A stretch of DNA of 64,000 bases from Succinivibrio dextrinosolvens (GTDB lineage Bacteria; Pseudomonadota; Gammaproteobacteria; Enterobacterales; Succinivibrionaceae). A program made the translations under genes and the position numbers. The notes beneath the pieces are model-generated. The model did not search any database, was not told the DNA's origin, and saw nothing but the letters and a program-made list of their open reading frames with translations. This document shows positions 1-64,000 of the stretch, piece after piece. The stretch spans positions 704,747-768,746 of the forward strand of contig NZ_CP047056.1 of the NCBI RefSeq assembly GCF_011065405.1, written 5' to 3'. Numbering within the stretch: position 1 is the stretch's first letter; every line of letters starts with the position of its first letter.

Positions 1-807
1 ACAGATCGAGAAATACCAAAACTGTATTCAGAACCTCTCACAAAACTCCTTAAAGAATATTACATAGTTGGGGGTATGCCGGATGTAGTAAAAGCATGGA
101 TTAAAAACCATGATTATGAGGAAGTTGAAGAAATCCAGAACGAAATACTTAGTGATTACGCAGATGATTTCGCAAAAAATGCCCCCATTTCTGAATTTCC
201 GAAAATACGCTGGGTATGGGACTCAGTGCCAGTTCAGTTAGCAAAAGAAAATAACAAGTTTGTATTCTCACATGTTAAGGAAGGAAAAAGAGCAGCAGAT
301 CTTGAAGATGCGCTGCAGTGGCTAAATGATGCAGGACTCATAAAAAAAACAGAACTTGTTGTAACTCCTGAACTACCATTATCTGGATTTACAGATAAAA
401 CATATTTTAAAGTTTATTTTTCAGACATTGGCTTATTACGTGCTAAATCTAAAGTTTCTCCTGAAACAATAATCAACGAAACAGAGCTGTACAGGAGATA
501 CAAGGTGGCCTTTACTGAGAATTATGTTTTAACCGAACTTATTTCCAGAGGAAAGGAGCCATATTTCTGGCGTTCAGGCAACACCGCAGAAGTGGATTTT
601 CTTTATGAGCAAAAAGGTAATATCATCCCTGTCGAAGTTAAGGCTGCAGATAATAATCAAGCAAAAAGTTATAAACAGTACTGCAAAAAATATACACCTG
701 CAAAGGGAATAAAACTATCACAGAAAAACATAGGAGAGAATCTGTGTGAAAGTACGCCTACATTCAGTATTCCTCTTTATCTTGCATGGAATATTGATGC
801 ATACTAG
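1..807 (+). CDS. DUF4143-type ATPase, C-terminal part (runs off the left edge)
   Basis: The reading frame is open from the first base, so the N-terminal AAA domain lies outside the window. What remains matches the C-terminal half of the AAA_14/DUF4143 family. It has a winged-helix-like middle and a PD-(D/E)XK-like end with the order AEVDFLYE then IPVEVKAA, which fits the acidic residue plus ExK pattern of that nuclease fold. Proteins of this family are common in anaerobes and are often called ATP-binding proteins; their cellular role is not established. It is the first of several ATPase/PD-DEXK genes in this island but belongs to a different family from those at 11-25 kb. Confidence 0.8.
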   Translation, partial: TDREIPKLYSEPLTKLLKEYYIVGGMPDVVKAWIKNHDYEEVEEIQNEILSDYADDFAKNAPISEFPKIRWVWDSVPVQLAKENNKFVFSHVKEGKRAADLEDALQWLNDAGLIKKTELVVTPELPLSGFTDKTYFKVYFSDIGLLRAKSKVSPETIINETELYRRYKVAFTENYVLTELISRGKEPYFWRSGNTAEVDFLYEQKGNIIPVEVKAADNNQAKSYKQYCKKYTPAKGIKLSQKNIGENLCESTPTFSIPLYLAWNIDAY

Positions 808-1071
808 AGTACAGGATTAATTCGTTTGAAATTGAATATCACAGCGGTTACCAAAATAGCTAGCCGCTGAATCAGATAAAAATCAACTACAGAAGGTTAG
901 GCTTTGGAAACTCCTGCTTACATTTTGGCTTCGCTGATGTCTATACCTGTCAGCATTGCCTGCTTCTGTTTTTTCCAGCTCTAAATCCCTATAAAAAAAA
1001 GATGCTCACCATTACTCTGGCCTCAGATTAACCCACTGAACCTGACCTTTACTTTTTTATGGTATAAAAGG

Positions 1072-2262
1072 CTATTTACTGCTCATGCCGGTCATTTCAA
1101 AGTATTCCTTCATGGCTGTCTTTTCATACTTTCTGGCATATACAAAAAGCGAGACAAAACCAATCAGGGCAAGAGCTGCACCGATAACAGTGACAAGTCT
1201 AATGGAGAGATCAAAGGTGAATGGAATACCACCTGCATAAGCACCTATAGCATTGCCAAGATTAAAGGCGGCCTGAACACAGGATGCAGCCACCAGCAGT
1301 CCTGCCGGTGCAGTGTGAAGAATCGCCACCTGTTCTGGTGAGGAGATTGCAAAAAGAAGGCCCGCATTCAAACAGATAAGAGTAATGATAAGAGCATTAT
1401 ACTGGCCTAAAAGAGCTATTATCAGAAGTAACACGACCGCACATAGCTGACAGTAGGAGGCGACAATACCAGGAGTGAAATGATCACATAGTTTGCCTGA
1501 GATAAGATTGAAGGCAACCATAAAAATGCCCATGCAGACCATGACGGCAGGAACATACTCCAAAGATACAGAACCCAAGTCTGTGAGCAGAGGACTTACG
1601 TAACTCATCATGCAGAAAATTCCAGCGTTACCAAACATTGTGGCACCGAGTACCAGCCAAGGAGATTTAGTCTTCATGAAGGTAAACTGATTCTTAAAGC
1701 CGCGATCTTCAATACCGCCAACATCACGAATCCACAGCACCGCACTGAGCAGAACGAAAAGAGCCCATACTGCAACAATAATGAAAATGACTCTCCAGGA
1801 TAAGGAATTGGCAAGAGCGGTACCTAATGGTACGCCAAAGACATTGGCAACAGTCATACCTGCCGTCATGATTGCAACGGCACTTGTCCCCTTCCCTGCC
1901 TTTACCAGGCGCTGAGCAATGATAGAGCCCACACCGAAAAAACAGCCATGAGGCAAGCCTGCAATAAAACGGGAAATCAGAAGATAATTAAAATTATCCA
2001 CCACACAGGTTAAGGCATTGCCAAACAGATGGATCAGAATCAGGATCAGAAGAATACTTTTTAATCTGAGCTTTCTCATGAAGATAATCATGAAAGCTCC
2101 GATGGCAACGCCAAGTGCATATGCTGAAATTGCGTGACCGGCCTGAGCTATTGTGACCGAGAAATCTGCTGAAAGATAAGGCAGCAGTCCCATGGCAACA
2201 TATTCAGTAATGCCCAAACCTAATGTACCAAAAGCCAGAGCTATAAGTCCTTTGATATCCAT
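1072..2262 (-). CDS. MFS transporter, AraJ/sugar-efflux type
   Basis: The product has 396 residues, the usual length for a 12-helix major facilitator. The N-terminus contains LGITEYVAMGLLPYL and the fourth helix region contains FIAGLPHGCFFGVG, both typical of the AraJ/YdhP drug or sugar efflux branch. It lies in the inner membrane and probably exports a small molecule by proton antiport; the substrate cannot be told from sequence. It is transcribed away from the Y RNA/TROVE operon and shares the 2263-2527 upstream region with it. The ATG at 2262 is preceded by an A/T-rich, weakly purine-rich stretch. It may mark the edge of the island rather than belong to it. Confidence 0.8.
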   Translation of the reverse strand: MDIKGLIALAFGTLGLGITEYVAMGLLPYLSADFSVTIAQAGHAISAYALGVAIGAFMIIFMRKLRLKSILLILILIHLFGNALTCVVDNFNYLLISRFIAGLPHGCFFGVGSIIAQRLVKAGKGTSAVAIMTAGMTVANVFGVPLGTALANSLSWRVIFIIVAVWALFVLLSAVLWIRDVGGIEDRGFKNQFTFMKTKSPWLVLGATMFGNAGIFCMMSYVSPLLTDLGSVSLEYVPAVMVCMGIFMVAFNLISGKLCDHFTPGIVASYCQLCAVVLLLIIALLGQYNALIITLICLNAGLLFAISSPEQVAILHTAPAGLLVAASCVQAAFNLGNAIGAYAGGIPFTFDLSIRLVTVIGAALALIGFVSLFVYARKYEKTAMKEYFEMTGMSSK

Positions 2263-2527
2263 TTTATGAGTAACCTTTTTTTAAATGCAACAAAAGTGAA
2301 AGCCTTATGACAGAAAATCATTTTGGCCCTTTTTTTGAAAATTGCAAATACAATATTTCCACCATAATTCAGACAGCATAGCCTCCTGCTGATTACAGAT
2401 AACTTTTTTGGATTATGATTTTAAGTTTTCAGGCTGTACAGGCTTTAAAACGCAATAAAAAGAAGCAATCTTTTCTTAACCTTAAGAAAGACTTTTCTCG
2501 AAAAAAAATAATCCAACAGCATGCAGG

Positions 2528-2557
2528 ATCTGGAACAGTCCTGATTTATTCTTTAAA
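2528..2557 (+). promoter_or_regulatory. Shared island promoter motif upstream of the Y RNA candidate and TROVE operon
   Basis: ATCTGGAA at 2528-2535 is followed by 16 bases and TTTAAA at 2552-2557. The same arrangement occurs before five other transcription units in this window. With normal spacing, transcription would begin near 2563-2566, just ahead of the long stem that starts at 2571. Whether it is bound by a standard sigma factor with an activator, or by an alternative sigma factor, cannot be told. Confidence 0.6.
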
Positions 2558-2570
2558 CAAATGAGAGTTC

Positions 2571-2746
2571 AGGGTAAAGCTCTCTGAAGCGTAAAAACGG
2601 TGTAGCGTCTTATCTTATGATCTGTCCGACCATGTTCGGCAATCATCCGGCGGATTGTCTGATCCGGTCAGGCGTTACACTCGTGGGGTCGCTTACTTTT
2701 TATTTCAGATATCAGCGATCCATGATTTCTCAGAGAGCTTTACCCT
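2571..2746 (+). ncRNA. Candidate bacterial Y RNA (YrlA-like) upstream of the TROVE gene
   Basis: Positions 2571-2587 and 2730-2746 are perfectly complementary over 17 bases, closing a domain of about 142 nt. Inside it, GTGTAGCG at 2600-2607 pairs with CGTTACAC at 2673-2680 (one G-U pair). GATC at 2619-2622 can pair with 2661-2664, enclosing two small hairpins: 2626-2629 with 2636-2639, and 2640-2644 with 2653-2657. Bacterial Y RNAs have a long end-to-end stem bound by Ro60/Rsr plus a branched, sometimes tRNA-like, effector domain, and are usually encoded beside rsr. The location 50 nt before the TROVE gene and the promoter just upstream support the call. I could not match the Ro60-binding consensus with certainty. 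Confidence 0.6.
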
Positions 2747-2793
2747 AGCCTTTCATACTCAAAGCTCAGGCTATCCTTCAAAGAGGTGATTTG

Positions 2794-4278
2794 ATGACAT
2801 TCTATCCAAATGAAACCAGAACTCTTGCAGGCGATGAGTACAAAAGGATACAGCCAGGCTTTGAACATTCTTTTACAGGAGGATGGAGCTGTAATCTCTC
2901 GGCTATAACAGCGCTAAAACAGCATTTTGCCTCTGGAGTCTATAACGAGCCTAAGTTCTATTTAACATATGATGAGGACTTAAGAAAGTACTCTGAGAAA
3001 ATTATTTTAGATGCTCTTAGAGCTGATCCTGCTGCAGTTGTTAAGGTTGCAGTTGATCTTTATGAAAACTATGAAATGAGGTTCAATCCTTTTTTTCTGC
3101 TGATGTATATGCTTCATCCCTACAAAGACTGGAGATCTGACATAAGAGATGGTTTAAAAAGAATAACCAACAGTCCGATGGACATCAAAAAACAGTTTGA
3201 TCTCTATCTTTATTTCTATAAAAGCAAGAAAAGACTTCCCTCCTTCTTAAAAAGATTATGGAAGAAAAGAATTGAAAGCTTTTCAAGATATCAGCTTCAG
3301 AAGTACAGGAACAGAGCCAATCTCTTTGATATCATCAGGATATGCCATGCTCACAATTCAGATATTGATGAGCTGCTTCAAAACGGTAAACTTGAGCTTA
3401 AGGAAACTGAAATAACCTGGGAAGAGCTGCACTCCAAAGGTAAAAGCTGGAGTGAGATCCTTAATACAATAGAGGTTCCTTATCTGGCTCTTTTAAGAAA
3501 CCTCAGAGGAATTATCCGCTCCGTAAATGATCCTGTCCTCATTGATAAGATAATATTGAAGCTTAAGACATCAGGAGTAGCGCTTCAGCCTTATCGCTAC
3601 CTTATGGCCTATGAGGCGGTAAAAGATGAGGATAATCCCTTAAAAGACAAAGTTCTATGCTGTATCTCCTCTCTTCTTGAAAGCTCTTTAAGCAGTATGG
3701 AAATACTCAAGGGGAATACTCTTGTTTTATCTGACAACTCGCGCTCGGTAAATACAGAATGCGTGTCAAAAAATTCTGAAATTACCTGCCGTGATATTAA
3801 CAATCTGTCAGCGGTGATTACAGGCGTGAAATCAGATTACGCCAAAATCTATCCTTTTTCCGTGGATACCTTCGGTTATGAAGTATCCAAAAACAAAGAT
3901 GTTCTCTCTCAGGTGCTTGAGCTTGACAGACTCATAAGAAAAGATCCCTCCATGTTCCGCAGAACCGAGATTGAGAGATCTCTTTATATTGCGCTGTATG
4001 ATTCTGAGCTCGTATATGACAATGTCTTCATCTATACAGATGCACAGGACACCTCTTATTATTCCTGCGAGGAGGTCATAAAAAGCTATCGCAGAGTTAA
4101 CTCAAAACTTAATGTATTTGTGGTTCAGACTGCAGGCTATGCAACCTCAATTCTGCCGGTAGACTATTACAGAGTCGGAAGTCTTTGCGGTTTTACCGGA
4201 AAAGAAGTAACTGCGGCACAGAAGATGATCATGGAATGGGACGAGTTTGACTGTTTAAACGAGAGTAAAGAACTATGA
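2794..4278 (+). CDS. rsr: TROVE domain protein, Ro60/Rsr orthologue
   Basis: The 494-residue product resembles Ro60: a TROVE HEAT-like ring followed by a von Willebrand A domain. Diagnostic stretches are SFSRYQLQKYRNR and, at residues 208-240, TWEELHSKGKSW followed by LALLRNLRGI. The vWA part starts near residue 300. DNSRS at 314-318 fits the DxSxS metal (MIDAS) motif, and a second acidic site is at YTDAQ (D416). Ro60 proteins bind misfolded small RNAs in the ring cavity and Y RNAs on the outside. In bacteria they work with exonucleases or with RNA repair enzymes. The ATG at 2794 has GAGGTG five bases upstream and is preferred to a TTG one codon earlier. The gene is first in an operon with two recombination-type enzymes. 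Confidence 0.88.
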   Translation: MTFYPNETRTLAGDEYKRIQPGFEHSFTGGWSCNLSAITALKQHFASGVYNEPKFYLTYDEDLRKYSEKIILDALRADPAAVVKVAVDLYENYEMRFNPFFLLMYMLHPYKDWRSDIRDGLKRITNSPMDIKKQFDLYLYFYKSKKRLPSFLKRLWKKRIESFSRYQLQKYRNRANLFDIIRICHAHNSDIDELLQNGKLELKETEITWEELHSKGKSWSEILNTIEVPYLALLRNLRGIIRSVNDPVLIDKIILKLKTSGVALQPYRYLMAYEAVKDEDNPLKDKVLCCISSLLESSLSSMEILKGNTLVLSDNSRSVNTECVSKNSEITCRDINNLSAVITGVKSDYAKIYPFSVDTFGYEVSKNKDVLSQVLELDRLIRKDPSMFRRTEIERSLYIALYDSELVYDNVFIYTDAQDTSYYSCEEVIKSYRRVNSKLNVFVVQTAGYATSILPVDYYRVGSLCGFTGKEVTAAQKMIMEWDEFDCLNESKEL

Positions 4279-4382
4279 TTATAGAATCTGCTATTTTCAG
4301 TTAACAAAAACAGTTAAGCTCAGGATCGGTAAGTTTTTTTTTACTTAATAACTACTGCAATTTCAATTATAAAGAGGTGGCT

Positions 4383-4709
4383 ATGCACTCAACAGATGAA
4401 GGAACAGAGTTCATTGATATTCTTTTTGTGACTCCTGAAAAAGGCTTGGATTTCTGCTGTGAAATCTCTTCTACTGATTATGATCCCGATGCAATTCCAA
4501 CAGCAAGACTTTTCGATAAATCAGGAAAGAAATATCTTGGAGTAGTCAGAATAGATCATAAGCCTGAGAACGAAAATGACTTTGATGAGGTTGACGAAAG
4601 AATACCAGAGGATATCGTCAAGGCATTCTTCAGCTTTATATCTGTTGATAAAAACTGGGATAACTTTATTTCAGAATGGGACAGTATGCCTGAACATTAC
4701 GAGCTTTAA
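4383..4709 (+). CDS. Small acidic hypothetical protein between TROVE and AddB-like genes
   Basis: The product has 108 residues, is acidic and has no signal peptide or membrane segment. I do not recognise a family. The ATG at 4383 sits five bases after AGAGG and is preferred to an upstream GTG at 4377. It lies 104 bases after the TROVE gene and 64 bases before the AddB-like gene, on the same strand, so it is probably part of the operon. The 4279-4382 gap contains a T-run without a clear hairpin. The acidic C-terminus (DEVDERIPEDIV and following) and the small size would suit an accessory or inhibitor subunit, but this is a guess. Confidence 0.6.
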   Translation: MHSTDEGTEFIDILFVTPEKGLDFCCEISSTDYDPDAIPTARLFDKSGKKYLGVVRIDHKPENENDFDEVDERIPEDIVKAFFSFISVDKNWDNFISEWDSMPEHYEL

Positions 4710-4773
4710 GACCAGGAATAAGTCAGAACAGATAATTATCAGAGACTTTTGAACAGAAAATCTGAGGACATTC

Positions 4774-7518
4774 ATGAGGGAAGAAATATATCTTGCACCT
4801 AATGCAAACGCGAGCGAGCTTTTAAAGAGTCTCGCTCTGCATGGAAGAAACTGTTTTAATCTTAGGATTGTCAGTGCCGCGGAGCTTGCCCGTATAGCGC
4901 TTATGCGGTGCGCTGTAGCAGTTGATGAGGATTTTCTGAGCTCTAAAGAGGAAACCAGTTTTATCTTTAAGGCAGTTAATGCGATAAAAGAAAACTCTGG
5001 TAATAGCTGTTACCTTAAAAATCCATCTTATTCTGATATCAGGGAAATTAAGAGAGCGATTAGAACCTTAAGAAGTCTGGTGTCCTGTGATAATGAGGCT
5101 AATGATAAGGAAGATACCTTTGAAAATGAGGACAGTTATATTTCCTCAAGACTTTTAAAAGGAACCTTTAGGGAAAAGAACGAATTCCTTATCGGAGTCT
5201 ATCGTAAATATAAGGAGCTGCTGTTTGCAGAGAATAAACTTGATACAGTAGCCCTCATAAGAAAAGCCATTGAAAGATGCTCTCATCTTGAGGCCAACAT
5301 CGATTTTCATACCTTAAAAGAGTATCCGTTAAGTCCTCTGGAACAAGCTCTTATTGAAAAACTCTCCGGAAAGAAAGTTAATGATCTTAAAACAGATCTT
5401 AAGACTTTATTTAAGCTCAAAGATTCACCGCTCAATATTAAAAGCTTTAAAAACTGCTATGGTGCAGCAAATGAAGTTGAGACGATTCTTGATGATATAT
5501 ATTCAGGCAAAAAGCTGGATGAATGCACCGTTGCGCTCGCATCAGACTCGGACTACGCGCAGCTCTTCTTTGACTATGCCCTGCTTTATGATATCCCGGT
5601 ATCTTTCGGCTGCGGCATTCCGATTATCAATTCAAATCCTGCAAAGCTTTTAGAACTCTACCGCAAGTGGGCTTCAGGAGGCATCTTCAGTCCTCAGGCG
5701 CTACAAAACATGCTGAACAGCAGTGTATTTAACCGCTCAAAACTTGAAGAGCTGTATCCTCAAAAAGAGGAAAACTTCAGTTTTGGAGTCTTAACCGAGG
5801 TTCTCAGGGGACTTCGCCTTACCAATGATGAGGAGAAAAACCAGACACGACAGGAAAATTTCAGAAAAGCCCTTGCCGATGAGGAACAAGAACAAAACAC
5901 CCTGGATGATAAGTCAAAGGATTATCAGAGTTTAGAGAAAAAGAAATGCTGTATTCCCTATCTTGAAATACTTGCAAATGAGCTTTCCTTAACTCCTGAT
6001 GAATTTATAAAGAAATATGCCTATATCAGAAAGAAATCAGAAACAGAGTCACAAAGACTTCTGATGAGCCTTGATATGGTGGCACAAAAAATGTTGTGCG
6101 ATGAACTCAAGCTCCTAAAAGAATCAGGACTTGATAAGAACTCAGACGATCTTTATAAAAACGCTTTAAGTCTAAAGGTTCCACTTGGGGCTTCCCAAAG
6201 CGGGCATCTTCATATAACCGGCATAGACGGCGCTCTCTGTGCTGTAAGGAAAAACCTGTATATTGCAGGACTATCCGCATCCAAATACCCTGGCTCACCA
6301 AGACAGAATTACCTCATTTTAGATAATGATCTCAGTCAGTTTGGAGAGGAAGCTGAATATTTAAAAGCGAACAGTATCATAGAGCAGAAGAAAAACAAAC
6401 TTCTTAATCTGGTGGAAATTGCCTCATCACTAAAGACAGATATCTTTATATCCTTTGCAGGGCTTAATGTCTCAGAGCTCAAGCAGGAAAATCCATCATC
6501 ACTGCTATACAGACTGCTTAGAGACTGTTTTGGAAAAGAGCTTTCCGCACAGGCTTTAGAGAAAAATATCGTAAAAGTGAAGTATTTTGAGCCGGCAATT
6601 TCCTTCTCAAGAAAAATTCTTGAAGCCTACTGTGAGGACAGATCTATTGAAAACTCAAACAATGGAAAAGCCAGAGATAACACGCCAAAAGATAAGCTCG
6701 ATTTAAGCTGGGCTTTAGAAAAGGAGTATTCTCCAACCGCTCTGGAAAAATTCTTTAAATGTAAACGGCTGTTTATGTTCAGCAAGCTTCTGAATCTTCC
6801 TGAAGCTAATGAAGAGAATATTTTTGAAGTTATTGCTGCAACTGAACTCGGAACACTGGCTCACGCTCTTATGGAGCAGCTTGCAAACCAGAAAATATCC
6901 GAAGACAAATTTTTAGAACTCGCAGAAAAACATTTTGACAGATTCCTGTACTCACATCCTGCCCTCATTGATCATAGAGTAACAACCGAAAAAGATCAGT
7001 TTCTTGCCATGATGACAAAAGCCTATCAAATGGATGGAAATAATCGGAGTAAAGTTATTCTAAAAGAGGAGGATATTAGGGAAACCCACAGCACTGGGAT
7101 CAGGCTTCACGGCTATCCAGATCGTGTTGAAGAGCTTGAAGATGGCTCCGTAATGGTTGTTGATTACAAGACCTCAAAAAAGCAATCCCACAAGGAGGAT
7201 GATATTGACACCTGTCTTCAGATTTTAATCTATGCATATCTTTTAGAACTGCATGAGCATAAGGTTTCAGAGGGCGAATATCGTTATTTGAGATTAAATA
7301 AAAAAATAAAATGCAGATATAACGAAGAGATAAAAAAAGCCCTTGAAGATAGGCTAAATATTTTTAAGCAGCATCTATTGAAGGCTGATTTTCCGGATGT
7401 TATCTCTGAATCAAAGATAGACAGTACCATAGATAAAGACAAAATATCCGATGCCTGCAAATACTGTAAATACAGAAAAATCTGCACACCAGCACAGGGA
7501 GATGAAGACGATGAGTGA
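4774..7518 (+). CDS. AddB/RecB-like PD-(D/E)XK nuclease with predicted Fe-S cluster
   Basis: The 914-residue protein has a degenerate helicase-like N-terminal half and a C-terminal RecB-family nuclease. Expected catalytic residues are H697 (LAHALME), D783 (YPDRVEE), D797 and K799 (VVDYKTSK). Four cysteines, C663 in FFKCKRLF and C895, C898 and C904 near the end, match the iron-sulfur clasp of AddB nucleases, where one cysteine precedes the nuclease and three follow it. AddB pairs with AddA to resect double-strand breaks. The partner gene overlaps this one by eight bases, which implies translational coupling. Gammaproteobacteria normally use RecBCD for this job, so this copy inside a TROVE operon is probably a specialised or acquired system. 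Divergence from canonical AddB is considerable, so I call it AddB-like. Confidence 0.75.
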   Translation: MREEIYLAPNANASELLKSLALHGRNCFNLRIVSAAELARIALMRCAVAVDEDFLSSKEETSFIFKAVNAIKENSGNSCYLKNPSYSDIREIKRAIRTLRSLVSCDNEANDKEDTFENEDSYISSRLLKGTFREKNEFLIGVYRKYKELLFAENKLDTVALIRKAIERCSHLEANIDFHTLKEYPLSPLEQALIEKLSGKKVNDLKTDLKTLFKLKDSPLNIKSFKNCYGAANEVETILDDIYSGKKLDECTVALASDSDYAQLFFDYALLYDIPVSFGCGIPIINSNPAKLLELYRKWASGGIFSPQALQNMLNSSVFNRSKLEELYPQKEENFSFGVLTEVLRGLRLTNDEEKNQTRQENFRKALADEEQEQNTLDDKSKDYQSLEKKKCCIPYLEILANELSLTPDEFIKKYAYIRKKSETESQRLLMSLDMVAQKMLCDELKLLKESGLDKNSDDLYKNALSLKVPLGASQSGHLHITGIDGALCAVRKNLYIAGLSASKYPGSPRQNYLILDNDLSQFGEEAEYLKANSIIEQKKNKLLNLVEIASSLKTDIFISFAGLNVSELKQENPSSLLYRLLRDCFGKELSAQALEKNIVKVKYFEPAISFSRKILEAYCEDRSIENSNNGKARDNTPKDKLDLSWALEKEYSPTALEKFFKCKRLFMFSKLLNLPEANEENIFEVIAATELGTLAHALMEQLANQKISEDKFLELAEKHFDRFLYSHPALIDHRVTTEKDQFLAMMTKAYQMDGNNRSKVILKEEDIRETHSTGIRLHGYPDRVEELEDGSVMVVDYKTSKKQSHKEDDIDTCLQILIYAYLLELHEHKVSEGEYRYLRLNKKIKCRYNEEIKKALEDRLNIFKQHLLKADFPDVISESKIDSTIDKDKISDACKYCKYRKICTPAQGDEDDE

Positions 7519-10500
7519 TATAAGGTTGGAACAGGATATGCTTTCACGCAATAAAATCGTCAGTGAAACAAATAAGAATTTCTTTGTTGAGGCTGGTGCA
7601 GGTTCAGGTAAAACTACCATGCTGGTAAGACGCATGGTTGCCATGATCGAGGCAGGTATTCCCATTGAGCAGATCTGCGCGATTACCTTTACCAAGGCTG
7701 CTGCAGGTGAATTCTATGCTCGCTTTCAGAAACTTCTTATAGAAAGAAGTAATCAGAACAGTGATATTAAGAAAACAGGACAGGCGGGAGAACTGCCAGT
7801 ACCAACCGAGGAATCGGTAAAAAAATGTAGAGAGGCTCTTGAAAAAATCGATCTTTGCTTTATGGGAACCATTGACTCATTCTGCAGTATGGTTCTCTCA
7901 GAACATCCATCTGAAGCAAAAATCCCATCAGACTCTAAAATCATCAGCGATGAAGAGGTTAAAAATATCTACAGACAGCAGTTTGTAAAAATCTGCGCCG
8001 GAAATTATGGAGAGATGCTTCAAAAGAAAGCTCAAGACTTCAGCTCTTTCTACAAAAATGCAGAAGAGGTCTTCGCCGCAGGTGAAGCCATTCTCATGAA
8101 TAACCGTAATGTAGAATTTCAGGGAATAGAAGCTGTTGGTAAAGCAAATGCCGATGAAAAATTCGAGCAGGAAAAAGATAATCTTCTCTCAATGGTGGCC
8201 TTTCTTAAAGATCATCAGGAATTAAAATACACAAAAGAAAAAAACAACCTTGCAGCATGGAATGAGATTGAAGATATATACAGAAATCTTGATACTAAAT
8301 GGAGTTCAAACTTTGAATCTGTTCTCTATGCAATTGGGAAATTAAGCAAAATTCGACTGATTAAAGAAACCGATGATAACTACCCATATGAGCTTGGAGG
8401 ATTCTTTAGAAAAGGAGGCTCTTCTGGTTCATGGCTTGAATGTTGTGTCAAAGCAGAAAGTGATGATAATTCAGAATACATATATGAGAAATTACAGAAG
8501 TACAGATATCATATATCCATGTCATTTCTGACAGAGAGTGTTCAGGTTCTAGAAGAGAATATGAGAAGCAAGGGCTACCTGACCTTCTTTGACTATCTGT
8601 ACTATTTAAGAGAAATGCTCAAGACTGATGCCATGACCGGAGGAAAACTCATCCGCAATATCAGAGAGAGCCACAGATATTTTCTTATTGACGAGTTTCA
8701 GGATACCAATCCGCTGCAGGCAGAAATCTTCTTCTATCTTTCTTCTGATTCCCCTGCTTCACAGTGGAATAAATGTCAGCCTGAACCAGGATCACTCTTT
8801 ATTGTTGGTGATCCTAAACAGTCAATCTACCGTTTCAGAAGCGCGGATGTTGCCTCCTATCTAAAGGTCAAAAAACTCTTTTCAAAACCTTTTGGAGAAA
8901 ATCTGGCACTGACTCAGAACTTCCGTTCTACAAATATGCTCTGTAAATACTTCAATGTATGTTTTACCGAACTAATGCATAATGAAACAGAGAATCAGAG
9001 CAAATTTGAGGAAATTCCACCTAAGGGTGAAACTTCACCGGAGATTTTTCAGGGCATCTTTATAAATATTGATGAAAACCAGAAAGATGATACTGATACG
9101 CCTCAGATAGCAGGAATAATTGAAACTCTGGTTAATAACGAGAACTATCAGCTAAGGGATAATGATGGCATAAAAAGAAAGCTTCGCTACAGCGATATCA
9201 TGGTTATCACCTACGGCAAAAAAGCACTTAAGCCTATCATGACAGAGCTTTATAACAGAGGGATTCCTTCAAGAGTTGAGGGAGAAGTAAGCTTTGGTCA
9301 GAATGAGGCTCTTTGTGAGGTATTCAAGATTTATTCAGCTGTTTCTGATCTGGAGGATGCTGTTGCACTGTATGGAGCGCTTACAGGAAAGCTTATCGGT
9401 TTTAACCAGGACGATCTGCTTTACTTTATAGGCCATCAGGGAAAAATATCCTTAAAAGCATCGTTCAAAAAAGATGCCTTCAAAGATGAGATTTGTCTTC
9501 AGATCATAGATGAGATTGAAAAACTTAATGTGCTCTACCACAACAGTCTGAACCTGACACCTGCAGGACTGTTCTCAAAAATCATTGATGATTTCAGAGC
9601 ATATGAATACACAGAAGCAGAGAATCTTGAGGTGCTGTATTACGCTCTGGAGCTTTTAAGGAATGCTGAAATATCAGGAACCGTTGTAACATTTAAAGAT
9701 GCATCTGACTATCTGTATGAGCTTTTAAGTGGTAAATCCGGTGAGGAAAGATGTTTGAGTCTTATTGAAAATAAGGATGCAGTCCATCTTGCAAATCTTC
9801 ACAAAGTTAAGGGGCTGGAAGCTCCTGTTGTAATTCTGGCTGCAGCTAATAAACCAAATGATTCCCTTCGCAATCAGATCAGAGTTGAGCATAAGGATGA
9901 AACCTCATGTGGCTACCTGTTTGGACTCAAAAAAGAAGGAAAAGATACTGATGAAGAAAGCTCTAGATTCAGTAAAGGAAATTATTTTGAAAATCCTTGT
10001 TTCTATGACGAGAAAGAGGAAGAAAAAACAGCTCAGTCTGCAGAGATAGAAAGGTTACTGTATGTTGCAGCAACCCGTGCAAAGAATGCACTGATTATAT
10101 GTGAAAGAGTTGTCAAAGGGAAAACGCCTATATGGGAGCCTCTTCTCATAGATGGATTAACAGAAACTTTCAACATTGAAGAAAACGGATCCCTATCAGA
10201 ATCGTCTGATATAACAACAGACAGAGTCAAGGCGGAAAAACTCTACAATGATGCAGGTTGCTGTGTACTAAATAATCGTGACACCCTGAATGCGACTTAT
10301 GAGACTAAAACACCAAGCCATCTTTCTGTACCATCAAAACTTGCAGAGGATAGCGCTGAGACAGTAATTTCAAATGAAAGAACTGTTAATGTAGACTCTT
10401 CCAATAAAGCCTCCTACAGCAAAACTGTTCATAAATTCCCAGATTTACTTGGAACCATGACACACAGACTCATGGAAATGATTGTATCAACGAAATGCAG

Positions 10501-10927
10501 TGTTGATACAGATAAGGCTGTTGAGGAAATAATCCGCGAATACAGAACCGAAGAAACAAAAGACTATGAGGCTGAACTGAAAACAGCACTAACAGATGTT
10601 GCCAAGACCATGAATGCAGGAGGCTACACTCAGACTAACGGTGTACCACAGGATCTTCTCAAGGTTCTGAAAGAGGCCGATGAAGTTTATTGCGAAGTGC
10701 CTTTCTGCTATATGGACAGTACTGGAAGCAAAAAAGAACTCTGGAACGGAGTTATTGACCTAATCTACTGTACCGAAGGTAAATGGCATATCGTAGATTA
10801 TAAAACAAACGCAGACGGTTCAGCTCTTGATAAGAAGTACTTTACACAGCTTGAAGCCTACAAAAAAGCATTCAAGGCAAATACAGGAGAGGAGGCTGAC
10901 GCGCTCACCTATCATATAGATGTCTAA
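7511..10927 (+). CDS. AddA-like UvrD-family helicase-nuclease
   Basis: The 1138-residue product has superfamily 1A helicase motifs in order: Walker A GAGSGKTT (K34), motif Ia ITFTKAAA, motif II LIDEFQDT (D394-E395), motif III GDPKQSIYRFR near 440, and motif VI YVAATRAK near 851-858. The C-terminal 130 residues form a RecB-type nuclease with the LLGTMTHRLMEM histidine, a D in NGVIDLIY and IVDYKTN near 1095. This is the AddA layout. The ATG at 7511 overlaps the end of the AddB-like gene (ATGAGTGA) and has GGAG upstream; a longer frame beginning at 7451 would be an artefact. Together the pair should form a two-nuclease, one-motor complex acting on DNA ends. Its link to an RNA-binding TROVE protein is unexplained. 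Confidence 0.82.
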   Translation: MSDIRLEQDMLSRNKIVSETNKNFFVEAGAGSGKTTMLVRRMVAMIEAGIPIEQICAITFTKAAAGEFYARFQKLLIERSNQNSDIKKTGQAGELPVPTEESVKKCREALEKIDLCFMGTIDSFCSMVLSEHPSEAKIPSDSKIISDEEVKNIYRQQFVKICAGNYGEMLQKKAQDFSSFYKNAEEVFAAGEAILMNNRNVEFQGIEAVGKANADEKFEQEKDNLLSMVAFLKDHQELKYTKEKNNLAAWNEIEDIYRNLDTKWSSNFESVLYAIGKLSKIRLIKETDDNYPYELGGFFRKGGSSGSWLECCVKAESDDNSEYIYEKLQKYRYHISMSFLTESVQVLEENMRSKGYLTFFDYLYYLREMLKTDAMTGGKLIRNIRESHRYFLIDEFQDTNPLQAEIFFYLSSDSPASQWNKCQPEPGSLFIVGDPKQSIYRFRSADVASYLKVKKLFSKPFGENLALTQNFRSTNMLCKYFNVCFTELMHNETENQSKFEEIPPKGETSPEIFQGIFINIDENQKDDTDTPQIAGIIETLVNNENYQLRDNDGIKRKLRYSDIMVITYGKKALKPIMTELYNRGIPSRVEGEVSFGQNEALCEVFKIYSAVSDLEDAVALYGALTGKLIGFNQDDLLYFIGHQGKISLKASFKKDAFKDEICLQIIDEIEKLNVLYHNSLNLTPAGLFSKIIDDFRAYEYTEAENLEVLYYALELLRNAEISGTVVTFKDASDYLYELLSGKSGEERCLSLIENKDAVHLANLHKVKGLEAPVVILAAANKPNDSLRNQIRVEHKDETSCGYLFGLKKEGKDTDEESSRFSKGNYFENPCFYDEKEEEKTAQSAEIERLLYVAATRAKNALIICERVVKGKTPIWEPLLIDGLTETFNIEENGSLSESSDITTDRVKAEKLYNDAGCCVLNNRDTLNATYETKTPSHLSVPSKLAEDSAETVISNERTVNVDSSNKASYSKTVHKFPDLLGTMTHRLMEMIVSTKCSVDTDKAVEEIIREYRTEETKDYEAELKTALTDVAKTMNAGGYTQTNGVPQDLLKVLKEADEVYCEVPFCYMDSTGSKKELWNGVIDLIYCTEGKWHIVDYKTNADGSALDKKYFTQLEAYKKAFKANTGEEADALTYHIDV

Positions 10928-11015
10928 TATTCAAGGATACAAAGAGTTGCAAACTATTTAGTACGACTTGATTCTGCTATAATCTGATTCATATGTTGAT
11001 GAAGGAAAAAGCTTT

Positions 11016-11864
11016 ATGTCTGAGAATGCAGTTAAACTGCAGAACAATCCCTATGGACAGTATTTATACGAAGATTTTCGTCAGGGGAACAGAGCATTTG
11101 CAGATAAAAGCTCAATAATCAAATCATTGGATGATGACAGTCTGAGCTATTATCCAGTGCTTTTACGTCCTCGTCGTTTTGGAAAATCTACATTTGTCCA
11201 GATGCTAAAGTGCTTCTATGACATTTCATACGAAAACAGATATGAAGAACTGTTTTCTGGTACTCATATTTATCAGGAAGGACTGGCATCACATAATTCT
11301 TATCATGTAATCGATTTTGATTTTTCTTCAGTTTCAACACTTGATCTTAACCAGCTACTTACCAGTTTCTCTCTGGCAATATCTGATGGAATAAGCGATT
11401 TTAAACGCAGATATCCTGATTTTATTTTTGATTATTCCAAAATTGATAAACTGGATCCCGCAGGTCTCTTTACTGAGTTTTCAATGGCATATGCCGACTA
11501 CGCAGGAAAGAAAAAGCTCTATGTTTTAATTGATGAGTATGATAATTTTGCAAATGAATTGTTATCACAGGATATAGAGCTTTTCCTTTCAATTACAGGG
11601 AAAAACGGTTTTCTGAAAAAATTTTATGCTTCAATAAAAAATCAGATAAAACGTTCTATTGCGAATACATTCATAACAGGAGTTTCATCTGTATCTCTTG
11701 ATTCTCTAACCTCAGGTTTTAATATCGCACGTAATATAACCGACAATGCCTTTTTTAATGAATATGCAGGTTTTACCGAGGATGAATTAAAAACTCTTAT
11801 TCCTCAGCTGGTTGATGTAGAAAAACTAGGTGTAAGTACAAAAGAAATCATGCATGAACACTGA
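11016..11864 (+). pseudogene. AAA-ATPase/PD-DEXK protein, N-terminal fragment
   Basis: The 282 residues cover the AAA-ATPase-like domain only. The conserved RPRRFGKS nucleotide-binding motif is near residue 52 and the Walker B-like LIDEYDNFA near 171. Full-length relatives in this window are about 540 residues, so the C-terminal half is missing. It reappears in the same direction at 13432 with the family's next conserved block (VYDGYCFSKQAE). The 1.57 kb between the two is an IS4-type insertion. A TATAAT-like box lies just before the gene at 10977-10982. Confidence 0.8.
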
Positions 11865-13431
11865 GAAAATCTCTTGACCTGCGCCTATTCTCTATATAGG
11901 TTGGTTAAGCATTTTTAGGCATCCTTGGAGTTTTAGATACAACTTCAATTATATGTCTAATGCTTTTACCTCTCATGCGGTTAGTAAAACTAGGAGCGCT
12001 TTTGGTATACGTTTTGAACAGTTCTAGATGTCGTTCAATGTATGACTTCAAGCGTTCTGCGCTATCAAGTGCCAGCTCTATTATGTCCATGAAGTGGCAC
12101 TTTATACGATTCACCTGTTTCTTTGGTGAAAAGGTTGTATCAGCAGCCTTTTGCAGCTGCTGACCAATAATCAGCTTGAGCAGATAAACAATCTGGCTCA
12201 GGTAAATTAGGGCCTGCACAATACCTGATTTACGGGTATTACACTTTTTGAGTGAGCAGAATCCCTTAAGTATTCTGAAGGAGATTTCGACCTGCCATCT
12301 GGCTCGGTACAGTTCTCCTATCTGAATGGCATCAAGAGTATCCTTCGGGATATTTGTTGCAAAGTATACATGTTTATCCAAAGCTTCATTGTATACGGCA
12401 ACAATTCTCTGTATTGAGCCTTCAGCAGTTAATACTTCAAAATCAAAGGTGCATTTTTTGTTAAAGAATTCATCTTTGATTTTGTAGTAGGTATTAAACC
12501 TTGTTTTAACATTTTTAAATTCGGTAACTGTTCCATCGGTGTTGTACTGATTGTAACTTACAACTTCTAGAGCAGAACCAGATTTAAGTTTAATCAGATA
12601 GTATCCTTTTGCATGGGCTATCTTAGGAAACAGCTTTTTTGATGGATATCCGGCATCGGCCAGCAGTAGTCTGTTTTCAAGTTTATACAGGCTGATTTCT
12701 TTTCTCTCAGAGGCAACTCCTGAGGTTATAGAAGAACACAGCTCTGTAAATGAACTTAATGACAGGGTGCGATGCAGTTTGGCTTCATTGGCATCTTCAA
12801 ATTTGCCTTTGTACTCTCTGCAGTTGCACGCAATTTCACTGCCGTCCTGAATCAGGAGATCAGTAAGGTTAGGCAATTTTAACCTTAATGCATCAACAAG
12901 CTCTTTTGTATCTGACAGAACCTCATTAATACTGATTTCATTGAGTCTGTCACAAAGAGACTTAAGGAATACCGGCATTTGCTTTTTATCAAGAAAATCG
13001 TAAAAAGGCTCCCAGGATAGAGACTCTTTACCTTTCTTAAGCATGTTGCAGGTGTATTCGTAGTGAATATTCCTGAGAGTGAATTCCTTGTCTCTGTTTA
13101 AAATTCCAATGACCGTGTAAATAAATACAGCAGGGTCAAACAGGCGGCTTCTGACAACAAGTTTGGTGTCATGAGCCAGATTATTAATTTCGAGATCTGA
13201 TAATACAGACTGTAGTAATGAGCTTAGAGAATTTGAAGAAAGATCTGATCTAGGATACAATGAGGACATGCGGTTGCTCCATTTTGTTTTTGTTGATTGC
13301 TATTTAATAATAAAATGAACAACCGCTTCTTTGAAGCCTCATCTTTTTAGATCGATATCTTTTCTAAATTAATCAGCTAATTACCCGTATAGTATTTAAG
13401 ATCCCGTGTATGAAAAGAAATAATTTCAAGA
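11865..13431 (-). mobile_element. IS4-type insertion sequence (ends not resolved)
   Basis: The 1.57-kb segment separates two parts of one ATPase gene and carries a single transposase gene on the minus strand. I could not find convincing terminal inverted repeats or a target duplication, so the limits are those of the interrupted gene and not true element ends. The gene on either side is otherwise colinear, which suggests simple insertion followed by drift. Confidence 0.55.
11905..13269 (-). CDS. IS4-family DDE transposase
   Basis: The 454-residue product carries the IS4 signature near the C-terminus, YRARWQVEISFRILK, which fits Y-x2-R-x3-E-x6-K and supplies the third catalytic acid. The middle contains LLADAGYPS, a typical second DDE block, and the N-terminal part contains LLIQDGSEIA, the likely first acid. 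The frame is complete, so the element may still be able to move. It acts by cut-and-paste DNA transposition at its own ends. It lies opposite in direction to the ATPase gene it interrupts. A 23-residue N-terminal serine-rich start (MSSLYPRSDLSS) is unremarkable. Confidence 0.85.
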   Translation of the reverse strand: MSSLYPRSDLSSNSLSSLLQSVLSDLEINNLAHDTKLVVRSRLFDPAVFIYTVIGILNRDKEFTLRNIHYEYTCNMLKKGKESLSWEPFYDFLDKKQMPVFLKSLCDRLNEISINEVLSDTKELVDALRLKLPNLTDLLIQDGSEIACNCREYKGKFEDANEAKLHRTLSLSSFTELCSSITSGVASERKEISLYKLENRLLLADAGYPSKKLFPKIAHAKGYYLIKLKSGSALEVVSYNQYNTDGTVTEFKNVKTRFNTYYKIKDEFFNKKCTFDFEVLTAEGSIQRIVAVYNEALDKHVYFATNIPKDTLDAIQIGELYRARWQVEISFRILKGFCSLKKCNTRKSGIVQALIYLSQIVYLLKLIIGQQLQKAADTTFSPKKQVNRIKCHFMDIIELALDSAERLKSYIERHLELFKTYTKSAPSFTNRMRGKSIRHIIEVVSKTPRMPKNA

Positions 13432-13712
13432 ATGAAGCCTGTTTATGACGGATACTGTTTTTCCAAACAGGCAGAGCAGACTGTCTACAATTCAGCCATG
13501 TGTCTTTACTATCTTGATGAAATTCGTAAACAGAGGATTTTACTAAATCCTGAAGATTACCTTGATCCTGCCTGTGATCAGGATGGATACAAACTTGAAC
13601 AGATTTTTTCACTGACCGACAAAACGATTGTTGATGAAATAATCGATACATATCTTCATGGCGATACTTTCTATGTAGATAAACTTTCAGAGAATATTAA
13701 TCTTAATAACGT
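13432..13712 (+). pseudogene. AAA-ATPase/PD-DEXK protein, middle fragment
   Basis: The fragment begins with MKPVYDGYCFSKQAEQTVYN and continues through the lid region found after the ATPase core in this family. It belongs with the N-terminal fragment ending at 11864. Its frame runs into the end of the TnpB element at about 13713, after which the residues (VSQIPSDKSEG) come from the element's hairpin. The PD-DEXK end of the gene is lost or lies in heavily decayed form beyond 15200, where one frame reads SLSNKEIRVVFS, faintly like the family's next block. So two different mobile elements have hit the same gene. Confidence 0.7.
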
Positions 13713-13860
13713 AAGTCAAATACCCTCGGATAAATCCGAGGGCTTGCTAGTCAGCATAATATAGGTACAAGCGATACCAATTGGTAATCTCCCTACACTG
13801 CCAGCATCATCGGACAATTGACAATGCCCGCTTTGAAAAAGAGTTTACTCTTAATCAGTT
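13713..13860 (-). ncRNA. Probable omega RNA of the TnpB element
   Basis: In TnpB elements the guide RNA covers the 3' end of tnpB and the right end of the element, and its guide portion is the flanking DNA. Here the minus-strand transcript downstream of the stop codon at 13855 would run about 115 nt to a hairpin at 13742-13723 and then into the ATPase pseudogene. The layout is right, but its boundaries and folding are inferred from position only. Confidence 0.45.
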
Positions 13861-15084
13861 ACTATCCTTTTTGTATCTAGGATTCTTTTCTCCTGACAGC
13901 CATCTCTTTCCAAGATTCTGAATATTCATGGCTCCAACTCTGTCATCATTGGATTTATAGCCGCATGGGCAGCTATACAGATGTCTGTTATGATCTCTGC
14001 TCTGTTTGTGGATCCTTCCACATACGGGACATCTCTGAGATGTGTATTTTGCACTTACCCTAAGTACTTCAGAGCCCGTCTCTTGAGCTTTGTATTTTAG
14101 AAACTGCTCCAGCTGGTAGAAGCTCCAGCTTCTTAGGTCATACCTCTGTTTTGCTGTTCTTGAAAGATTGCGCTCATCAAAACTTACACCGGTTAAATCC
14201 TCAAGAATAAACAGTGTATCTTTGCCATACTTCCTCACGAGTGTCTTTGATATCTGATGGTTTACATCTGACATCCAGCGGTTTTCTCGTCCGGATATAG
14301 CTTTTAGTCTTCGTCTTGCTGATTTTGTTCCTTTAGCCTGAAGCTCTCGTCTCAGCTTAAGGAATTTGTTTCGCTTTGTTGCAATCTTCTTTCCGCTTAT
14401 AAATTCGGTCTTTCCTTCTTCATCATAGCTTACAGACAGAAAGCGTAAGCCTCTGTCTATTCCCACTATATGTTTTACATTCTCTTTTTTGAAATCTTCT
14501 TTTTCTCTGGTTACAGGAATATGCAGATACCATAGGCCTTTGAGTTTCACAAGCTTCGCTGTTCCAAATCTCCAGCTGCCATCAAAATATTCTTTGAAAT
14601 GTTCTCTCTCATAAGTACATTTGATCCTTTCACCAAGGGTATTGATTGATAACAGACTTCCATTTTCAACAAAACTGTAATCTCTGTTGCGAACCAAATC
14701 TGTCTGAGGTCTGCTGAAAGACACCGGCTTAAAAAGCCATTCCAGTGTCTTTGGTATGCTCTGCCATTCGCCTTTCTCGTCTTTATAGCAGTATGGATGC
14801 TCTAAAAGCTGTTCTTTTACAGTTTTATATCTTGCAATAACTGTTTTGATGGATGACTGTGCAAGCTGAGATTTAAGTCTATACTTTCCTCTTATATCCC
14901 TGTACAGTACTTTATTGAGACTGAAGAAGTTCAAGTCAAAGGAATGGGTAAAAACGTATTCTGAAATAAAATTACATGCCTGTCGATACTGCTCCGTCAT
15001 CTGACGTAACAGTGTTTTCTGTTCTGAAGGTACATTAATTCTTATTTTTAATGTTTTTGTAAATATCAAAACAGTTTTCTCCAA
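13855..15084 (-). CDS. tnpB: TnpB, RNA-guided endonuclease of an IS200/IS605-group element
   Basis: The 409-residue product shows the RuvC-like acids of TnpB: D in HIVGIDRGL, E in FILEDLTGV and D in SNDDRVGAMNI. Between the last two is the zinc ribbon RCPVCG ... CPCGY, with four cysteines present. Length and motif order are those of an intact TnpB. These proteins use an omega RNA copied from the element's own right end to cleave the donor site after excision, which favours retention of the element. There is no tnpA beside it. The tail (EKNPRYKKDSN) is basic, as usual. Confidence 0.9.
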   Translation of the reverse strand: MEKTVLIFTKTLKIRINVPSEQKTLLRQMTEQYRQACNFISEYVFTHSFDLNFFSLNKVLYRDIRGKYRLKSQLAQSSIKTVIARYKTVKEQLLEHPYCYKDEKGEWQSIPKTLEWLFKPVSFSRPQTDLVRNRDYSFVENGSLLSINTLGERIKCTYEREHFKEYFDGSWRFGTAKLVKLKGLWYLHIPVTREKEDFKKENVKHIVGIDRGLRFLSVSYDEEGKTEFISGKKIATKRNKFLKLRRELQAKGTKSARRRLKAISGRENRWMSDVNHQISKTLVRKYGKDTLFILEDLTGVSFDERNLSRTAKQRYDLRSWSFYQLEQFLKYKAQETGSEVLRVSAKYTSQRCPVCGRIHKQSRDHNRHLYSCPCGYKSNDDRVGAMNIQNLGKRWLSGEKNPRYKKDSN

Positions 15085-15364
15085 GCCATATAATCCCTAT
15101 ATTCTAACAGTTATTGTAAAGAAATTCTTTAAGATATATAGCCTGAGTTGGCAGAGCTCCGCCTCAGACTATAAGTCTGAGGTTTCCGCTCTGCTATTTT
15201 TTTTGATGAAACATAGACATTAAGAGTCTTTCCAACAAGGAAATCAGAGTCGTGTTTTCTTAGAAAGAGATTACTCAAACCTTTTTGCTCAGGCTTAAAT
15301 TTCTATATGACCTACGGATCCTGTTTTATTTGTTTTTGGAAGCATCTTGTCTTCGTCTTTGACG

Positions 15365-16948
15365 TTAATTGCTCTTTTTCATCTGCTCAATAAGACAGGA
15401 ATGTTCCTTTGTGGCTTTATCATAGTTAATGCCAACTAAAATAATATTGCCACAGTAATCTTCAAGAGATTCGGTGTAGTGTTTCTCTTTTATCTGCTCA
15501 AGAGCTGTTTGGGCATCTTTGTTCCATTTAAGCTCTATGACAAGTGCCGGTATGTTTCTATCCGCTTCTCTTTTAGGAATATATACAATATCAGCAAAGC
15601 CTTCACCTGACGGCATTTCTCTTACAGGCTTATAGTAATTCTCAATACAGGCCAGATAGGCATTCTGTACCACGTAACTTAGAGTTTCTTCAGAATTGTA
15701 TTTGATGACTGATGAATACTTTGAGTGGTATTTTCTGATGCAGTCAGCTACATAGGCTCCATCACCTTCGTAGGTCTTTTCCAGTATTTCTTCAGATGCC
15801 TTAATCAGGTTCAGATATTCACTGAACCGGCAGGTATCTACTGCATCCTTAAGCGTAAGTCTTACTTCTTCATTAGGCACATATACTCTGCCATCTGTAT
15901 AGGCAAGATAGCCTAAATGGATAAGATAGGTAATTACAGCATCTTTTGAAGTTAATGAAGAAATATCGTTATTGAAGAGTCTGGTATTGATGCCTGTTAT
16001 AGCACTGCCGTCCAGCATCATGAAGATGTCGTCCTTGAGTCCTTCAAAGTTCATGCTGATTAAGTCTGATACGCTCTCAAAACTTGCGGTATTTCCCCAA
16101 TAGGACTGAAATCTTCTGGATACAATCAGATTCATGATTGAATTTGGATTGTACATATGCAGATCATCTAACACATAGCCGTCATACCAGCGCTTGATTT
16201 CATTAAAATCTAAATCATGCTCTTTACAGATTACTTTTACTTCATCTTCAGTGAAACCATAGAAAGCACTGAATGGAGTTGGGTTTAATACTGTATATTC
16301 TCTGAAATTATTAAGTGCAGACTGGGTATTGTATCTTTTTATTGGAAGAATACCTGTAATGTAGGCAAGCTCAATCACTCTATCGGAGTCATTACCCTTG
16401 AACATGGTTCTTAAGAAATCAACATAAGCAATTTCAAGTTTCTCATCATGAGAGTGGTCTCTGAAAATTCCATCCCACTCATCGATAATCACAATGAATC
16501 TTTCGCCTGTTTGGCTGTTGATTTCGGATAGAGCACTAAAAAGGTCTTTTTTATTACCAAAACAATTAGGAAAAGCCTGTTCCAATTCAGAAATAACCTG
16601 ACTGGTTATATATTCCAGGATGCCTTCAGTTCCATGATTTCTGCCAATCATCTTTACAATGTCTAAATTTATGACATTGTGTTTATTGAGTTCTTTTTCA
16701 AAAGAAGGATCATTTGCAATATTTAATTTAGAAAACAGCTCTTTTGAATCACAGCCTTTTGAGTAGTAGGCATTGATCATTTTGGCATTGACGGATTTTC
16801 CAAAACGACGGGGACGAGTAAGACAAACATATTGAGACTCTGTATTTAATAAACCGTTTAAAGTTTTTAACAGCAAAGATTTGTCAACAAAATATGAACG
16901 TAATGTTTTTTCAAAACTTTCATTGTTGCAATTTAAATACTCTGCCAT
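15365..16948 (-). CDS. AAA-ATPase-like / PD-DEXK_9 protein
   Basis: The product has an N-terminal AAA-ATPase-like domain with RPRRFGKS as the nucleotide-binding motif and VIIDEWDGIF as Walker B. A C-terminal PD-DEXK segment reads EGFADIVYIPK then ALVIELKWNKDAQTALEQI. This is the standard two-domain order of a family very abundant in gut anaerobes. Its function is unknown; defence and mobile-element roles have been suggested. The ATG at 16948 gives 527 residues beginning MAEYLNCNNESF, matching the start of homologues; an upstream extension to 17023 adds 25 residues with no family support. It is one of four intact members in the window and the most distant from the duplicated pair at 21-25 kb. 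Confidence 0.85.
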   Translation of the reverse strand: MAEYLNCNNESFEKTLRSYFVDKSLLLKTLNGLLNTESQYVCLTRPRRFGKSVNAKMINAYYSKGCDSKELFSKLNIANDPSFEKELNKHNVINLDIVKMIGRNHGTEGILEYITSQVISELEQAFPNCFGNKKDLFSALSEINSQTGERFIVIIDEWDGIFRDHSHDEKLEIAYVDFLRTMFKGNDSDRVIELAYITGILPIKRYNTQSALNNFREYTVLNPTPFSAFYGFTEDEVKVICKEHDLDFNEIKRWYDGYVLDDLHMYNPNSIMNLIVSRRFQSYWGNTASFESVSDLISMNFEGLKDDIFMMLDGSAITGINTRLFNNDISSLTSKDAVITYLIHLGYLAYTDGRVYVPNEEVRLTLKDAVDTCRFSEYLNLIKASEEILEKTYEGDGAYVADCIRKYHSKYSSVIKYNSEETLSYVVQNAYLACIENYYKPVREMPSGEGFADIVYIPKREADRNIPALVIELKWNKDAQTALEQIKEKHYTESLEDYCGNIILVGINYDKATKEHSCLIEQMKKSN

Positions 16949-17147
16949 CGAATAAAACCTTCTCTTACTTATAACTCTCAATACTATTATACGATATAAC
17001 GAAAATAAACGTCTCTCCACCAAAACTTTTTTGAAACGACATCGCTCTTCTTAATTAAATTATCTTGTCGGTGAAATATAATCTCGATATTAGATAGTAC
17101 CAAAAGTCTTTATAAGATTTTTTTACGAAATCATAATACTTATCCGG

Positions 17148-17177
17148 ATCTGGAATAGTCCTGTTTTATCCTTTAAA
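17148..17177 (+). promoter_or_regulatory. Shared island promoter motif upstream of the 17290 gene
   Basis: ATCTGGAA at 17148-17155, 16 bases, then TTTAAA at 17172-17177. It is the closest match to the motif upstream of the Y RNA candidate; the two share GGATCTGGAA, AGTCCTG and CTTTAAA. It links an otherwise anonymous gene to the RNA repair genes. Confidence 0.6.
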
Positions 17178-17186
17178 TAGAAATGG

Positions 17187-17206
17187 TGAGTTAAGATCTT
17201 AACTCA
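17187..17206. promoter_or_regulatory. Perfect 20-base palindrome just downstream of the promoter
   Basis: The sequence TGAGTTAAGATCTTAACTCA reads the same on both strands. It starts about ten bases after the -10-like element, near the expected transcription start. It could be an operator for a dimeric regulator or a 5' hairpin in the transcript. No other copy was seen in the window. Confidence 0.5.
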
Positions 17207-17289
17207 TCATCTCTCCCCTTCTTCTTTTTCTTACTCATTACCTTTAAAGCACAACTGTTTAATGAATAACGTTCACTGAGGTGAAAAAA

Positions 17290-18087
17290 ATGTTAAGAGA
17301 TCTATATGACGGTGAATATGATCCTATGTATTTCAGCGTTGATTCAAAGGCCGCAGCTGACTTAATATTCGAGAATCTTAAGAATAAATTAGCTGCAGAT
17401 ACAAACATCAAAGCAGGCATCATTTCCTATGAAGTCTCTGATGATAAGAAAGCTAAAACAGAAGCATTTATCAGGATGCAGAGAGCTTCAGATAATACAG
17501 TTCCATATACTCCTGACAATCAGATCTGGAATGACTATATTGAAGCTTTCTGGGGCGGTTACTTCAGGTCATCTGGATTCCATAGTGATTTCTACAGAAG
17601 AGAGTTTTTAAAAGATAATGAACTTTTATCCGCGCTGGCAGCTTTCTATAGAGAGTCTAACGATGAAAAACTGAATTGTCTGATGTCCATTTTCGAAAAA
17701 CAGCAGTTTAACGTTAGTGCTTCCGGCCTTATTTTCTCTGTGTACAAAGAATTATATTTGCCATCGGCCGATTTTATCATTAAGCATCTGGGTAAATGTT
17801 TCCGCATGATTACAAAGGAGAAACTGACTGAGCCGCCCTATTCCTCCCAAAATACCATTAACAATCTAAAGGAGAAAAAGGAATATATTCTAAAGATCCT
17901 TGAAATGTATGACATCAGGCCCTGTTCATATAAAGAAGAGAAAAAAGCAGCTTCTTTGCTTGAAGAATGTATCTGTGAGTATTATGACTCGGATAAATAC
18001 CGAAAGGAGTTAGGAGAAATTCTGGCTAAAAGTCAGGAATTGTGTGCTGCCATAGATGACATGTATGACAGAGAAGATCATGCCTGA
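17290..18087 (+). CDS. Hypothetical protein, possible member of the RNA repair regulon
   Basis: The 265-residue product is soluble and charged, and has no motif I recognise. The ATG at 17290 has GAGGTG six bases upstream; a GTG three codons earlier (17281) overlaps that site and is less likely. The gene stands alone between an ATPase gene and a YqiA-like gene. Its only informative feature is the upstream promoter motif shared with the TROVE, RNA ligase and DIP1984 genes. The C-terminal part is helical and rich in Glu and Lys (KEEKKAASLLEECICEYY), possibly a coiled coil. Confidence 0.7.
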   Translation: MLRDLYDGEYDPMYFSVDSKAAADLIFENLKNKLAADTNIKAGIISYEVSDDKKAKTEAFIRMQRASDNTVPYTPDNQIWNDYIEAFWGGYFRSSGFHSDFYRREFLKDNELLSALAAFYRESNDEKLNCLMSIFEKQQFNVSASGLIFSVYKELYLPSADFIIKHLGKCFRMITKEKLTEPPYSSQNTINNLKEKKEYILKILEMYDIRPCSYKEEKKAASLLEECICEYYDSDKYRKELGEILAKSQELCAAIDDMYDREDHA

Positions 18088-18201
18088 AGTGCATAACTTT
18101 TAGCGTTATTCTTGGCTGTGATTCGTTTTAAGCTATATGGACAGGAAATAGAATCGAGGTTAATTCAATTATACCTGCCTCATTATTTAAGGAGATGAAA
18201 G

Positions 18202-18807
18202 ATGTACGTTTATATTCATGGACTGAACTCTGATGGCAGAAGATCTGCGGCTCTTCTGGAAAAAAGCTTAAAAGAAAAAGTTGTAAGACTTGAATGGCAG
18301 TGCGACCGACCTTTTGACGAGAATATCGCCTATCTTCTGCATGAAACTGAAGATCTGGAAAAGCAGATGGACGATCTTGAGAATATGGTGATTATCGGCA
18401 GCTCCATGGGCGGTTACTATGCTGCTGTTATCGCTGTACTTAAATGCTATTACTGCGTTCTCTTCAATCCTGTAATCAATCCTAAGAAGACGCTGCTGCA
18501 GTTTAAGGGACTCAATCGTAACTTTGCAACCGGTCAGATCTATGAGCTTACTGATGAGCTGATTAACAGCTACCGTTTTTCAGGAAAACTAAATAAGCAT
18601 GGAATTCCAAGATATGTAGTCTTAGGCAGAAACGATACTGTCCTTGACTACAGAGAAGCTGAAGAATTCTACAGAGGCTGCAGTATTACCGAGATTACGG
18701 ATGAAGAGCATCAGATAAAAGACTACGAGCCATATGCAAAAGAAATATTATCAATGAAATATGCCGTTTGTTATATCGATCCTGACGAACTTGAAAGTCA
18801 AAACTAG
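18202..18807 (+). CDS. YqiA/YcfP-family alpha/beta-hydrolase
   Basis: The 201-residue product belongs to the UPF0227 (YcfP/YqiA) esterase family. It starts with YIHGLNSDG, the oxyanion-side HG motif, and has the nucleophile elbow GSSMGGYY near residue 69. The likely acid and histidine are in LGRNDTVLDY and DEEHQIKDY. The usual length is about 180-200, so it looks complete. It is cytoplasmic, with an unknown ester substrate. RBS AAGGAGATG lies just before the ATG. Its last 80 codons occur twice more downstream as fragments, each abutting the 3' end of an ATPase gene, so it took part in local duplications. Confidence 0.8.
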   Translation: MYVYIHGLNSDGRRSAALLEKSLKEKVVRLEWQCDRPFDENIAYLLHETEDLEKQMDDLENMVIIGSSMGGYYAAVIAVLKCYYCVLFNPVINPKKTLLQFKGLNRNFATGQIYELTDELINSYRFSGKLNKHGIPRYVVLGRNDTVLDYREAEEFYRGCSITEITDEEHQIKDYEPYAKEILSMKYAVCYIDPDELESQN

Positions 18808-18860
18808 TTTTGCATTTTCTCAATAAAACACTGATGTTCTTTGGTGTCTTTATCGTAGTT
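18808..18860 (-). pseudogene. Leftover 3' end of an AAA-ATPase/PD-DEXK gene
   Basis: These 53 bases match the ends of the ATPase genes at 21270 and 23252 (C-terminal codons ... HQCFIEKMQN) and follow the YqiA gene in the same convergent arrangement. After 18860 the similarity stops abruptly and becomes WYL-gene sequence. This marks a deletion or recombination joint. Confidence 0.7.
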
Positions 18861-18862
18861 CT

Positions 18863-19083
18863 GGTCTTCGTCAGCTTGCCCTATGCCGTGATCTGGTAAA
18901 AAGTCTTCTGCCAAAAGAGGACTGGGAGCTGGTCAATATGTCCCTGCAACATGCAAAAACAAATCTTCCTCGCGCAGACTACAGTAGCTATCAGGATACA
19001 AACGTCGGCACACGTCTTACCCGAGGTCATATTGATTATCAGACCAAGCAACGTCAGCTTGCAGAGATTGAGAAGTGCATATA
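18863..19083 (+). pseudogene. Fragment of a second WYL-regulator gene
   Basis: About 220 bases are clearly similar to 31139-31360 inside the intact WYL gene, including the blocks encoding LVNMSLQ, LPRADYSSYQD and TRLTRGHI. Differences are scattered, roughly one base in nine by eye, so the source was a diverged paralogue and not a recent copy. Both ends are missing and there is no start. It shows that a second WYL module once lay here. Confidence 0.75.
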
Positions 19084-19294
19084 ATCCTCTCACCTTTCCA
19101 CATTGTGGAATTGCCTATAGGTCTTTGTTTGTCAGATACAAATTAACAAGTTGAGAGATTATTATTTGTCTTTAAAGGGGGGGATATCAGTCCGAACAAA
19201 GTCGCAGTAAATCATAAAAATAATCAGAACCAATCTGATTGTATAAGCTACGATGGTATAATATTCATAATGAATTGGACTTTAGGACGTGGTT

Positions 19295-20920
19295 ATGAAG
19301 CTAATTGCTCAGTCAGAAAACATTGAAGATTTTTTAGATAGTAATTTTATTTATGTCGATAAGACAGAATATATATACAATCTTACCAAAAATTACAAAA
19401 GAGTTTTCTTTTCCCGTCCTCGTCGCTTTGGCAAATCGCTCACTCTAAACACAATCGGAACTCTTTTTGAGAAAGGCGTAGAGCCTTATTTCAAGGAAAC
19501 CTGGATTTATGATAAGTGGGATCAGGATAAATATCCTGTACTGCATTTGAATTTTCTCGAATATTCAACCTCAGATTTAGCAGAATTCAAAAGAAGATTG
19601 TGCATTTCAATCTATAGATTTGCTGAAGCACATAAGATAAAAGAGCTTCTCAAAGATAAAGAGCCAAGCGTATTGATTGTTAATCTCTTTGAAGCCATGA
19701 AAGATGGACAAAGGATAGTGCTTCTGATAGATGAGTATGACTGTCAGTTAACCGCCAACATAAACAATCCTGCTCTATATGATGAATTCAAAAACTGTAT
19801 TCGTGATTTTTATGCAGCCTTAAAAGGCAAAAAGCAGATCAAATTCCTCGCTGTCACAGGAGTAACCCGTCTTAAGGATGTTTCTATCTTCTCAGTGGGC
19901 TCTGATATTAATGATTTAAGCTACGACCATGCATTCTCACAGATGATAGGCTTTACCAGAGATGAAATTAAAAAGTTCTACATTGATTATTTAAAGCTTG
20001 GAATAAGCTACGAGAAACATATAGATGCTGATTCAGTAACATCTTCCGATGTTGAAGAATTCCTTGACAGAATGGCAGAACAGTACGACAGTTACTGCTT
20101 TGATAATTATTACGAGAGAAAGGTATTCTCGACTTATTCCGTTAATAATTTTCTTAAGGCTATAGTTAAGGATGAAAGAGTAGTCTTTGGAGATTATTGG
20201 TATGACGTGGGAGGCCTCCCTTCAATTCTTAAGAATTACATGGACTCTCATAATCTAAATATCGATAAACTTCTGACTTCAGAAATTGCTATTCCTTACA
20301 ATGATTTTATAAACCCAACAACTCTAATTGATATCAATGAGAATGTCCTGATGTGTCAGACCGGCTATCTGACATTGAAATCTGAAATTGTTTCTGGGTA
20401 TAGTGTTACATTAGGGCCTGCCAACAGAGAAGTAAGGGCAGCTCTATTTTTACTGTTGAGTCTCAAAATCTTTGATACTACTGCACCGGCCTTTGGATTA
20501 ACTAACAGATATGTTATTGAAAAAGGCAATGTTGATGAAATTATTAGTTTATTCAACGAAGTTCTAGCGGCTCTATCTTATGATAAATATCCTGTTAATG
20601 ATGAGTCTACACTAAGAGCACTGCTGCAGGTCTATCTTTTAGGAAAGAATCATGATGTTCGTGTTGAACAGCACAACAGCAAAGGCAGAAGCGATATTAT
20701 CGTAAACTTTCCTAAACGTAGAGTAATACTGGAACTTAAATACACCGATAAAGTTCGCGAAGAAAAGAATAAACTTGTAGAGGCTGAAAACCAGATCATA
20801 GAACAAGGCTATGGTCTTGAGGACCTCGGTGACAGGGAACTGCTACAGATTGCCTGTGTGTTCAACGGAGACAAGAGCAAACGCCAGATCACTATGTTTA
20901 AGACTGTAGATAGATCATGA
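19295..20920 (+). CDS. AAA-ATPase-like / PD-DEXK_9 protein
   Basis: The 541-residue product has RPRRFGKSLT (nucleotide binding, near residue 42) and LLIDEYDCQ (Walker B) in the N-terminal ATPase, then a C-terminal nuclease-like end with RSDIIVNFPKRRVILELKYT, where D and ExK fit PD-DEXK_9. The ATG at 19295 lies seven bases after AGGA and is preferred to a GTG two codons earlier. It belongs to a different branch from the duplicated pair that follows, and its strand is opposite. The preceding 19084-19294 contains a TATAAT-like box (GGTATAATAT at about 19255-19264), a plausible promoter. Function in the family is unknown. Confidence 0.85.
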   Translation: MKLIAQSENIEDFLDSNFIYVDKTEYIYNLTKNYKRVFFSRPRRFGKSLTLNTIGTLFEKGVEPYFKETWIYDKWDQDKYPVLHLNFLEYSTSDLAEFKRRLCISIYRFAEAHKIKELLKDKEPSVLIVNLFEAMKDGQRIVLLIDEYDCQLTANINNPALYDEFKNCIRDFYAALKGKKQIKFLAVTGVTRLKDVSIFSVGSDINDLSYDHAFSQMIGFTRDEIKKFYIDYLKLGISYEKHIDADSVTSSDVEEFLDRMAEQYDSYCFDNYYERKVFSTYSVNNFLKAIVKDERVVFGDYWYDVGGLPSILKNYMDSHNLNIDKLLTSEIAIPYNDFINPTTLIDINENVLMCQTGYLTLKSEIVSGYSVTLGPANREVRAALFLLLSLKIFDTTAPAFGLTNRYVIEKGNVDEIISLFNEVLAALSYDKYPVNDESTLRALLQVYLLGKNHDVRVEQHNSKGRSDIIVNFPKRRVILELKYTDKVREEKNKLVEAENQIIEQGYGLEDLGDRELLQIACVFNGDKSKRQITMFKTVDRS

Positions 20921-21023
20921 CCTAAGTTTTTTATGAGACAGTGAAATCCGATTTAATTTATGCGGAATTTGTCATTCCGATCCTTAAATCACATTTTTAT
21001 GAAACAAGATTCTAGAAAATCCG

Positions 21024-21273
21024 AGTGATTAACAGCTACCGTTTTTCAGAAAAACTAAATAAGCAAGGAATTCCAAGATATGTAGTCTTAGGCAGAAATG
21101 ATACTGTCATTGACTACAGAGAAGCTGAAGAATTCTACAGAGGCTGCAGTATTACCGAGATTACGGATGAAGAGCATCAGATAAAAGACTACGAGCCATA
21201 TGCAAAAGAAATATCAACAATGCAATATGCCGTTTGTTATATCGATCCTGACGAACTTGAAAGTCAAAACTAG
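21024..21273 (+). pseudogene. YqiA-like 3' fragment, copy 1
   Basis: It encodes the last 80 or so residues of the hydrolase at 18202 (INSYRF ... ESQN) with a few substitutions. It lacks the N-terminal HG motif and the GSSMGG nucleophile, so it cannot be an active esterase. The match to the parent begins abruptly at GATTAACAGC. It overlaps the convergent ATPase stop codon by four bases, as in the other copy. Confidence 0.85.
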
Positions 21274-22892
21274 TTTTGCATTTTCTCAATAAAACACTGA
21301 TGTTCTTTGGTGTCTTTATCGTAGTTAATGCCAACAACCAGAACCTCTCCCTTATAGTCACGGAAGATTCTGCCGTAATTATTCTGTTTTATCTGGTCAA
21401 TCGCAGTTTGTGCTGACTTGTCGTATTTAAGTTCCAACAGTAGAGCTGGTTTTTCAACTCCCTGCTTAGGAAGGAAAACCATATCAGCAAAGCCCTTTCC
21501 TGCAGGAAGCTCCCTGTGGACATTGTAAATGTCTACCGATGCAAGATTTAAGGCCAGTGAAATGACACAGCTTAAGGAGTTCTCGTCATTGTATTTGAGA
21601 ATGGATGTATGATCCTGATGAGCTAAATCAAAAGCTTCTGCTACAGCCTTGTTGTCCATTTCATAGATTTTATCGAGTAAATCCAGAGACTGACTGATAA
21701 GAGCATAGATTCCAGGATAGTTCTTGTTCTCCTCAGTGATATTACGGAATTCTTTTCTTATCTCTTCATTTGGTATATGAACTGCAAAAATCCTGTCATT
21801 ATCTACTCCTTTGAGAGCTGAATCAGGAATGATTGCAAGATAACCTAAATGGATAAGCAGGGTTAGTACATCATCCTTGGTCTCAAAGGTTGTCATATCA
21901 TTGTGGAATCTTGAAGTATTAACCACAACTTCATTTCCGGCAATGAGTTTTACAACCTCATCTCTAAGTCCAGCCATATTCAAATCTATATAGCGTCTTA
22001 GACTTTCAAAGGTTTCTGTCTGTGTCCAGTAGCTTTTGAATTTATTTTCGTCAATGGCACAGACGACAGAATTTGGGTTATAAAGATGAGGTGAGTTCTC
22101 AAAAGAATAGCCGTCATACCATTTCTTCATTAAACCGAAGTCAACTTTGTACTCTTCACAAAGAATTAGCACCTCATTTTCTGTGAATCCAATGTACGAT
22201 GCATATTCTCCAGGATCGGTCATTGAGTATTCATCAAACATATTCAAGGAGCTGTGAGTCCCGCACTTTTTGATTGGAAGAATTCCTGTCATGTATGCAA
22301 GAGCGACGTAAGACTGGTCTTTTAGGAGAGTTCTAAGGTAATCAAGATATATCTTTATTCCCTCTGCATCACTCTGTTTTTCTCTCATGATGCAGTCCCA
22401 TTCATCGATGATGAAAATAAAACCTTTTTTATTTAATGGAGATTCTTTATTGTATATATCAGATAGAACAAGATTAAGTTTTCTTTCATCAGAAATTTCA
22501 ATGTGAGGAAAAGCCTGTTTTAATTCATTTTTAATTTCGGACTCAATGTCTGATAACATCTTTTCAACATTCAAATCAGCATTGCTAAAAAACTGCTGCA
22601 TGTTTATAAAGATGGTGTTGTACTGGTTTAAGTGAGTTTTGTAAGAGCCGTCATGAGATATTTTAAGATTATCAAACAGAAAAGAGCTGTCAGTATCCTT
22701 TGAGTAGTATGCACATAGCATATTTGCGGTTACCGATTTTCCAAAGCGTCTTGGTCGGCTTATACAGAAAAATCGCTGCTCAGTCTCTACATAATCATTT
22801 ATGACAGAGATTAGTTCAGTTTTGTCAACATAGATTTTTGAAGAGCAAATTCTTTTAAAATTATCAAAACCAGTATTTAAATATGAGCCCAT
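21270..22892 (-). CDS. AAA-ATPase-like / PD-DEXK_9 protein, duplicate A
   Basis: The 540-residue product has RPRRFGKSVT near residue 46, IIDEWDCIM as Walker B, and a C-terminal EGFADMV-type block (GKGFADMVFLPK, ALLLELKYDKSAQTAIDQI) typical of PD-DEXK_9. The ATG at 22892 is six bases after AGGAG; an upstream TTG would add eight residues. It is almost identical to the gene at 23252 from about residue 200 to the end and over the first 95 residues, but clearly different in between. This is a mosaic pattern, suggesting gene conversion or recombination with a third allele. Upstream sequence TTTCTTGACAT is shared by both copies. Confidence 0.87.
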   Translation of the reverse strand: MGSYLNTGFDNFKRICSSKIYVDKTELISVINDYVETEQRFFCISRPRRFGKSVTANMLCAYYSKDTDSSFLFDNLKISHDGSYKTHLNQYNTIFINMQQFFSNADLNVEKMLSDIESEIKNELKQAFPHIEISDERKLNLVLSDIYNKESPLNKKGFIFIIDEWDCIMREKQSDAEGIKIYLDYLRTLLKDQSYVALAYMTGILPIKKCGTHSSLNMFDEYSMTDPGEYASYIGFTENEVLILCEEYKVDFGLMKKWYDGYSFENSPHLYNPNSVVCAIDENKFKSYWTQTETFESLRRYIDLNMAGLRDEVVKLIAGNEVVVNTSRFHNDMTTFETKDDVLTLLIHLGYLAIIPDSALKGVDNDRIFAVHIPNEEIRKEFRNITEENKNYPGIYALISQSLDLLDKIYEMDNKAVAEAFDLAHQDHTSILKYNDENSLSCVISLALNLASVDIYNVHRELPAGKGFADMVFLPKQGVEKPALLLELKYDKSAQTAIDQIKQNNYGRIFRDYKGEVLVVGINYDKDTKEHQCFIEKMQN

Positions 22893-23052
22893 CTTCTGCT
22901 CCTGTTCTTGTCTCAATTTTAGCAGATCTTAATGTTTCTTGACATCTCTCTATTCATGGTCAGAGTCTTTCCGGCAATCTTTGGTAATGAGATCATTCGC
23001 TAGCGACTTAAATACATTCGATGAGTTTAGTGACATCTACACAAATATGGCA

Positions 23053-23255
23053 TACAAAGATATGTAGTCTTAGGCAGAAATGATAATGTCCTTGACTACA
23101 GAGAAGCTGAAGAATTCTACAGAGGCTGCAGTATTACCGAGATTACGGATGAAGAGCATCAGATAAAAGACTACGAGCCATATGCAAAAGAAATATCAAC
23201 AATGAAATATGCCGTTTGTTATATCGATCTTGACGAACTTGAAAGTCAAAACTAG
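23053..23255 (+). pseudogene. YqiA-like 3' fragment, copy 2
   Basis: It encodes the last 65 or so residues of the YqiA-like hydrolase, starting within the block read as RYVVLGRN. It has no start codon or active-site serine. It ends at the same stop and overlaps the convergent ATPase stop codon, as in copy 1. Confidence 0.8.
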
Positions 23256-24862
23256 TTTTGCATTTTTTCAATAAAACACTGATGTTCTTTGCTGTCTTTA
23301 TCGTAGTTAATGCCAACAATCAGAACCTCTCCCTTATAGTCACGGAAGATTCTGCCGTAATTCTTCTGTTTTATCTGGTCAATTGCAGTTTGAGCAGATT
23401 TATCGTATTTCAGTTCGACCAGTAGAGCTGGTTTTTCAACTCCCTGCTTAGGAAGGAAAACCATATCAGCAAAGCCCTTTCCTGCAGGAAGCTCCCTGTG
23501 GACATTGTAAATGTCTACCGATGCAAGATTTAAGGCCAGTGAAATGACACAGCTTAAGGAGTTCTCGTCATTGTATTTGAGAATGGATGTATGATCCTGA
23601 TGCGCTAAATCAAAAGCTTCTGCTACAGCCTTGTTGTCCATTTCATAGATTTTATCGAGTAAATCCAGAGACTGACTGATAAGAGCATAGATTCCAGGAT
23701 AGTTCTTGTTTTCCTCGGTGATGTTGCGGAATTCATCTTTTATCTCTTCATTTGGTATATGAACTGCAAAAATCCTGTCATTATCTACTCCTTTGAGAGC
23801 TGAATCAGGAATGATTGCAAGATAACCTAAATGGATAAGCAGGGTTAGTACATCATCCTTGGTCTCAAAGGTTGTCATATCATTGTGGAATCTTGAAGTA
23901 TTAACCACAACTTCATTTCCGGCAATGAGTTTTACAACCTCATCTCTAAGTCCAGCCATATTCAAATCTATATAGCGTCTTAGACTTTCAAAGGTTTCTG
24001 TCTGTGTCCAGTAGCTTTTGAATTTATTTTCGTCAATGGCACAGACGACAGAATTTGGGTTATAAAGATGAGGTGAGTTCTCAAAAGAATAGCCGTCATA
24101 CCATTTCTTCATTAAACCGAAGTCAACTTTGTACTCTTCACAAAGACTTAGCACCTCATTTTCTGTGAATCCAATGTACGATGCATAATCTCCAGGATCG
24201 GTCATTGAGTATTCATCAAACATATTCAAGGAGCTGTGAGTCCCGCACTTTTTGATTGGAAGAATTCCTGTCATGTAGGCCAGAGCAACATAAGACTTAT
24301 CTTTCATTAAAAGTTTTAGCCATTCAAGATAAGTTTTTATTCCTTCTGCATCAGTCTTTCTCTCTCTCATGATGCAGTCCCATTCGTCAATGACAATAAC
24401 AAAACCTTTTTTTGTTTGAGAATACATTGACTCAAGAGTTAATGATAAATCATATTGGTCTAGAAGTTTTATCTCTGGATAAGCTTCTTTTATTTCTCCA
24501 GAAACAAAGTCTGTGATTCGTTTAATCATAGTTTTAACATTTTGTTCTGCGCGATTAAACTCATCTGTAATATTTAGAAAGAGGGTATTGTACTGATTTA
24601 AGTGAGTTTTATAAGAGTCGTCATGAGATATTTTAAGATTATCAAACAGAAAAGAGCTGTCAGTATTCTTTGAGTAATATGCACATAGCATATTTGCGGT
24701 TACCGTTTTTCCAAAGCGTCTTGGTCGGCTTATACAGAAAAATCGCTGCTCAGTCTCTACATAATCATTTAAGACAGAGATTAGTTCTGATTTATCTACA
24801 TATAGTCTTGCGTTCAGTGATTCTTCAAATTTTTCAAAACCAGTATTTAAATATGAGCCCAT
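23252..24862 (-). CDS. AAA-ATPase-like / PD-DEXK_9 protein, duplicate B
   Basis: The 536-residue product has RPRRFGKTVT, VIDEWDCIM and a C-terminal PD-DEXK_9 segment as in duplicate A. The ATG at 24862 follows AGGAG by six bases. Residues about 100-200 differ strongly from duplicate A (ITDEFNRAEQNVKTM versus MQQFFSNADLNVEKM), while the rest differs at only a handful of positions. The variable block lies between the nucleotide-binding motif and the conserved YVALAYMTGILPIKK. It may form a recognition or partner surface that is under diversifying pressure. Function is unknown. Confidence 0.87.
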   Translation of the reverse strand: MGSYLNTGFEKFEESLNARLYVDKSELISVLNDYVETEQRFFCISRPRRFGKTVTANMLCAYYSKNTDSSFLFDNLKISHDDSYKTHLNQYNTLFLNITDEFNRAEQNVKTMIKRITDFVSGEIKEAYPEIKLLDQYDLSLTLESMYSQTKKGFVIVIDEWDCIMRERKTDAEGIKTYLEWLKLLMKDKSYVALAYMTGILPIKKCGTHSSLNMFDEYSMTDPGDYASYIGFTENEVLSLCEEYKVDFGLMKKWYDGYSFENSPHLYNPNSVVCAIDENKFKSYWTQTETFESLRRYIDLNMAGLRDEVVKLIAGNEVVVNTSRFHNDMTTFETKDDVLTLLIHLGYLAIIPDSALKGVDNDRIFAVHIPNEEIKDEFRNITEENKNYPGIYALISQSLDLLDKIYEMDNKAVAEAFDLAHQDHTSILKYNDENSLSCVISLALNLASVDIYNVHRELPAGKGFADMVFLPKQGVEKPALLVELKYDKSAQTAIDQIKQKNYGRIFRDYKGEVLIVGINYDKDSKEHQCFIEKMQN

Positions 24863-25105
24863 CTTCTGCTCCTGTTCTTGTCTCAATTTTAGCAGATTTT
24901 AATGTTTCTTGACATTTCACCTATTCATGGCCATGGACTTTTCGGCAATCTTTGGTAATAAGATCGTTCAGCTCCATTCATGTTAACTGACACCCAAAAT
25001 GTAAGATAAAAAATTCACTGAAGATGCAAACAACAGAGCAAACTGAAAAGCTCCTGCAAAGACACCGCAGATACTCTCTCATACCTGCAATGCCATAAAA
25101 GTCAG

Positions 25106-27280
25106 TTAAAGTATATTGCCAGTTTCCTTCATATAAATATCTCTGATACCTATGATATCCACAGGCAGTTCCTCTGGATTTTTACTCTGAAGCCAGCGTC
25201 CAAAATCAGCACCACCTTTAGGAAGACTGTTTTTGAAGGACTCGCCCTTTCGGAAACGGCCTACCACGGTTCTCATCTGCTTCCAGTAGCGATAATATAA
25301 AGTCTTCAGCTTTACCTGAAAACCTGAAGAATCCTCAATAACAAAACCTTCCTCTTTTGAGGCACTGATATCTTCAGAATACTTTTTGTAAAAGCCACAA
25401 AACTCATCAAAACTGGTAAGGTTAAATTGCTCCTGCACCTTACACTTAAGTCCGATTTTCTCTGAAAGTTTCTTTAGCTCGGAGAAAGGTTTTTTCTCAT
25501 ACACAAGATCATTTTTCACAAGATCAAGCATAATGAGATCATCGCGTTCATAGCTAATTATATGAGGATCTTCTGTTGGACATATGCCTTCACACAGAAG
25601 AGTACAGTTGTTCTGAAAAAGATAATTCTTAAGCTCTGCAGCAGCCTCTGCACTGAGCATTTTTCCTACAAGCTCTCTGGCAATTTCAGCCATTTTGCCT
25701 TCAGGATTGGACTTGGTTGTTACAAAAAGCTCATCCTTGTACACAGAAATCAGAACAAGAAAGCCGTTTTCCTTTTTATAGACTGTTAAAGGAAATTTAA
25801 GTCTTTCCTTAAGATTGCCAAGATAAGTAAGGCGGTTCTCATCTATGTTGAAGAACTTGTCATAGCCTCTTGCCACAATCTTTAGGGCTCTGATATCCAC
25901 ATAAAGTCCTCTGGCAAGGACCGTCAGACTGTTCCAGCGGCTGTTGTTGAAAGCATCTCGGGTAAAATTAAATGATGACAGATCACCAAAAGACTTTTCA
26001 TCAATCAGTTTTGAACCACGAAACTCTTCAATGGCTTTTCCTACAAGCGCCATGCTGTCATCTTTATTAGCAGAGGCTTTTTCTTTAAATACAGAATTTC
26101 TGTACTCCAATGGATAAATACCATCAGAGTTTACTCTCACAGCTCTGAGGCAGCCACCCTGTTCAACCTGACCTTCCAGGTTGTAAACATTATCAAAGAG
26201 TTTTACAGGAGATTCATCAATATTACGATGTCCGAAAAACTGAATACAGTCAGCAGGAGCATGCTCATTCCACTGTCTTGCCACATTCATATAATCCTCA
26301 TAGCGCCCAACGCCTTTGATAAATTCTGAGGCATTGATAAAAACAGGATTCTTTTCTGTATAAGGAATACCACCATGGGACATGATAAGATGTTGCTTTC
26401 TTCCTCCTACAGTCATACATCCGCAGTAGCACTGGGCCAGCTTACGGTAAAAGGCCCGAAGCTGAACTCTGTCAAGCTTATCCTCAATTTCTGGCAGAGT
26501 TATGTACTTAAAGTAATGAGAGCGTATTACCTCATTATTCAGATAACACCTAATTGAGTTCTCATGATTACCTTCCAAAAGAACCACATTTTCTTTATTC
26601 ATGACAGATATCAGAAAATTCAAAACCTCAAGGTTCTCTTTTCCTCTGTCAAGATAATCGCCTAGGAACACATAAAGGTTCTTTTCAGAAAGATTGCCGT
26701 TATTCCTTAAAAACTCCTGCAGAACAGTATTGCAGCCATGAATATCACCGATGATATAAACATTCTCGTAACAGTCAAAATCATGTTCACGATATAATAC
26801 TTTAGATCTGAAGTCCTCCCTTTTAACCAGCTTAAGCCAGCCAGGAAGCTTCTGCGCCATCATTCTCTGATGCATTCTTCTGATGACATTCTCAGGAACC
26901 TTTCTAAAGCCACGCAAGGCGTTTCTTTCAAGGCATGTTTCCAAACTAACGTCAGAAAAATCCACACAGTAGATACGATATTTGTATTTCTCGGCAAGAT
27001 CTTTGTATTCAGGAAAATTATGATTACCGGTATGAGTCGCATCAACAACAGTAAACTGACCCTGCTGCATTCTTTTCTCAAGACAGGAAAATAGCAGATC
27101 CCAAACCTCTTTGTCGTTATTCTGGCTGATACAGCAATCGCCGTTTGGCAGCAGCACAGGCGAGCTTAAGGCTAATCTGAAATTATCAGCGCAGAGCGTA
27201 TATTCCTCAAGATTATTCTCATGGATAAAGTAAGATTTTCCTGAAGCAGGAATACCTCTTAACAGACACAGTATGCGCAT
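25106..27280 (-). CDS. Trifunctional RNA repair enzyme: polynucleotide kinase-phosphatase-RNA ligase
   Basis: The 724-residue product has three catalytic parts. Residues 1-165 are a P-loop kinase (GIPASGKS at 8-15). From about 170 there is a calcineurin-like phosphoesterase with GDIHG, GDYLDRG, GNHEN and SHGG. From about 440 there is a T4 Rnl1-like ligase with ARGLYVD, KIVARGYDKFFNI, the adenylated-lysine motif KENG near 500, CEG, EGFVIED and VKLK. Such enzymes heal RNA ends by 5' phosphorylation and 2',3'-cyclic phosphate removal, then seal the break. The ATG at 27280 has AGAGG six bases upstream; an extension to 27307 is not supported. It is divergent from the gene at 27578, and both have the island promoter motif. 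Confidence 0.85.
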   Translation of the reverse strand: MRILCLLRGIPASGKSYFIHENNLEEYTLCADNFRLALSSPVLLPNGDCCISQNNDKEVWDLLFSCLEKRMQQGQFTVVDATHTGNHNFPEYKDLAEKYKYRIYCVDFSDVSLETCLERNALRGFRKVPENVIRRMHQRMMAQKLPGWLKLVKREDFRSKVLYREHDFDCYENVYIIGDIHGCNTVLQEFLRNNGNLSEKNLYVFLGDYLDRGKENLEVLNFLISVMNKENVVLLEGNHENSIRCYLNNEVIRSHYFKYITLPEIEDKLDRVQLRAFYRKLAQCYCGCMTVGGRKQHLIMSHGGIPYTEKNPVFINASEFIKGVGRYEDYMNVARQWNEHAPADCIQFFGHRNIDESPVKLFDNVYNLEGQVEQGGCLRAVRVNSDGIYPLEYRNSVFKEKASANKDDSMALVGKAIEEFRGSKLIDEKSFGDLSSFNFTRDAFNNSRWNSLTVLARGLYVDIRALKIVARGYDKFFNIDENRLTYLGNLKERLKFPLTVYKKENGFLVLISVYKDELFVTTKSNPEGKMAEIARELVGKMLSAEAAAELKNYLFQNNCTLLCEGICPTEDPHIISYERDDLIMLDLVKNDLVYEKKPFSELKKLSEKIGLKCKVQEQFNLTSFDEFCGFYKKYSEDISASKEEGFVIEDSSGFQVKLKTLYYRYWKQMRTVVGRFRKGESFKNSLPKGGADFGRWLQSKNPEELPVDIIGIRDIYMKETGNIL

Positions 27281-27347
27281 GTTTACCTCTTTTTTTCTGA
27301 TTATCATCCAGGTTATGAATGATGCCAGGCATTTACAACCAATTTTA

Positions 27348-27377
27348 TAGATAGTGTAAGCCGTAAATATTCCAGAT
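27348..27377 (-). promoter_or_regulatory. Shared island promoter motif of the RNA repair ligase
   Basis: On the minus strand ATCTGGAA (27377-27370) is followed by 16 bases and TATCTA (27353-27348). Predicted transcription would start near 27341 and give a leader of about 60 bases. The -10 could also be the adjoining TAAAAT. Confidence 0.55.
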
Positions 27378-27435
27378 TGTAAAAGCTATTTTATGACTTC
27401 TAAAAAAATTAAAAATATTTTTAATACTTATCAGA

Positions 27436-27465
27436 ATATGGAATGTTCAGTTTTTATACTTTAGT
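27436..27465 (+). promoter_or_regulatory. Shared island promoter motif of the 27578 operon
   Basis: ATATGGAA at 27436-27443, 16 bases, TTTAGT at 27460-27465. It is one base off the core octamer seen elsewhere. It is back to back with the ligase promoter, with the two -35-like elements about 60 bases apart, so one regulator could control both. Confidence 0.5.
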
Positions 27466-27577
27466 CAGAAATAGGAAATCAGATAATAACTCCACATCAA
27501 AGCAGACTTCAGAGGAAATTAAAATGTAATAAGCACTCCTTCACCACCATTAAAAAATAAAAAAAAGGAGAATCACT

Positions 27578-27994
27578 ATGCTTAACTTAAGTGTTGCTGT
27601 TACCGTCAAAGACGCTGGTCTTCCATTTATCTGTGTAATCAAAGGTTCCAAAAGAAAACAGCATCGATTGGACAACGAGAATATCGAGCATCTGTTTGTT
27701 TACGATACAAAATTCAAAAGTCTAGGTTCTGTTGAACTTAACAATGTTTTTCCTGAAAAGCTAGAGGATATTGTGTTTGAAGGCAGATTCAGCAAAAAGC
27801 TTAAAGAAGAGCTGTTTGCCTGGTTTAAGGAAAACTCTGAATTCTCGAGGATTAAGATCAGTAACTACGATCTTGCCCGCAACTGCAGTAAATTTCTGCA
27901 TTATACCGATGAAGACTCATCAGAGGTCGAAGGAAAAAGCGAAATGCAGAAAATTGTCTATATGTTTCTGAGAGGCTCTGTCTGGCTTGACTGA
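27578..27994 (+). CDS. Hypothetical protein, first gene of the divergent RNA repair operon
   Basis: The 138-residue protein is soluble and of no family I recognise. It starts with a beta-rich stretch (LNLSVAVTVKDAG) and continues KGSKRKQHRLD, a basic patch that could contact nucleic acid. A strong AAGGAG ribosome site precedes the ATG at 27578. It is separated from the next gene by 55 bases that form a perfect hairpin. The context, divergent from the kinase-phosphatase-ligase and upstream of DIP1984, SLOG and WYL genes, suggests a role with RNA damage, but there is no direct evidence. Confidence 0.7.
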   Translation: MLNLSVAVTVKDAGLPFICVIKGSKRKQHRLDNENIEHLFVYDTKFKSLGSVELNNVFPEKLEDIVFEGRFSKKLKEELFAWFKENSEFSRIKISNYDLARNCSKFLHYTDEDSSEVEGKSEMQKIVYMFLRGSVWLD

Positions 27995-28001
27995 CAATTC
28001 A

Positions 28002-28030
28002 ATATTCTTCCCTCATTGAGGGAAGAATAT
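28002..28030. repeat. Perfect 13-bp inverted repeat with a three-base loop between two genes
   Basis: Arms 28002-28014 and 28018-28030 are exact complements around ATT. There is no T-run after it on the + strand and the ribosome site of the next gene follows within 15 bases. A processing, stabilising or translation-control hairpin is more likely than a terminator. Confidence 0.7.
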
Positions 28031-28049
28031 AAACACAGGAGAGGCAGAG

Positions 28050-29015
28050 ATGGAAAAATCATATTTAAAAACAGAAAGCTATCTTTCAGAAATTAAAGAG
28101 GCAATCTACTCAAAAAACAGAGAGCAGACTGATGTGCTTATAAAAAAGCTGCGGCATCAGATGTCAGATAGTGATTCCCAGGAACTTAAGACTAACTACA
28201 TCAGTCTATGGAAAAACTGGGCGGCCCTGAAAGCAGAGCATGAGCTTGAGGATTATAAGGAGTATCTGCCGGACAATACCGATCTGTTTTCTTTAAAGAG
28301 TGTGGAAGATGCGATTTTAAAACTCGCAGGAGCATATGAATCAGAAGAGGATGAGTATGCCCTCGCCTACAAACCTTACTACCGTGAACTTGAAAGGCAT
28401 TACGGCAATGAGGCAGAGGACTCTCTTATAGGTGTATTAAATATCCTTTTTGAGCATAGAAAGAACCTGATTAACTTTGAGCATCATCCTCTGCTCAGCA
28501 AGCTCAAGCTTGAACTTGTGGACAGACTTAACTCTCTTTTGATGGCAAAACAAAAGGACTTATACAATCGAGCAATCTGTGTATTATCTGCGATTAAACC
28601 ATATACCAGAGGAAAAATCTTCAACCTCAAGGCAACTATAGATTTTTCAGAAAAGCTGCCAGAAGAGTTTCCTGACCAGAGTTCTCGTATGAAAAAACTC
28701 TGGAAGTATATGTGCAGTCCTGAGCTTAATAACAGAGGAGAGTTTTCAATTGCAGAGCTGTCCATATATGAGCCGGATGAAATTCCATCATTAAATCATT
28801 TTCTCTACCTTTGCGATTATGAGGATGACTGGAGTCATCTGTTATCAGGAGAATGCGGCTGTTATTACCTGCTGCCAGAAATTCAGACGCTGAGGAATAT
28901 TGGATATTGCATGCATAATCTGACCGATCATCTTAACTATTCAATACATGAAGTCATTTATGCAACTGATTTTAAATGCAGCCTAAATTTTGAAGTAGAC
29001 GAGATGGAGCTTTAG
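28050..29015 (+). CDS. Hypothetical helical protein of the divergent operon
   Basis: The 321-residue product is acidic and mostly helical, with Glu/Lys-rich repeats in the first 150 residues, and I recognise no family. It has no signal peptide or membrane segment. GGAGAGGC precedes the ATG at 28050. It follows the 138-residue gene in the same operon, separated by the hairpin at 28002-28030. The next gene has its own promoter motif, so this may be the last gene of its unit. The C-terminal region is rich in aromatic residues and cysteines (SGECGCYYLLPE). Confidence 0.7.
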   Translation: MEKSYLKTESYLSEIKEAIYSKNREQTDVLIKKLRHQMSDSDSQELKTNYISLWKNWAALKAEHELEDYKEYLPDNTDLFSLKSVEDAILKLAGAYESEEDEYALAYKPYYRELERHYGNEAEDSLIGVLNILFEHRKNLINFEHHPLLSKLKLELVDRLNSLLMAKQKDLYNRAICVLSAIKPYTRGKIFNLKATIDFSEKLPEEFPDQSSRMKKLWKYMCSPELNNRGEFSIAELSIYEPDEIPSLNHFLYLCDYEDDWSHLLSGECGCYYLLPEIQTLRNIGYCMHNLTDHLNYSIHEVIYATDFKCSLNFEVDEMEL

Positions 29016-29073
29016 CTCAGAGGAGAAAGCATGAGTCCTACTTTCTGACGAAAAAAGAATGACAATTATCTTA

Positions 29074-29103
29074 ATCTGGAACAGTCATTCATTACACTAA
29101 CAA
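29074..29103 (+). promoter_or_regulatory. Shared island promoter motif upstream of the DIP1984 gene
   Basis: ATCTGGAA at 29074-29081, 16 bases, TAACAA at 29098-29103, with the ATG 25 bases further. The spacing to the start codon leaves a short leader of about 18 bases containing AGGAG. Confidence 0.5.
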
Positions 29104-29127
29104 TGAACGAAATAATAGGAGACAAAT

Positions 29128-29586
29128 ATGACTCTAGCAGAAGCATTAATGGAAAGAGCTGAGCTCAAGGCAAAAATCTCAGCAGTATCAGAGCGCATAG
29201 AAGACAACATTCTGGTGCAGGACAACGAAGCTCCTGGTGAAGATCCTAAGGAACTGCTTCCTGAGCTTACAGCTTCCATTCAGAGACTGAGAGTTCTGAT
29301 AAGTCAGATCAACAAGACCAACTGCTGTACTTTAATCGATGGAGAGAGTCTAACCGATCTGATAGCAAGACGAGACTGTCTTCTGCTTGAAATCAGCTCC
29401 TACAGGGACTTTACAGAAACCTCAAGACGCTCAACTGACAGAGCCCGCGGTTCTGAAATCAAAATCAGACCCTGCATTGAGGTTAAGAAGCTGCAGAAGA
29501 GGCTTGATGATCTATCAAAAGATCTGCGTGAGCTTGAAGTAAAGCTGCAGAAAGCCAACTGGAATACAGAACTCATCGAAGCATAA
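29128..29586 (+). CDS. DIP1984-family protein
   Basis: The 152-residue product matches the DIP1984 family throughout: LAEALMERAELKAKI at the start, NILVQDNEAPGEDP, then LISQINKTNCCTLIDG, LTDLIARRD and RARGSEIKI, ending in LQKANWNTEL. The family forms a small all-helical, coiled-coil-like protein; no biochemical function is known to me. It is often found near conflict or nucleic-acid repair genes, so its presence here fits the island theme. AGGAG lies six bases before the ATG. Length is standard, and it is intact. Confidence 0.85.
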   Translation: MTLAEALMERAELKAKISAVSERIEDNILVQDNEAPGEDPKELLPELTASIQRLRVLISQINKTNCCTLIDGESLTDLIARRDCLLLEISSYRDFTETSRRSTDRARGSEIKIRPCIEVKKLQKRLDDLSKDLRELEVKLQKANWNTELIEA

Positions 29587-29606
29587 CCAATTTCAGGAGT
29601 AGCGTT

Positions 29607-29750
29607 TTTTTACTGGGTGAATGTCAGACATCTTATGTATTACACACCGTAGTGCGAGTGACCGACGACCTCTGGTTTAATGTTTTGGTCAACAAATTAC
29701 AGTGATACAAAGTACATTTAATTTTTACTACCGGACATTAACAGTAAAAA
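29607..29750 (+). ncRNA. Candidate second structured RNA between DIP1984 and the 29780 gene
   Basis: TTTTTACTG at 29607-29615 pairs with CAGTAAAAA at 29742-29750. After an internal loop (GGTG on one side, AA on the other), AATGTC at 29620-29625 pairs with GACATT at 29734-29739. The closed loop of about 108 nt has no long frame. The interrupted end-to-end stem resembles Y RNA architecture, but the pairing is partly A/U and no promoter lies directly before it. It may be a leader hairpin of the next gene. Confidence 0.35.
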
Positions 29751-29779
29751 CGTGAGGGTGGGCAGAGGGATTTTTTTAT

Positions 29780-30274
29780 ATGACTAAACCTGATAACAAA
29801 CAGCGGCTGTATGAGCTTTTAAATGAATCAGCAACTGTCGCTTTTGATATGAAGCGAAATATCCGTTTTATGGTCTGTCCTGAAGAGAGTCGTGATCTTA
29901 ACGTAATCTGGATGATTAAATCAATTAGATTTAATGCTGCAACTCCGATTGCCAGGATCAGAATGGACTGTCCATGCTATGCAGAGAAAAACAGTAATTT
30001 TGTAAATCCGCAATGGTTTCTTTCTGATAAGGAAGTCGACTATTTCAACAGCTTTATCCGCCATAAAATTACCTGTGATTTTTCAGTTGTTCCTGCAGAA
30101 TGTACGGTCTTTGCAAATGCGATTCTTAGGATGAATATAGAGAAATATAATGTTGCTCCTGTGGAAACACTGAAGATTAAATATTCTGACTATCAGAACG
30201 GAAATGAAAGTCCTCTGCCATACGATCTGCCGATTCCAGATTACAGTCAGTTAAAACTCAAAAAGCCGTTTTAA
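29780..30274 (+). CDS. Hypothetical protein beside the SLOG gene
   Basis: The 164-residue protein is soluble and I recognise no family. It contains MDCPCYAEK and a further cysteine pattern (ITCDFS, AECTVF), too irregular for a clear metal site. The ribosome site (GAGGG about 14 bases upstream) is weak, so the start is less certain than for its neighbours, but there is no better ATG. It is followed after 25 bases by the SLOG gene on the same strand, which implies co-transcription. Confidence 0.65.
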   Translation: MTKPDNKQRLYELLNESATVAFDMKRNIRFMVCPEESRDLNVIWMIKSIRFNAATPIARIRMDCPCYAEKNSNFVNPQWFLSDKEVDYFNSFIRHKITCDFSVVPAECTVFANAILRMNIEKYNVAPVETLKIKYSDYQNGNESPLPYDLPIPDYSQLKLKKPF

Positions 30275-30299
30275 ATAACCAGAAGAGGAGCCAACAAAT

Positions 30300-30815
30300 A
30301 TGACTAGTATTGCTGTTATAGGAAGCAGAAATCCTACTCAAAACTCCGTCAAGGCCGTAAAGCTCTGGCTTGATAAATACTTGGAGCAGAATAGAGATGA
30401 CAAGGTTACCATTGTAACCGGAGGTGCCTTTGGCATGGATACAGAAGCGATGAAGTATGCCGTATTACGAAAACTAAGACTCAAAGTATTCCGTCCTGAC
30501 AAATACCATAACCAGAGATTATGCGAAGAGCTTAAGAACAATCCTTTGTGCGATATCATTCAGACTGATGTTGGATATCTTGAACGAAATACCATGGTCA
30601 TTGAGAATTCTGATCTGGTGGTAAGCTCTGATTATGGAAACGGTACTATTGATTCCATGGAAAAAGCCATTGCCAGAGGTCTTGAGGTATACGTAATTGG
30701 AGAGTATATCTCATCTGCAAAATTTAAACGTGCCCTCCCCGCTTCAAACATAGCTATAATTGATAAGAGAAAAGTGTTGGAAGGAGACTTCAGTTCAGTG
30801 CCCAAAGCTGACTGA
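30300..30815 (+). CDS. SLOG-fold (DprA/LOG-like) protein
   Basis: The 171-residue product begins with SIAVIGSRNPTQ, a Rossmann-like nucleotide-binding start. It continues with TIVTGGAFGMDTEA, the GG-x-G-x-D signature of the SLOG superfamily, and has a later NGTIDSMEKAIARGL, where the substrate-binding acidic residue is expected. SLOG proteins bind nucleotides, nucleotide signals or NAD-like ligands and recur in defence and nucleic-acid repair operons. AGGAG precedes the ATG by nine bases. It sits between an unknown gene and the WYL regulator and could sense or process a nucleotide signal, which is an inference. Confidence 0.8.
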   Translation: MTSIAVIGSRNPTQNSVKAVKLWLDKYLEQNRDDKVTIVTGGAFGMDTEAMKYAVLRKLRLKVFRPDKYHNQRLCEELKNNPLCDIIQTDVGYLERNTMVIENSDLVVSSDYGNGTIDSMEKAIARGLEVYVIGEYISSAKFKRALPASNIAIIDKRKVLEGDFSSVPKAD

Positions 30816-30877
30816 TGAAACTCCTCAGTAACTGCCATTCTTCTGACTAGAATGGCACTGCTATTTTAGGGGACAAT

Positions 30878-31882
30878 ATGCCGGAAAAATACGATCAGGA
30901 TGCAAGACCTGATGAGAAACTGCTCAAGCTCTTCATGCTGCTTTTATTCAATGACAAAGAATTCTCTCTAACCTATCTTGCTGAAACCATAAACTGCTCT
31001 AAGCAGACTGTGGCAAGACTTTTAAGACGCATAGATGAGAACTATCCCTGCCATCTTTTAGAAAGAAAATCTAACCGCCAGAAATTCTATCATCTGCAGC
31101 GACCATCCATGTCTTTTAAAACTGCAATTGATCCGGCAGGTCTGCGTCAGCTTGCCCTGTGCCGTGATCTGGTAAAAGGTCTTCTTCCAAAAGAAGACTG
31201 GGAACTGGTCAATATGTCACTGCAGCAGGCAAAAACCAATCTTCCGCGCGCAGACTACAGCAGCTATCAGGATGCAAATGTCGGTACCCGTCTTACCCGT
31301 GGACACATCAACTATCAGACAAAACAAAAACAGCTTGCTGAACTTGAAAAATGTATTTTAAACCGTAAAAGCTGCATGCTCTCCTACCAGAAAGATCTAA
31401 ACGGAGAAATAAAGAACTACGCTTACGCGCCTCAGATGCTGATTACCTTCCATGATTCTCTGTACGTCTCCGGCTGGATTGTATCCGAGGCAGGGCCAGT
31501 CAGAATACTAAAGGAACGTCCTGCAAAGTTTTCTGTTCACAGAATCACTGAGGTAACTGCGCAGAACCGTTCCACAGAAGAGCTCCCAGTAAAAGATCTT
31601 GAGGAGAATGCAGACTTCGGATTTTTAAGAGACGAGCCTTTTAAGACTAAGATCTGGTTCTCAAAGGAGGTTATGACCTATATCAGTGATCGAATCTGGA
31701 GTGATGATCAGAAGATTACTCCTCAGGAGGACGGAGGCATTATTCTTGAAATGACAGCACTGAGCAGAAGCGAACTTATCTCCTTTGTCCTGAGTTTTGA
31801 CTTTAAGGCACGCCTGCTTGAACCGTCTGATCTTGCAGCAGAAATTAAAGAGAGACTTTTAAAGACTCTGGAAAAATATTAA
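30878..31882 (+). CDS. WYL-domain transcriptional regulator
   Basis: The 334-residue product has an N-terminal winged helix-turn-helix (FSLTYLAETINCSKQTVARLLRRID), a central WYL-type domain (near residues 150-230) and a C-terminal WCX-like extension with LSRSELISFVLSF. WYL proteins bind ligands, often nucleic acids or nucleotides, and frequently control repair and defence operons. It ends 23 bases before the convergent cREC gene. It is the best local candidate to act at the shared TCTGGAA promoter motif, although that is untested. Fragments of a second, diverged WYL gene lie at 18863-19083. AGGGG precedes the ATG. Confidence 0.85.
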   Translation: MPEKYDQDARPDEKLLKLFMLLLFNDKEFSLTYLAETINCSKQTVARLLRRIDENYPCHLLERKSNRQKFYHLQRPSMSFKTAIDPAGLRQLALCRDLVKGLLPKEDWELVNMSLQQAKTNLPRADYSSYQDANVGTRLTRGHINYQTKQKQLAELEKCILNRKSCMLSYQKDLNGEIKNYAYAPQMLITFHDSLYVSGWIVSEAGPVRILKERPAKFSVHRITEVTAQNRSTEELPVKDLEENADFGFLRDEPFKTKIWFSKEVMTYISDRIWSDDQKITPQEDGGIILEMTALSRSELISFVLSFDFKARLLEPSDLAAEIKERLLKTLEKY

Positions 31883-31905
31883 AGCAAAAGAGGTACTGTC
31901 GATTA

Positions 31906-33351
31906 TTAGGCCTCATCTCCGACATGAGGCCAGTATCTGTCGATAGTTCGCTGCATATTTGCTCTGCCAACAGGATTTGCAGTATGCAGCACAATCTTGT
32001 AGAAAGTCTCTCTCGCACACAGCCAGTCTAGAAGCTCTATGGCATCACCTCCATCCTTTGCGAAATCTCCAAGATCATGATCAAGATTCAGCTCTTCAAT
32101 GGCGACAGAATGTTTCTCAAAAAACTTAATCCTGCTAATGGCCTCATTAACACTATGACAATGGATATATCCAGATGGAGCTTCTCTTTCATCATCAAGC
32201 CAGAGCTTTACACTGTCCGTCATAGAGAGAAGCGTTTCGTGGTCCACCTGAAAATAACGATCATGAGAAAGTTTCTGTTTTCTGTTCTCATCAGAGAAAT
32301 AATAGGACATTGAGGAATGAAACCAGCTCAGCTGCTGCTTAAGAGCCTGTTGTATCTCCAGATTTTTACAGTATTCAGAGGCAAGTAGCAGCTCTTCATC
32401 AGACACCGCAGAAGTATCTTTCTGTTTTAGTCCGAATATCCGTAAAAAACGATCTTTTCCAGTAAGAGGCTTTCTGTAGTACTCAAGATCGTAGTTATGG
32501 ACATTAACTTCTGAGGTCAGATGGTACTGACTGAAGCGATCAAAATAATAGCAGTAACAGTTTATATCTGAAGAATCTATGCCACTGGATACGGTCGCAT
32601 CTGGCATAAAGGATACAGCCACAAAAGGAGCTCCACTCTCATAATCACAGTTAAAGCCCTTAGTCTGACCTGCATATACACAGTCATCTGAATTAACCAG
32701 AATATCTCCAGGTTCAAAAGGCATTGGAAGGTATATTAACAGCTTGTCAGTTGTATAGTTAAATCGCTCCTGTGGCAGGCACTCATTGTCATAGATATGC
32801 ATAAGCTCTACCTCAGAGTTAAAGAAAGCTCTGACATACCTGTCAGAAAAATTATCATATATATTTTTTGTGCCTGAATAATAGTATTTGGTCAGCATAA
32901 CTACACCAACAGAGTCTCTGTCGTCCGCAGAGTAATCTTCCTTGTAGCCATTAACAGCAGTCTCAAAAGAAGGAAATCTTGCAAAAGAGTAAAACTCAGA
33001 GCAACCTTTCTCAAGAATACTCAGCTCATAATAGCTTCCTGGCTCCTCATTTTTCAGAAGACTGATTAGAATTCGGTAATTCTCAAGAATACCTTTTGTT
33101 AGCGCATGAAGACTCTCTGTCTCACTCTTATCTCCATCTTTTGGCTGCTCCACGAAAAAGTCCGGATGTCTGATGGTTACCTCTTCATCAGGCTCAGCAA
33201 GTAGTACTTCTAAGGCGAAAAGTTTTTCCTCAAGAGGAATACGATAGCATTTGTCGACAAGAAACAGCTTCTGCTCTCCACTGAGGCAGTAATCTAGCGC
33301 ATAAAGATATTCTCGGATGTCTCGGGAATTTACAAATCTTATAAAGTCCAT
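31906..33351 (-). CDS. Paralogue-family protein fused to a cyclic-phosphate-processing receiver-like domain
   Basis: The 481-residue product has an N-terminal region (DFIRFVNSRDIREYLYALDY) shared with the next two genes. Its C-terminal 95 residues form a receiver-like domain: LWLDDEREAPSGYI, LNLDHDLGD and HTANPVGRANM. That set matches the family called cREC, predicted to act on cyclic phosphates in RNA repair systems. The ATG at 33351 has GGAG upstream and lines up with the paralogues, so it is preferred to 33366. It is the last gene of a three-gene minus-strand operon and converges on the WYL gene. Fusion of the N-terminal family to cREC is seen directly; the function is an inference. Confidence 0.75.
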   Translation of the reverse strand: MDFIRFVNSRDIREYLYALDYCLSGEQKLFLVDKCYRIPLEEKLFALEVLLAEPDEEVTIRHPDFFVEQPKDGDKSETESLHALTKGILENYRILISLLKNEEPGSYYELSILEKGCSEFYSFARFPSFETAVNGYKEDYSADDRDSVGVVMLTKYYYSGTKNIYDNFSDRYVRAFFNSEVELMHIYDNECLPQERFNYTTDKLLIYLPMPFEPGDILVNSDDCVYAGQTKGFNCDYESGAPFVAVSFMPDATVSSGIDSSDINCYCYYFDRFSQYHLTSEVNVHNYDLEYYRKPLTGKDRFLRIFGLKQKDTSAVSDEELLLASEYCKNLEIQQALKQQLSWFHSSMSYYFSDENRKQKLSHDRYFQVDHETLLSMTDSVKLWLDDEREAPSGYIHCHSVNEAISRIKFFEKHSVAIEELNLDHDLGDFAKDGGDAIELLDWLCARETFYKIVLHTANPVGRANMQRTIDRYWPHVGDEA

Positions 33352-33384
33352 CAGCTCTCCATACACTGTTCAGTTCAGATTAGT

Positions 33385-34365
33385 TTAATGATCTAGTGTC
33401 TGCATCTGACAACGAAGTTCGATTGTCCTTACAGCACTGTAAAACAAATCTGGTGGAAGATTACCTTTAATCATTTCGCTTAAAGGAATAAGCTTGCAGT
33501 TTATACCTTCAAGCTCATCCTTATCTGCATATTCAAGATCATAATTAAGCCAGGAGTGATCCTTATAAAAACCATTTTCTACCGGAAAAAGACCCCAGTA
33601 CAGAATATCTGTACCATCGTGGTAATCTTTTAAATCCTCTTTACCGGCAGGAGTATATGAAAGAAACACAACATATTCCGGATGAATCGATCTCAAAAGC
33701 GCTCCGTATGGAATTCCCGCTTTTTTCACGATATCTCCTCGCTTAAACGGCATAGGTAAACTAATATGCATTGCAGACACATCCACACCGTACAAATTCA
33801 GACCACAGCCAGAATGACAGTCAACTGTAATAACTTCTGCATTCTTTGAAAGTATACATTCGGCTACATCGCCAACAGGACCATCCGTATCTTTAACACA
33901 TTCAGAGAATACATACTTTCTGATTCGATAGTAATCCTGAACCACTCCTATATCCTCATCTTCAGCATATTCTCTGATGGCTTCCAAGGCATTATCGTAA
34001 TTACTGTAAAAACCTATATGCTGAAAATCTGTTAAGTGCCTTTCTAAATGTTCAGCTTCGTAAAAGTAATCAGAGGAAGCCGCTTTTATAAAACTAAGTA
34101 TGGCTTTTTTATCTGCCAGATATCTTCGTATGAATTCGTGAACAGTAAGCCCCAGAGACTCGGAGAAAACAGGATTGGATATTGATGTCATTGGTGCATC
34201 TTCAGAAGAATTCAGTAATTCCTCAAGAGCTGCAAGTCTTTCATTTAGCGTTATAAAATCGCACATTACAATTAAGAAAAGCTGCTGTTCCACATTAAGC
34301 TTGTAACCGATATCATAAAGATACTTTCTGACATCACTTGAATTTACATATTTTATGCAGTCCAT
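33385..34365 (-). CDS. Paralogue of the cREC-fusion N-terminal region (copy 2)
   Basis: The 326-residue protein begins DCIKYVNSSDVRKYLYDIGYKLNVEQQLFLI and is alignable with the N-terminal parts of both neighbours. It lacks the cREC domain. A shared central block (LPMPFKRGDIV) lies in all three. No enzymatic motif is recognised. It is 33 bases from the following gene and 43 from the preceding one, so it is co-transcribed. The family seems to be duplicated in place; sequence identity among the three is moderate, so the duplication is old. Confidence 0.7.
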   Translation of the reverse strand: MDCIKYVNSSDVRKYLYDIGYKLNVEQQLFLIVMCDFITLNERLAALEELLNSSEDAPMTSISNPVFSESLGLTVHEFIRRYLADKKAILSFIKAASSDYFYEAEHLERHLTDFQHIGFYSNYDNALEAIREYAEDEDIGVVQDYYRIRKYVFSECVKDTDGPVGDVAECILSKNAEVITVDCHSGCGLNLYGVDVSAMHISLPMPFKRGDIVKKAGIPYGALLRSIHPEYVVFLSYTPAGKEDLKDYHDGTDILYWGLFPVENGFYKDHSWLNYDLEYADKDELEGINCKLIPLSEMIKGNLPPDLFYSAVRTIELRCQMQTLDH

Positions 34366-34408
34366 TTCAATCCCACCTTTCCATCTTGCTAATGGTCTCT
34401 CAGATCTA

Positions 34409-35401
34409 TTAGTTAATGCCTAATTCTTTCAGGGAACTACTGAAAGCCTGAAGATATTCATCTTCACGTTCTTTTTCACGCTGAAGCTCTATAAGTCTTA
34501 CAGCGTTGTAAAACTCATCTGCTTCTATTTCACCTTTCATAAATCTGCTAAGCGGAATCAGCTTAAGATCAGCACCGGATAGCGAAGCTGGATCTGCATA
34601 TTCAAGGTCATAGCAAAATAAATTTCCATAACCACCTTCAAAGCCGTTTTCCAGAGCATAAATACCGTAGAAAAGAATATCCCCCATGGAGCGACCAGTT
34701 TTGTAATCTTCCATCTTTTCAGGATGGTAACCAAGATAAACTCCATTAATATCTTTGCCTAAAGTTACAATATCTCCTTTTTTAAAAGGCATTGGGATAC
34801 CGACATACATTCCCTCAATACCAACTCCGTAGGTTTTACAGTTATGGTCATAAACATAGATATTCATCAGATCAAGATTTTTTGAAAAAAGACAGTAGTT
34901 AGAATCTGACAGGTAGTTCTCTCCATTTCCTTCCTCCTCATCATCGAAAGATAATTTATCGATGCGTAACCTATCCTCAGGATCCATGCTATATTCCTTT
35001 GAATAATTTCGTATGGCATCAAAACATGCCTTATAGGATTTAAAACATTCTATAAGCTCTGGCTCTAATTTCCCCTCATGCTGAATTCTTACCTGATAGA
35101 AGTATCCACTGGTATCAGCTTTCATAAAGGCGGTCATGTTTTTTACGTCACTTATATATCTTCTGATAAATTCATGGGAGGTAAGACCAAAAGTTTCCTG
35201 AAAACTCATATCGGTAATGGAAGTTAAAGGTAGAGCATCTGAGGATTGAAGATATTCCTCTAAAGACTTTACTTTCTCATCAACGCTTATAAACGGGCAG
35301 GATAAGACAACAAAAATTACATGATCGGCACTAAGTTTGTAGTCAATATCGTAAAGATACTGTCTAACATCTTTTGAGTTAACATACCTTATAAAGTCCA
35401 T
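34409..35401 (-). CDS. Paralogue of the cREC-fusion N-terminal region (copy 1)
   Basis: The 330-residue protein starts DFIRYVNSKDVRQYLYDIDYKLSADH and shares the IPMPFKKGDIV block. The ATG at 35401 has GGAGG six bases upstream. It matches the paralogue starts, so an extension to 35476 is rejected; that extension would also run through the promoter motif at 35421-35450. As first gene of the three-gene unit it carries the promoter. A short charged C-terminus (REKEREDEYLQAF) may be a coiled coil. Function is unknown. Confidence 0.72.
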   Translation of the reverse strand: MDFIRYVNSKDVRQYLYDIDYKLSADHVIFVVLSCPFISVDEKVKSLEEYLQSSDALPLTSITDMSFQETFGLTSHEFIRRYISDVKNMTAFMKADTSGYFYQVRIQHEGKLEPELIECFKSYKACFDAIRNYSKEYSMDPEDRLRIDKLSFDDEEEGNGENYLSDSNYCLFSKNLDLMNIYVYDHNCKTYGVGIEGMYVGIPMPFKKGDIVTLGKDINGVYLGYHPEKMEDYKTGRSMGDILFYGIYALENGFEGGYGNLFCYDLEYADPASLSGADLKLIPLSRFMKGEIEADEFYNAVRLIELQREKEREDEYLQAFSSSLKELGIN

Positions 35402-35420
35402 ACTGAACCTCCGCATTTTT

Positions 35421-35450
35421 CTAATAGAATAAAAGAGGTTCATTCCAGAT
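35421..35450 (-). promoter_or_regulatory. Shared island promoter motif of the cREC operon
   Basis: On the minus strand ATCTGGAA (35450-35443), 16 bases, TATTAG (35426-35421). The -10 is close to the sigma-70 consensus. GGATCTGGAATGAACCTC and TTTTATTC resemble the 2528 and 17148 sites. Confidence 0.6.
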
Positions 35451-35596
35451 CCTGATAGATACCATGAAAATGACAAAAAAAAGAAGAGCGTTTAAGAGGA
35501 AAATTTATCTTATTGATTTACTGATTATTATGATTATAATAAAAGACAAGGGAGTCAGAACTTTTATTCCTTCTCACCTGTTTCGGTGATTCTAAT

Positions 35597-35659
35597 TTAC
35601 CATGCGTTTGAAGGCAATAACAGTAAGATTAGAACCACGATAATAATTAAGGTTTTCAT
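35597..35659 (-). CDS. Ibs-like small hydrophobic peptide (probable type I toxin)
   Basis: A 20-codon frame starts at the ATG 35659-35657, seven bases after AAGGA, and ends at TAA. The peptide is MKT followed by twelve hydrophobic residues (L, I and V only), then PSNAW. Ibs toxins of enterobacteria are 18-19 residues long with the same layout: a short basic N-terminus, a run of I/L/V and a polar/aromatic tail. They disrupt the inner membrane and are silenced by an antisense Sib RNA. Here the antisense RNA would read from the + strand over this frame. A large hairpin lies just upstream (35689-35739). Too short for normal gene callers; the identification rests on length, composition and RBS. 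Confidence 0.6.
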   Translation of the reverse strand: MKTLIIIVVLILLLLPSNAW

Positions 35660-35688
35660 AGTTGATTCCTTAATTAAGTTATTACACA

Positions 35689-35739
35689 GTTCTAAACTTC
35701 TTTTAGAGCCATTTCGCAGATGGCTCTAAAGTTTAGAAC
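35689..35739. repeat. Strong hairpin upstream of the Ibs-like peptide
   Basis: Outer arms 35689-35697 and 35731-35739 (9 bp) and inner arms 35702-35712 and 35720-35730 (11 bp) are perfect, with a four-base bulge on one side and a seven-base loop. In the minus-strand transcript it would be a 5' leader hairpin about 30 bases before the toxin ATG. No T-run follows on either strand. Confidence 0.6.
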
Positions 35740-35891
35740 CACCTCTGCAAACTCTCGTCTGCATTAACCTTATTTTATCACATTAAGAAAATCTCGTTAT
35801 ATTGTTTTCTACGATTTTTCATTAAACAACATATAGTTAATTATACAATTTTATAAAAATAGCAAATAAAAACTTGTCAGAAATTATCAAA

Positions 35892-35957
35892 AAAAATAAA
35901 AATCTTCCAGTCCTCAGATGCTCTTTTTTCAGAGCAGTCTTTTGAACCGGAAGATTT
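35892..35957 (-). terminator. Probable serA terminator
   Basis: AAATCTTCC (35900-35908) pairs with GGAAGATTT (35949-35957), with a further TGCTCT/AGAGCA stem inside. In the minus direction it is followed by a U-rich tract (the A-run at 35889-35899). It lies about 30 bases after the serA stop. Confidence 0.6.
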
Positions 35958-35985
35958 CTTTTTGAAAAAACGACAGGCTAGTCTA

Positions 35986-37221
35986 CTAGTACAGAATTCT
36001 GCACTTTAGAGTACCTTCGATGTTACGCAGTGAAGGTACAACCTCCTGAGGCTTGTCAGAGTGGATATCCATAACCACATAACCGATATCAGCGGTAGTC
36101 TGCAGATACTGAGCTGCAACGTTGATATTCAGCTTGGCAAAGGTTTCGTTGATCTGACGCATTACACCAGGTACATTCTTGTGAACGTGAAGCAGTCTTG
36201 AAACATCAGCTCTCTTCGTTGGAAGAGATACCTCTGGGAAGTTAACAGCGGTAAGAGTAGAGCCATTGTCTGAATACAGAGCCAGCTTCTCAGATACCTC
36301 AGTACCGATATTCTTCTGAGCCTCCTCAGTACCGGCACCGATGTGAGGAGTCAGAATTACATTGTCAAACTCACGCAGAGGAGTTACAAATTCCTCACCG
36401 TTCTTTGAAGGCTCCTTTGGATATACGTCTACAGCTGCACCTGCAACCTTACCTGAACGCAGAGCTTCACACAGAGCTTCAATATCAACAACTGTTCCAC
36501 GGGATGCATTCAGGAAGCGAACGCCATCCTTCATCTTGGCAAACTGAGCCTTGGAAATCATGTTCTTGGTGGTTGGCAGCTCTGGTACATGCAGAGTAAC
36601 AATATCAGAGTTCTCAAGTAACTCATCTAAGGTATTAACCTGTTTTGCATTACCCAGAACCATCTTGTTCTCTACGTCATAGAAAAGTACTGACAGACCT
36701 AAAGCCTCAGCTAAGATACCAACCTGAGTTCCGATATGACCATAACCGATAATACCTATAGTCTTGCCACGAGCCTCGTGGCATCCGTTTGCAGCCTTGT
36801 TCCAGCCGCCGCGGTGCAGAAGAGCGTTACGTGCTGGAATGTCACGTAAAAGCTGTAAGTACTCACCGGTTACAAGCTCAGCAACAGATCTGGTGTTTGA
36901 GAAAGGTGCATTGAATACAGGAATACCCAGTGCAGCCGCAGCCTCAAGATCGACCTGATTTGTACCAATACAGTAACAGCCGATTCCGATCAGTTTCTTA
37001 GCATGCTGCAGAACTTCAGCTGTTAAATGAGTACGAGATCGGATACCGATAAAATGAACATTCTCGATAGCATCTAAAAGCTCCTGACCATCAAGAGCCT
37101 TTTTCTGATACTCAACATTTGTATATCCAGCTTTGTTTAATGCATCTACAGCACTTGGATCAACGCCCTCTAAAAGAAGGATTTTGATCTTTGATTTTTC
37201 TAAAGATAATGAAGGCTGCAT
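35986..37221 (-). CDS. serA: D-3-phosphoglycerate dehydrogenase
   Basis: The 411-residue product has the length of E. coli SerA (410) and the same domain order: a substrate-binding domain, a Rossmann NAD domain with GIIGYGHIGTQVG, and a C-terminal ACT domain (GVMRQINETFAKLNINVAAQYLQT) that normally binds serine for feedback inhibition. Catalytic residues are in LNASRGTVVD and the ILTPHIGAGTEEAQ histidine. It catalyses the first step of serine synthesis in the cytoplasm. It is the first conserved gene after the island. The gap to the upstream aroG holds an aroG terminator, so serA probably has its own promoter there. Confidence 0.95.
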   Translation of the reverse strand: MQPSLSLEKSKIKILLLEGVDPSAVDALNKAGYTNVEYQKKALDGQELLDAIENVHFIGIRSRTHLTAEVLQHAKKLIGIGCYCIGTNQVDLEAAAALGIPVFNAPFSNTRSVAELVTGEYLQLLRDIPARNALLHRGGWNKAANGCHEARGKTIGIIGYGHIGTQVGILAEALGLSVLFYDVENKMVLGNAKQVNTLDELLENSDIVTLHVPELPTTKNMISKAQFAKMKDGVRFLNASRGTVVDIEALCEALRSGKVAGAAVDVYPKEPSKNGEEFVTPLREFDNVILTPHIGAGTEEAQKNIGTEVSEKLALYSDNGSTLTAVNFPEVSLPTKRADVSRLLHVHKNVPGVMRQINETFAKLNINVAAQYLQTTADIGYVVMDIHSDKPQEVVPSLRNIEGTLKCRILY

Positions 37222-37249
37222 GTTAACCTCTATGATACATACTTATTAA

Positions 37250-37276
37250 AACAAAATGCCCGTCACATGGCGGGCA
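37250..37276 (-). terminator. aroG terminator
   Basis: TGCCCG (37257-37262) and CGGGCA (37271-37276) form a GC-rich stem. On the minus strand a TTTTGTTTT tract follows. It lies 13 bases after the aroG stop. Confidence 0.7.
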
Positions 37277-37289
37277 CTAAATTCCTTTG

Positions 37290-38399
37290 TTATTTCTTGT
37301 TACGCTTTCTGCGCTCTAAAACGGCTTCATTCAACATCGCACAGATCAGCTCTGTATCTTCCATTCCGATGCACGCATCTGTAATTGACTGGCCGTACAC
37401 AAGATTTCTTAAATCCTTAGGCAGATCCTGACGTCCCTCAACAAGATTTGACTCAAGCATCAGACCAAAGATTCTGTTGTCGCCAGAAGCAACCTGCTGG
37501 GCAACATCACGAGAAACATCAACCTGCTTCTTGAACTGCTTGTTAGAATTTGAGTGAGAAGCATCAATCATAACCATTGGCTTCAAACCGGCCTTTTCAA
37601 GAGCCTGACAGGTTTTCTCAACGTCCTTTGAGCTGTAGTTAGGCTCTTTACCGCCACGTAAAATCACATGACAGTCATCATTGCCCTTGGTGTGAACAAT
37701 TGCAACATGGCCCATCTTGGTAACAGACATGAAGGTGTGCTCATTCTCAGCAGCAATGGTTGCATCAATTGCGATCTTTACGGATCCGTCAGTAGCATTC
37801 TTAAAACCGATTGGACATGACAGACCGGAAGCCAGCTGACGATGCAGCTGAGATTCGGTGGTACGTGCACCAACAGCACCCCATGAAATGAAGTCGTCAA
37901 TGTACTGAACAGTGATAGGATCCAGAAACTCAGTAGCTGCAGGCATTCCAAGACTGTTGATGTCACAAAGAAGCTTGCGGGCTATCTTCAGGCCCTGATT
38001 GATATCATGAGAATCATCCAGGGTAGGATCGTTAATTAGTCCTTTCCAGCCAACAGTGGTACGAGGTTTTTCAAAGTAAACTCTCATTACAACCACCAGC
38101 TGATCCTGATACTTCTGACGAAGCTTCATCAGTCTGTTTGCATAGTCAATAGCAGCTCTGGTGTCGTGCACAGAACAAGGTCCTGCAATCACAACCAATC
38201 TGTCGTCTACACCGTTGAAAATATTGTGGATCTCTCTTCTTGTCTGATCCACAACGCTATTTGTGAAATCTGTTGCCGGAAACTTTTCAATCACGGCAAT
38301 TGGGGGAATTACCTGGTACATTTCGCTGATTCTCGTATCTACGATACCATGCCCCGCTTCGTTAGGCGGGGTAAGGTTCAAATTCTTGTCAATAGTCAT
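37290..38399 (-). CDS. aroG: 3-deoxy-7-phosphoheptulonate synthase (class I DAHP synthase)
   Basis: The 369-residue product carries VIAGPCSVHD, the phosphoenolpyruvate-binding KPRTTVGWKGLINDP and MIDASHSN, as in E. coli AroG/AroF/AroH. It condenses PEP and erythrose 4-phosphate in the first step of aromatic amino acid synthesis. Which of Phe, Tyr or Trp inhibits it cannot be told from the sequence with confidence, so the symbol stands for the family. The ATG at 38399 follows AGGCGG. It is preceded at only 13 bases by a leader peptide frame packed with Phe, Tyr and Trp codons, which points to control by aromatic amino acid supply. Confidence 0.93.
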   Translation of the reverse strand: MTIDKNLNLTPPNEAGHGIVDTRISEMYQVIPPIAVIEKFPATDFTNSVVDQTRREIHNIFNGVDDRLVVIAGPCSVHDTRAAIDYANRLMKLRQKYQDQLVVVMRVYFEKPRTTVGWKGLINDPTLDDSHDINQGLKIARKLLCDINSLGMPAATEFLDPITVQYIDDFISWGAVGARTTESQLHRQLASGLSCPIGFKNATDGSVKIAIDATIAAENEHTFMSVTKMGHVAIVHTKGNDDCHVILRGGKEPNYSSKDVEKTCQALEKAGLKPMVMIDASHSNSNKQFKKQVDVSRDVAQQVASGDNRIFGLMLESNLVEGRQDLPKDLRNLVYGQSITDACIGMEDTELICAMLNEAVLERRKRNKK

Positions 38400-38412
38400 A
38401 TAAACCGCCTAA

Positions 38413-38535
38413 TTATCTAAAGTTGTAAAATCGCCAATAATAATAGTTAAAAGAGGTCTTTGAAGCTGAAGTATTACTTTGCTTAAATATGCTGCCTGGA
38501 GCACTCCCTTTTAAAAATATATTATTAGTATTCAC
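38413..38535 (-). CDS. Aromatic-rich leader peptide of aroG
   Basis: A 40-codon frame begins with GTG at 38535, about six bases after AGGAAG, and stops 13 bases before the aroG ATG. Its end reads FNYYYWRFYNFR: eight of the last twelve codons are Phe, Tyr or Trp. Such clusters mark leader peptides on which ribosomes stall when the matching aminoacyl-tRNA is short. There is no room for a terminator between the leader stop and the aroG start, so control may work by translational coupling or by exposing the aroG ribosome site. Alternatively an upstream structure within the leader could attenuate. The frame is too short for usual gene finding, and the peptide has no other purpose I can see. Confidence 0.7.
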   Translation of the reverse strand: MNTNNIFLKGSAPGSIFKQSNTSASKTSFNYYYWRFYNFR

Positions 38536-38799
38536 GATTTTCTTCCTAAAAATTACATATCAAAATATTATTCCGAGGCAAACCTTACAATGCCTCATTC
38601 ATAAAAGTTCGTAGTTCATTATAAATACGGATTGAAAATTTATTCAAGTAAAATGGGGGTAAAAAAGCGAGGAAAATTTTAGTGCTCAGAATTTGTGCAA
38701 TGCCCAATATATGTGCAGAAAATGGCTATTTTGCAGTTTCCTTTGATAAAAAACACTAAAAACAGAACTGTTTAATAAAATTTAGAACAGATTAGAGAC
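38536..38799. other. aroG upstream region
   Basis: The gap between xthA and the aroG leader holds a small hairpin (GAGGCA 38574-38579 with TGCCTC 38591-38596) and AT-rich DNA in which the aroG promoter must lie. No TyrR box (TGTAAA-N6-TTTACA) or trp operator was found. The xthA terminator closes the upper end. Confidence 0.5.
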
Positions 38800-38833
38800 A
38801 AAAAAAGATGACTTTTCAAAAAGATAAGTCATC
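38800..38833 (-). terminator. xthA operon terminator
   Basis: GATGACTT (38807-38814) pairs with AAGTCATC (38826-38833); a run of A at 38800-38806 gives the U-tract in the minus transcript. It is 18 bases after the xthA stop and ends the six-gene run. Confidence 0.75.
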
Positions 38834-38851
38834 CAATTAACAAATGGAATT

Positions 38852-39658
38852 CTAGATGTCAAGAACAAGAGTTACAGGACAGTGATCAGATCCCAAAACA
38901 TCATTCTCAATACGGGCATCCACGATATTGTTTTTAAGTTCCTCTGAAACAAAGAAGTAATCAATTCTCCATCCGATGTTCTTTGATCTTGCAAAGGTTT
39001 TATAGGACCACCAGCTGTAGCAGTCTGGCTTGTCTCCATTCACATGTCTGAAGGTATCGACATAGCCTGCCTCAACCATCCTGTCAAGAAACTCGCGCTC
39101 TAAAGGCAGGAATCCGGTATTGGTCTCATTGATCTTAGGACGGGCAAGGTCAATAGGCTTATGAGCAATATTGAAATCACCGCAAACCACAATTGGTTTA
39201 TCCTGTCTAAGTTTCTGAGCATAATCAAAGAAACAGTCAAAAAAGCCCATCTTATAAGGCACACGCTTAAATTCACCGGTAGGTCTGCCCTTCTCATTTA
39301 AGATAGCGGCTCCGCCATTTGGGAAGTAGCCATTGAAGAAATGAAACTTTTCAAACTCAAGATGAATGATTCTGCCCTCTCCCTGAAATTCAGGATCAGG
39401 AAGCTCGTATTCAACAGAGAGAGGCTTTAACTTCGAGAATACAGCTGTACCTGAGTAGCCCTTTTTGACAGTTGAGGAACAGAAAAAGCTCTCATAGCCA
39501 GACTTTGTCTTCAGAGCATCATCAAGCTGATCTACACTGGCCTTGGTCTCCTGAAGACCAATCACATCATAGGTAGAGTTACGGAACCAGTCGAAGCCTT
39601 CCTTTGCGGCAACCGCTCTGATGCCGTTAACATTCCAGGAACTTAGGGTAATCTGCAT
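38852..39658 (-). CDS. xthA: Exodeoxyribonuclease III
   Basis: The 268-residue product has the exact length of E. coli XthA and the family motifs SWNVNGIRA, LQETKAS, NGYFPNGG, CGDFNIAHKPIDL and GSDHCPVT, which supply the metal-binding glutamate, catalytic aspartate and histidine. It is an AP endonuclease and 3'-5' exonuclease in base excision repair. It starts one base after the outer-membrane lipoprotein gene, so it is translated from the same mRNA, an unusual position for a repair gene. It ends before a strong terminator. Confidence 0.95.
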   Translation of the reverse strand: MQITLSSWNVNGIRAVAAKEGFDWFRNSTYDVIGLQETKASVDQLDDALKTKSGYESFFCSSTVKKGYSGTAVFSKLKPLSVEYELPDPEFQGEGRIIHLEFEKFHFFNGYFPNGGAAILNEKGRPTGEFKRVPYKMGFFDCFFDYAQKLRQDKPIVVCGDFNIAHKPIDLARPKINETNTGFLPLEREFLDRMVEAGYVDTFRHVNGDKPDCYSWWSYKTFARSKNIGWRIDYFFVSEELKNNIVDARIENDVLGSDHCPVTLVLDI

Positions 39659-39659
39659 A

Positions 39660-41048
39660 TCAGTCCTTTACAATCTCATCAATTCTGTTGTCGTTGTCAC
39701 CGCCGATGGCTGTCATAAGAGCCATAGTGGACTTGAGGTTGTTAAGCTTAGCCTCAAGATAGGAAATCTTGGCATTTCTCATGGTATCGGCAGAGGTTAA
39801 AAAGTCGGTTAAAGCCACCAGGCCAGATTCATATCTTACCTTATAGCGTTCATAATTACGTACTGCAAGCTCATAAGCGTGCTTGTAAGTCATAAGAGAT
39901 TTCTGATAGTAGTCAACATCAGAGATATCATCATAAACTTCCTGAACCGCCTTGACGTAATCAGCTACAAAAGCGATGTTAGCAAGGTCGATATCCTTAA
40001 GCGCGCTCTTTTTCTGCTTTGAAAGCTTGTTGAAGTTTAAGAACGGAAAGGTTACAGAAGAACCTAAGGCGCCTACAGGATTAGCAAGAAAACGTCCTAT
40101 GGAACCGGTATCTCCGGTGGTTATACCCGCTGTTAAGGTAAAGTCAGGGAAAAATGCCATTTTAGCTTCATTGTAGTTGGCATAGGCCTTTCTTAAGGTG
40201 GCCTCATCCTTCATAAGATCAGGACGTCTTGCCAAAAGCTCTGAAGGAACAGACAGCGAGAAAGCAGGAACCACAGAAGTATCCAGAGATGCTATTTCAA
40301 AATCATGATCTGCTGTTGTACCCAGCATGGTTGCAAGAGCAGTTCTTGCTTTCTTAAGATTGTTTCTACGGGTATCAAGCGTTGCCTGAACTTTTAAATG
40401 GTTAATATGAGCATCATCCACATCCAGAGAATCAGCAGCACCTGCAGAGAATTTGTTCTGCACCAGGGCAAGACGCACCTGAGAGTCCTTTAAATCCTGC
40501 TCACCGATGGCAACAGCCTCCTTTGCATACGCATACTGCCAGTAGGCTGCAGCAGTAGACTCGACTACAGTCAGTCTCATGGCAAGATAATCATAGGCAG
40601 TTGCCTGATAGTTTGCAAAGGCAGCTTCATCAGCGGCCTTTAATTTGCCAAATAAATCAAGCTGATAGGACAGAGAAAAGTTTCCACTTGAACTCTTATG
40701 AGTTGAGTCATGATAATCGAGAGCTCTCTTTGCAGTTGAGCCTATTGATGCAGATGCAGTTGGATGATTGTCGGATGCCACAATATCCACATTGATCAGA
40801 GCCTTTTCTACATTTACATAGGCGGTTCTCATATCAAAATTGTGCTTAAGGGCAGACTCCATCAGAGTATTGAGATGCTCATCCTTAAACTGTTTCCAGT
40901 AGTCAGCCTCAATTGGAGCACCAACAAAACGGTAAGCATCGTGGTAGGATGCCACCACCGGAAAATCAGGTGCCTTATAATCGGTAAAAAAGAGACTGCA
41001 GCCGCACAGACAGGCACTCATACATACAACAGAAAGCTTCTTTAACAT
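39660..41048 (-). CDS. TolC/NodT-family outer membrane efflux lipoprotein
   Basis: The 462-residue product starts with a lipoprotein signal peptide ending in the lipobox LCGC (acylated Cys17). Two outer-membrane-efflux repeats of about 200 residues follow, with the NodT-type ELLARRPDL and SVTFPFLNFNK. It should form the trimeric outer membrane channel for the MacAB pump three genes upstream. It begins one base after the rfbD stop. Its place in the operon, away from macAB but in the same mRNA, suggests a dedicated partner instead of a shared TolC. Confidence 0.9.
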   Translation of the reverse strand: MLKKLSVVCMSACLCGCSLFFTDYKAPDFPVVASYHDAYRFVGAPIEADYWKQFKDEHLNTLMESALKHNFDMRTAYVNVEKALINVDIVASDNHPTASASIGSTAKRALDYHDSTHKSSSGNFSLSYQLDLFGKLKAADEAAFANYQATAYDYLAMRLTVVESTAAAYWQYAYAKEAVAIGEQDLKDSQVRLALVQNKFSAGAADSLDVDDAHINHLKVQATLDTRRNNLKKARTALATMLGTTADHDFEIASLDTSVVPAFSLSVPSELLARRPDLMKDEATLRKAYANYNEAKMAFFPDFTLTAGITTGDTGSIGRFLANPVGALGSSVTFPFLNFNKLSKQKKSALKDIDLANIAFVADYVKAVQEVYDDISDVDYYQKSLMTYKHAYELAVRNYERYKVRYESGLVALTDFLTSADTMRNAKISYLEAKLNNLKSTMALMTAIGGDNDNRIDEIVKD

Positions 41049-41927
41049 TTACAGACCTCTGAGGGTTTCTTCCAGATATTCACGCCAGTCAGGCAGATTT
41101 CTGCGGAAGGTTTTAGCAAAACTGTCACAGTTCATGCGAGAATCAGCAGGTCTTTTAGCCTTGGCTCCAAACTCTTCTGAAGTAATAGGCAGAACATTGA
41201 CGTCATGACTGATAATACCGATGGATTTAGCCTTGTCGAGAATAACTCCGGCAAAATCATTTCTTACAATTTCAGGGTATCCGCAATAGTTATAGATACC
41301 GTAAGAATCAAAGTTTTTGGTTAAAATGGAATCAGCAATAAAACAGATATCATCAGACAGAGCTCTTGCAGGAGTTGGATTACCAAGCTCATCACAGACA
41401 ACCTTAAGAGTATCTCTTGAAGAGGCTAGATTGGCCATGGCTTTGACAAAGTTTTTACCGTAGCGGCCAAAAATCCAGCTGGCACGCAGAATTACAGCAC
41501 GACAGCCACTGTCAAGAATAAAGCGTTCTCCAAAGAGTTTTGTCTTACCGTATACACAGCGGGTATTTAAAGACTCTTCCTCTGTGTGCGGTCCGCTTTT
41601 GCCGTTGTCATAAACATAATCTGTAGAAATATGAATCAGAGGAATATCTCTGCTGCGACACTCTGCTGCAAGATTTTTCGGACCTAAGGCATTTACAGCA
41701 TAGGCTGCCTTTTCCTCGTCCTCTGCCTTGTCCACCGCGGTATAGGCTGCACAGTTTATTACAAGATCAATCTGTGTAGAATCAAAAAGTGATGAAACCT
41801 CATTATCTGAAGTGATATCAAGCTCTGCATGACCACAGGCAATAACTCTATATCCTAAAAAAAGCAGTCTTTCACATACTTCAAGACCAACCTGACCTTT
41901 TGCTCCGGTAACAAGAATCTGTTTCAT
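41049..41927 (-). CDS. rfbD: dTDP-4-dehydrorhamnose reductase-like SDR enzyme
   Basis: The 292-residue protein begins ILVTGAKGQVGLEV, the NAD(P)-binding glycine motif. It has HISTDYVYD and YGKTKLFGE, the catalytic Thr/Tyr/Lys triad, and ILRASWIFG, all as in RfbD/RmlD. This enzyme makes dTDP-L-rhamnose. The other rml genes are not here, so this may be a stand-alone reductase or a member acting on another sugar or on a methionine-adenosyltransferase partner. It lies 12 bases after pepT and directly before the lipoprotein gene. Confidence 0.85.
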   Translation of the reverse strand: MKQILVTGAKGQVGLEVCERLLFLGYRVIACGHAELDITSDNEVSSLFDSTQIDLVINCAAYTAVDKAEDEEKAAYAVNALGPKNLAAECRSRDIPLIHISTDYVYDNGKSGPHTEEESLNTRCVYGKTKLFGERFILDSGCRAVILRASWIFGRYGKNFVKAMANLASSRDTLKVVCDELGNPTPARALSDDICFIADSILTKNFDSYGIYNYCGYPEIVRNDFAGVILDKAKSIGIISHDVNVLPITSEEFGAKAKRPADSRMNCDSFAKTFRRNLPDWREYLEETLRGL

Positions 41928-41939
41928 AAAAAAACTAAC

Positions 41940-43223
41940 CTATTTCTTTGATTTTGTATTTCTGGTTTTTGACATTCTCTTAACAAGTGCCTCCACTACC
42001 CTATAGGAACTGTTGAAGGCATCAACAGGCAGACACTCGTATGGTCCATGACAGTTAAGACCTCCGGTGAAAATATTCGGTGTTGGAAGTCCCTGACTTG
42101 AAAGATTTGAGCCGTCTGTTCCACCGCGTACACGGTTTAAAACAACCTTCACTCCAGCGTCCTTAAAGGCCTTGGTGCAGATGTCAAGGATCTCCTGATT
42201 CTGCTTTAATACCTCTTCCATATTGGAATACTGGAATTTAAGATCCAGCTCAACTCTCCCCTGACCGTATTTGTTATTTAAAAATTCAACTGCTGATTTT
42301 ACAAAATCAAGGCGCTTTTTCATACCTTCATCAGTAAAATCACGAATAATCATTTTCAGTTTGGCGCGCTCAACCTCGCCCTCAATGCCATGAACATGAT
42401 AAAAGCCCTCCTCACCTCTGGTGTTCTCAGGCTTTTCATCCCTTGGCAGCATTGAGATAAACTCAGTTGCCAGAGTAATCGCATTTACAAGGTTCTTGTA
42501 GGCAACTGCAGTATGAACCGCAGTACCGTGGAAATTTAAAATAGCACCATAGGCATTGAAGGTTGCAACATCCAGTTCACCTAGTTCTGTACCATCCACA
42601 GTGATTCCGTAATCACAGGCAATATCCTTTACATCAAGATACCTGGTGGAAAGACCTATTTCCTCATCAACTGAAAAGATGATCTTAAGAGGACCGTGCT
42701 TTAGGCTACTGTCAGTTTTAAGATTACGCAGAAGTAATAAGAGACAAGCAATTCCGGCTTTGTCATCAGCTCCAAGAAGAGTTGTACCATCAGTGACAAT
42801 GATATCCTCTCCAATGTGGGAGCTTAGTTCCGGACAGAAAGAGCTGGTTATTGTAAGACCGTTATCAAGCTTTATGCCCTCACCGCTGTACTTTCTGACA
42901 AGTCTTGGTTTTACATCAGCACCACTGCAGTCTGGAGCAGTATCCATATGAGCCAGAAGACACAGTGATTTTGCTTTTTCACAACCATCCGAGGCAGGAA
43001 TTTTCACTGTAATCACTCCGTGCTCATCCTGCTTTGAGTCATAGCCAAGCTCTGATATGGTCGAGGAGAGATAAGCTCCGAAGCGCAGCTGCCCTACTGA
43101 TGAGGGAACTGTTTTGGAGCTGCCGTCAGCTCTGGTGTCAAAGGCAATCAGATCTGAAAAAATCTTAACCAGAGGATCAACTCCGCAAAGATTGTCAAAG
43201 TCCTTTGAAGTTCCTGTCTGCAT
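41940..43223 (-). CDS. pepT: Peptidase T (M20 tripeptidase)
   Basis: The 427-residue product has the M20B zinc ligands: HMDTAPD, GADDKAG, DEEIG, TVDGTELG and CHGPYE at the end, plus the GGTDGSNL loop. The family removes N-terminal residues from tripeptides in the cytoplasm. Length is slightly above the usual 410, with a short N-terminal extension (MQTGTSKDFDNLCG). It starts 17 bases after macB and precedes rfbD by 12 bases in the operon. Confidence 0.9.
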   Translation of the reverse strand: MQTGTSKDFDNLCGVDPLVKIFSDLIAFDTRADGSSKTVPSSVGQLRFGAYLSSTISELGYDSKQDEHGVITVKIPASDGCEKAKSLCLLAHMDTAPDCSGADVKPRLVRKYSGEGIKLDNGLTITSSFCPELSSHIGEDIIVTDGTTLLGADDKAGIACLLLLLRNLKTDSSLKHGPLKIIFSVDEEIGLSTRYLDVKDIACDYGITVDGTELGELDVATFNAYGAILNFHGTAVHTAVAYKNLVNAITLATEFISMLPRDEKPENTRGEEGFYHVHGIEGEVERAKLKMIIRDFTDEGMKKRLDFVKSAVEFLNNKYGQGRVELDLKFQYSNMEEVLKQNQEILDICTKAFKDAGVKVVLNRVRGGTDGSNLSSQGLPTPNIFTGGLNCHGPYECLPVDAFNSSYRVVEALVKRMSKTRNTKSKK

Positions 43224-43240
43224 TATCTACTCCTTATTCT

Positions 43241-45199
43241 CTATTCGCGTGCCAGCGCATCAATAGGATTCAGTCTTGCGGCTGAACGGGCAGGCATGTA
43301 TCCAAACACAATTCCTATTATAGACGAAGTAATCACTGCAACCACAATTGAGGTCACAGAGAAGGATAAAGGAATTGCCGGCATTACAATCGAAAGTACA
43401 AAGCCTAAAATCATTGAAAAAATCACGCCTAGAAGACCTCCGATGATACATACGGTAATCGACTCAATCAGAAACTGAGTCATGATATCGGAACGTCTGG
43501 CGCCAACTGCCACACGGATACCGATTTCACGGGTTCTCTCGGTTACAGATACCAGCATGATGTTCATAACACCAATACCGCCAACCACCAGAGAAATAAC
43601 CGCAATCGCAGAGATTAAAAGCGTAAAGGTTCCTGTAGTCTGAGAGATAGACTTCATGATGGTATCCGAGGACTGCAGGAAGAAATCCTTACGGCCGTGT
43701 CTGGTCTTTAAAAGATTGGTGATGGAGGCCTCGGCAACTGCAGGAGAGAATCCATCCTTGGTTCTGACAATAATGGATGAGATATAGTTCTGTTTGATGA
43801 TGCGGTTCATCAGTGTGGTATATGGAATATACACATACAGATTGTCAGAAGGTCTGAAGGCAACCTCCTTGTTCACCAGCACGCCAATAACTGTAATCGG
43901 TTTTCCCTTAACCAGAATTCTCTTGCCGATTGGATCCTCATAAGGGAAGAAAGTCTTCTTGGTGTTGTAGTCAATAACTCCAACCTGAGGGGACATCTCT
44001 GACTCATCCTTGCTGAACATTCTGCCCTTGTCAATCTCCATGCCGTAAACACGGAAATAATCCTCACTCACACCATACACAGTAACACTGGCCTCAACGT
44101 TCAGACGGTTTACAGTTGAGGAGGTTTGTACAGTTGGAGAGGCAGAATCACAGTAAGGCTGACCTTTTAAGGCCTTGAGATCTTTAACGCTCAGAGTACG
44201 AACCTTTCCTGAACGCATATCGCCCATTTTCTCTCCGGGCATAATCGTAATGGTGTTTGTACCCATAGAGGAAATATTCTCAATAACCTTATCCGAAGCA
44301 CCGCGGGCCAGTGCCACAACACATACTACCGACATAATGCCGATAATAATGCCAAGCATGGTTAAAATGGTACGCATACGGTTAGAGATCATAGCTCTGA
44401 TAGCCATAACATAGGCTTCACGGAAACGGTCAAAGTAGGCGTGAAAGGAGTTGATCTCATCACCTAGAGAAATATCCTTATACTCAGCTGTATCCTGATG
44501 GTCAGCAACTGACTCATTGATGCTGTCTGACTCCACATTACCGTCCTTGATGGTAATAACACGGTGAGCATGAGCTGCAATCTTAGGATCATGAGTCACG
44601 AGGATAACTGTATGTCCCTGTGCATTTAAAGAGGTCAGAATATCCATAACCTCAGCACCAGATTTAGAATCCAGAGCACCGGTAGGCTCATCAGCCAGAA
44701 TAATCTGTCCACCGTTCATTAAGGCACGGGCAATGGAAACTCTCTGCTGCTGACCACCTGAAAGCTGAGATGGCTTATTAAGAGTCTTATCCCCAAGCCC
44801 CAGTCTGGAGAGCAGTTCTACTGATTTTTTAGAACGTGACTCTTCCTTGATACCAGCATAGATGGATGGTACCTGAACATTCTCCTGGGCATTAAGATGA
44901 CCTAAAAGATGATAGCGCTGAAAGATAAAGCCGAAAAAATCTCTACGCAGAGCCGCCAGTTCGTCCGGAAGCATATTAAATGTATCATTGCCGTCTACCT
45001 GATAGCTTCCTGTGGTTGGAGTATCAAGACAGCCGATGATATTCATAAGCGTGGACTTGCCTGAACCTGATGGACCGACAATGGCCACCAGCTCTCCCCG
45101 GTTTATGGTAAGGTTGATGCCGTGAAGAACTTCAACCTTAGCCACACCGCTACCATAGGATTTGGTAATGTTCTCAAGTTTTAGGATAGGCTGAGACAT
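43241..45199 (-). CDS. macB: MacB-type ABC transporter, ATPase-permease fusion
   Basis: The 652-residue product has an N-terminal ABC ATPase with Walker A GPSGSGKST, signature LSGGQQQRVS and Walker B IILADEPTGALD. A first transmembrane helix near residue 275 precedes a periplasmic domain and three C-terminal helices of the FtsX/MacB type. With MacA and an outer membrane channel it exports macrolides, peptides or lipids. Its start shares the final base of the macA stop codon region (coordinate 45199), so the two are translationally coupled. Length matches E. coli MacB (648). Confidence 0.95.
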   Translation of the reverse strand: MSQPILKLENITKSYGSGVAKVEVLHGINLTINRGELVAIVGPSGSGKSTLMNIIGCLDTPTTGSYQVDGNDTFNMLPDELAALRRDFFGFIFQRYHLLGHLNAQENVQVPSIYAGIKEESRSKKSVELLSRLGLGDKTLNKPSQLSGGQQQRVSIARALMNGGQIILADEPTGALDSKSGAEVMDILTSLNAQGHTVILVTHDPKIAAHAHRVITIKDGNVESDSINESVADHQDTAEYKDISLGDEINSFHAYFDRFREAYVMAIRAMISNRMRTILTMLGIIIGIMSVVCVVALARGASDKVIENISSMGTNTITIMPGEKMGDMRSGKVRTLSVKDLKALKGQPYCDSASPTVQTSSTVNRLNVEASVTVYGVSEDYFRVYGMEIDKGRMFSKDESEMSPQVGVIDYNTKKTFFPYEDPIGKRILVKGKPITVIGVLVNKEVAFRPSDNLYVYIPYTTLMNRIIKQNYISSIIVRTKDGFSPAVAEASITNLLKTRHGRKDFFLQSSDTIMKSISQTTGTFTLLISAIAVISLVVGGIGVMNIMLVSVTERTREIGIRVAVGARRSDIMTQFLIESITVCIIGGLLGVIFSMILGFVLSIVMPAIPLSFSVTSIVVAVITSSIIGIVFGYMPARSAARLNPIDALARE

Positions 45200-46422
45200 T
45201 AGAATGGACCTCTTCTGCGTTTACCGTTCTGTGCAGCAGCTGCCTCGGCAGTCTTAACATCATCACCAATCACAACCTTATCATCGGAGGTCAGGCCCGA
45301 GAGCACCTCTATGTACTGATCGTCCTTAAGTCCGGTTTTGATGGTTTTCTCAACCACCGTGGAGGAATCTTCTAGTACATAGACTGTTGCCACATCCTCG
45401 CGGGAGGAACGCAGAGCTGATAATGGCAGAGCCAGAACACCTTTCTTGTCAGCAATATCAATCACCACATCTGCAGTCATATCAATACGCAGTGTTCTGT
45501 CAGTGTTCTCTGTAAGAATATCTGAGTTGTAGTAAATTGCAGTAGAAGAACTTGAGGATGAAGAAGAGCTTGATGAGGAGGAGGTACTTGAAGACTCATA
45601 GCTTGATGGAGCAGGAGCTATGGACTCAAGAGTCCCCCTAAAGGTTCTGTATGGAAGGCCTAAAATCGTAAAGGTGCATTCCATTCCTGGCTTTACATTG
45701 ACCACATCTGCCTCTGAAATCTCGGTTTCCACCTTCATGGTATCCAGATTTGCAAGTCTTAGAATAGTTGGTGTTGTCTGATTGGCGTTAACAGTCTGTC
45801 CCTCAGAAACTACAGTTGCATATACGGTTCCGTCCATTGGGGCTAAAATCTTGGTATAACCAAGATTGGTAACCGCCTCATCCACTGCCAGCTGAGCCTT
45901 CTCCTTCTGAGCCTTAAGCTCATCAAGTGCAGCCTTTGCCATATCATAATTTGCAAGAGCAGCTTCGGCATCCTGCTTTGAGGTAGCATCCATCTTCACC
46001 AGTCGTTTCTGACGGGAATTCTCAAGTGAGAGCTTTTTGAGCTCAGCATTCTTTGAAGCTATCTGAGCTTCAATAATATCCACAGAGGCCTTTGCTGTCT
46101 TAAGAGATGTTTCTAAAAGCTTTGGGTCAATTTCACAGAGCAGATCTCCTGCCTTGACTTCATCACCTGTTTTCACATAAAGCTTAATCACCTGTCCTGA
46201 AACCTGTGCGCCCACATCCACCATGGTTGAGCCTTCAATAGTTCCGGTTGCATATACTTTCTTTGAAATATCCCTAATCTCAGCTGAAGTTGTCATGTAG
46301 CTTACGCCTGATTTTGAACAGGATGAGAATACAAAATAACCGCCGATTAAAATCAGAGCAGAAACAATAATTGTGTTTCTTTTTAGATTTTTTGAATTTT
46401 TCAGGGAGTTGAGTGTAATCAT
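45199..46422 (-). CDS. macA: MacA-type periplasmic adaptor
   Basis: The 407-residue product has one N-terminal membrane anchor (IIVSALILIGGYFVF), followed by a cysteine that may be acylated. Then come the lipoyl/biotinyl half-motifs (GTIEGSTMVDVGAQVSG and LAPMDGTVYATV), a coiled-coil hairpin between them, and a beta-barrel. A run of about 17 residues made almost only of serine lies near 275-293, inside the beta-barrel region, an unusual low-complexity loop. It bridges MacB and the outer membrane channel. It is the first gene of the six-gene run, divergent from rlmI over 160 bases. Confidence 0.9.
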   Translation of the reverse strand: MITLNSLKNSKNLKRNTIIVSALILIGGYFVFSSCSKSGVSYMTTSAEIRDISKKVYATGTIEGSTMVDVGAQVSGQVIKLYVKTGDEVKAGDLLCEIDPKLLETSLKTAKASVDIIEAQIASKNAELKKLSLENSRQKRLVKMDATSKQDAEAALANYDMAKAALDELKAQKEKAQLAVDEAVTNLGYTKILAPMDGTVYATVVSEGQTVNANQTTPTILRLANLDTMKVETEISEADVVNVKPGMECTFTILGLPYRTFRGTLESIAPAPSSYESSSTSSSSSSSSSSSSSTAIYYNSDILTENTDRTLRIDMTADVVIDIADKKGVLALPLSALRSSREDVATVYVLEDSSTVVEKTIKTGLKDDQYIEVLSGLTSDDKVVIGDDVKTAEAAAAQNGKRRRGPF

Positions 46423-46582
46423 ATGAAACCGTTATTTAACCGAAAAATGTGAGATAATGACGCAGAATATATGAACATTCACTTAGTGCAAACTTAGTAT
46501 CCATAATATATTATTCGCCAGAATTAACTAACAAACTTTTTTTTAATTTTTGATTGTAACCATAAAGTAACAAAGGCAATTT

Positions 46583-47788
46583 ATGACCGATTCATCTTCA
46601 AAAGCTGTAGTAAAACTCAATGCGGACAGACAGAAATCTCTACTGCGTCATCACCCTTGGGTTTTCTCAAAGGCAATTCAGTCTGTTACCGGTGATCCAA
46701 AGAACGGAGAAACTGTAACCATAGTTGATGATAAGGATAACTTCTTAGCTTACGGACTATACAGTCCACGCTCTCAGATCCGTATCAGAGCCCTGTCTTT
46801 TGATGAGAACATCAAAATCAGTGCAGAACTGATTCATGATCGCATTGTGCAGGCAAATCAGCTTCGAGCAAGAGTATTTGCCCGTGGTAATGACGGTGTA
46901 CGTCTTGTATCCTCAGAAGGTGATCTGCTTCCAGGTCTAATTGCCGATAAATACAATGAATATATTGTCATCTCAATTTCATCCTGCGGTATGGAATACT
47001 ACAAGGACGTAATCGTAGCCACTCTGCATGAACTGTATCCTGAGTGCTCTATCTACGAGAGATCAGATACAAAATCAAGAAACAAGGAAGGTCTTGAGGA
47101 GCATAAAGGTGTAATTCTGGGAAAAGAGCCAGAGGATACCATTTATGTAAAGGAAGAAGGTCAGGTTTATATTCCTGTAGACATCAAGAACGGCCATAAG
47201 ACAGGAGCATACCTCGATCAGAGACTCAGCCGCATCAAGGTAGGTTCACTCTCAAAGAATGCTTCTGTTCTAAACTGCTTCTCCTATACCGGAGGCTTTG
47301 GTCTGTGGGCCTTAAAGGGTGGAGCCTCTAAGATTGAGAATGTGGATGTTTCTGAACATGCCTTAAATGCGGCTAAAACCGGTGTTGCTTTCAACCACCT
47401 TGACCCTGGTCGCTGCAAGTTTTTAAAGAAGGATGTGTTTGCATATCTACGCGAACAGGTGGAAAAAGGAACCAAGTATGATCTGGTGGTACTTGATCCT
47501 CCAAAGTTTGCAGAATCAGCAGCTAACCTCAAAAAAGCCTGCAGGGGCTATCAGGATATCAATCGATTAGGGCTTATGCTAGTTAAAAAAGGTGGTCATC
47601 TGCTGACTTTCTCCTGTTCAGGGCTTGTTGATCCTGCCCTTTTCCAGAAGATTGTCGCTGACGCAGCGCTTGACGCGAAGGTTGACGGCAGAGTTGTTGG
47701 AACTCTGCGCCAGGATGAAGATCATGTGGTATCCCTGCCTTGTCCTGAAACCTTCTATCTAAAAGGCCTGGATATCGCTGTAATGTAA
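46583..47788 (+). CDS. rlmI: 23S rRNA m5C1962 methyltransferase RlmI
   Basis: The 401-residue product matches RlmI in length and layout: an N-terminal PUA domain (LLRHHPWVFSKAI), a linker domain (LYSPRSQIRIRAL), and a SAM methyltransferase with NCFSYTGGFGLWALKGGA and VVLDPPKFAES as binding and catalytic motifs. The C-terminal LLTFSCSG holds the catalytic-side cysteine. It methylates a 23S rRNA cytosine. AT-rich DNA with ATAAAGTAACAAAGG precedes the start. It is followed by the hydrolase gene in the same direction after 33 bases. Confidence 0.93.
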   Translation: MTDSSSKAVVKLNADRQKSLLRHHPWVFSKAIQSVTGDPKNGETVTIVDDKDNFLAYGLYSPRSQIRIRALSFDENIKISAELIHDRIVQANQLRARVFARGNDGVRLVSSEGDLLPGLIADKYNEYIVISISSCGMEYYKDVIVATLHELYPECSIYERSDTKSRNKEGLEEHKGVILGKEPEDTIYVKEEGQVYIPVDIKNGHKTGAYLDQRLSRIKVGSLSKNASVLNCFSYTGGFGLWALKGGASKIENVDVSEHALNAAKTGVAFNHLDPGRCKFLKKDVFAYLREQVEKGTKYDLVVLDPPKFAESAANLKKACRGYQDINRLGLMLVKKGGHLLTFSCSGLVDPALFQKIVADAALDAKVDGRVVGTLRQDEDHVVSLPCPETFYLKGLDIAVM

Positions 47789-47821
47789 GCAACGCAACAA
47801 AGGAAAAATAAGGAGTTTACA

Positions 47822-48454
47822 GTGATTGATTACAAAACACTTTTCGTTTCCCCTTTTATGCAGAACTGCCGAATCTTCTATAACGATGAGACCTTAGAGG
47901 CCTGTGTAATTGATCCGGGTGATAACGCAGACAGAATTATGAGTGAGCTTAAGGATAGAGATCTTACTCTGAAGTCAATTCTTATCACTCATATGCATCT
48001 TGATCATGTCGGTGGCATTCCTGCCCTGCTTGCTGTACAGAAAGTGCCAGTTTACGGCAGTGCTATTGAAGACAGACCGTTATATGAGACTCTGGATAAT
48101 CAGGCAGTAGCCTTTGGTCTGAATAAACCAGAGATTTTTGAGACAGAATGGGTAAAAGACGGTCAGATACTTGAACCAATCACCGGACTCAAATTCAGGG
48201 TTATCACTACTCCTGGACATACACCTGGTGGAGTCTGCTATTACTGTGAAGAGAAAAAGCTACTAATTAGCGGTGATACCCTCTTTGCAGGCTCAATCGG
48301 CAGAACCGACTTTCCTTTAGGGAATTTTGATGATCTGATTGATTCTATTAAAAACAAACTCTACAAGCTTCCACCACTTACAGATGTACTGTCAGGTCAT
48401 GGCCCAAACAGTACAATCGCAGATGAGATTGAAGGCAATCCTTACACCGTCTGA
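47822..48454 (+). CDS. MBL-fold hydrolase, YcbL/glyoxalase II-like
   Basis: The 210-residue product has the metal-binding HMHLDH and later histidines TPGHTPGG and SGHGP, with the aspartate in SGDTLFAGSIGRTD. This short type without the C-terminal helical domain corresponds to YcbL of enterobacteria, a type II glyoxalase-like thioesterase. The start codon is GTG at 47822, supported by AAGGAG six bases earlier. It ends flush with the convergent ycgL stop, and there is no terminator between them. Confidence 0.88.
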   Translation: MIDYKTLFVSPFMQNCRIFYNDETLEACVIDPGDNADRIMSELKDRDLTLKSILITHMHLDHVGGIPALLAVQKVPVYGSAIEDRPLYETLDNQAVAFGLNKPEIFETEWVKDGQILEPITGLKFRVITTPGHTPGGVCYYCEEKKLLISGDTLFAGSIGRTDFPLGNFDDLIDSIKNKLYKLPPLTDVLSGHGPNSTIADEIEGNPYTV

Positions 48455-48781
48455 TTATTTGAAAAGATCGGACAGCTCTTCTTTAGACAGGGGCTCTAAG
48501 CCTCTGTATTTTCTTTCCTGGTTAATAAGGTTCTCTTCAACATCCTCAAGATCAATTCTCAGAAAATACCCTTTTGTATCCAGAGCTTCTTCAAGATCTT
48601 CTACCTTCACCTTAGGAAGGTTTTTATGTTTTGATAAAGCAAACATCATCACAAAGTCAGGGACACCAAAAGCATCAAGAAGACCTGCTGGAATATGGGC
48701 AAAAACATCCTTCTCTTTTAAGTAAAGATAACGTCCATGTTTATTTCTGCTTTTATATACGAATACCAGTCTATCTGCCAT
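48455..48781 (-). CDS. ycgL: YcgL-domain protein
   Basis: The 108-residue product starts RLVFVYKSRNKHGRYLYL and contains LLDAFGVPDFVMMFAL and LDTKGYFLRIDL, typical of the YcgL family. The family is almost confined to gammaproteobacteria and is usually next to minCDE, as here within 4 kb. Biochemical function is unsettled. It lies 16 bases after the NADAR gene, so the toxin-antitoxin-like genes have been inserted into or read through to a conserved neighbourhood. Confidence 0.88.
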   Translation of the reverse strand: MADRLVFVYKSRNKHGRYLYLKEKDVFAHIPAGLLDAFGVPDFVMMFALSKHKNLPKVKVEDLEEALDTKGYFLRIDLEDVEENLINQERKYRGLEPLSKEELSDLFK

Positions 48782-48797
48782 TTTTTATCCTTAATAA

Positions 48798-49277
48798 TTA
48801 GGCTGAAAGTCGCTCTCTTACCATCATCAGAGAATAGCCAAGAAGATTCCTTCCCTTCCATTTTTTTATGTCAAATCTGTTGGGATCGGTCATAGAAAGG
48901 CCAATACCCCAGATAAGATCTCTTACAGCACACTCAGCCAATACTGAATTGCCAGTCGCAAGAAGAGACTTCTTCAGATTTTCATTCTGCTGAAATTTTG
49001 CAAGAAGACCTTCGTAAACAATTATCTGTCTAACTCCGTTCCATACATGATCATCATAGTTGTGAACCTCACGGCCTAACTTCTTTATTTGTGCAACATT
49101 GTCAGTTGTCAGGATTTTCTTTGAAATCTCGGTATCACAAAAGCATTCTGCTTTTTTGTACATCATGTACTGTTCCATTGAAGAAAAAGACTTCCCCAAA
49201 ACAGAGAATTCAGACAGATACCAGTTACTGAAGATTCCGTTTTCCTCATCTGGATTGTGAAAGCATACAATATCCAT
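48798..49277 (-). CDS. NADAR-family protein (YbiA-like)
   Basis: The 159-residue product shows GIFSNWYLSEFSV, SMEQYMMYKKAECF and WGIGLSMTDPNR, hallmarks of the NADAR (DUF1768) fold. NADAR enzymes remove ADP-ribose from modified nucleotides or nucleic acids; some act as antitoxins of DarT-type ADP-ribosyltransferases. The gene overlaps the stop of the 138-residue gene by one base. It is in one unit with a DUF3990 ADP-ribosyltransferase-like gene, so an antitoxin or reversal role is likely. The length is standard. Confidence 0.88.
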   Translation of the reverse strand: MDIVCFHNPDEENGIFSNWYLSEFSVLGKSFSSMEQYMMYKKAECFCDTEISKKILTTDNVAQIKKLGREVHNYDDHVWNGVRQIIVYEGLLAKFQQNENLKKSLLATGNSVLAECAVRDLIWGIGLSMTDPNRFDIKKWKGRNLLGYSLMMVRERLSA

Positions 49278-49693
49278 TAGAGAACTCCAACCTTCTTTAC
49301 CGCAAGTTCCAAATCCAAATCATGCAAACCGGGATAGGCCTTAATGAGAAAATCAACAGGTACTTTTGTTATGGTCTCTGCGCTTGTAATGTTGTAAAAC
49401 CACTGATAGAAGGCATAAAACTCCCCTATCCAGTCAGGAACAAAGCCAGATAAAGCTTTACCAGGTTTTAACTCATACTTATCTGTTCTTAAAAAATAAT
49501 CCCATAGAGCTTTGTAGTCCATTGTATTTACATAGGCCTGAGATTCGTCAATAGATTTTCTGGTTTCACTTTTCATATAGGCACAAATAAAGTCAACAGT
49601 ATCCTTATCCGGATATGTAAACGAAACATAATCGAACAGTTTTCCCTGAGACTCAACCACATCTCTAAGGTATGCTTCACTGTATGCTCTCAT
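49277..49693 (-). CDS. Hypothetical protein between ART-like and NADAR genes
   Basis: The 138-residue product is helical, rich in aromatic residues (YAFYQWFYNI) and has no motif I recognise. It starts 12 bases after the DUF3990 gene and ends overlapping the NADAR gene, so all three are co-translated. It may be a substrate, adaptor or second antitoxin. Other DUF3990 loci often have a small helper gene (DUF3791) in the equivalent place, but this protein is longer and not clearly related. Confidence 0.68.
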   Translation of the reverse strand: MRAYSEAYLRDVVESQGKLFDYVSFTYPDKDTVDFICAYMKSETRKSIDESQAYVNTMDYKALWDYFLRTDKYELKPGKALSGFVPDWIGEFYAFYQWFYNITSAETITKVPVDFLIKAYPGLHDLDLELAVKKVGVL

Positions 49694-49704
49694 ATTATCT
49701 TGCC

Positions 49705-50352
49705 TCAGATTAGTGTACTGAACACATTAGTAACTTTGTTAGCCTCTGAATCAACCAGTTTTCTCATATTTTCTCTGGCAACAGAATCTCTTTGATTATA
49801 TCGTTCATTGAATTCATTGTATGGAACAGCATACAAATCATCTTGAATTTCATGCAGATTAGAAAAAGCCAATTCAGACTTCAGACAGTACTGAATACCC
49901 AGATTTCCGAGGGAAAGAGGTTCTTCTAGGAGCTCGACATCTATGTTGTCTCTTACAAATTCTTTGGCAATATAGAAGTAAGAAGCATCAGCTCTCCAAC
50001 CTTTAATTACATCATAATCTGAAACGTCTACTCCATATTTTCGGATAAATTTCTCTGCAAGAACATGATAACGTCTAGAGTCAGATGCCTCTCTGTGTTT
50101 CATTAGTTCTGCAAGCCATGCAAGCACATTACTATTCTGAAAATCAAAAATCTTTAAGCCGTCTGTCCTAAGCTCAAACTTATGAACCCAACCATTATTC
50201 TGATTTGGTCGACATACAGCCCATTCTTTAGCTAAATCAAAATTCTCGGTAAGATAAAAACCTCTGCCATAATCATGCTTATCATCGCCCAAACCAAATG
50301 TAGGACTTACATTTTGATTCTGAGTCCCATGATATAAAATGACTTTTGACAT
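49705..50352 (-). CDS. DUF3990 protein, predicted ADP-ribosyltransferase toxin
   Basis: The 215-residue product begins ILYHGTQN and has GRGFYLTENFDLAKEWA, then YDVIKGWRADASYFYIAKEF. These resemble the H-Y-x ADP-ribosyltransferase motifs of the DUF3990/DarT-related superfamily (histidine and tyrosine for NAD binding). It is the first gene of a unit with an unknown protein and a NADAR protein. ART plus NADAR pairs act as toxin-antitoxin or phage-defence modules in other bacteria. The target (protein, DNA or RNA) cannot be told from sequence. The start at 50352 follows GAGGATTAC, a moderate ribosome site. Confidence 0.8.
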   Translation of the reverse strand: MSKVILYHGTQNQNVSPTFGLGDDKHDYGRGFYLTENFDLAKEWAVCRPNQNNGWVHKFELRTDGLKIFDFQNSNVLAWLAELMKHREASDSRRYHVLAEKFIRKYGVDVSDYDVIKGWRADASYFYIAKEFVRDNIDVELLEEPLSLGNLGIQYCLKSELAFSNLHEIQDDLYAVPYNEFNERYNQRDSVARENMRKLVDSEANKVTNVFSTLI

Positions 50353-50465
50353 TATCTAAGTAATCCTCAAAAAAAATCAATCTAACTGTTAACAATATAC
50401 CTTATCTACGTAGTTTTTTCTTTAATAATGTGTCGCGACAATTTAAATTATTTGTTTGACATAAT

Positions 50466-50504
50466 ATAAAAAAACGCCATCAATGTTCTCGCACTGACAG
50501 CGTT
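50466..50504 (-). terminator. Terminator of the alanine symporter gene
   Basis: AACGCC... and ...GCGTT arms between 50473 and 50504 form a stem of about 13 bp with a mismatch. On the minus strand TTTTTTT follows. It is 25 bases past the symporter stop. Confidence 0.7.
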
Positions 50505-50529
50505 CTTTGTAAAAAGGAAGAGCTAAGCT

Positions 50530-52074
50530 TTACTTAGCGTGACAGAAGCTCTGAGCCTTCTCTCTTTTTACTCTTGCATGTTCCCATGAAGCAAGAGCAT
50601 CTGCACTAGGCTCCTCTCCCAACTCTCTTAAGAATTCTGCTTCATGTCCCCATGAATAGATACCCTGCTGTGAAGGCAGAACAGATGGAGTGAACTCAGG
50701 ATCCTTAATACCAAGTGACTGCTGAAGTCTGTAATCCTTAAAGGCAAGGAATGCAAACTTTGAAAGCTTCACAATAGCATAAAGGTTGGTAATAGTTAAC
50801 AGAGCCATAAACAGATCTGCCAGGTCCCATACAAGTGAAAGAGAGGCATACGAACCAAAGAACACCATAGCAACCACAAAGATTCTGAACAAAGTCATAA
50901 CAAACAGATTTCTAGTTAAAAACTGGATGTTAACCTCACCATAATAGTAGTTACCGATGATTGAGCTGAAAGCAAACAGCACAATGGTAAAGGTCATGAA
51001 GTAACCTGCCCATGCACCTAACTGAGAAGTCAGAGAAGCCTGAACCAGATTGATTCCGGTCAGTTCCCCTCCAATCTCGTACTGATTTGAAAGCAGAACA
51101 ATTGCAGCTGATGCAGTACAGATTACAAGAGTATCAATAAATACACCGAAGGCCTGAATAAGTCCCTGTTTTACAGGATGAGATGTGGTTGCACATGCTG
51201 CGGCATTTGGAACAGAACCTTCACCAGCCTCATTTGAGAACAGACCTCTCTTAACACCTGTAAGAATTGCTGCACCAAAACCACCGGCAACAGCCTGCTG
51301 TGGGTGGAAGGCATCGTGAACAATCAGGTACAGCATATCTGGAACTGCAGAAATGTTCATGCAGATAATTACAAATGCAATCAGGATGTACAGAACAGCC
51401 ATGATTGGAACCATAAATTCTGTAACCTTTGCAATTCTCTGAACACCACCAAAAATAATCATTGATACCAGTACACATAGAACCAGACCGGTAATGTAGT
51501 TCTCATAGCCATCTAAGTATGACTGAAGATCAAAGGCAACCACAATTGCACTGGTGATGGTGTTAGACTGAACGGAGTTATAGGTCAGAGAAAATGTGAT
51601 ACTGATTAAAACTGCAAAGATGGCAGCAACAAAAGGCTGACGCAGAGCATTCTTGATGTAATAGGCTGGGCCGCCGTGATAACCGCCAATGCTGTAAGGC
51701 ACCTTGTAAATCTGAGCAAGGGTACTTTCAACGAAACCTGTTGCGCTTCCTATAATAGCAATCACCCACATCCAGAAAATAGCACCAGGACCACCTAAGG
51801 TAATAGCGATGGCAATACCTGCGATATTACCTACTCCTACGCGGGATGCGGTACTGATACAGAATGCCTGAAATGAACTTACCTCTTTACCTTTCTTCTT
51901 CTGACCGGTAATACCGTGTTTTAAAACACGTAACATTTCAAAGAAGTACTTAATCTGAACAAAACCGGTACAGAATGTAAAAAACAGGCCAATGACAATC
52001 AGCAGGGTTATGACAATATATGTCCATAAAAATCCACTGACATTGTTTACCAAAGTATTCAATATATCTAGCAT
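50530..52074 (-). CDS. Alanine/glycine:cation symporter (AGCS family)
   Basis: The 514-residue product is a multi-helix inner membrane protein with family signatures GFVQIKYF, ISTASRVGVGNIAGIAIAI and LFSNEAGEGSVPNAAA. It takes up alanine or glycine with sodium. The cytoplasmic C-terminus (about 60 residues, ending RVKREKAQSFCHAK) is a little longer than usual. It is divergent from minC, with 290 bases between; that region is AT-rich and carries both promoters. Confidence 0.92.
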   Translation of the reverse strand: MLDILNTLVNNVSGFLWTYIVITLLIVIGLFFTFCTGFVQIKYFFEMLRVLKHGITGQKKKGKEVSSFQAFCISTASRVGVGNIAGIAIAITLGGPGAIFWMWVIAIIGSATGFVESTLAQIYKVPYSIGGYHGGPAYYIKNALRQPFVAAIFAVLISITFSLTYNSVQSNTITSAIVVAFDLQSYLDGYENYITGLVLCVLVSMIIFGGVQRIAKVTEFMVPIMAVLYILIAFVIICMNISAVPDMLYLIVHDAFHPQQAVAGGFGAAILTGVKRGLFSNEAGEGSVPNAAACATTSHPVKQGLIQAFGVFIDTLVICTASAAIVLLSNQYEIGGELTGINLVQASLTSQLGAWAGYFMTFTIVLFAFSSIIGNYYYGEVNIQFLTRNLFVMTLFRIFVVAMVFFGSYASLSLVWDLADLFMALLTITNLYAIVKLSKFAFLAFKDYRLQQSLGIKDPEFTPSVLPSQQGIYSWGHEAEFLRELGEEPSADALASWEHARVKREKAQSFCHAK

Positions 52075-52364
52075 GTTAAAATCTCTTGTTATTATAGTTT
52101 GCAGTTAACTTGCTGTAGTTTATCATCTAATTATTTATATTTGAATTTTCACCATAGAATGACGTTTTCACACCATTTTGGTGAGAAAAAAATTATTCGA
52201 TTTAGAAATTGGATAATTGAATTTTAAAAAATCCGACACAGCCACTATTTTTGGTATTCAGCAACATAAAAAATGACTTTCATACAGTCTTTAACAATAC
52301 ATTTATCGACCATTATGGTAATATAGTTTCTTTGTAAGGAATTATTGATAAATAAGGCAGGTAA

Positions 52365-53222
52365 ATGGACTCTTTTGCAGATACTGGCGACACAACAATG
52401 AGCGCCAGCATTTCAAGAACAGGTTATTCTTTTAACACTATTGAGATGCATAAAGGAACTGTTGAGGAGCTTACCGAACTGCTAGAGCAGAAAGTTCTGC
52501 CTCGAGCAGAGATTTACAAAAATTCACCTGTGGTTATTGACGCGGCAAATATCAATTACCTTAAGGATCTTGATTACGACCAGTTAGCTGCAACCTGTAG
52601 AAATTACGGATTGTTTCTTATCGGTATTTCAGGAATTCTTACCGAGGAACGCGCTGATACCCTTATAAAAAGGAACATTCCTGTAGTCAACTCTACAAAA
52701 TTCGCCAGAATGCGCGAAGAAAACTTTAAACCAAGGGTTATTACCAAGACTATAGAGATACAGGTTCCTGTACATATTCCTGAGCCTTATGAGGTAAAGG
52801 TCCCATATGAGGTCCGTAAGCCTGAACCTATGATGGTGGTTTCACACTCTCTGCGTTCAGGAGAATGCATAAGTGCTCCTGATACTTCAGTTTTGATTTT
52901 AGGTAATGTGGCCAGAACAGCCAGAATTATTGCAAGCCATAATGTGTTTGTATTTGGAGATATGCATGGAGAAGTCTATGCAGGATCACCAAAGGATAAG
53001 GATACAGATGGTTATGAGAAAGGCATAATCTACGTCAGTGGCGTATTTGCCCCTACTCTGGTTGCAATTGCAGGTAATTATCAGACTGCTGATGATATGG
53101 AGAATAACCAGACCTTAAAATCATTATATGGAGAAGACAGTTCAGTAATAGTTTCACTAAACGGCAGAAGTTTAAACTACTGCCACGTAAAAGACGTACA
53201 AACAATTCAATCGAGATTCTAA
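52365..53222 (+). CDS. minC: Septum site-determining protein MinC
   Basis: The 285-residue product has a MinC_N domain (about 1-110) and a C-terminal beta-helix (VLILGNVARTARIIASHNVFVFGDMHGEVYAG). A proline- and valine-rich linker (IQVPVHIPEPYEVKVPYEV) joins them and is longer than in E. coli MinC (231 residues). MinC blocks FtsZ assembly at the poles. Lead gene of minCDE; minD follows after 16 bases. The upstream gap has no obvious operator. Confidence 0.93.
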   Translation: MDSFADTGDTTMSASISRTGYSFNTIEMHKGTVEELTELLEQKVLPRAEIYKNSPVVIDAANINYLKDLDYDQLAATCRNYGLFLIGISGILTEERADTLIKRNIPVVNSTKFARMREENFKPRVITKTIEIQVPVHIPEPYEVKVPYEVRKPEPMMVVSHSLRSGECISAPDTSVLILGNVARTARIIASHNVFVFGDMHGEVYAGSPKDKDTDGYEKGIIYVSGVFAPTLVAIAGNYQTADDMENNQTLKSLYGEDSSVIVSLNGRSLNYCHVKDVQTIQSRF

Positions 53223-53238
53223 CAAGGATTAAACTAAT

Positions 53239-54207
53239 ATGGCAGATCAAATCATGAAGAAAGAAGACGACGCTGAAAAGAAAGTTGAAGAAGTTTTAGC
53301 GGCAAACGATTCTGATAAGGAAGAAGCAAAGGCTGAAGAGACCAAGTCAGAGGGAAAGAAGGAAGCTAAGCCTGCAGTTAGCAAGGAGCCTTTCAAAAAC
53401 CTGCACGTTATTGTTGTTACCTCAGGTAAGGGCGGTGTTGGTAAGACCACATCATCTGCAGCTATTGCAACAGGTCTAGCTCAGAAAGGTCACAAGACTG
53501 CAGTTCTAGACTTTGATGTAGGTTTGAGAAATCTTGATCTTATCATGGGCTGTGAGCGTCGTGTTGTATATGATTTCATCAACGTAATTCAGGATGAAGC
53601 CAAATTAAACCAGGCTTTAATCAAGGATCGTCACGTAGAGAATCTGTTCGTTCTACCAGCCTCTCAGACCAAAGATAAGGATGCCCTGACTCTTGAGGGT
53701 GTTGAGAAGGTATTCCGTGAACTTGACAGCATGAATTTCGAATACGTTGTCTGCGATTCACCAGCTGGTATCGAAACCGGTGCTCTGATGGCACTTTATT
53801 TTGCGGATGAAGCTATCGTTACCACAAACCCAGAAGTTTCATCAGTTCGTGACTCAGACAGAATCATCGGAATTCTGAATGCAAAATCACGCAGATCAGA
53901 GCTTGAGATGGAACCTGTTGCAGCAAAACTGCTGTTAACCCGTTATGTTCCAAGCAGAGTTAAGAGATCAGAAATGCTTTCAGTTGAAGATGTTCAGGAG
54001 CTTCTGACCATTCCTCTATTAGGTGTTATCCCTGAGTCTGAGGATGTTCTAAAGGCCTCTAACTCAGGTAATCCAATTATTCTTAACGAAGATTCAGATG
54101 CTGGTAAAGCATACGGAGATGCCGTTGAAAGACTTCTTGGCAACGAGGTTCCTCTAAGATTTGTTACCGAGAAGAAAGGTATTTTCGCTAAGATCTTTAA
54201 AAAATAA
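53239..54207 (+). CDS. minD: Septum site-determining ATPase MinD with N-terminal extension
   Basis: The 322-residue product has the deviant Walker A SGKGGVGKTT (K64 and K69), VLDFDVGLRNLD, the DSPAGIE motif and a C-terminal amphipathic membrane helix (GIFAKIFKK). E. coli MinD has 270 residues and begins almost at the Walker A. Here about 53 residues precede it, highly charged with Lys, Glu and Ala. No downstream ATG near the conserved start was found, so the extension appears to be real. MinD dimers recruit MinC to the membrane and are released by MinE. Confidence 0.95.
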   Translation: MADQIMKKEDDAEKKVEEVLAANDSDKEEAKAEETKSEGKKEAKPAVSKEPFKNLHVIVVTSGKGGVGKTTSSAAIATGLAQKGHKTAVLDFDVGLRNLDLIMGCERRVVYDFINVIQDEAKLNQALIKDRHVENLFVLPASQTKDKDALTLEGVEKVFRELDSMNFEYVVCDSPAGIETGALMALYFADEAIVTTNPEVSSVRDSDRIIGILNAKSRRSELEMEPVAAKLLLTRYVPSRVKRSEMLSVEDVQELLTIPLLGVIPESEDVLKASNSGNPIILNEDSDAGKAYGDAVERLLGNEVPLRFVTEKKGIFAKIFKK

Positions 54208-54223
54208 TAAATAAGGAGATACC

Positions 54224-54493
54224 ATGTCATTATTAAAGGCAATCTCCGATGCCATTTTCGGAGACAAGAATGAGAGCTCAGCAGAATCAGCCAAGCAGCG
54301 TTTAAGCGTTGTGCTGATCAGTGACCGTGCAGGCAGAGATACTCCTGATTACATGCCAAAACTTAGACAGGAAATCTTCGAGGTCCTAAAAAAGTACATC
54401 AAGATTGACTCTGAGCAGGACGTTGAATTCAACATTGCTAACAAAGACAACACTTCCATTATGGAAATGTCTGTTTCTCTGAAAAGAGATTAG
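54224..54493 (+). CDS. minE: Cell division topological specificity factor MinE
   Basis: The 89-residue product matches MinE (E. coli 88): an N-terminal membrane-targeting and anti-MinCD helix (LLKAISDAIF), RLSVVLISDRAGRD and a C-terminal topological domain with MPKLRQEIFEVLKKYI. It stimulates MinD ATPase and drives pole-to-pole oscillation. AAGGAG lies eight bases upstream, and 16 bases separate it from minD. A terminator follows at once. Confidence 0.95.
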   Translation: MSLLKAISDAIFGDKNESSAESAKQRLSVVLISDRAGRDTPDYMPKLRQEIFEVLKKYIKIDSEQDVEFNIANKDNTSIMEMSVSLKRD

Positions 54494-54503
54494 CATCTAA
54501 AAA

Positions 54504-54531
54504 GGACGTCCTCATAACGAGGACGTTTTTT
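54504..54531 (+). terminator. minCDE terminator
   Basis: ACGTCCTC (54506-54513), a five-base loop, GAGGACGT (54519-54526), then six T. It is 11 bases after the minE stop. Confidence 0.9.
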
Positions 54532-54636
54532 ATGGAAAAAAATTTTTTCCTCGCCTATTTTTCTCAAACTAAATTTCCTAAACCGCATTTTCTTTCTCTA
54601 AGGAGAATGCATGATATCTGCAATCGGACAAATAGA

Positions 54637-55470
54637 ATGAAATACTCTAATCTTATAGCTTCGGCAATCGTAGGCTGTGCCCTTCTAACCTCATGTGCTC
54701 AGACCACCAAGTCAATGTTCGGGGATGACAGAAATCAGTTCATGCTTGTATCAGAGGACACCATAAATGCCCAGTCAGCACAGGAATATTCCAAGGTTAT
54801 TGCTGATGCCAAGAAACATAACAAGCTGGATACCTCTTCTGATTATGCAAAAAGAGTTAACAAGGTATCTAAAAAGCTAATAAAGGTTGCACCAACTCTT
54901 CGAGAAGACTGCAGCAAATGGCAGTGGGAAGTTAACACCATTAGAGATAATACCGTAAACGCATGGTGTATGCCTGGAGGAAAGATCGTTGTCTACACAG
55001 GTCTAATCAAGGAGCTGAATCTGAATGATGATGAACTTGCAGCTATTGTCGGACATGAGATTTCACATGCTTTAAAAGAACATTCAAGAGAAGCAATGAG
55101 TAAACAGGTAGTACAGTCAGGAGTTACCTCTGTTGCAGGCCTGTTTGGCGTAAGTTCAACCATAACAGATTCTGCTAATGCTGTTTACAATGCTACAGTT
55201 GCCCTGCCATTCTCTCGAGATCAGGAAAGCGAGGCTGATAAGTACGGACTTGAACTGATGTACAAGGCAGGATTTAACCCTCAGGGAGCAGTGAGCGTAA
55301 TGAAGAAAATGGATGTCTACGAGAAGAAGGTTACAGCAGCCTCAGGTGCAGGTAATTCAAAAGCAGCCTCAATGCTAAACTCAATCACCAGCACTCATCC
55401 TACTTCAGAGAAACGATATAAGGATCTTCAGGCTTTAATCGATAAATACGGACTGAAATCAGAAATCTGA
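54637..55470 (+). CDS. M48-family metalloprotease, outer membrane or periplasmic lipoprotein
   Basis: From the ATG at 54637 the product is 277 residues, with a lipoprotein signal (LIASAIVGCALLTSC, acylated Cys about 19). The zinc motif HEISH is preceded by ELAAIVG, and the third ligand is in ESEADKYGLELM. This is the layout of LoiP/YggG and YcaL-type proteases. Longer frames start at 54532 inside the minE terminator and at 54607. The first is impossible, and the second would put charged residues before the signal. The ribosome site is weak, AAGGAG lying some 30 bases upstream, so the start rests on the signal peptide. It probably takes part in outer membrane protein quality control. Confidence 0.85.
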   Translation: MKYSNLIASAIVGCALLTSCAQTTKSMFGDDRNQFMLVSEDTINAQSAQEYSKVIADAKKHNKLDTSSDYAKRVNKVSKKLIKVAPTLREDCSKWQWEVNTIRDNTVNAWCMPGGKIVVYTGLIKELNLNDDELAAIVGHEISHALKEHSREAMSKQVVQSGVTSVAGLFGVSSTITDSANAVYNATVALPFSRDQESEADKYGLELMYKAGFNPQGAVSVMKKMDVYEKKVTAASGAGNSKAASMLNSITSTHPTSEKRYKDLQALIDKYGLKSEI

Positions 55471-55490
55471 TTAGAAAAAAAATTGCGAAA

Positions 55491-55511
55491 TCCGAGAGCA
55501 TTGCTCTCGGA
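55491..55511 (-). terminator. Terminator downstream of the 55520 gene, perhaps bidirectional
   Basis: TCCGAGAGC (55491-55499) pairs with GCTCTCGGA (55503-55511). The minus-strand side leads to a T-tract at 55475-55484 after seven bases. No T-run follows on the + strand. Confidence 0.65.
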
Positions 55512-55519
55512 TAATAGGC

Positions 55520-56113
55520 TTAAGCCTGAATCGAATCGATAACGATTATATCTCCGTCATCGAATTTGTCTGCATGAGACTTGTAGCGATCAAGAATATA
55601 GTCAACAGCGTCAATTGTACACTTGCTTAGCGAGGTAATAAGCTGAGAACCAGACTGATGTTTTTCCTTAATCTGATTAACATTTTCGATAAACTCATAT
55701 CCGCGCTTATCAACCTTGAAATTCTGAGCATCGAATCTCACTTTTACACTGGTTTCCCCACCGTCCATCTTCACACGATACAAATCGATATCTATACCTT
55801 CGACAAGCTTTGAGTGGGAAATAATCTCTAAAAGCAGAATCAGGTAAGCCTTAGCCTTGTTGCGGATTTCTGCTTCAGAGTTCGAATCAAGAATTACAAA
55901 TCTTAACTTTTCCTCAAAACATTTCTGAATATGCTCATAAATTGAGGCATCTCTAGGTACCTTATGCTCAATTACATCAGACAGAAACTCATACACAACC
56001 ATAGTCATGATTGGAGAAAGATTAGATTCAACCAGCAAATCCTTAAGCTGAGCTGCGCATTCATAAGGATTGTATGCTTCATTATCAGAAACTTTTCTAC
56101 GATTTTTTAGCAT
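55520..56113 (-). CDS. Hypothetical protein downstream of azlCD
   Basis: The 197-residue product is soluble and helical, with an acidic tail (KFDDGDIIVIDSIQA), and I do not recognise its family. It begins 39 bases after azlD in the same direction, so it may be the third gene of that operon, although its role with an amino acid exporter is not evident. It has no signal peptide or membrane segment. Confidence 0.7.
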   Translation of the reverse strand: MLKNRRKVSDNEAYNPYECAAQLKDLLVESNLSPIMTMVVYEFLSDVIEHKVPRDASIYEHIQKCFEEKLRFVILDSNSEAEIRNKAKAYLILLLEIISHSKLVEGIDIDLYRVKMDGGETSVKVRFDAQNFKVDKRGYEFIENVNQIKEKHQSGSQLITSLSKCTIDAVDYILDRYKSHADKFDDGDIIVIDSIQA

Positions 56114-56152
56114 AATTATTCCTTTGTCTATATCTTTCTTATAGTTTAAAAA

Positions 56153-56461
56153 TCAGATAATGATGGATAAATAAACCGAAATTACAGCAATAAGCACAAC
56201 TACTGATAAAGACAATTTACAAAGAGCAGCAATGATCGCAAAAATTGCCCCAATGTAACCTGCATACTGGCTGTTTTCAACACAGTAAAAAATACCAGGA
56301 AAAACCAATGCGGTAAGTGCTGTATATGGAACCAGATCAAGAACTCGCTGCCAGTATGAGCTCAAAGAAAGCTTTGAGATAAATAATGCCGGGATAGCTC
56401 TGATCGGATAAGTTACCAGAAAAGATATAAGAATTATATAAAGGTAGTAATTGCTATCCAT
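56153..56461 (-). CDS. azlD: AzlD-like branched-chain amino acid exporter subunit
   Basis: From the ATG at 56461 the product is 102 residues with four predicted helices, the normal AzlD size; the family's RAIPALF motif is present (TYPIRAIPALFISKL). A longer frame to 56539 runs inside azlC and is not credible. The gene begins one base after the azlC stop. AzlC and AzlD together export branched-chain amino acids across the inner membrane. Confidence 0.85.
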   Translation of the reverse strand: MDSNYYLYIILISFLVTYPIRAIPALFISKLSLSSYWQRVLDLVPYTALTALVFPGIFYCVENSQYAGYIGAIFAIIAALCKLSLSVVVLIAVISVYLSIII

Positions 56462-56462
56462 T

Positions 56463-57251
56463 TTAATTCTCCACCACCTTAACATCAGCCTCTGTCTTAA
56501 CAGCTGATTTTTTATTATCCATAAACATAGCCCCAACAAGTGAGCTTAGAACAATTGTCAACAGAATTGCCCAGCAGGCATTCATAAAAGATGTCAGAAT
56601 AATATTTATGACAGCTGCACTGACAATAATCAGCATCAGTTTAAAGTTGACCTTAGCTGGAGGAACAATAATGGCAATAAACAAGGCATACAGAGCAACA
56701 TTCATTGCATTAACCAAATCAACCGGCAGATAGTCATTAGCAGTTACTCCAATGATTGCTCCTAATATCCATGAGCACCATGAAGTTAGGACCAGACCTG
56801 CAAGATAAGAAAGTTTTACCAGATCCTTTGGTGCGGTTGTAAAAATTGCAAATGGCTCATCTGTAACATAGTGAGCAAAAATTGTTCTAGATAAGTTAGA
56901 GAGTTTTTCAAATCTTGAGAAAATGCAGGTACTCATAATGAAGTATCTGAAATTCAGTAGAAACAGTCCTAAGGCGATAGCAACCAATGATGAATGCTCT
57001 TTAGCCATGGTTACAGCAAAAAACTGCCCTGAACCGCTGTAACTCAACATAGACATCAGAATTGTTTCAAACTGAGTATATCCAGACTGCAACGCCATCA
57101 CTGCATAAGCGGTACCTACAGAAATATATCCGAGACAAATTGGTATAGAGTGTCTTGCACCCAACAAAAAAAGTTGTTTATTATTCAATTTAGCTTCCAC
57201 TTTTAGCTCATTCTGCTCTTTTAAGGTGCCATTATGCACCATAATAGACAT
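56463..57251 (-). CDS. azlC: AzlC-like branched-chain amino acid exporter, large subunit
   Basis: The 262-residue product has the AzlC signature ARHSIPICLGYISVGTAYAVMA and LSYSGSGQFFAV, with about eight helices. The N-terminal 30 residues and a C-terminal 20 residues are charged and cytoplasmic. It is divergent from lysC, over 92 bases. Export of excess amino acids may be set against lysC-driven synthesis, but this is a guess. Confidence 0.88.
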   Translation of the reverse strand: MSIMVHNGTLKEQNELKVEAKLNNKQLFLLGARHSIPICLGYISVGTAYAVMALQSGYTQFETILMSMLSYSGSGQFFAVTMAKEHSSLVAIALGLFLLNFRYFIMSTCIFSRFEKLSNLSRTIFAHYVTDEPFAIFTTAPKDLVKLSYLAGLVLTSWCSWILGAIIGVTANDYLPVDLVNAMNVALYALFIAIIVPPAKVNFKLMLIIVSAAVINIILTSFMNACWAILLTIVLSSLVGAMFMDNKKSAVKTEADVKVVEN

Positions 57252-57343
57252 AATGTATATTACATTTGATAAAGATCTTAAGTCTTTTTAATATGTATGT
57301 ATGCATTTTTTTTAGATAACAAATTTTGGATACATAATTTTAT

Positions 57344-58699
57344 ATGGAAAATTTAGATATAGCAAAGTTTGGTGGGACTTCTGTAGGTAATTTTGAAGCA
57401 ATGTCTTCAAGCTACAAGGTTGTCATCGCCAATAAAAAGTCACGCGTTGTTGTAGTCAGCGCATGTGCAGGTGTTACAAATCTTCTTGTAGAACTTGCAT
57501 CAGGCAAATGCAGCGTGACAAGAATTGAAGAAATTATTACTAAACTTCGCGATATCCATGAAGATATTATTTCCCATTTGGACAATCAAGAGGAACTTAG
57601 GGAGTTCGTAGAAGGACACATTAAGGAGATTAGAGAACAGACTGCTCAGGCAGCAAAACAGACATCAGATCAGTTAACTGACAGTCTTGTTTCTCACGGT
57701 GAGTTAATGTCATCTTACCTGTTCGTCGCTCTATTCAAGCACTTCGGAACCGATGCAACATGGTTTGATGTAAGAGAGGTAATGAGAACTGATTCTAAAT
57801 TCAGCAGAGCAAAACCTCTAACTGATGATATCCGTGTTTTAACCCGTGACAAACTGATGCCTTTAATCAGCGATTCAACTGTTATCATCACTCAGGGCTT
57901 TATCGGATCTAATATCATCGGTGAGACAACTACCCTTGGAAGAGGCGGTTCTGATTACTCCGCTGCTCTACTGGGTGATGCTCTTGGTGTTGCCACTATC
58001 TCTATCTGGACTGATGTTCCAGGTGTATTTACCACCGATCCTCGTATTGTAAAAAATGCACGCCCTATTCCAGAGCTTACATATATTGAAGCTGCTGAAA
58101 TGGCAAACTTTGGTGCTAAAGTTTTACATCCATCTACAATGCTGCCAGCTGTTGAGAAGAAGATCCCTATTTTCGTTGGTTCATCACGTGAACCTGAAAA
58201 AGGTGGTACCTGGGTTAGATATGAAACTACCTCTGAACCTAACTTCAGAGCCCTGGCATTAAGAAAAAATCAGACTCTGATCATTCTATCTTCTCCTGTA
58301 ATGGTTGGTGCAACAGGTTTCTTGGCAAATGTATTCGCAGTATTTGCAAAATACAATCATTCAATTGATTTAGTCTCAACCTCAGAAATATCAATTGCAG
58401 TAACTATTGACGGCGGAACAAGTACCTCAGGTTCAGCTCAGATTAGTGAAAACATGCTTAATGAATTACGTCAGTTCTGCCATGTTAAAGTTGAAACAGG
58501 CTTGCCACTTATTGCCATCATTGGCAATAAGATGTCAGAGAATGCAGGTGTTATTACCAAAGCATTCGACTCAATAAAGTCATTCTCTGTAAGAATGATC
58601 TGCTACGGAGCATCTAAGCACAACCTGTGCTTCCTGCTAAAAGACGGCGATACCTCTGATGCTCTGATAGCATTACATGAGCAGTTATTAGAAGATTAA
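57344..58699 (+). CDS. lysC: Aspartate kinase (LysC type)
   Basis: The 451-residue product starts IAKFGGTSVGNFEAM (ATP-binding), has TTLGRGGSDYSAALL, the aspartate-binding region, and two ACT domains in the C-terminal 160 residues (GFLANVFAVFAKY and following). Length and sequence fit the lysine-sensitive E. coli LysC (449), not the ThrA/MetL fusions. It phosphorylates aspartate at the start of Lys, Thr and Met synthesis. No room for a lysine riboswitch exists in the 92-base leader. A strong terminator follows. Confidence 0.93.
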   Translation: MENLDIAKFGGTSVGNFEAMSSSYKVVIANKKSRVVVVSACAGVTNLLVELASGKCSVTRIEEIITKLRDIHEDIISHLDNQEELREFVEGHIKEIREQTAQAAKQTSDQLTDSLVSHGELMSSYLFVALFKHFGTDATWFDVREVMRTDSKFSRAKPLTDDIRVLTRDKLMPLISDSTVIITQGFIGSNIIGETTTLGRGGSDYSAALLGDALGVATISIWTDVPGVFTTDPRIVKNARPIPELTYIEAAEMANFGAKVLHPSTMLPAVEKKIPIFVGSSREPEKGGTWVRYETTSEPNFRALALRKNQTLIILSSPVMVGATGFLANVFAVFAKYNHSIDLVSTSEISIAVTIDGGTSTSGSAQISENMLNELRQFCHVKVETGLPLIAIIGNKMSENAGVITKAFDSIKSFSVRMICYGASKHNLCFLLKDGDTSDALIALHEQLLED

Positions 58700-58721
58700 G
58701 TTTTTCTGGCATAACTATTGC

Positions 58722-58755
58722 AAAGCTTTTCTCCACAAGAGAAAAGCTTTTTTTT
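58722..58755 (+). terminator. lysC terminator
   Basis: AAAGCTTTTCTC (58722-58733) and GAGAAAAGCTTT (58739-58750) form a perfect 12-bp stem with a five-base loop, followed by T to 58755. Confidence 0.9.
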
Positions 58756-58765
58756 ATCCAAAACA

Positions 58766-58793
58766 TAAAGTTTTCAGTTTCTTTTGCCGTTAA
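58766..58793 (+). promoter_or_regulatory. Sigma-28 (FliA) promoter of fliD
   Basis: TAAAGTTT (58766-58773), 12 bases, GCCGTTAA (58786-58793). The sigma-28 consensus is TAAAGTTT-N11-GCCGATAA, so the -35 is exact and the -10 has one mismatch. Start of transcription near 58800 gives a leader of about 50 bases. Confidence 0.8.
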
Positions 58794-58851
58794 ATAGTGA
58801 AGAGAGGGATTAACCTATAATCGTTTATAGGGAATACAGAGGTTAACAGAT

Positions 58852-60366
58852 ATGTCTTCAGTAGTAACAAATGCAGGTACAGGTTCGGGAAGTGATTTTG
58901 AATCTATCATTTCCGCTATGGTTTCATCAAGAAAGCAGCTTCTAAACAAAAGAGTTACTGTAAAAAAAGCTGAAACAGAAATTGAACAGGATGGTGTAAA
59001 TAAACTTACATCAGCCTTAAAGTCATTTAAAACTACTATTGATAATTCAAAGGGTATTGATATTTTAAATACCCATAAGATTGAAACCTCTCAGTCCTCC
59101 TCATATACCGCGTTTTCAATTACTGCAAAATCTGACTGTTCTAATACCAGTATGTCAGTAACAGTTAACCAACTTGCAAAAGCAGAGTCTGTCTCAACAA
59201 AAATCAACTCAACAGATGAGAATTTCAATAATTCTTTCTCTGCTGGAACAATGACTATTAGTCTTGGTCATGATGAGGAAGGAAACGAAAAAAGTTTCTC
59301 CATTGAGGTCTCAGAGGGGGATACTTTAGAGATTATCCGTCGACGAATTAACACCAGTGCAGATAATACGTACGGTGTAAGTTGCAATGTCATCAAAACC
59401 GCAGAAGGCTATTCATTCTCACTTGTTTCTGGAGAAACCGGTCTTAATTCACAGAATCTTTCGATATCTGTATCAAACACTAACTCATCCGATGGTCATG
59501 ACGATCTGACACGTCTAGCTTTTAACCATCCAGAATCTGCTGATCTTGATAGTGAAAACAAATTTACTTCATCAAATGGAAACATTTGGTCATATTCCGC
59601 AGGCCAGAATGCGATTATTACTGTTGACGGCAATGAGCTAACATCAAAAACCAATGAGTTTAAAGATCAGGTTGCTGGCGTAGAAATTGTTGCAAAACAG
59701 GTATCAGAGACAGAAACAATAAACGGTGAAACTGGTCTAAAATCATATCAGGTTGATATAACTTCTGATAACGATGCAGCTGCAAATAAGATTCAGGCTT
59801 TTGTAAATGCATATAATAGCCTTATTTCAACGTTCAATACTCTAACAGCAAGAAATACCTATACAGACGGAACTAATAACTACGATGGAGGAGATCTTGC
59901 AGGAGACTCTCAAGTAAAAGGTCTACAGAACAGTTTGGTTTCTATGATTACCCGAGCTGATGTTGAAGTGGCAGGTATGAACTACTTCACATGTGGTCTG
60001 GAGTATAACAGAGACGGAACCTTGTCTTTGAATAAAGAGAAGTTCAGCAAGGCTCTTGAGGAAAACTATACAGCAGTTCAGAAGCTTTTCACAGACAGTG
60101 ATGGATTAATTGACAAGGTTTCTAATGAAGTATACGAGTATACAAAATTTGGTGGTCTGTTGTCTGATCGTGAGACTCAATTGAAATCACAGATGGATTA
60201 CTGGACAGAGAAAGAAAACAGAAACAACGAATTACTTGAAAAATATGAAGAAAGTCTCAGAGTCAAGTACGGTAATCTTGATTCGCTTATGGCTGGATAT
60301 CAGACTTCAATGTCATATCTATCAAGTGTAATTTCAGGTGTGAATGCATCTGCAAAGAGCGGTTAA
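58852..60366 (+). CDS. fliD: Flagellar filament cap protein FliD (HAP2)
   Basis: The 504-residue product has the FliD N-terminal helix region (SGSDFESIISAMVSSRKQLL), a middle variable region, and a C-terminal domain with FVNAYNSLISTFNTLTARN, DGTLSLNKEKFSKALEENY and SLDSLMAGYQTSMSYLSSVISG. Length is close to E. coli FliD (468). It caps the growing flagellum and folds flagellin subunits. It stands alone between lysC and fba, with its own sigma-28 promoter and terminator, not beside fliS/fliC as in most genomes. Coiled-coil ends and the lack of cysteine residues, except CNVIK and TCGLEY, are typical. Confidence 0.88.
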   Translation: MSSVVTNAGTGSGSDFESIISAMVSSRKQLLNKRVTVKKAETEIEQDGVNKLTSALKSFKTTIDNSKGIDILNTHKIETSQSSSYTAFSITAKSDCSNTSMSVTVNQLAKAESVSTKINSTDENFNNSFSAGTMTISLGHDEEGNEKSFSIEVSEGDTLEIIRRRINTSADNTYGVSCNVIKTAEGYSFSLVSGETGLNSQNLSISVSNTNSSDGHDDLTRLAFNHPESADLDSENKFTSSNGNIWSYSAGQNAIITVDGNELTSKTNEFKDQVAGVEIVAKQVSETETINGETGLKSYQVDITSDNDAAANKIQAFVNAYNSLISTFNTLTARNTYTDGTNNYDGGDLAGDSQVKGLQNSLVSMITRADVEVAGMNYFTCGLEYNRDGTLSLNKEKFSKALEENYTAVQKLFTDSDGLIDKVSNEVYEYTKFGGLLSDRETQLKSQMDYWTEKENRNNELLEKYEESLRVKYGNLDSLMAGYQTSMSYLSSVISGVNASAKSG

Positions 60367-60388
60367 TAGCAAAATCCAAAAACAGAAC

Positions 60389-60415
60389 AAATGGAGGCAT
60401 AGCCTCCATTTTTTT
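60389..60415 (+). terminator. fliD terminator
   Basis: AATGGAGGC and GCCTCCATT arms around a three-base loop (60390-60410), then T to 60415. Confidence 0.9.
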
Positions 60416-60456
60416 CTTCATTTCATACTGTTTACAAAAACCATAAGTCCAAAATG

Positions 60457-60490
60457 CAAAAAGGCACAGACCCGTAAGAATCTGTGCCCT
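60457..60490 (-). terminator. fba terminator
   Basis: GGCACAGA (60463-60470) pairs with TCTGTGCC (60481-60488). The minus direction leads into TTTTT. It is 43 bases after the fba stop. Confidence 0.8.
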
Positions 60491-60532
60491 TCTATCATTT
60501 ACAGTAACTGTAAATGACCTATGGACTCAAAA

Positions 60533-61615
60533 TTATAGAGAATCTTTTGAACCTAAGCGCTCAAATGCTTCCTGTAATCTCTCAACCATTGATTCCTGAC
60601 CCTTACGTAACCAAACACGTGGATCGTAGAACTTCTTGTTTGGAACATCTGGATCAGTACCATCACCTAACTGGCTCTGTAGACGGTTCTCGTTCTGCTT
60701 GTAGAACTGTAGGATACCATCCCATGTTGCCCACTGAGTATCAGTATCGATGTTCATCTTGATAACACCGTATGAAACTGACTCACGGATTTCCTGCTCA
60801 GATGAACCTGAACCACCGTGGAATACTAAGTTTAGAGGCTTCTCTGACTCAGTGTGGAACTTCTCGTGAACATACTTCTGAGAATCACGTAGAATGGTTG
60901 GCTTTAACTTAACGTTACCTGGCTTGTAAACACCGTGTACGTTACCGAAAGAAGCAGCAATAGTGAAGTTAGGAGAAATAGCTGATAACTTCTCGTATGC
61001 ATATGCTACGTCTTCTGGCTGGGTGTATAGAGCTGACTCATCCTTACCTGAATTGTCAACACCGTCTTCCTCACCACCGGTGCAGCCTAACTCTAACTCA
61101 AGAGTCATGCCCATCTTTGACATACGCTCTAAGTACTTGCAGCAGATGTCAACGTTATCCTTTAAAGATTCCTCTGAAAGATCGATCATGTGAGATGAGA
61201 ATAATGGCTCACCGTGCTCTTTGTAGTACTTCTCACCAGCATCTAGAAGACCGTCGATCCATGGTAATAACTTCTTTGCGCAATGGTCAGTGTGAACAAC
61301 AACTGGAACACCATAGTACTCAGCAACGTTACGTGCATGTAGAGCACCAGAAATAGCACCCTTGATAGCTGCGAACTGAGGAATATCTGACTTCAGGCCC
61401 TTACCAGCGATGAACTGAGCACCACCGTTTGAGAACTGAACCATAACAGCTGAACGAGCCTTTGCACCAGCCTCGATGACAGCGTTGATTGAATCAGTAC
61501 CAACACAGTTTACAGATGGGAATGCATAACCATTCTCACGTGCCAGCTTGAATAACTTCTGAAGATTCTCACCAGTTACAACACCTGGCTTGATAACGTC
61601 TAAAATCTTAGTCAT
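60533..61615 (-). CDS. fbaA: Class II fructose-bisphosphate aldolase
   Basis: The 360-residue product has the class IIA zinc-binding YGVPVVVHTDHCAKK, LELELGCTGGEEDGVDN and VFHGGSGSSEQEI, as in E. coli FbaA (359). It cleaves fructose 1,6-bisphosphate to the two triose phosphates. Codon choice is strongly biased, as expected of a highly expressed gene. It is 84 bases after pgk, with a hairpin and T-tract in the gap that may give partial termination or processing. Confidence 0.96.
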   Translation of the reverse strand: MTKILDVIKPGVVTGENLQKLFKLARENGYAFPSVNCVGTDSINAVIEAGAKARSAVMVQFSNGGAQFIAGKGLKSDIPQFAAIKGAISGALHARNVAEYYGVPVVVHTDHCAKKLLPWIDGLLDAGEKYYKEHGEPLFSSHMIDLSEESLKDNVDICCKYLERMSKMGMTLELELGCTGGEEDGVDNSGKDESALYTQPEDVAYAYEKLSAISPNFTIAASFGNVHGVYKPGNVKLKPTILRDSQKYVHEKFHTESEKPLNLVFHGGSGSSEQEIRESVSYGVIKMNIDTDTQWATWDGILQFYKQNENRLQSQLGDGTDPDVPNKKFYDPRVWLRKGQESMVERLQEAFERLGSKDSL

Positions 61616-61660
61616 AAGATTATTACCTTTGTATTAAAAAATAAAAAAAATCAACAGACA

Positions 61661-61685
61661 AATGCCAGTCAATTAGACTGGCATT
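61661..61685 (-). terminator. Intercistronic hairpin between pgk and fba
   Basis: AATGCCAGTC (61661-61670) pairs perfectly with GACTGGCATT (61676-61685). On the minus strand a weak T-tract comes only after 12 bases. It may be a processing or attenuation site allowing different levels of Pgk and Fba. Confidence 0.6.
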
Positions 61686-61699
61686 ATCATGAAAAGCTG

Positions 61700-62866
61700 T
61701 TATTCAGCTGCTCTCTTCTCTAAAATTTCAACAGCTGGTAACTTCTTGCCTTCAACAAACTCAAGGAAAGCACCGCCACCAGTTGAAATGTAAGAAATCT
61801 TGTCAGCAACATTGAACTTCTGGATTGCGTTGATGGTATCACCACCACCAGCAACTGAGAATGCAGAAGACTCAGCGATAGCCTGTGACATTGACTTGGT
61901 ACCAGCAGCAAACTGCTCAAACTCGAATACGCCTACAGGACCGTTCCAAAGAATGGTCTTAGCCTCTTTGATAACCTTGTTGATGTTAGCCATGCTCTTA
62001 GGACCTAAGTCAAAAATCATATCGTCATCAGCGATATCCTTCAGATCCTTGGTAACAGCAGGGGTCTTCTCATCGAATTCCTTACCTACAACAACATCAA
62101 CGAACTCAGGTAACTGAGTCTTTGCAGCTAATTCCTTAGCATTTGGAATTAATTCTTCTTCGCATAGAGACTTACCAACCTTGTTGCCAGCAGCTGCGAT
62201 AAAGGTATTAGCAATACCACCGCCAACGATTAACTGGTCACAAACCTTTGATAAGGTATCTAAAACGGTTAGCTTGGTTGAAACCTTTGAACCACCAACG
62301 ATTGCTACCATTGGACGAGCTGGGTTATCCATAACCTTGCCAAGAGCCTCAAGCTCAGCAGCAAGTAGAGGACCAGCACATGCAACTGGAGCAAACTGAG
62401 CTACACCGTAGGTAGTAGCCTGTGCACGGTGAGCGGTACCGAAAGCATCCATTACGAATACGTCGCATAGAGCAGCATACTTCTTAGACAGGTCTTCAGC
62501 GTTCTTCTTCTCGCCCTTGTTGAAACGGCAGTTCTCTAGAACAACTAGCTCGCCTTCTTTAACATCAACACCGTTTAAGTAATCTTTTTCTAAACGAACA
62601 TTTACACCAGGAAGCTTAGTAGCGATGTAATCTGCAACAGGTTTTAGAGAGAATTCCTCAGCATAAACGCCCTCTTCAGGACGGCCTAAGTGAGAGATAA
62701 CCATTACCTTAGCGCCCTGCTCTAGAGCCTTCTTGATTGTAGGTAATGTAGCCATAATACGTTTATCTGATTGAACCTTGCCGTCCTTTAAAGGTACATT
62801 AAGATCAGCACGGATTAGAACGCGCTTGCCTTTTAGGTCAAGGTCGGTCATCTTTTTAATTGCCAT
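61700..62866 (-). CDS. pgk: Phosphoglycerate kinase
   Basis: The 388-residue product has [12 protein letters not shown], the substrate loop [16 protein letters not shown] and the C-terminal AGGGDTINA; length equals that of E. coli Pgk (387). It makes ATP from 1,3-bisphosphoglycerate. It lacks the epd gene that precedes pgk in enterobacteria; a divergent symporter gene is there instead. Confidence 0.96.
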
Positions 62867-63265
62867 AGTTCGTTTTTCCTCGTATATAAATCGTCTTTGT
62901 TAGACTTTAAAACTAAGCTTTAACAGTCATAGATTTTAGCACATGTTTACAACATTTCAATTTTTAGAGCGTATTTTTGGCTATTTTGAAACAAATTTTC
63001 TTAAATTGTATATAACCGTTAACAAGATCACCTTTTTTATCGTATTTTCTTAGCCTTACACTTCCGAAAAAATATAAAAATTCTGCTCAAAGATGATCCT
63101 TTTCTTACCTGAAATCCAACCTTTATCATCGTTTTCGTTTTTTCAGGAAAAGAAAGACCAAAAGCATAGAAAACGCGTTCTATCTTTTTTTGAGTTGAAT
63201 ATAAGCTAATTGCTGATAAAATCCATCTGCGAAAAATTAATGGTAAATACATACAAGATGGCATT
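62867..63265. other. Intergenic region between pgk and the symporter gene
   Basis: This 399-base AT-rich gap must hold the divergent promoters. A small hairpin, ATAGAA/TTCTAT at about 63160-63176, is followed by CTTTTTTT on the + strand and looks like a weak terminator, yet no + strand gene ends here. It could be the end of a small RNA. Nothing else is recognisable. Confidence 0.35.
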
Positions 63266-64000
63266 ATGTTTGTTCTGATTATTTTAATTTCATACTTTGC
63301 AATTCTTTATACCTACAGCTATTTTCACGGAGCAAAAAACTCCAATGAAACTTTTTTCAGAGGAGATAGAAATTCGCCATGGTATCTTGTTGCCTTCGGT
63401 ATGATCGGAGCCTCTTTATCAGGAATAACCTTCGTTTCTGTACCAGGTATGGTTATGTGGTCAGACATGACTTATCTTCAGACCTGTCTTGGCTATATTC
63501 TTGGATATTTTATTGTTGCCTTTGTTCTGCTGCCGATTTTCTACCGTAATAACCTGACCACCATTTACTCTTTTCTCAAAATCAGACTTGGTGAAACTTC
63601 CTACAAAACCGGAGCCTTATTTTTCCTGATTTCTAAACTCATAGGCGCTGCCGCAAGATTCTACGTAGTCTGCCTGATTTTAGACAGATTCGTCTTTAAG
63701 GAATTCAATATTCCGTTCTTTGTAACAGTTCCTTTTCTTATGACTCTAATCTGGCTGTATACCAGAAATGGAGGAATAAAAACGCTAGTACATACGGACG
63801 TAATTCAGACCTTTTTTATGCTGCTCTCACTAGGGGTTATTCTTTACGGTGTAATGGATGTTTTAGACTTCAGCCTTATGGATGCCTACAAGGAAGTTGT
63901 AGCAAGCAGTCATAGCAGAATCTTTGAGTTTTCTGATATCAAATCACCACAGAACTTCTTTAAGCAGTTTATCAGTGGAGCATTCATCGTAGTTGTTATG
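63266..64000 (+). CDS. Sodium:solute symporter (SSS family), N-terminal part
   Basis: The frame opens with ATG at 63266 and is still open at the window's end (245 codons). It starts with helix LIILISYFAILYTYSYF and has YLVAFGMIGASLSGITFVSVPGMV, a typical first sodium-site region of SSS transporters. Further helices follow (LGYILGYFIVAFVLLPIFYR and GAAARFYVVCLILD). The solute cannot be named from this part. The ribosome site before the ATG is poor (AAGATGG), so the exact start is uncertain. Confidence 0.85.
   Translation, partial: MFVLIILISYFAILYTYSYFHGAKNSNETFFRGDRNSPWYLVAFGMIGASLSGITFVSVPGMVMWSDMTYLQTCLGYILGYFIVAFVLLPIFYRNNLTTIYSFLKIRLGETSYKTGALFFLISKLIGAAARFYVVCLILDRFVFKEFNIPFFVTVPFLMTLIWLYTRNGGIKTLVHTDVIQTFFMLLSLGVILYGVMDVLDFSLMDAYKEVVASSHSRIFEFSDIKSPQNFFKQFISGAFIVVVM

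Follow-up and report, generated by a model that had tools for sequence, protein, structure and literature searches.

The window that was analysed, a stretch of 64,000 nucleotides, lies within a single-contig genome of 3.47 Mb from the rumen bacterium Succinivibrio dextrinosolvens. Near its start is a gene for a TROVE (Ro/Rsr-like) protein (2791..4278, plus strand), whose Pfam TROVE match (E 3.7e-4, 20.2 bits) is under the cut-off of 23, and the leader of this gene (2559..2760, plus strand) is a candidate Y-RNA-like structured RNA with a fold z of -7.5. Its closing stem has, by eye, one compensatory pair change in genomes G030 and G031, and no Rfam match to 2559..2760 was found at the gathering threshold. 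Of the 56 family genomes compared, four have a TROVE gene, and all four also have the promoter motif described below and the WYL protein. Further along the island are a kinase-phosphatase-RNA ligase (25106..27307, minus strand; Pfam AAA_33, Metallophos and RNA_lig_T4_1), a DIP1984/DUF6847 protein assigned by Pfam (29128..29586, plus strand), which is the first in a unit running towards the WYL gene, and the WYL-WCX regulator itself (30878..31882, plus strand), the proposed activator. The closest named relatives of the WYL protein are from S. dextrinosolvens ACV-10 and DSM 3072, with a protein identity of 92%. A cREC protein with a cyclic-phosphate-processing receiver domain (31906..33366, minus strand; Pfam cREC_REC, E 4e-22) is encoded by the last gene of the 34409-33385-cREC unit. 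Among the 30 window ORFs scanned with Pfam there was no match to the families of CARF-domain sigma54 activators, rtcB or rtcA, and the DUF3990 unit named in the original prediction was not identified among the window ORFs scanned.

Six transcription units of the island were predicted to share one promoter motif, and all six sites are present where they had been placed and with the spacing claimed. On the plus strand, the promoter of the Y RNA/TROVE unit (2516..2552) has ATCTGGAA at 2528-2535 and a -10 hexamer TATTCT at 2547-2552, with a predicted start at about 2559; the promoter before the 17281 gene and UPF0227 (17136..17172) has ATCTGGAA at 17148-17155 and TATCCT at 17167-17172; that of the 27578-28050 unit (27424..27460) has the variant ATATGGAA at 27436-27443 and TATACT at 27455-27460; and that of the DIP1984 unit (29062..29098) has ATCTGGAA at 29074-29081 and TACACT at 29093-29098, the start codon being 29 bases on. 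On the minus strand, the RNA ligase promoter (27353..27389) has ATCTGGAA at 27377-27370 and TACACT at 27358-27353, and the promoter of the 34409-33385-cREC unit (35426..35462) has ATCTGGAA at 35450-35443 and TATTCT at 35431-35426, with the ATG at 35401. The original prediction paired the motif with an AT-rich hexamer at a fixed spacing of 16 bases; the spacing is correct, but TAYNCT, 11 bases after ATCTGGAA, is the better conserved hexamer, and the one first proposed, which starts 5 bases further on so that its first base is the last of TAYNCT, shows weaker conservation. The statement that the ATPase genes of the window are without the motif also held, as a matrix scan finds six window matches above 8 bits and no seventh.

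The 8-mer by itself is weak evidence, with 108 matches at up to one mismatch compared to 88 expected, and with five of its 10 exact matches at the named promoters and five elsewhere; it is the longer signature with TAYNCT that is informative. When ATCTGGAA-N11-TAYNCT was searched in the window with up to one mismatch there were 6 matches, 5 of them exact, compared to a mean of 0.32 in 100 shuffles of the window, whose maximum was 3 and none of which reached 6. In the whole genome the exact pattern occurs six times, five in the window and once at 2212542, and the strict pattern WTCTGGAAYN9YTAYNCT, which is the first pattern tightened using the sites found, has seven exact matches. Whether matches would be as frequent inside genes as upstream of them was the test set by the original prediction, and the outcome depends on stringency: the exact matches of both consensus patterns are all upstream of genes (6/6 and 7/7), but at one mismatch 30 of the 35 genome matches of the first pattern are inside mechanically called ORFs, only 5 being between ORFs, and for the strict pattern the count within ORFs is 11 out of 17. 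The one-mismatch matches of ATCTGGAA-N11-TAYNCT are mostly noise, and a loose matrix would therefore find its hits inside genes at least as often as upstream. A reversed control pattern had 9 matches in the one-mismatch strict-pattern search and none at zero mismatch. When the window was scored with a matrix trained on 9 sites from G030 and G031 whose genes lack a window orthologue (one training site, G031 2242, is at a 28-30% paralogue of 34409/33385), the six sites ranked 1 to 6 with 37.7 to 16.9 bits and the seventh match had 4.8 bits. In 20 simulated windows the five largest maxima were 10.2 to 15.9 bits, and the weakest of the six, the RNA ligase site, barely exceeds the top one.

The same signature is found upstream of five more units of this genome outside the window, each scoring at least 30 bits with the full matrix, which four of these five sites also helped to train. 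These units begin with a DUF7230 gene (genome position 2212542, an exact match), a 602-residue DUF285 protein (673837), a 136-residue protein (670581), an AAA ATPase (702348) and a second DUF285 protein (702620). A noncoding RNA at 2212542 was considered and rejected, as the target there is the 56-residue DUF7230 gene, which is shorter than the 70-residue limit of the first ORF caller. All of these units except that of the 602-residue DUF285 protein also have a site at the orthologue in another genome: DUF7230 in G030, G031 and G045, the 136-residue protein in G031, the second DUF285 protein in G030 and G031, and the AAA ATPase in G030 (27.5 bits), with a further site in G042 at a 41% relative. 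The window units recur in the same manner, with the signature at orthologues of the 34409 gene in G030, G031, G043 and G045, of DIP1984 in G030, G031, G045 and G046, of the Y RNA/TROVE unit in G030, G031 and G045, of 27578 in G030, G031 and G045, each with the same ATATGGAA variant, and of the RNA ligase in G031 and G045. Judged by these sites, the putative regulon extends beyond the island and has at least eleven units. A 30-bit site was also observed at genome position 313300, where the gene is 267 bases downstream.

When 36 sites (23 without near-duplicates) were aligned, the alignment was gapless from -43 to -7 and the distance from GGA to TAYNCT was fixed in 36/36, although the sites had been chosen by a fixed-spacing pattern and the conservation of the core letters is partly due to that choice. 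Positions outside the first pattern are conserved as well, namely A at -41 (33/36), T at -36 (33/36) and C at -35 (29/36), and in the downstream part Y at -23 (36/36), T at -20 (30/36) and T at -13 (32/36). TAYNCT looks like a sigma70-type -10 element, but it has C at -8, which is a sigmaS preference. A -35 element was not detectable: at spacings of 16-18 bases the best agreement with TTGACA averages 2.52 of 6, compared to 2.60 at other offsets. GGAA is at about -27 to -24, with GGA at -27 to -25. An inverted repeat seen by eye around GATC or around -25 was dropped after a column-permutation test (p 0.26), and a sigma54 (-24/-12) promoter was set aside because there is no conserved GC at the required distance.

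This anatomy bears on the first of the two regulators offered in the original prediction, an ECF-type alternative sigma factor that would read TCTGGAA as its -35. GGAA does resemble the ECF -35 motif GGAAC, and the genome has one ECF-like sigma factor, L185, named by eye. In ECF promoters the GGAAC-like -35 lies 16-17 bases before the -10, whereas here 11 bases separate GGAA from the conserved -10, which is too close for GGAA to be a -35. Moreover, genomes with and without the motif do not differ in their number of sigma70-family genes, which is 3 to 6 across 19 members of the genus and five in 13 of these, the six that have both motif and WYL protein having 4 or 5; no island-specific sigma70-family factor was found, and a general RpoE would not stay confined to WYL-carrying genomes. 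We consider an ECF promoter very improbable. Shared regulation of the six units stood, as did, of the two regulators proposed, the WYL protein as the favoured one.

The link between motif and WYL protein is seen in the distribution of the strict pattern. It matches 29 times in the group of six genomes having a WYL protein of at least 89% identity, with matches in all six, and 5 times in 4 of the 50 other genomes of the family, three of the five being within ORFs; by genome the association has a Fisher p of 6.5e-6 with kinship ignored, a figure that is inflated because the six WYL genomes are close kin, and the target genes and the WYL gene travel together, which is part of the cause of the association. 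Of the 29 matches, 27 are before a gene, one is before a gene remnant (G031:C41) and one has no nearby gene on the same strand (G043:C148). DUF7230 is a cleaner test of the link than these genome counts. Its gene is present in 13 of the 19 genomes of the genus; the close-WYL genomes G043 and G046 yielded no such gene, in the other four the leader has the motif (4/4), and of the 11 leaders in 9 other genomes none has it. The DUF7230 gene of G037 has a look-alike site with the hexamer shifted by one base.

Motif and whole island co-occur in one clade, so that co-occurrence alone cannot single out the WYL protein, and the activator could be another protein of the same distribution, such as one of the island's unknown proteins or some chromosomal regulator; the product of 28050, for example, is weakly similar to a DNA-binding domain (E 0.089). 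Among the scanned island genes, however, the WYL protein is the sole product with a clear regulator family, and G042 and G037, which are without TROVE and ligase, yet have a WYL protein (45% and 41%, respectively) and a high-scoring site, that of G042 (37.8 bits) being before an AAA gene near the WYL gene. A different activator therefore seems unlikely to us. Paralogous WYL proteins of 34-37% identity are present in G000 (a frame with one stop), G031 and G045, and a variant, ATYCGGAATGATNATTANYTATATT, with the same geometry lies 1.0-1.5 kb upstream of the gene; a search of the 56 genomes with the variant motif gave only the four sites that had defined it, and this speaks for its rarity and is not independent support. 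Across 29 WYL loci the median best matrix score was not raised (-4.0 compared to -1.45 in 40 control loci) and most distant WYL genes have no motif nearby, so the motif-WYL link is limited to this clade. The island WYL gene has no site directly upstream; the closest one on that side is 1.8 kb away, and between the two lie a gap of 194 bases and a hairpin that resembles a terminator (30833-30857).

The WYL protein has both domains by Pfam, WYL with 23.2 bits (cut-off 21.8) and WCX with 52.7 bits (cut-off 23.9). A profile search with its clade matched PafC and DriD chains, and BrxR and CapW were not among the matches. Models of the protein had a pLDDT of 40 from the single sequence and 58.6 with 7 sequences, and a fold search with this poor model ranked DriD and PafBC above BrxR and CapW at TM-scores to DriD of about 0.2, which lends weak support to a DriD/PafBC-like fold. 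These results matter for the possibility that the site is an operator at which a repressor of the BrxR/CapW kind blocks the promoter until a ligand releases it. BrxR and CapW are WYL repressors reported near defence islands, and a protein bound from -43 to -17 would block polymerase too, but promoters without a -35 would be weak even without a repressor, and both the profile search and the ranking in the fold search point away from BrxR and CapW. Repression is in our view improbable, though it deserves consideration.

A more probable explanation, to which we give a probability of roughly 0.7, is that the six sites are promoters of one regulon and that the activator is most likely the WYL protein of 30878-31882, acting with sigma70 polymerase through the GGA at -26. 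The regulon itself is well supported by the signature, its geometry and its recurrence in relatives, and the WYL protein is the likely activator because the geometry is the same as in the -26 elements of SiwR and PafBC. We infer binding of the WYL protein to these sites, activation rather than repression, sigma adaptation and a ligand, in the following manner. RNA polymerase with the housekeeping sigma would recognize the TAYNCT -10 of a promoter without a -35, and the signal-bound WYL protein would read TCTGGAA, with GGA at -27 to -25 and weaker contacts to about -43 and to -17, replacing the missing -35 contact to sigma domain 4. The WYL protein may also amplify its own unit. The ligand may be the ends of RNA, for example a 2',3'-cyclic phosphate, or else a single-stranded nucleic acid, and as to the identity of the signal this is a guess. 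By analogy with RtcR, the ligase, the Ro-like protein with its folded Y-like RNA and cREC would point to broken RNA. PafBC and DriD respond to single-stranded DNA. PafBC binds it through an arginine pair, R-x-x-R, and in this WYL clade the position has, by eye, an H-R pair with one arginine left, which leaves room for a ligand other than single-stranded DNA.

The targets, namely the Y RNA/Ro-like unit, kinase-phosphatase-ligase, cREC, DIP1984-SLOG-WYL, DUF7230, the AAA ATPase and the DUF285 proteins, suggest a response to RNA breakage. DUF7230 is a small, basic protein, and in its mRNA the 3' end of the frame, stop codon included, folds into a long hairpin (z -5.3). The arfA message has a hairpin of this kind, and cleavage or termination there gives a non-stop mRNA (PMC8012679). 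DUF7230 may rescue ribosomes on cut mRNAs, for which the hairpin and the basic composition speak; this is only a lead, because ArfA did not come up when solved structures were searched by profile, the best match being a ClpC chain with E 0.07. Taken at its fullest, the proposal would be that a lone WYL protein senses broken RNA, such as 2',3'-cyclic-phosphate ends or RNA fragments, and drives a dispersed -26 GGA regulon of end-healing and ligation, Ro/Y RNA, cyclic-phosphate processing and possible ribosome rescue by DUF7230, and this we put forward tentatively, as a possibility with the odds against it.

What is known of bacterial RNA repair is chiefly individual operons, for example rsr-rtcBA with its activator RtcR. 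In the present genome the repair genes would be spread over several units of one regulon, which has a promoter class to itself and reaches genes outside the island, and the -26 mode of WYL activation would be carried from actinobacteria into a gammaproteobacterium. The regulon gives testable target lists for the uncharacterised DUF7230, DIP1984/DUF6847 and DUF285 families and the AAA ATPase, and a route to the WYL ligand; the fullest proposal, if true, would make it for RNA damage what the known WYL responses are for DNA damage. The -26 WYL activator as such is already known and an RNA-repair regulon under one would be new; a search of open-licence full texts for WYL proteins together with RNA repair, Ro/Y RNA or RNA ligase brought up no paper describing one.

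Among known systems, SiwR of Mycobacterium smegmatis and the mycobacterial DNA damage activator PafBC are of a type with which this system has in common WYL and WCX domains, a -26 element at a fixed distance and a poor -35. SiwR is a WYL activator that depends on a GGA conserved at -26 in its promoters, upstream of the -10, and scrambling of the -26 region abolished induction (PMC10693628). It differs in being a homodimer on a 19-bp imperfect palindrome with adjacent dinB-like genes and a role in genotoxic stress (PMC10693628), whereas the Succinivibrio motif is not significantly palindromic and precedes at least eleven units, with RNA-repair genes. PafBC resembles it in being a WYL-WCX protein that uses a non-palindromic -26 motif and the housekeeping polymerase at many promoters (PMC11804915, PMC6789036), and it inserts between sigma4 and the DNA (PMC11804915), but it is a heterodimer activated by single-stranded DNA that controls DNA repair, whereas the island has one WYL gene and RNA-repair targets. 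DriD of Caulobacter activates sigma70-type polymerase from sites at a constant distance to the -10 that overlap a poor -35 (PMC12340889, a preprint), but as a homodimer on the pseudo-palindrome ATACGAC-N7-GTCGTAT, with another sequence and regulon (PMC12340889), and the Succinivibrio motif shows no significant palindrome of this type (p 0.26). Finally, in rsr-yrlBA-rtcBA an activator likewise controls a Ro-like protein, Y RNAs and an RNA ligase, and RtcR senses 5' tRNA halves ending in 2',3'-cyclic phosphate (PMC7790460); RtcR, however, has a CARF domain, works with sigma54 and activates a single operon that encodes RtcB/RtcA (PMC7790460), whereas the Succinivibrio island has a WYL protein, a sigma70-like -10 and a kinase-phosphatase-ligase.

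In the related genome G031, a remnant of the 34409 gene, the first gene of the 34409-33385-cREC operon, is present on contig C41 (L192 11943-12278; 84 residues aligned, 95% identical), and the exact shared promoter signature, the -26 GGA element with the TAYNCT -10, is found at it. Next to this remnant are the genes for 2-hydroxyacid dehydrogenase and DAHP synthase, the pair that borders the island in the window; the 34409 operon of G031 is found at another place, on contig C43. Because the remnant lies beside the island-flanking genes while the operon is elsewhere in this genome, it seems that the island moved away from, or was lost at, this spot. In G045, another genome of the family, the assembly has the RNA ligase frame (L121 8142-10413) broken into two pieces that overlap.

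In the window, a fragment of a WYL gene at 18857-19087 matches the island WYL regulator over residues 86-162 at 87% identity and is interrupted by an internal stop; it lies between UPF0227 and a gene for an ATPase. In G000, G031, and G045, small-ORF units are preceded by a second variant of WYL-associated promoter, whose -10 is TATATT (L116 5488, L120 7689, L119 1291, and L059 471).

A long hairpin in the mRNA of DUF7230, the small basic protein, spans the 3' end of the coding frame and contains its stop codon (L087 1574-1790, L091 1294-1464), and several DUF7230 proteins have a C-terminal AA. At L125 13648-14926, the DUF7230 gene of G041 adjoins, in convergent orientation, a WYL gene with 57% identity to the island WYL.
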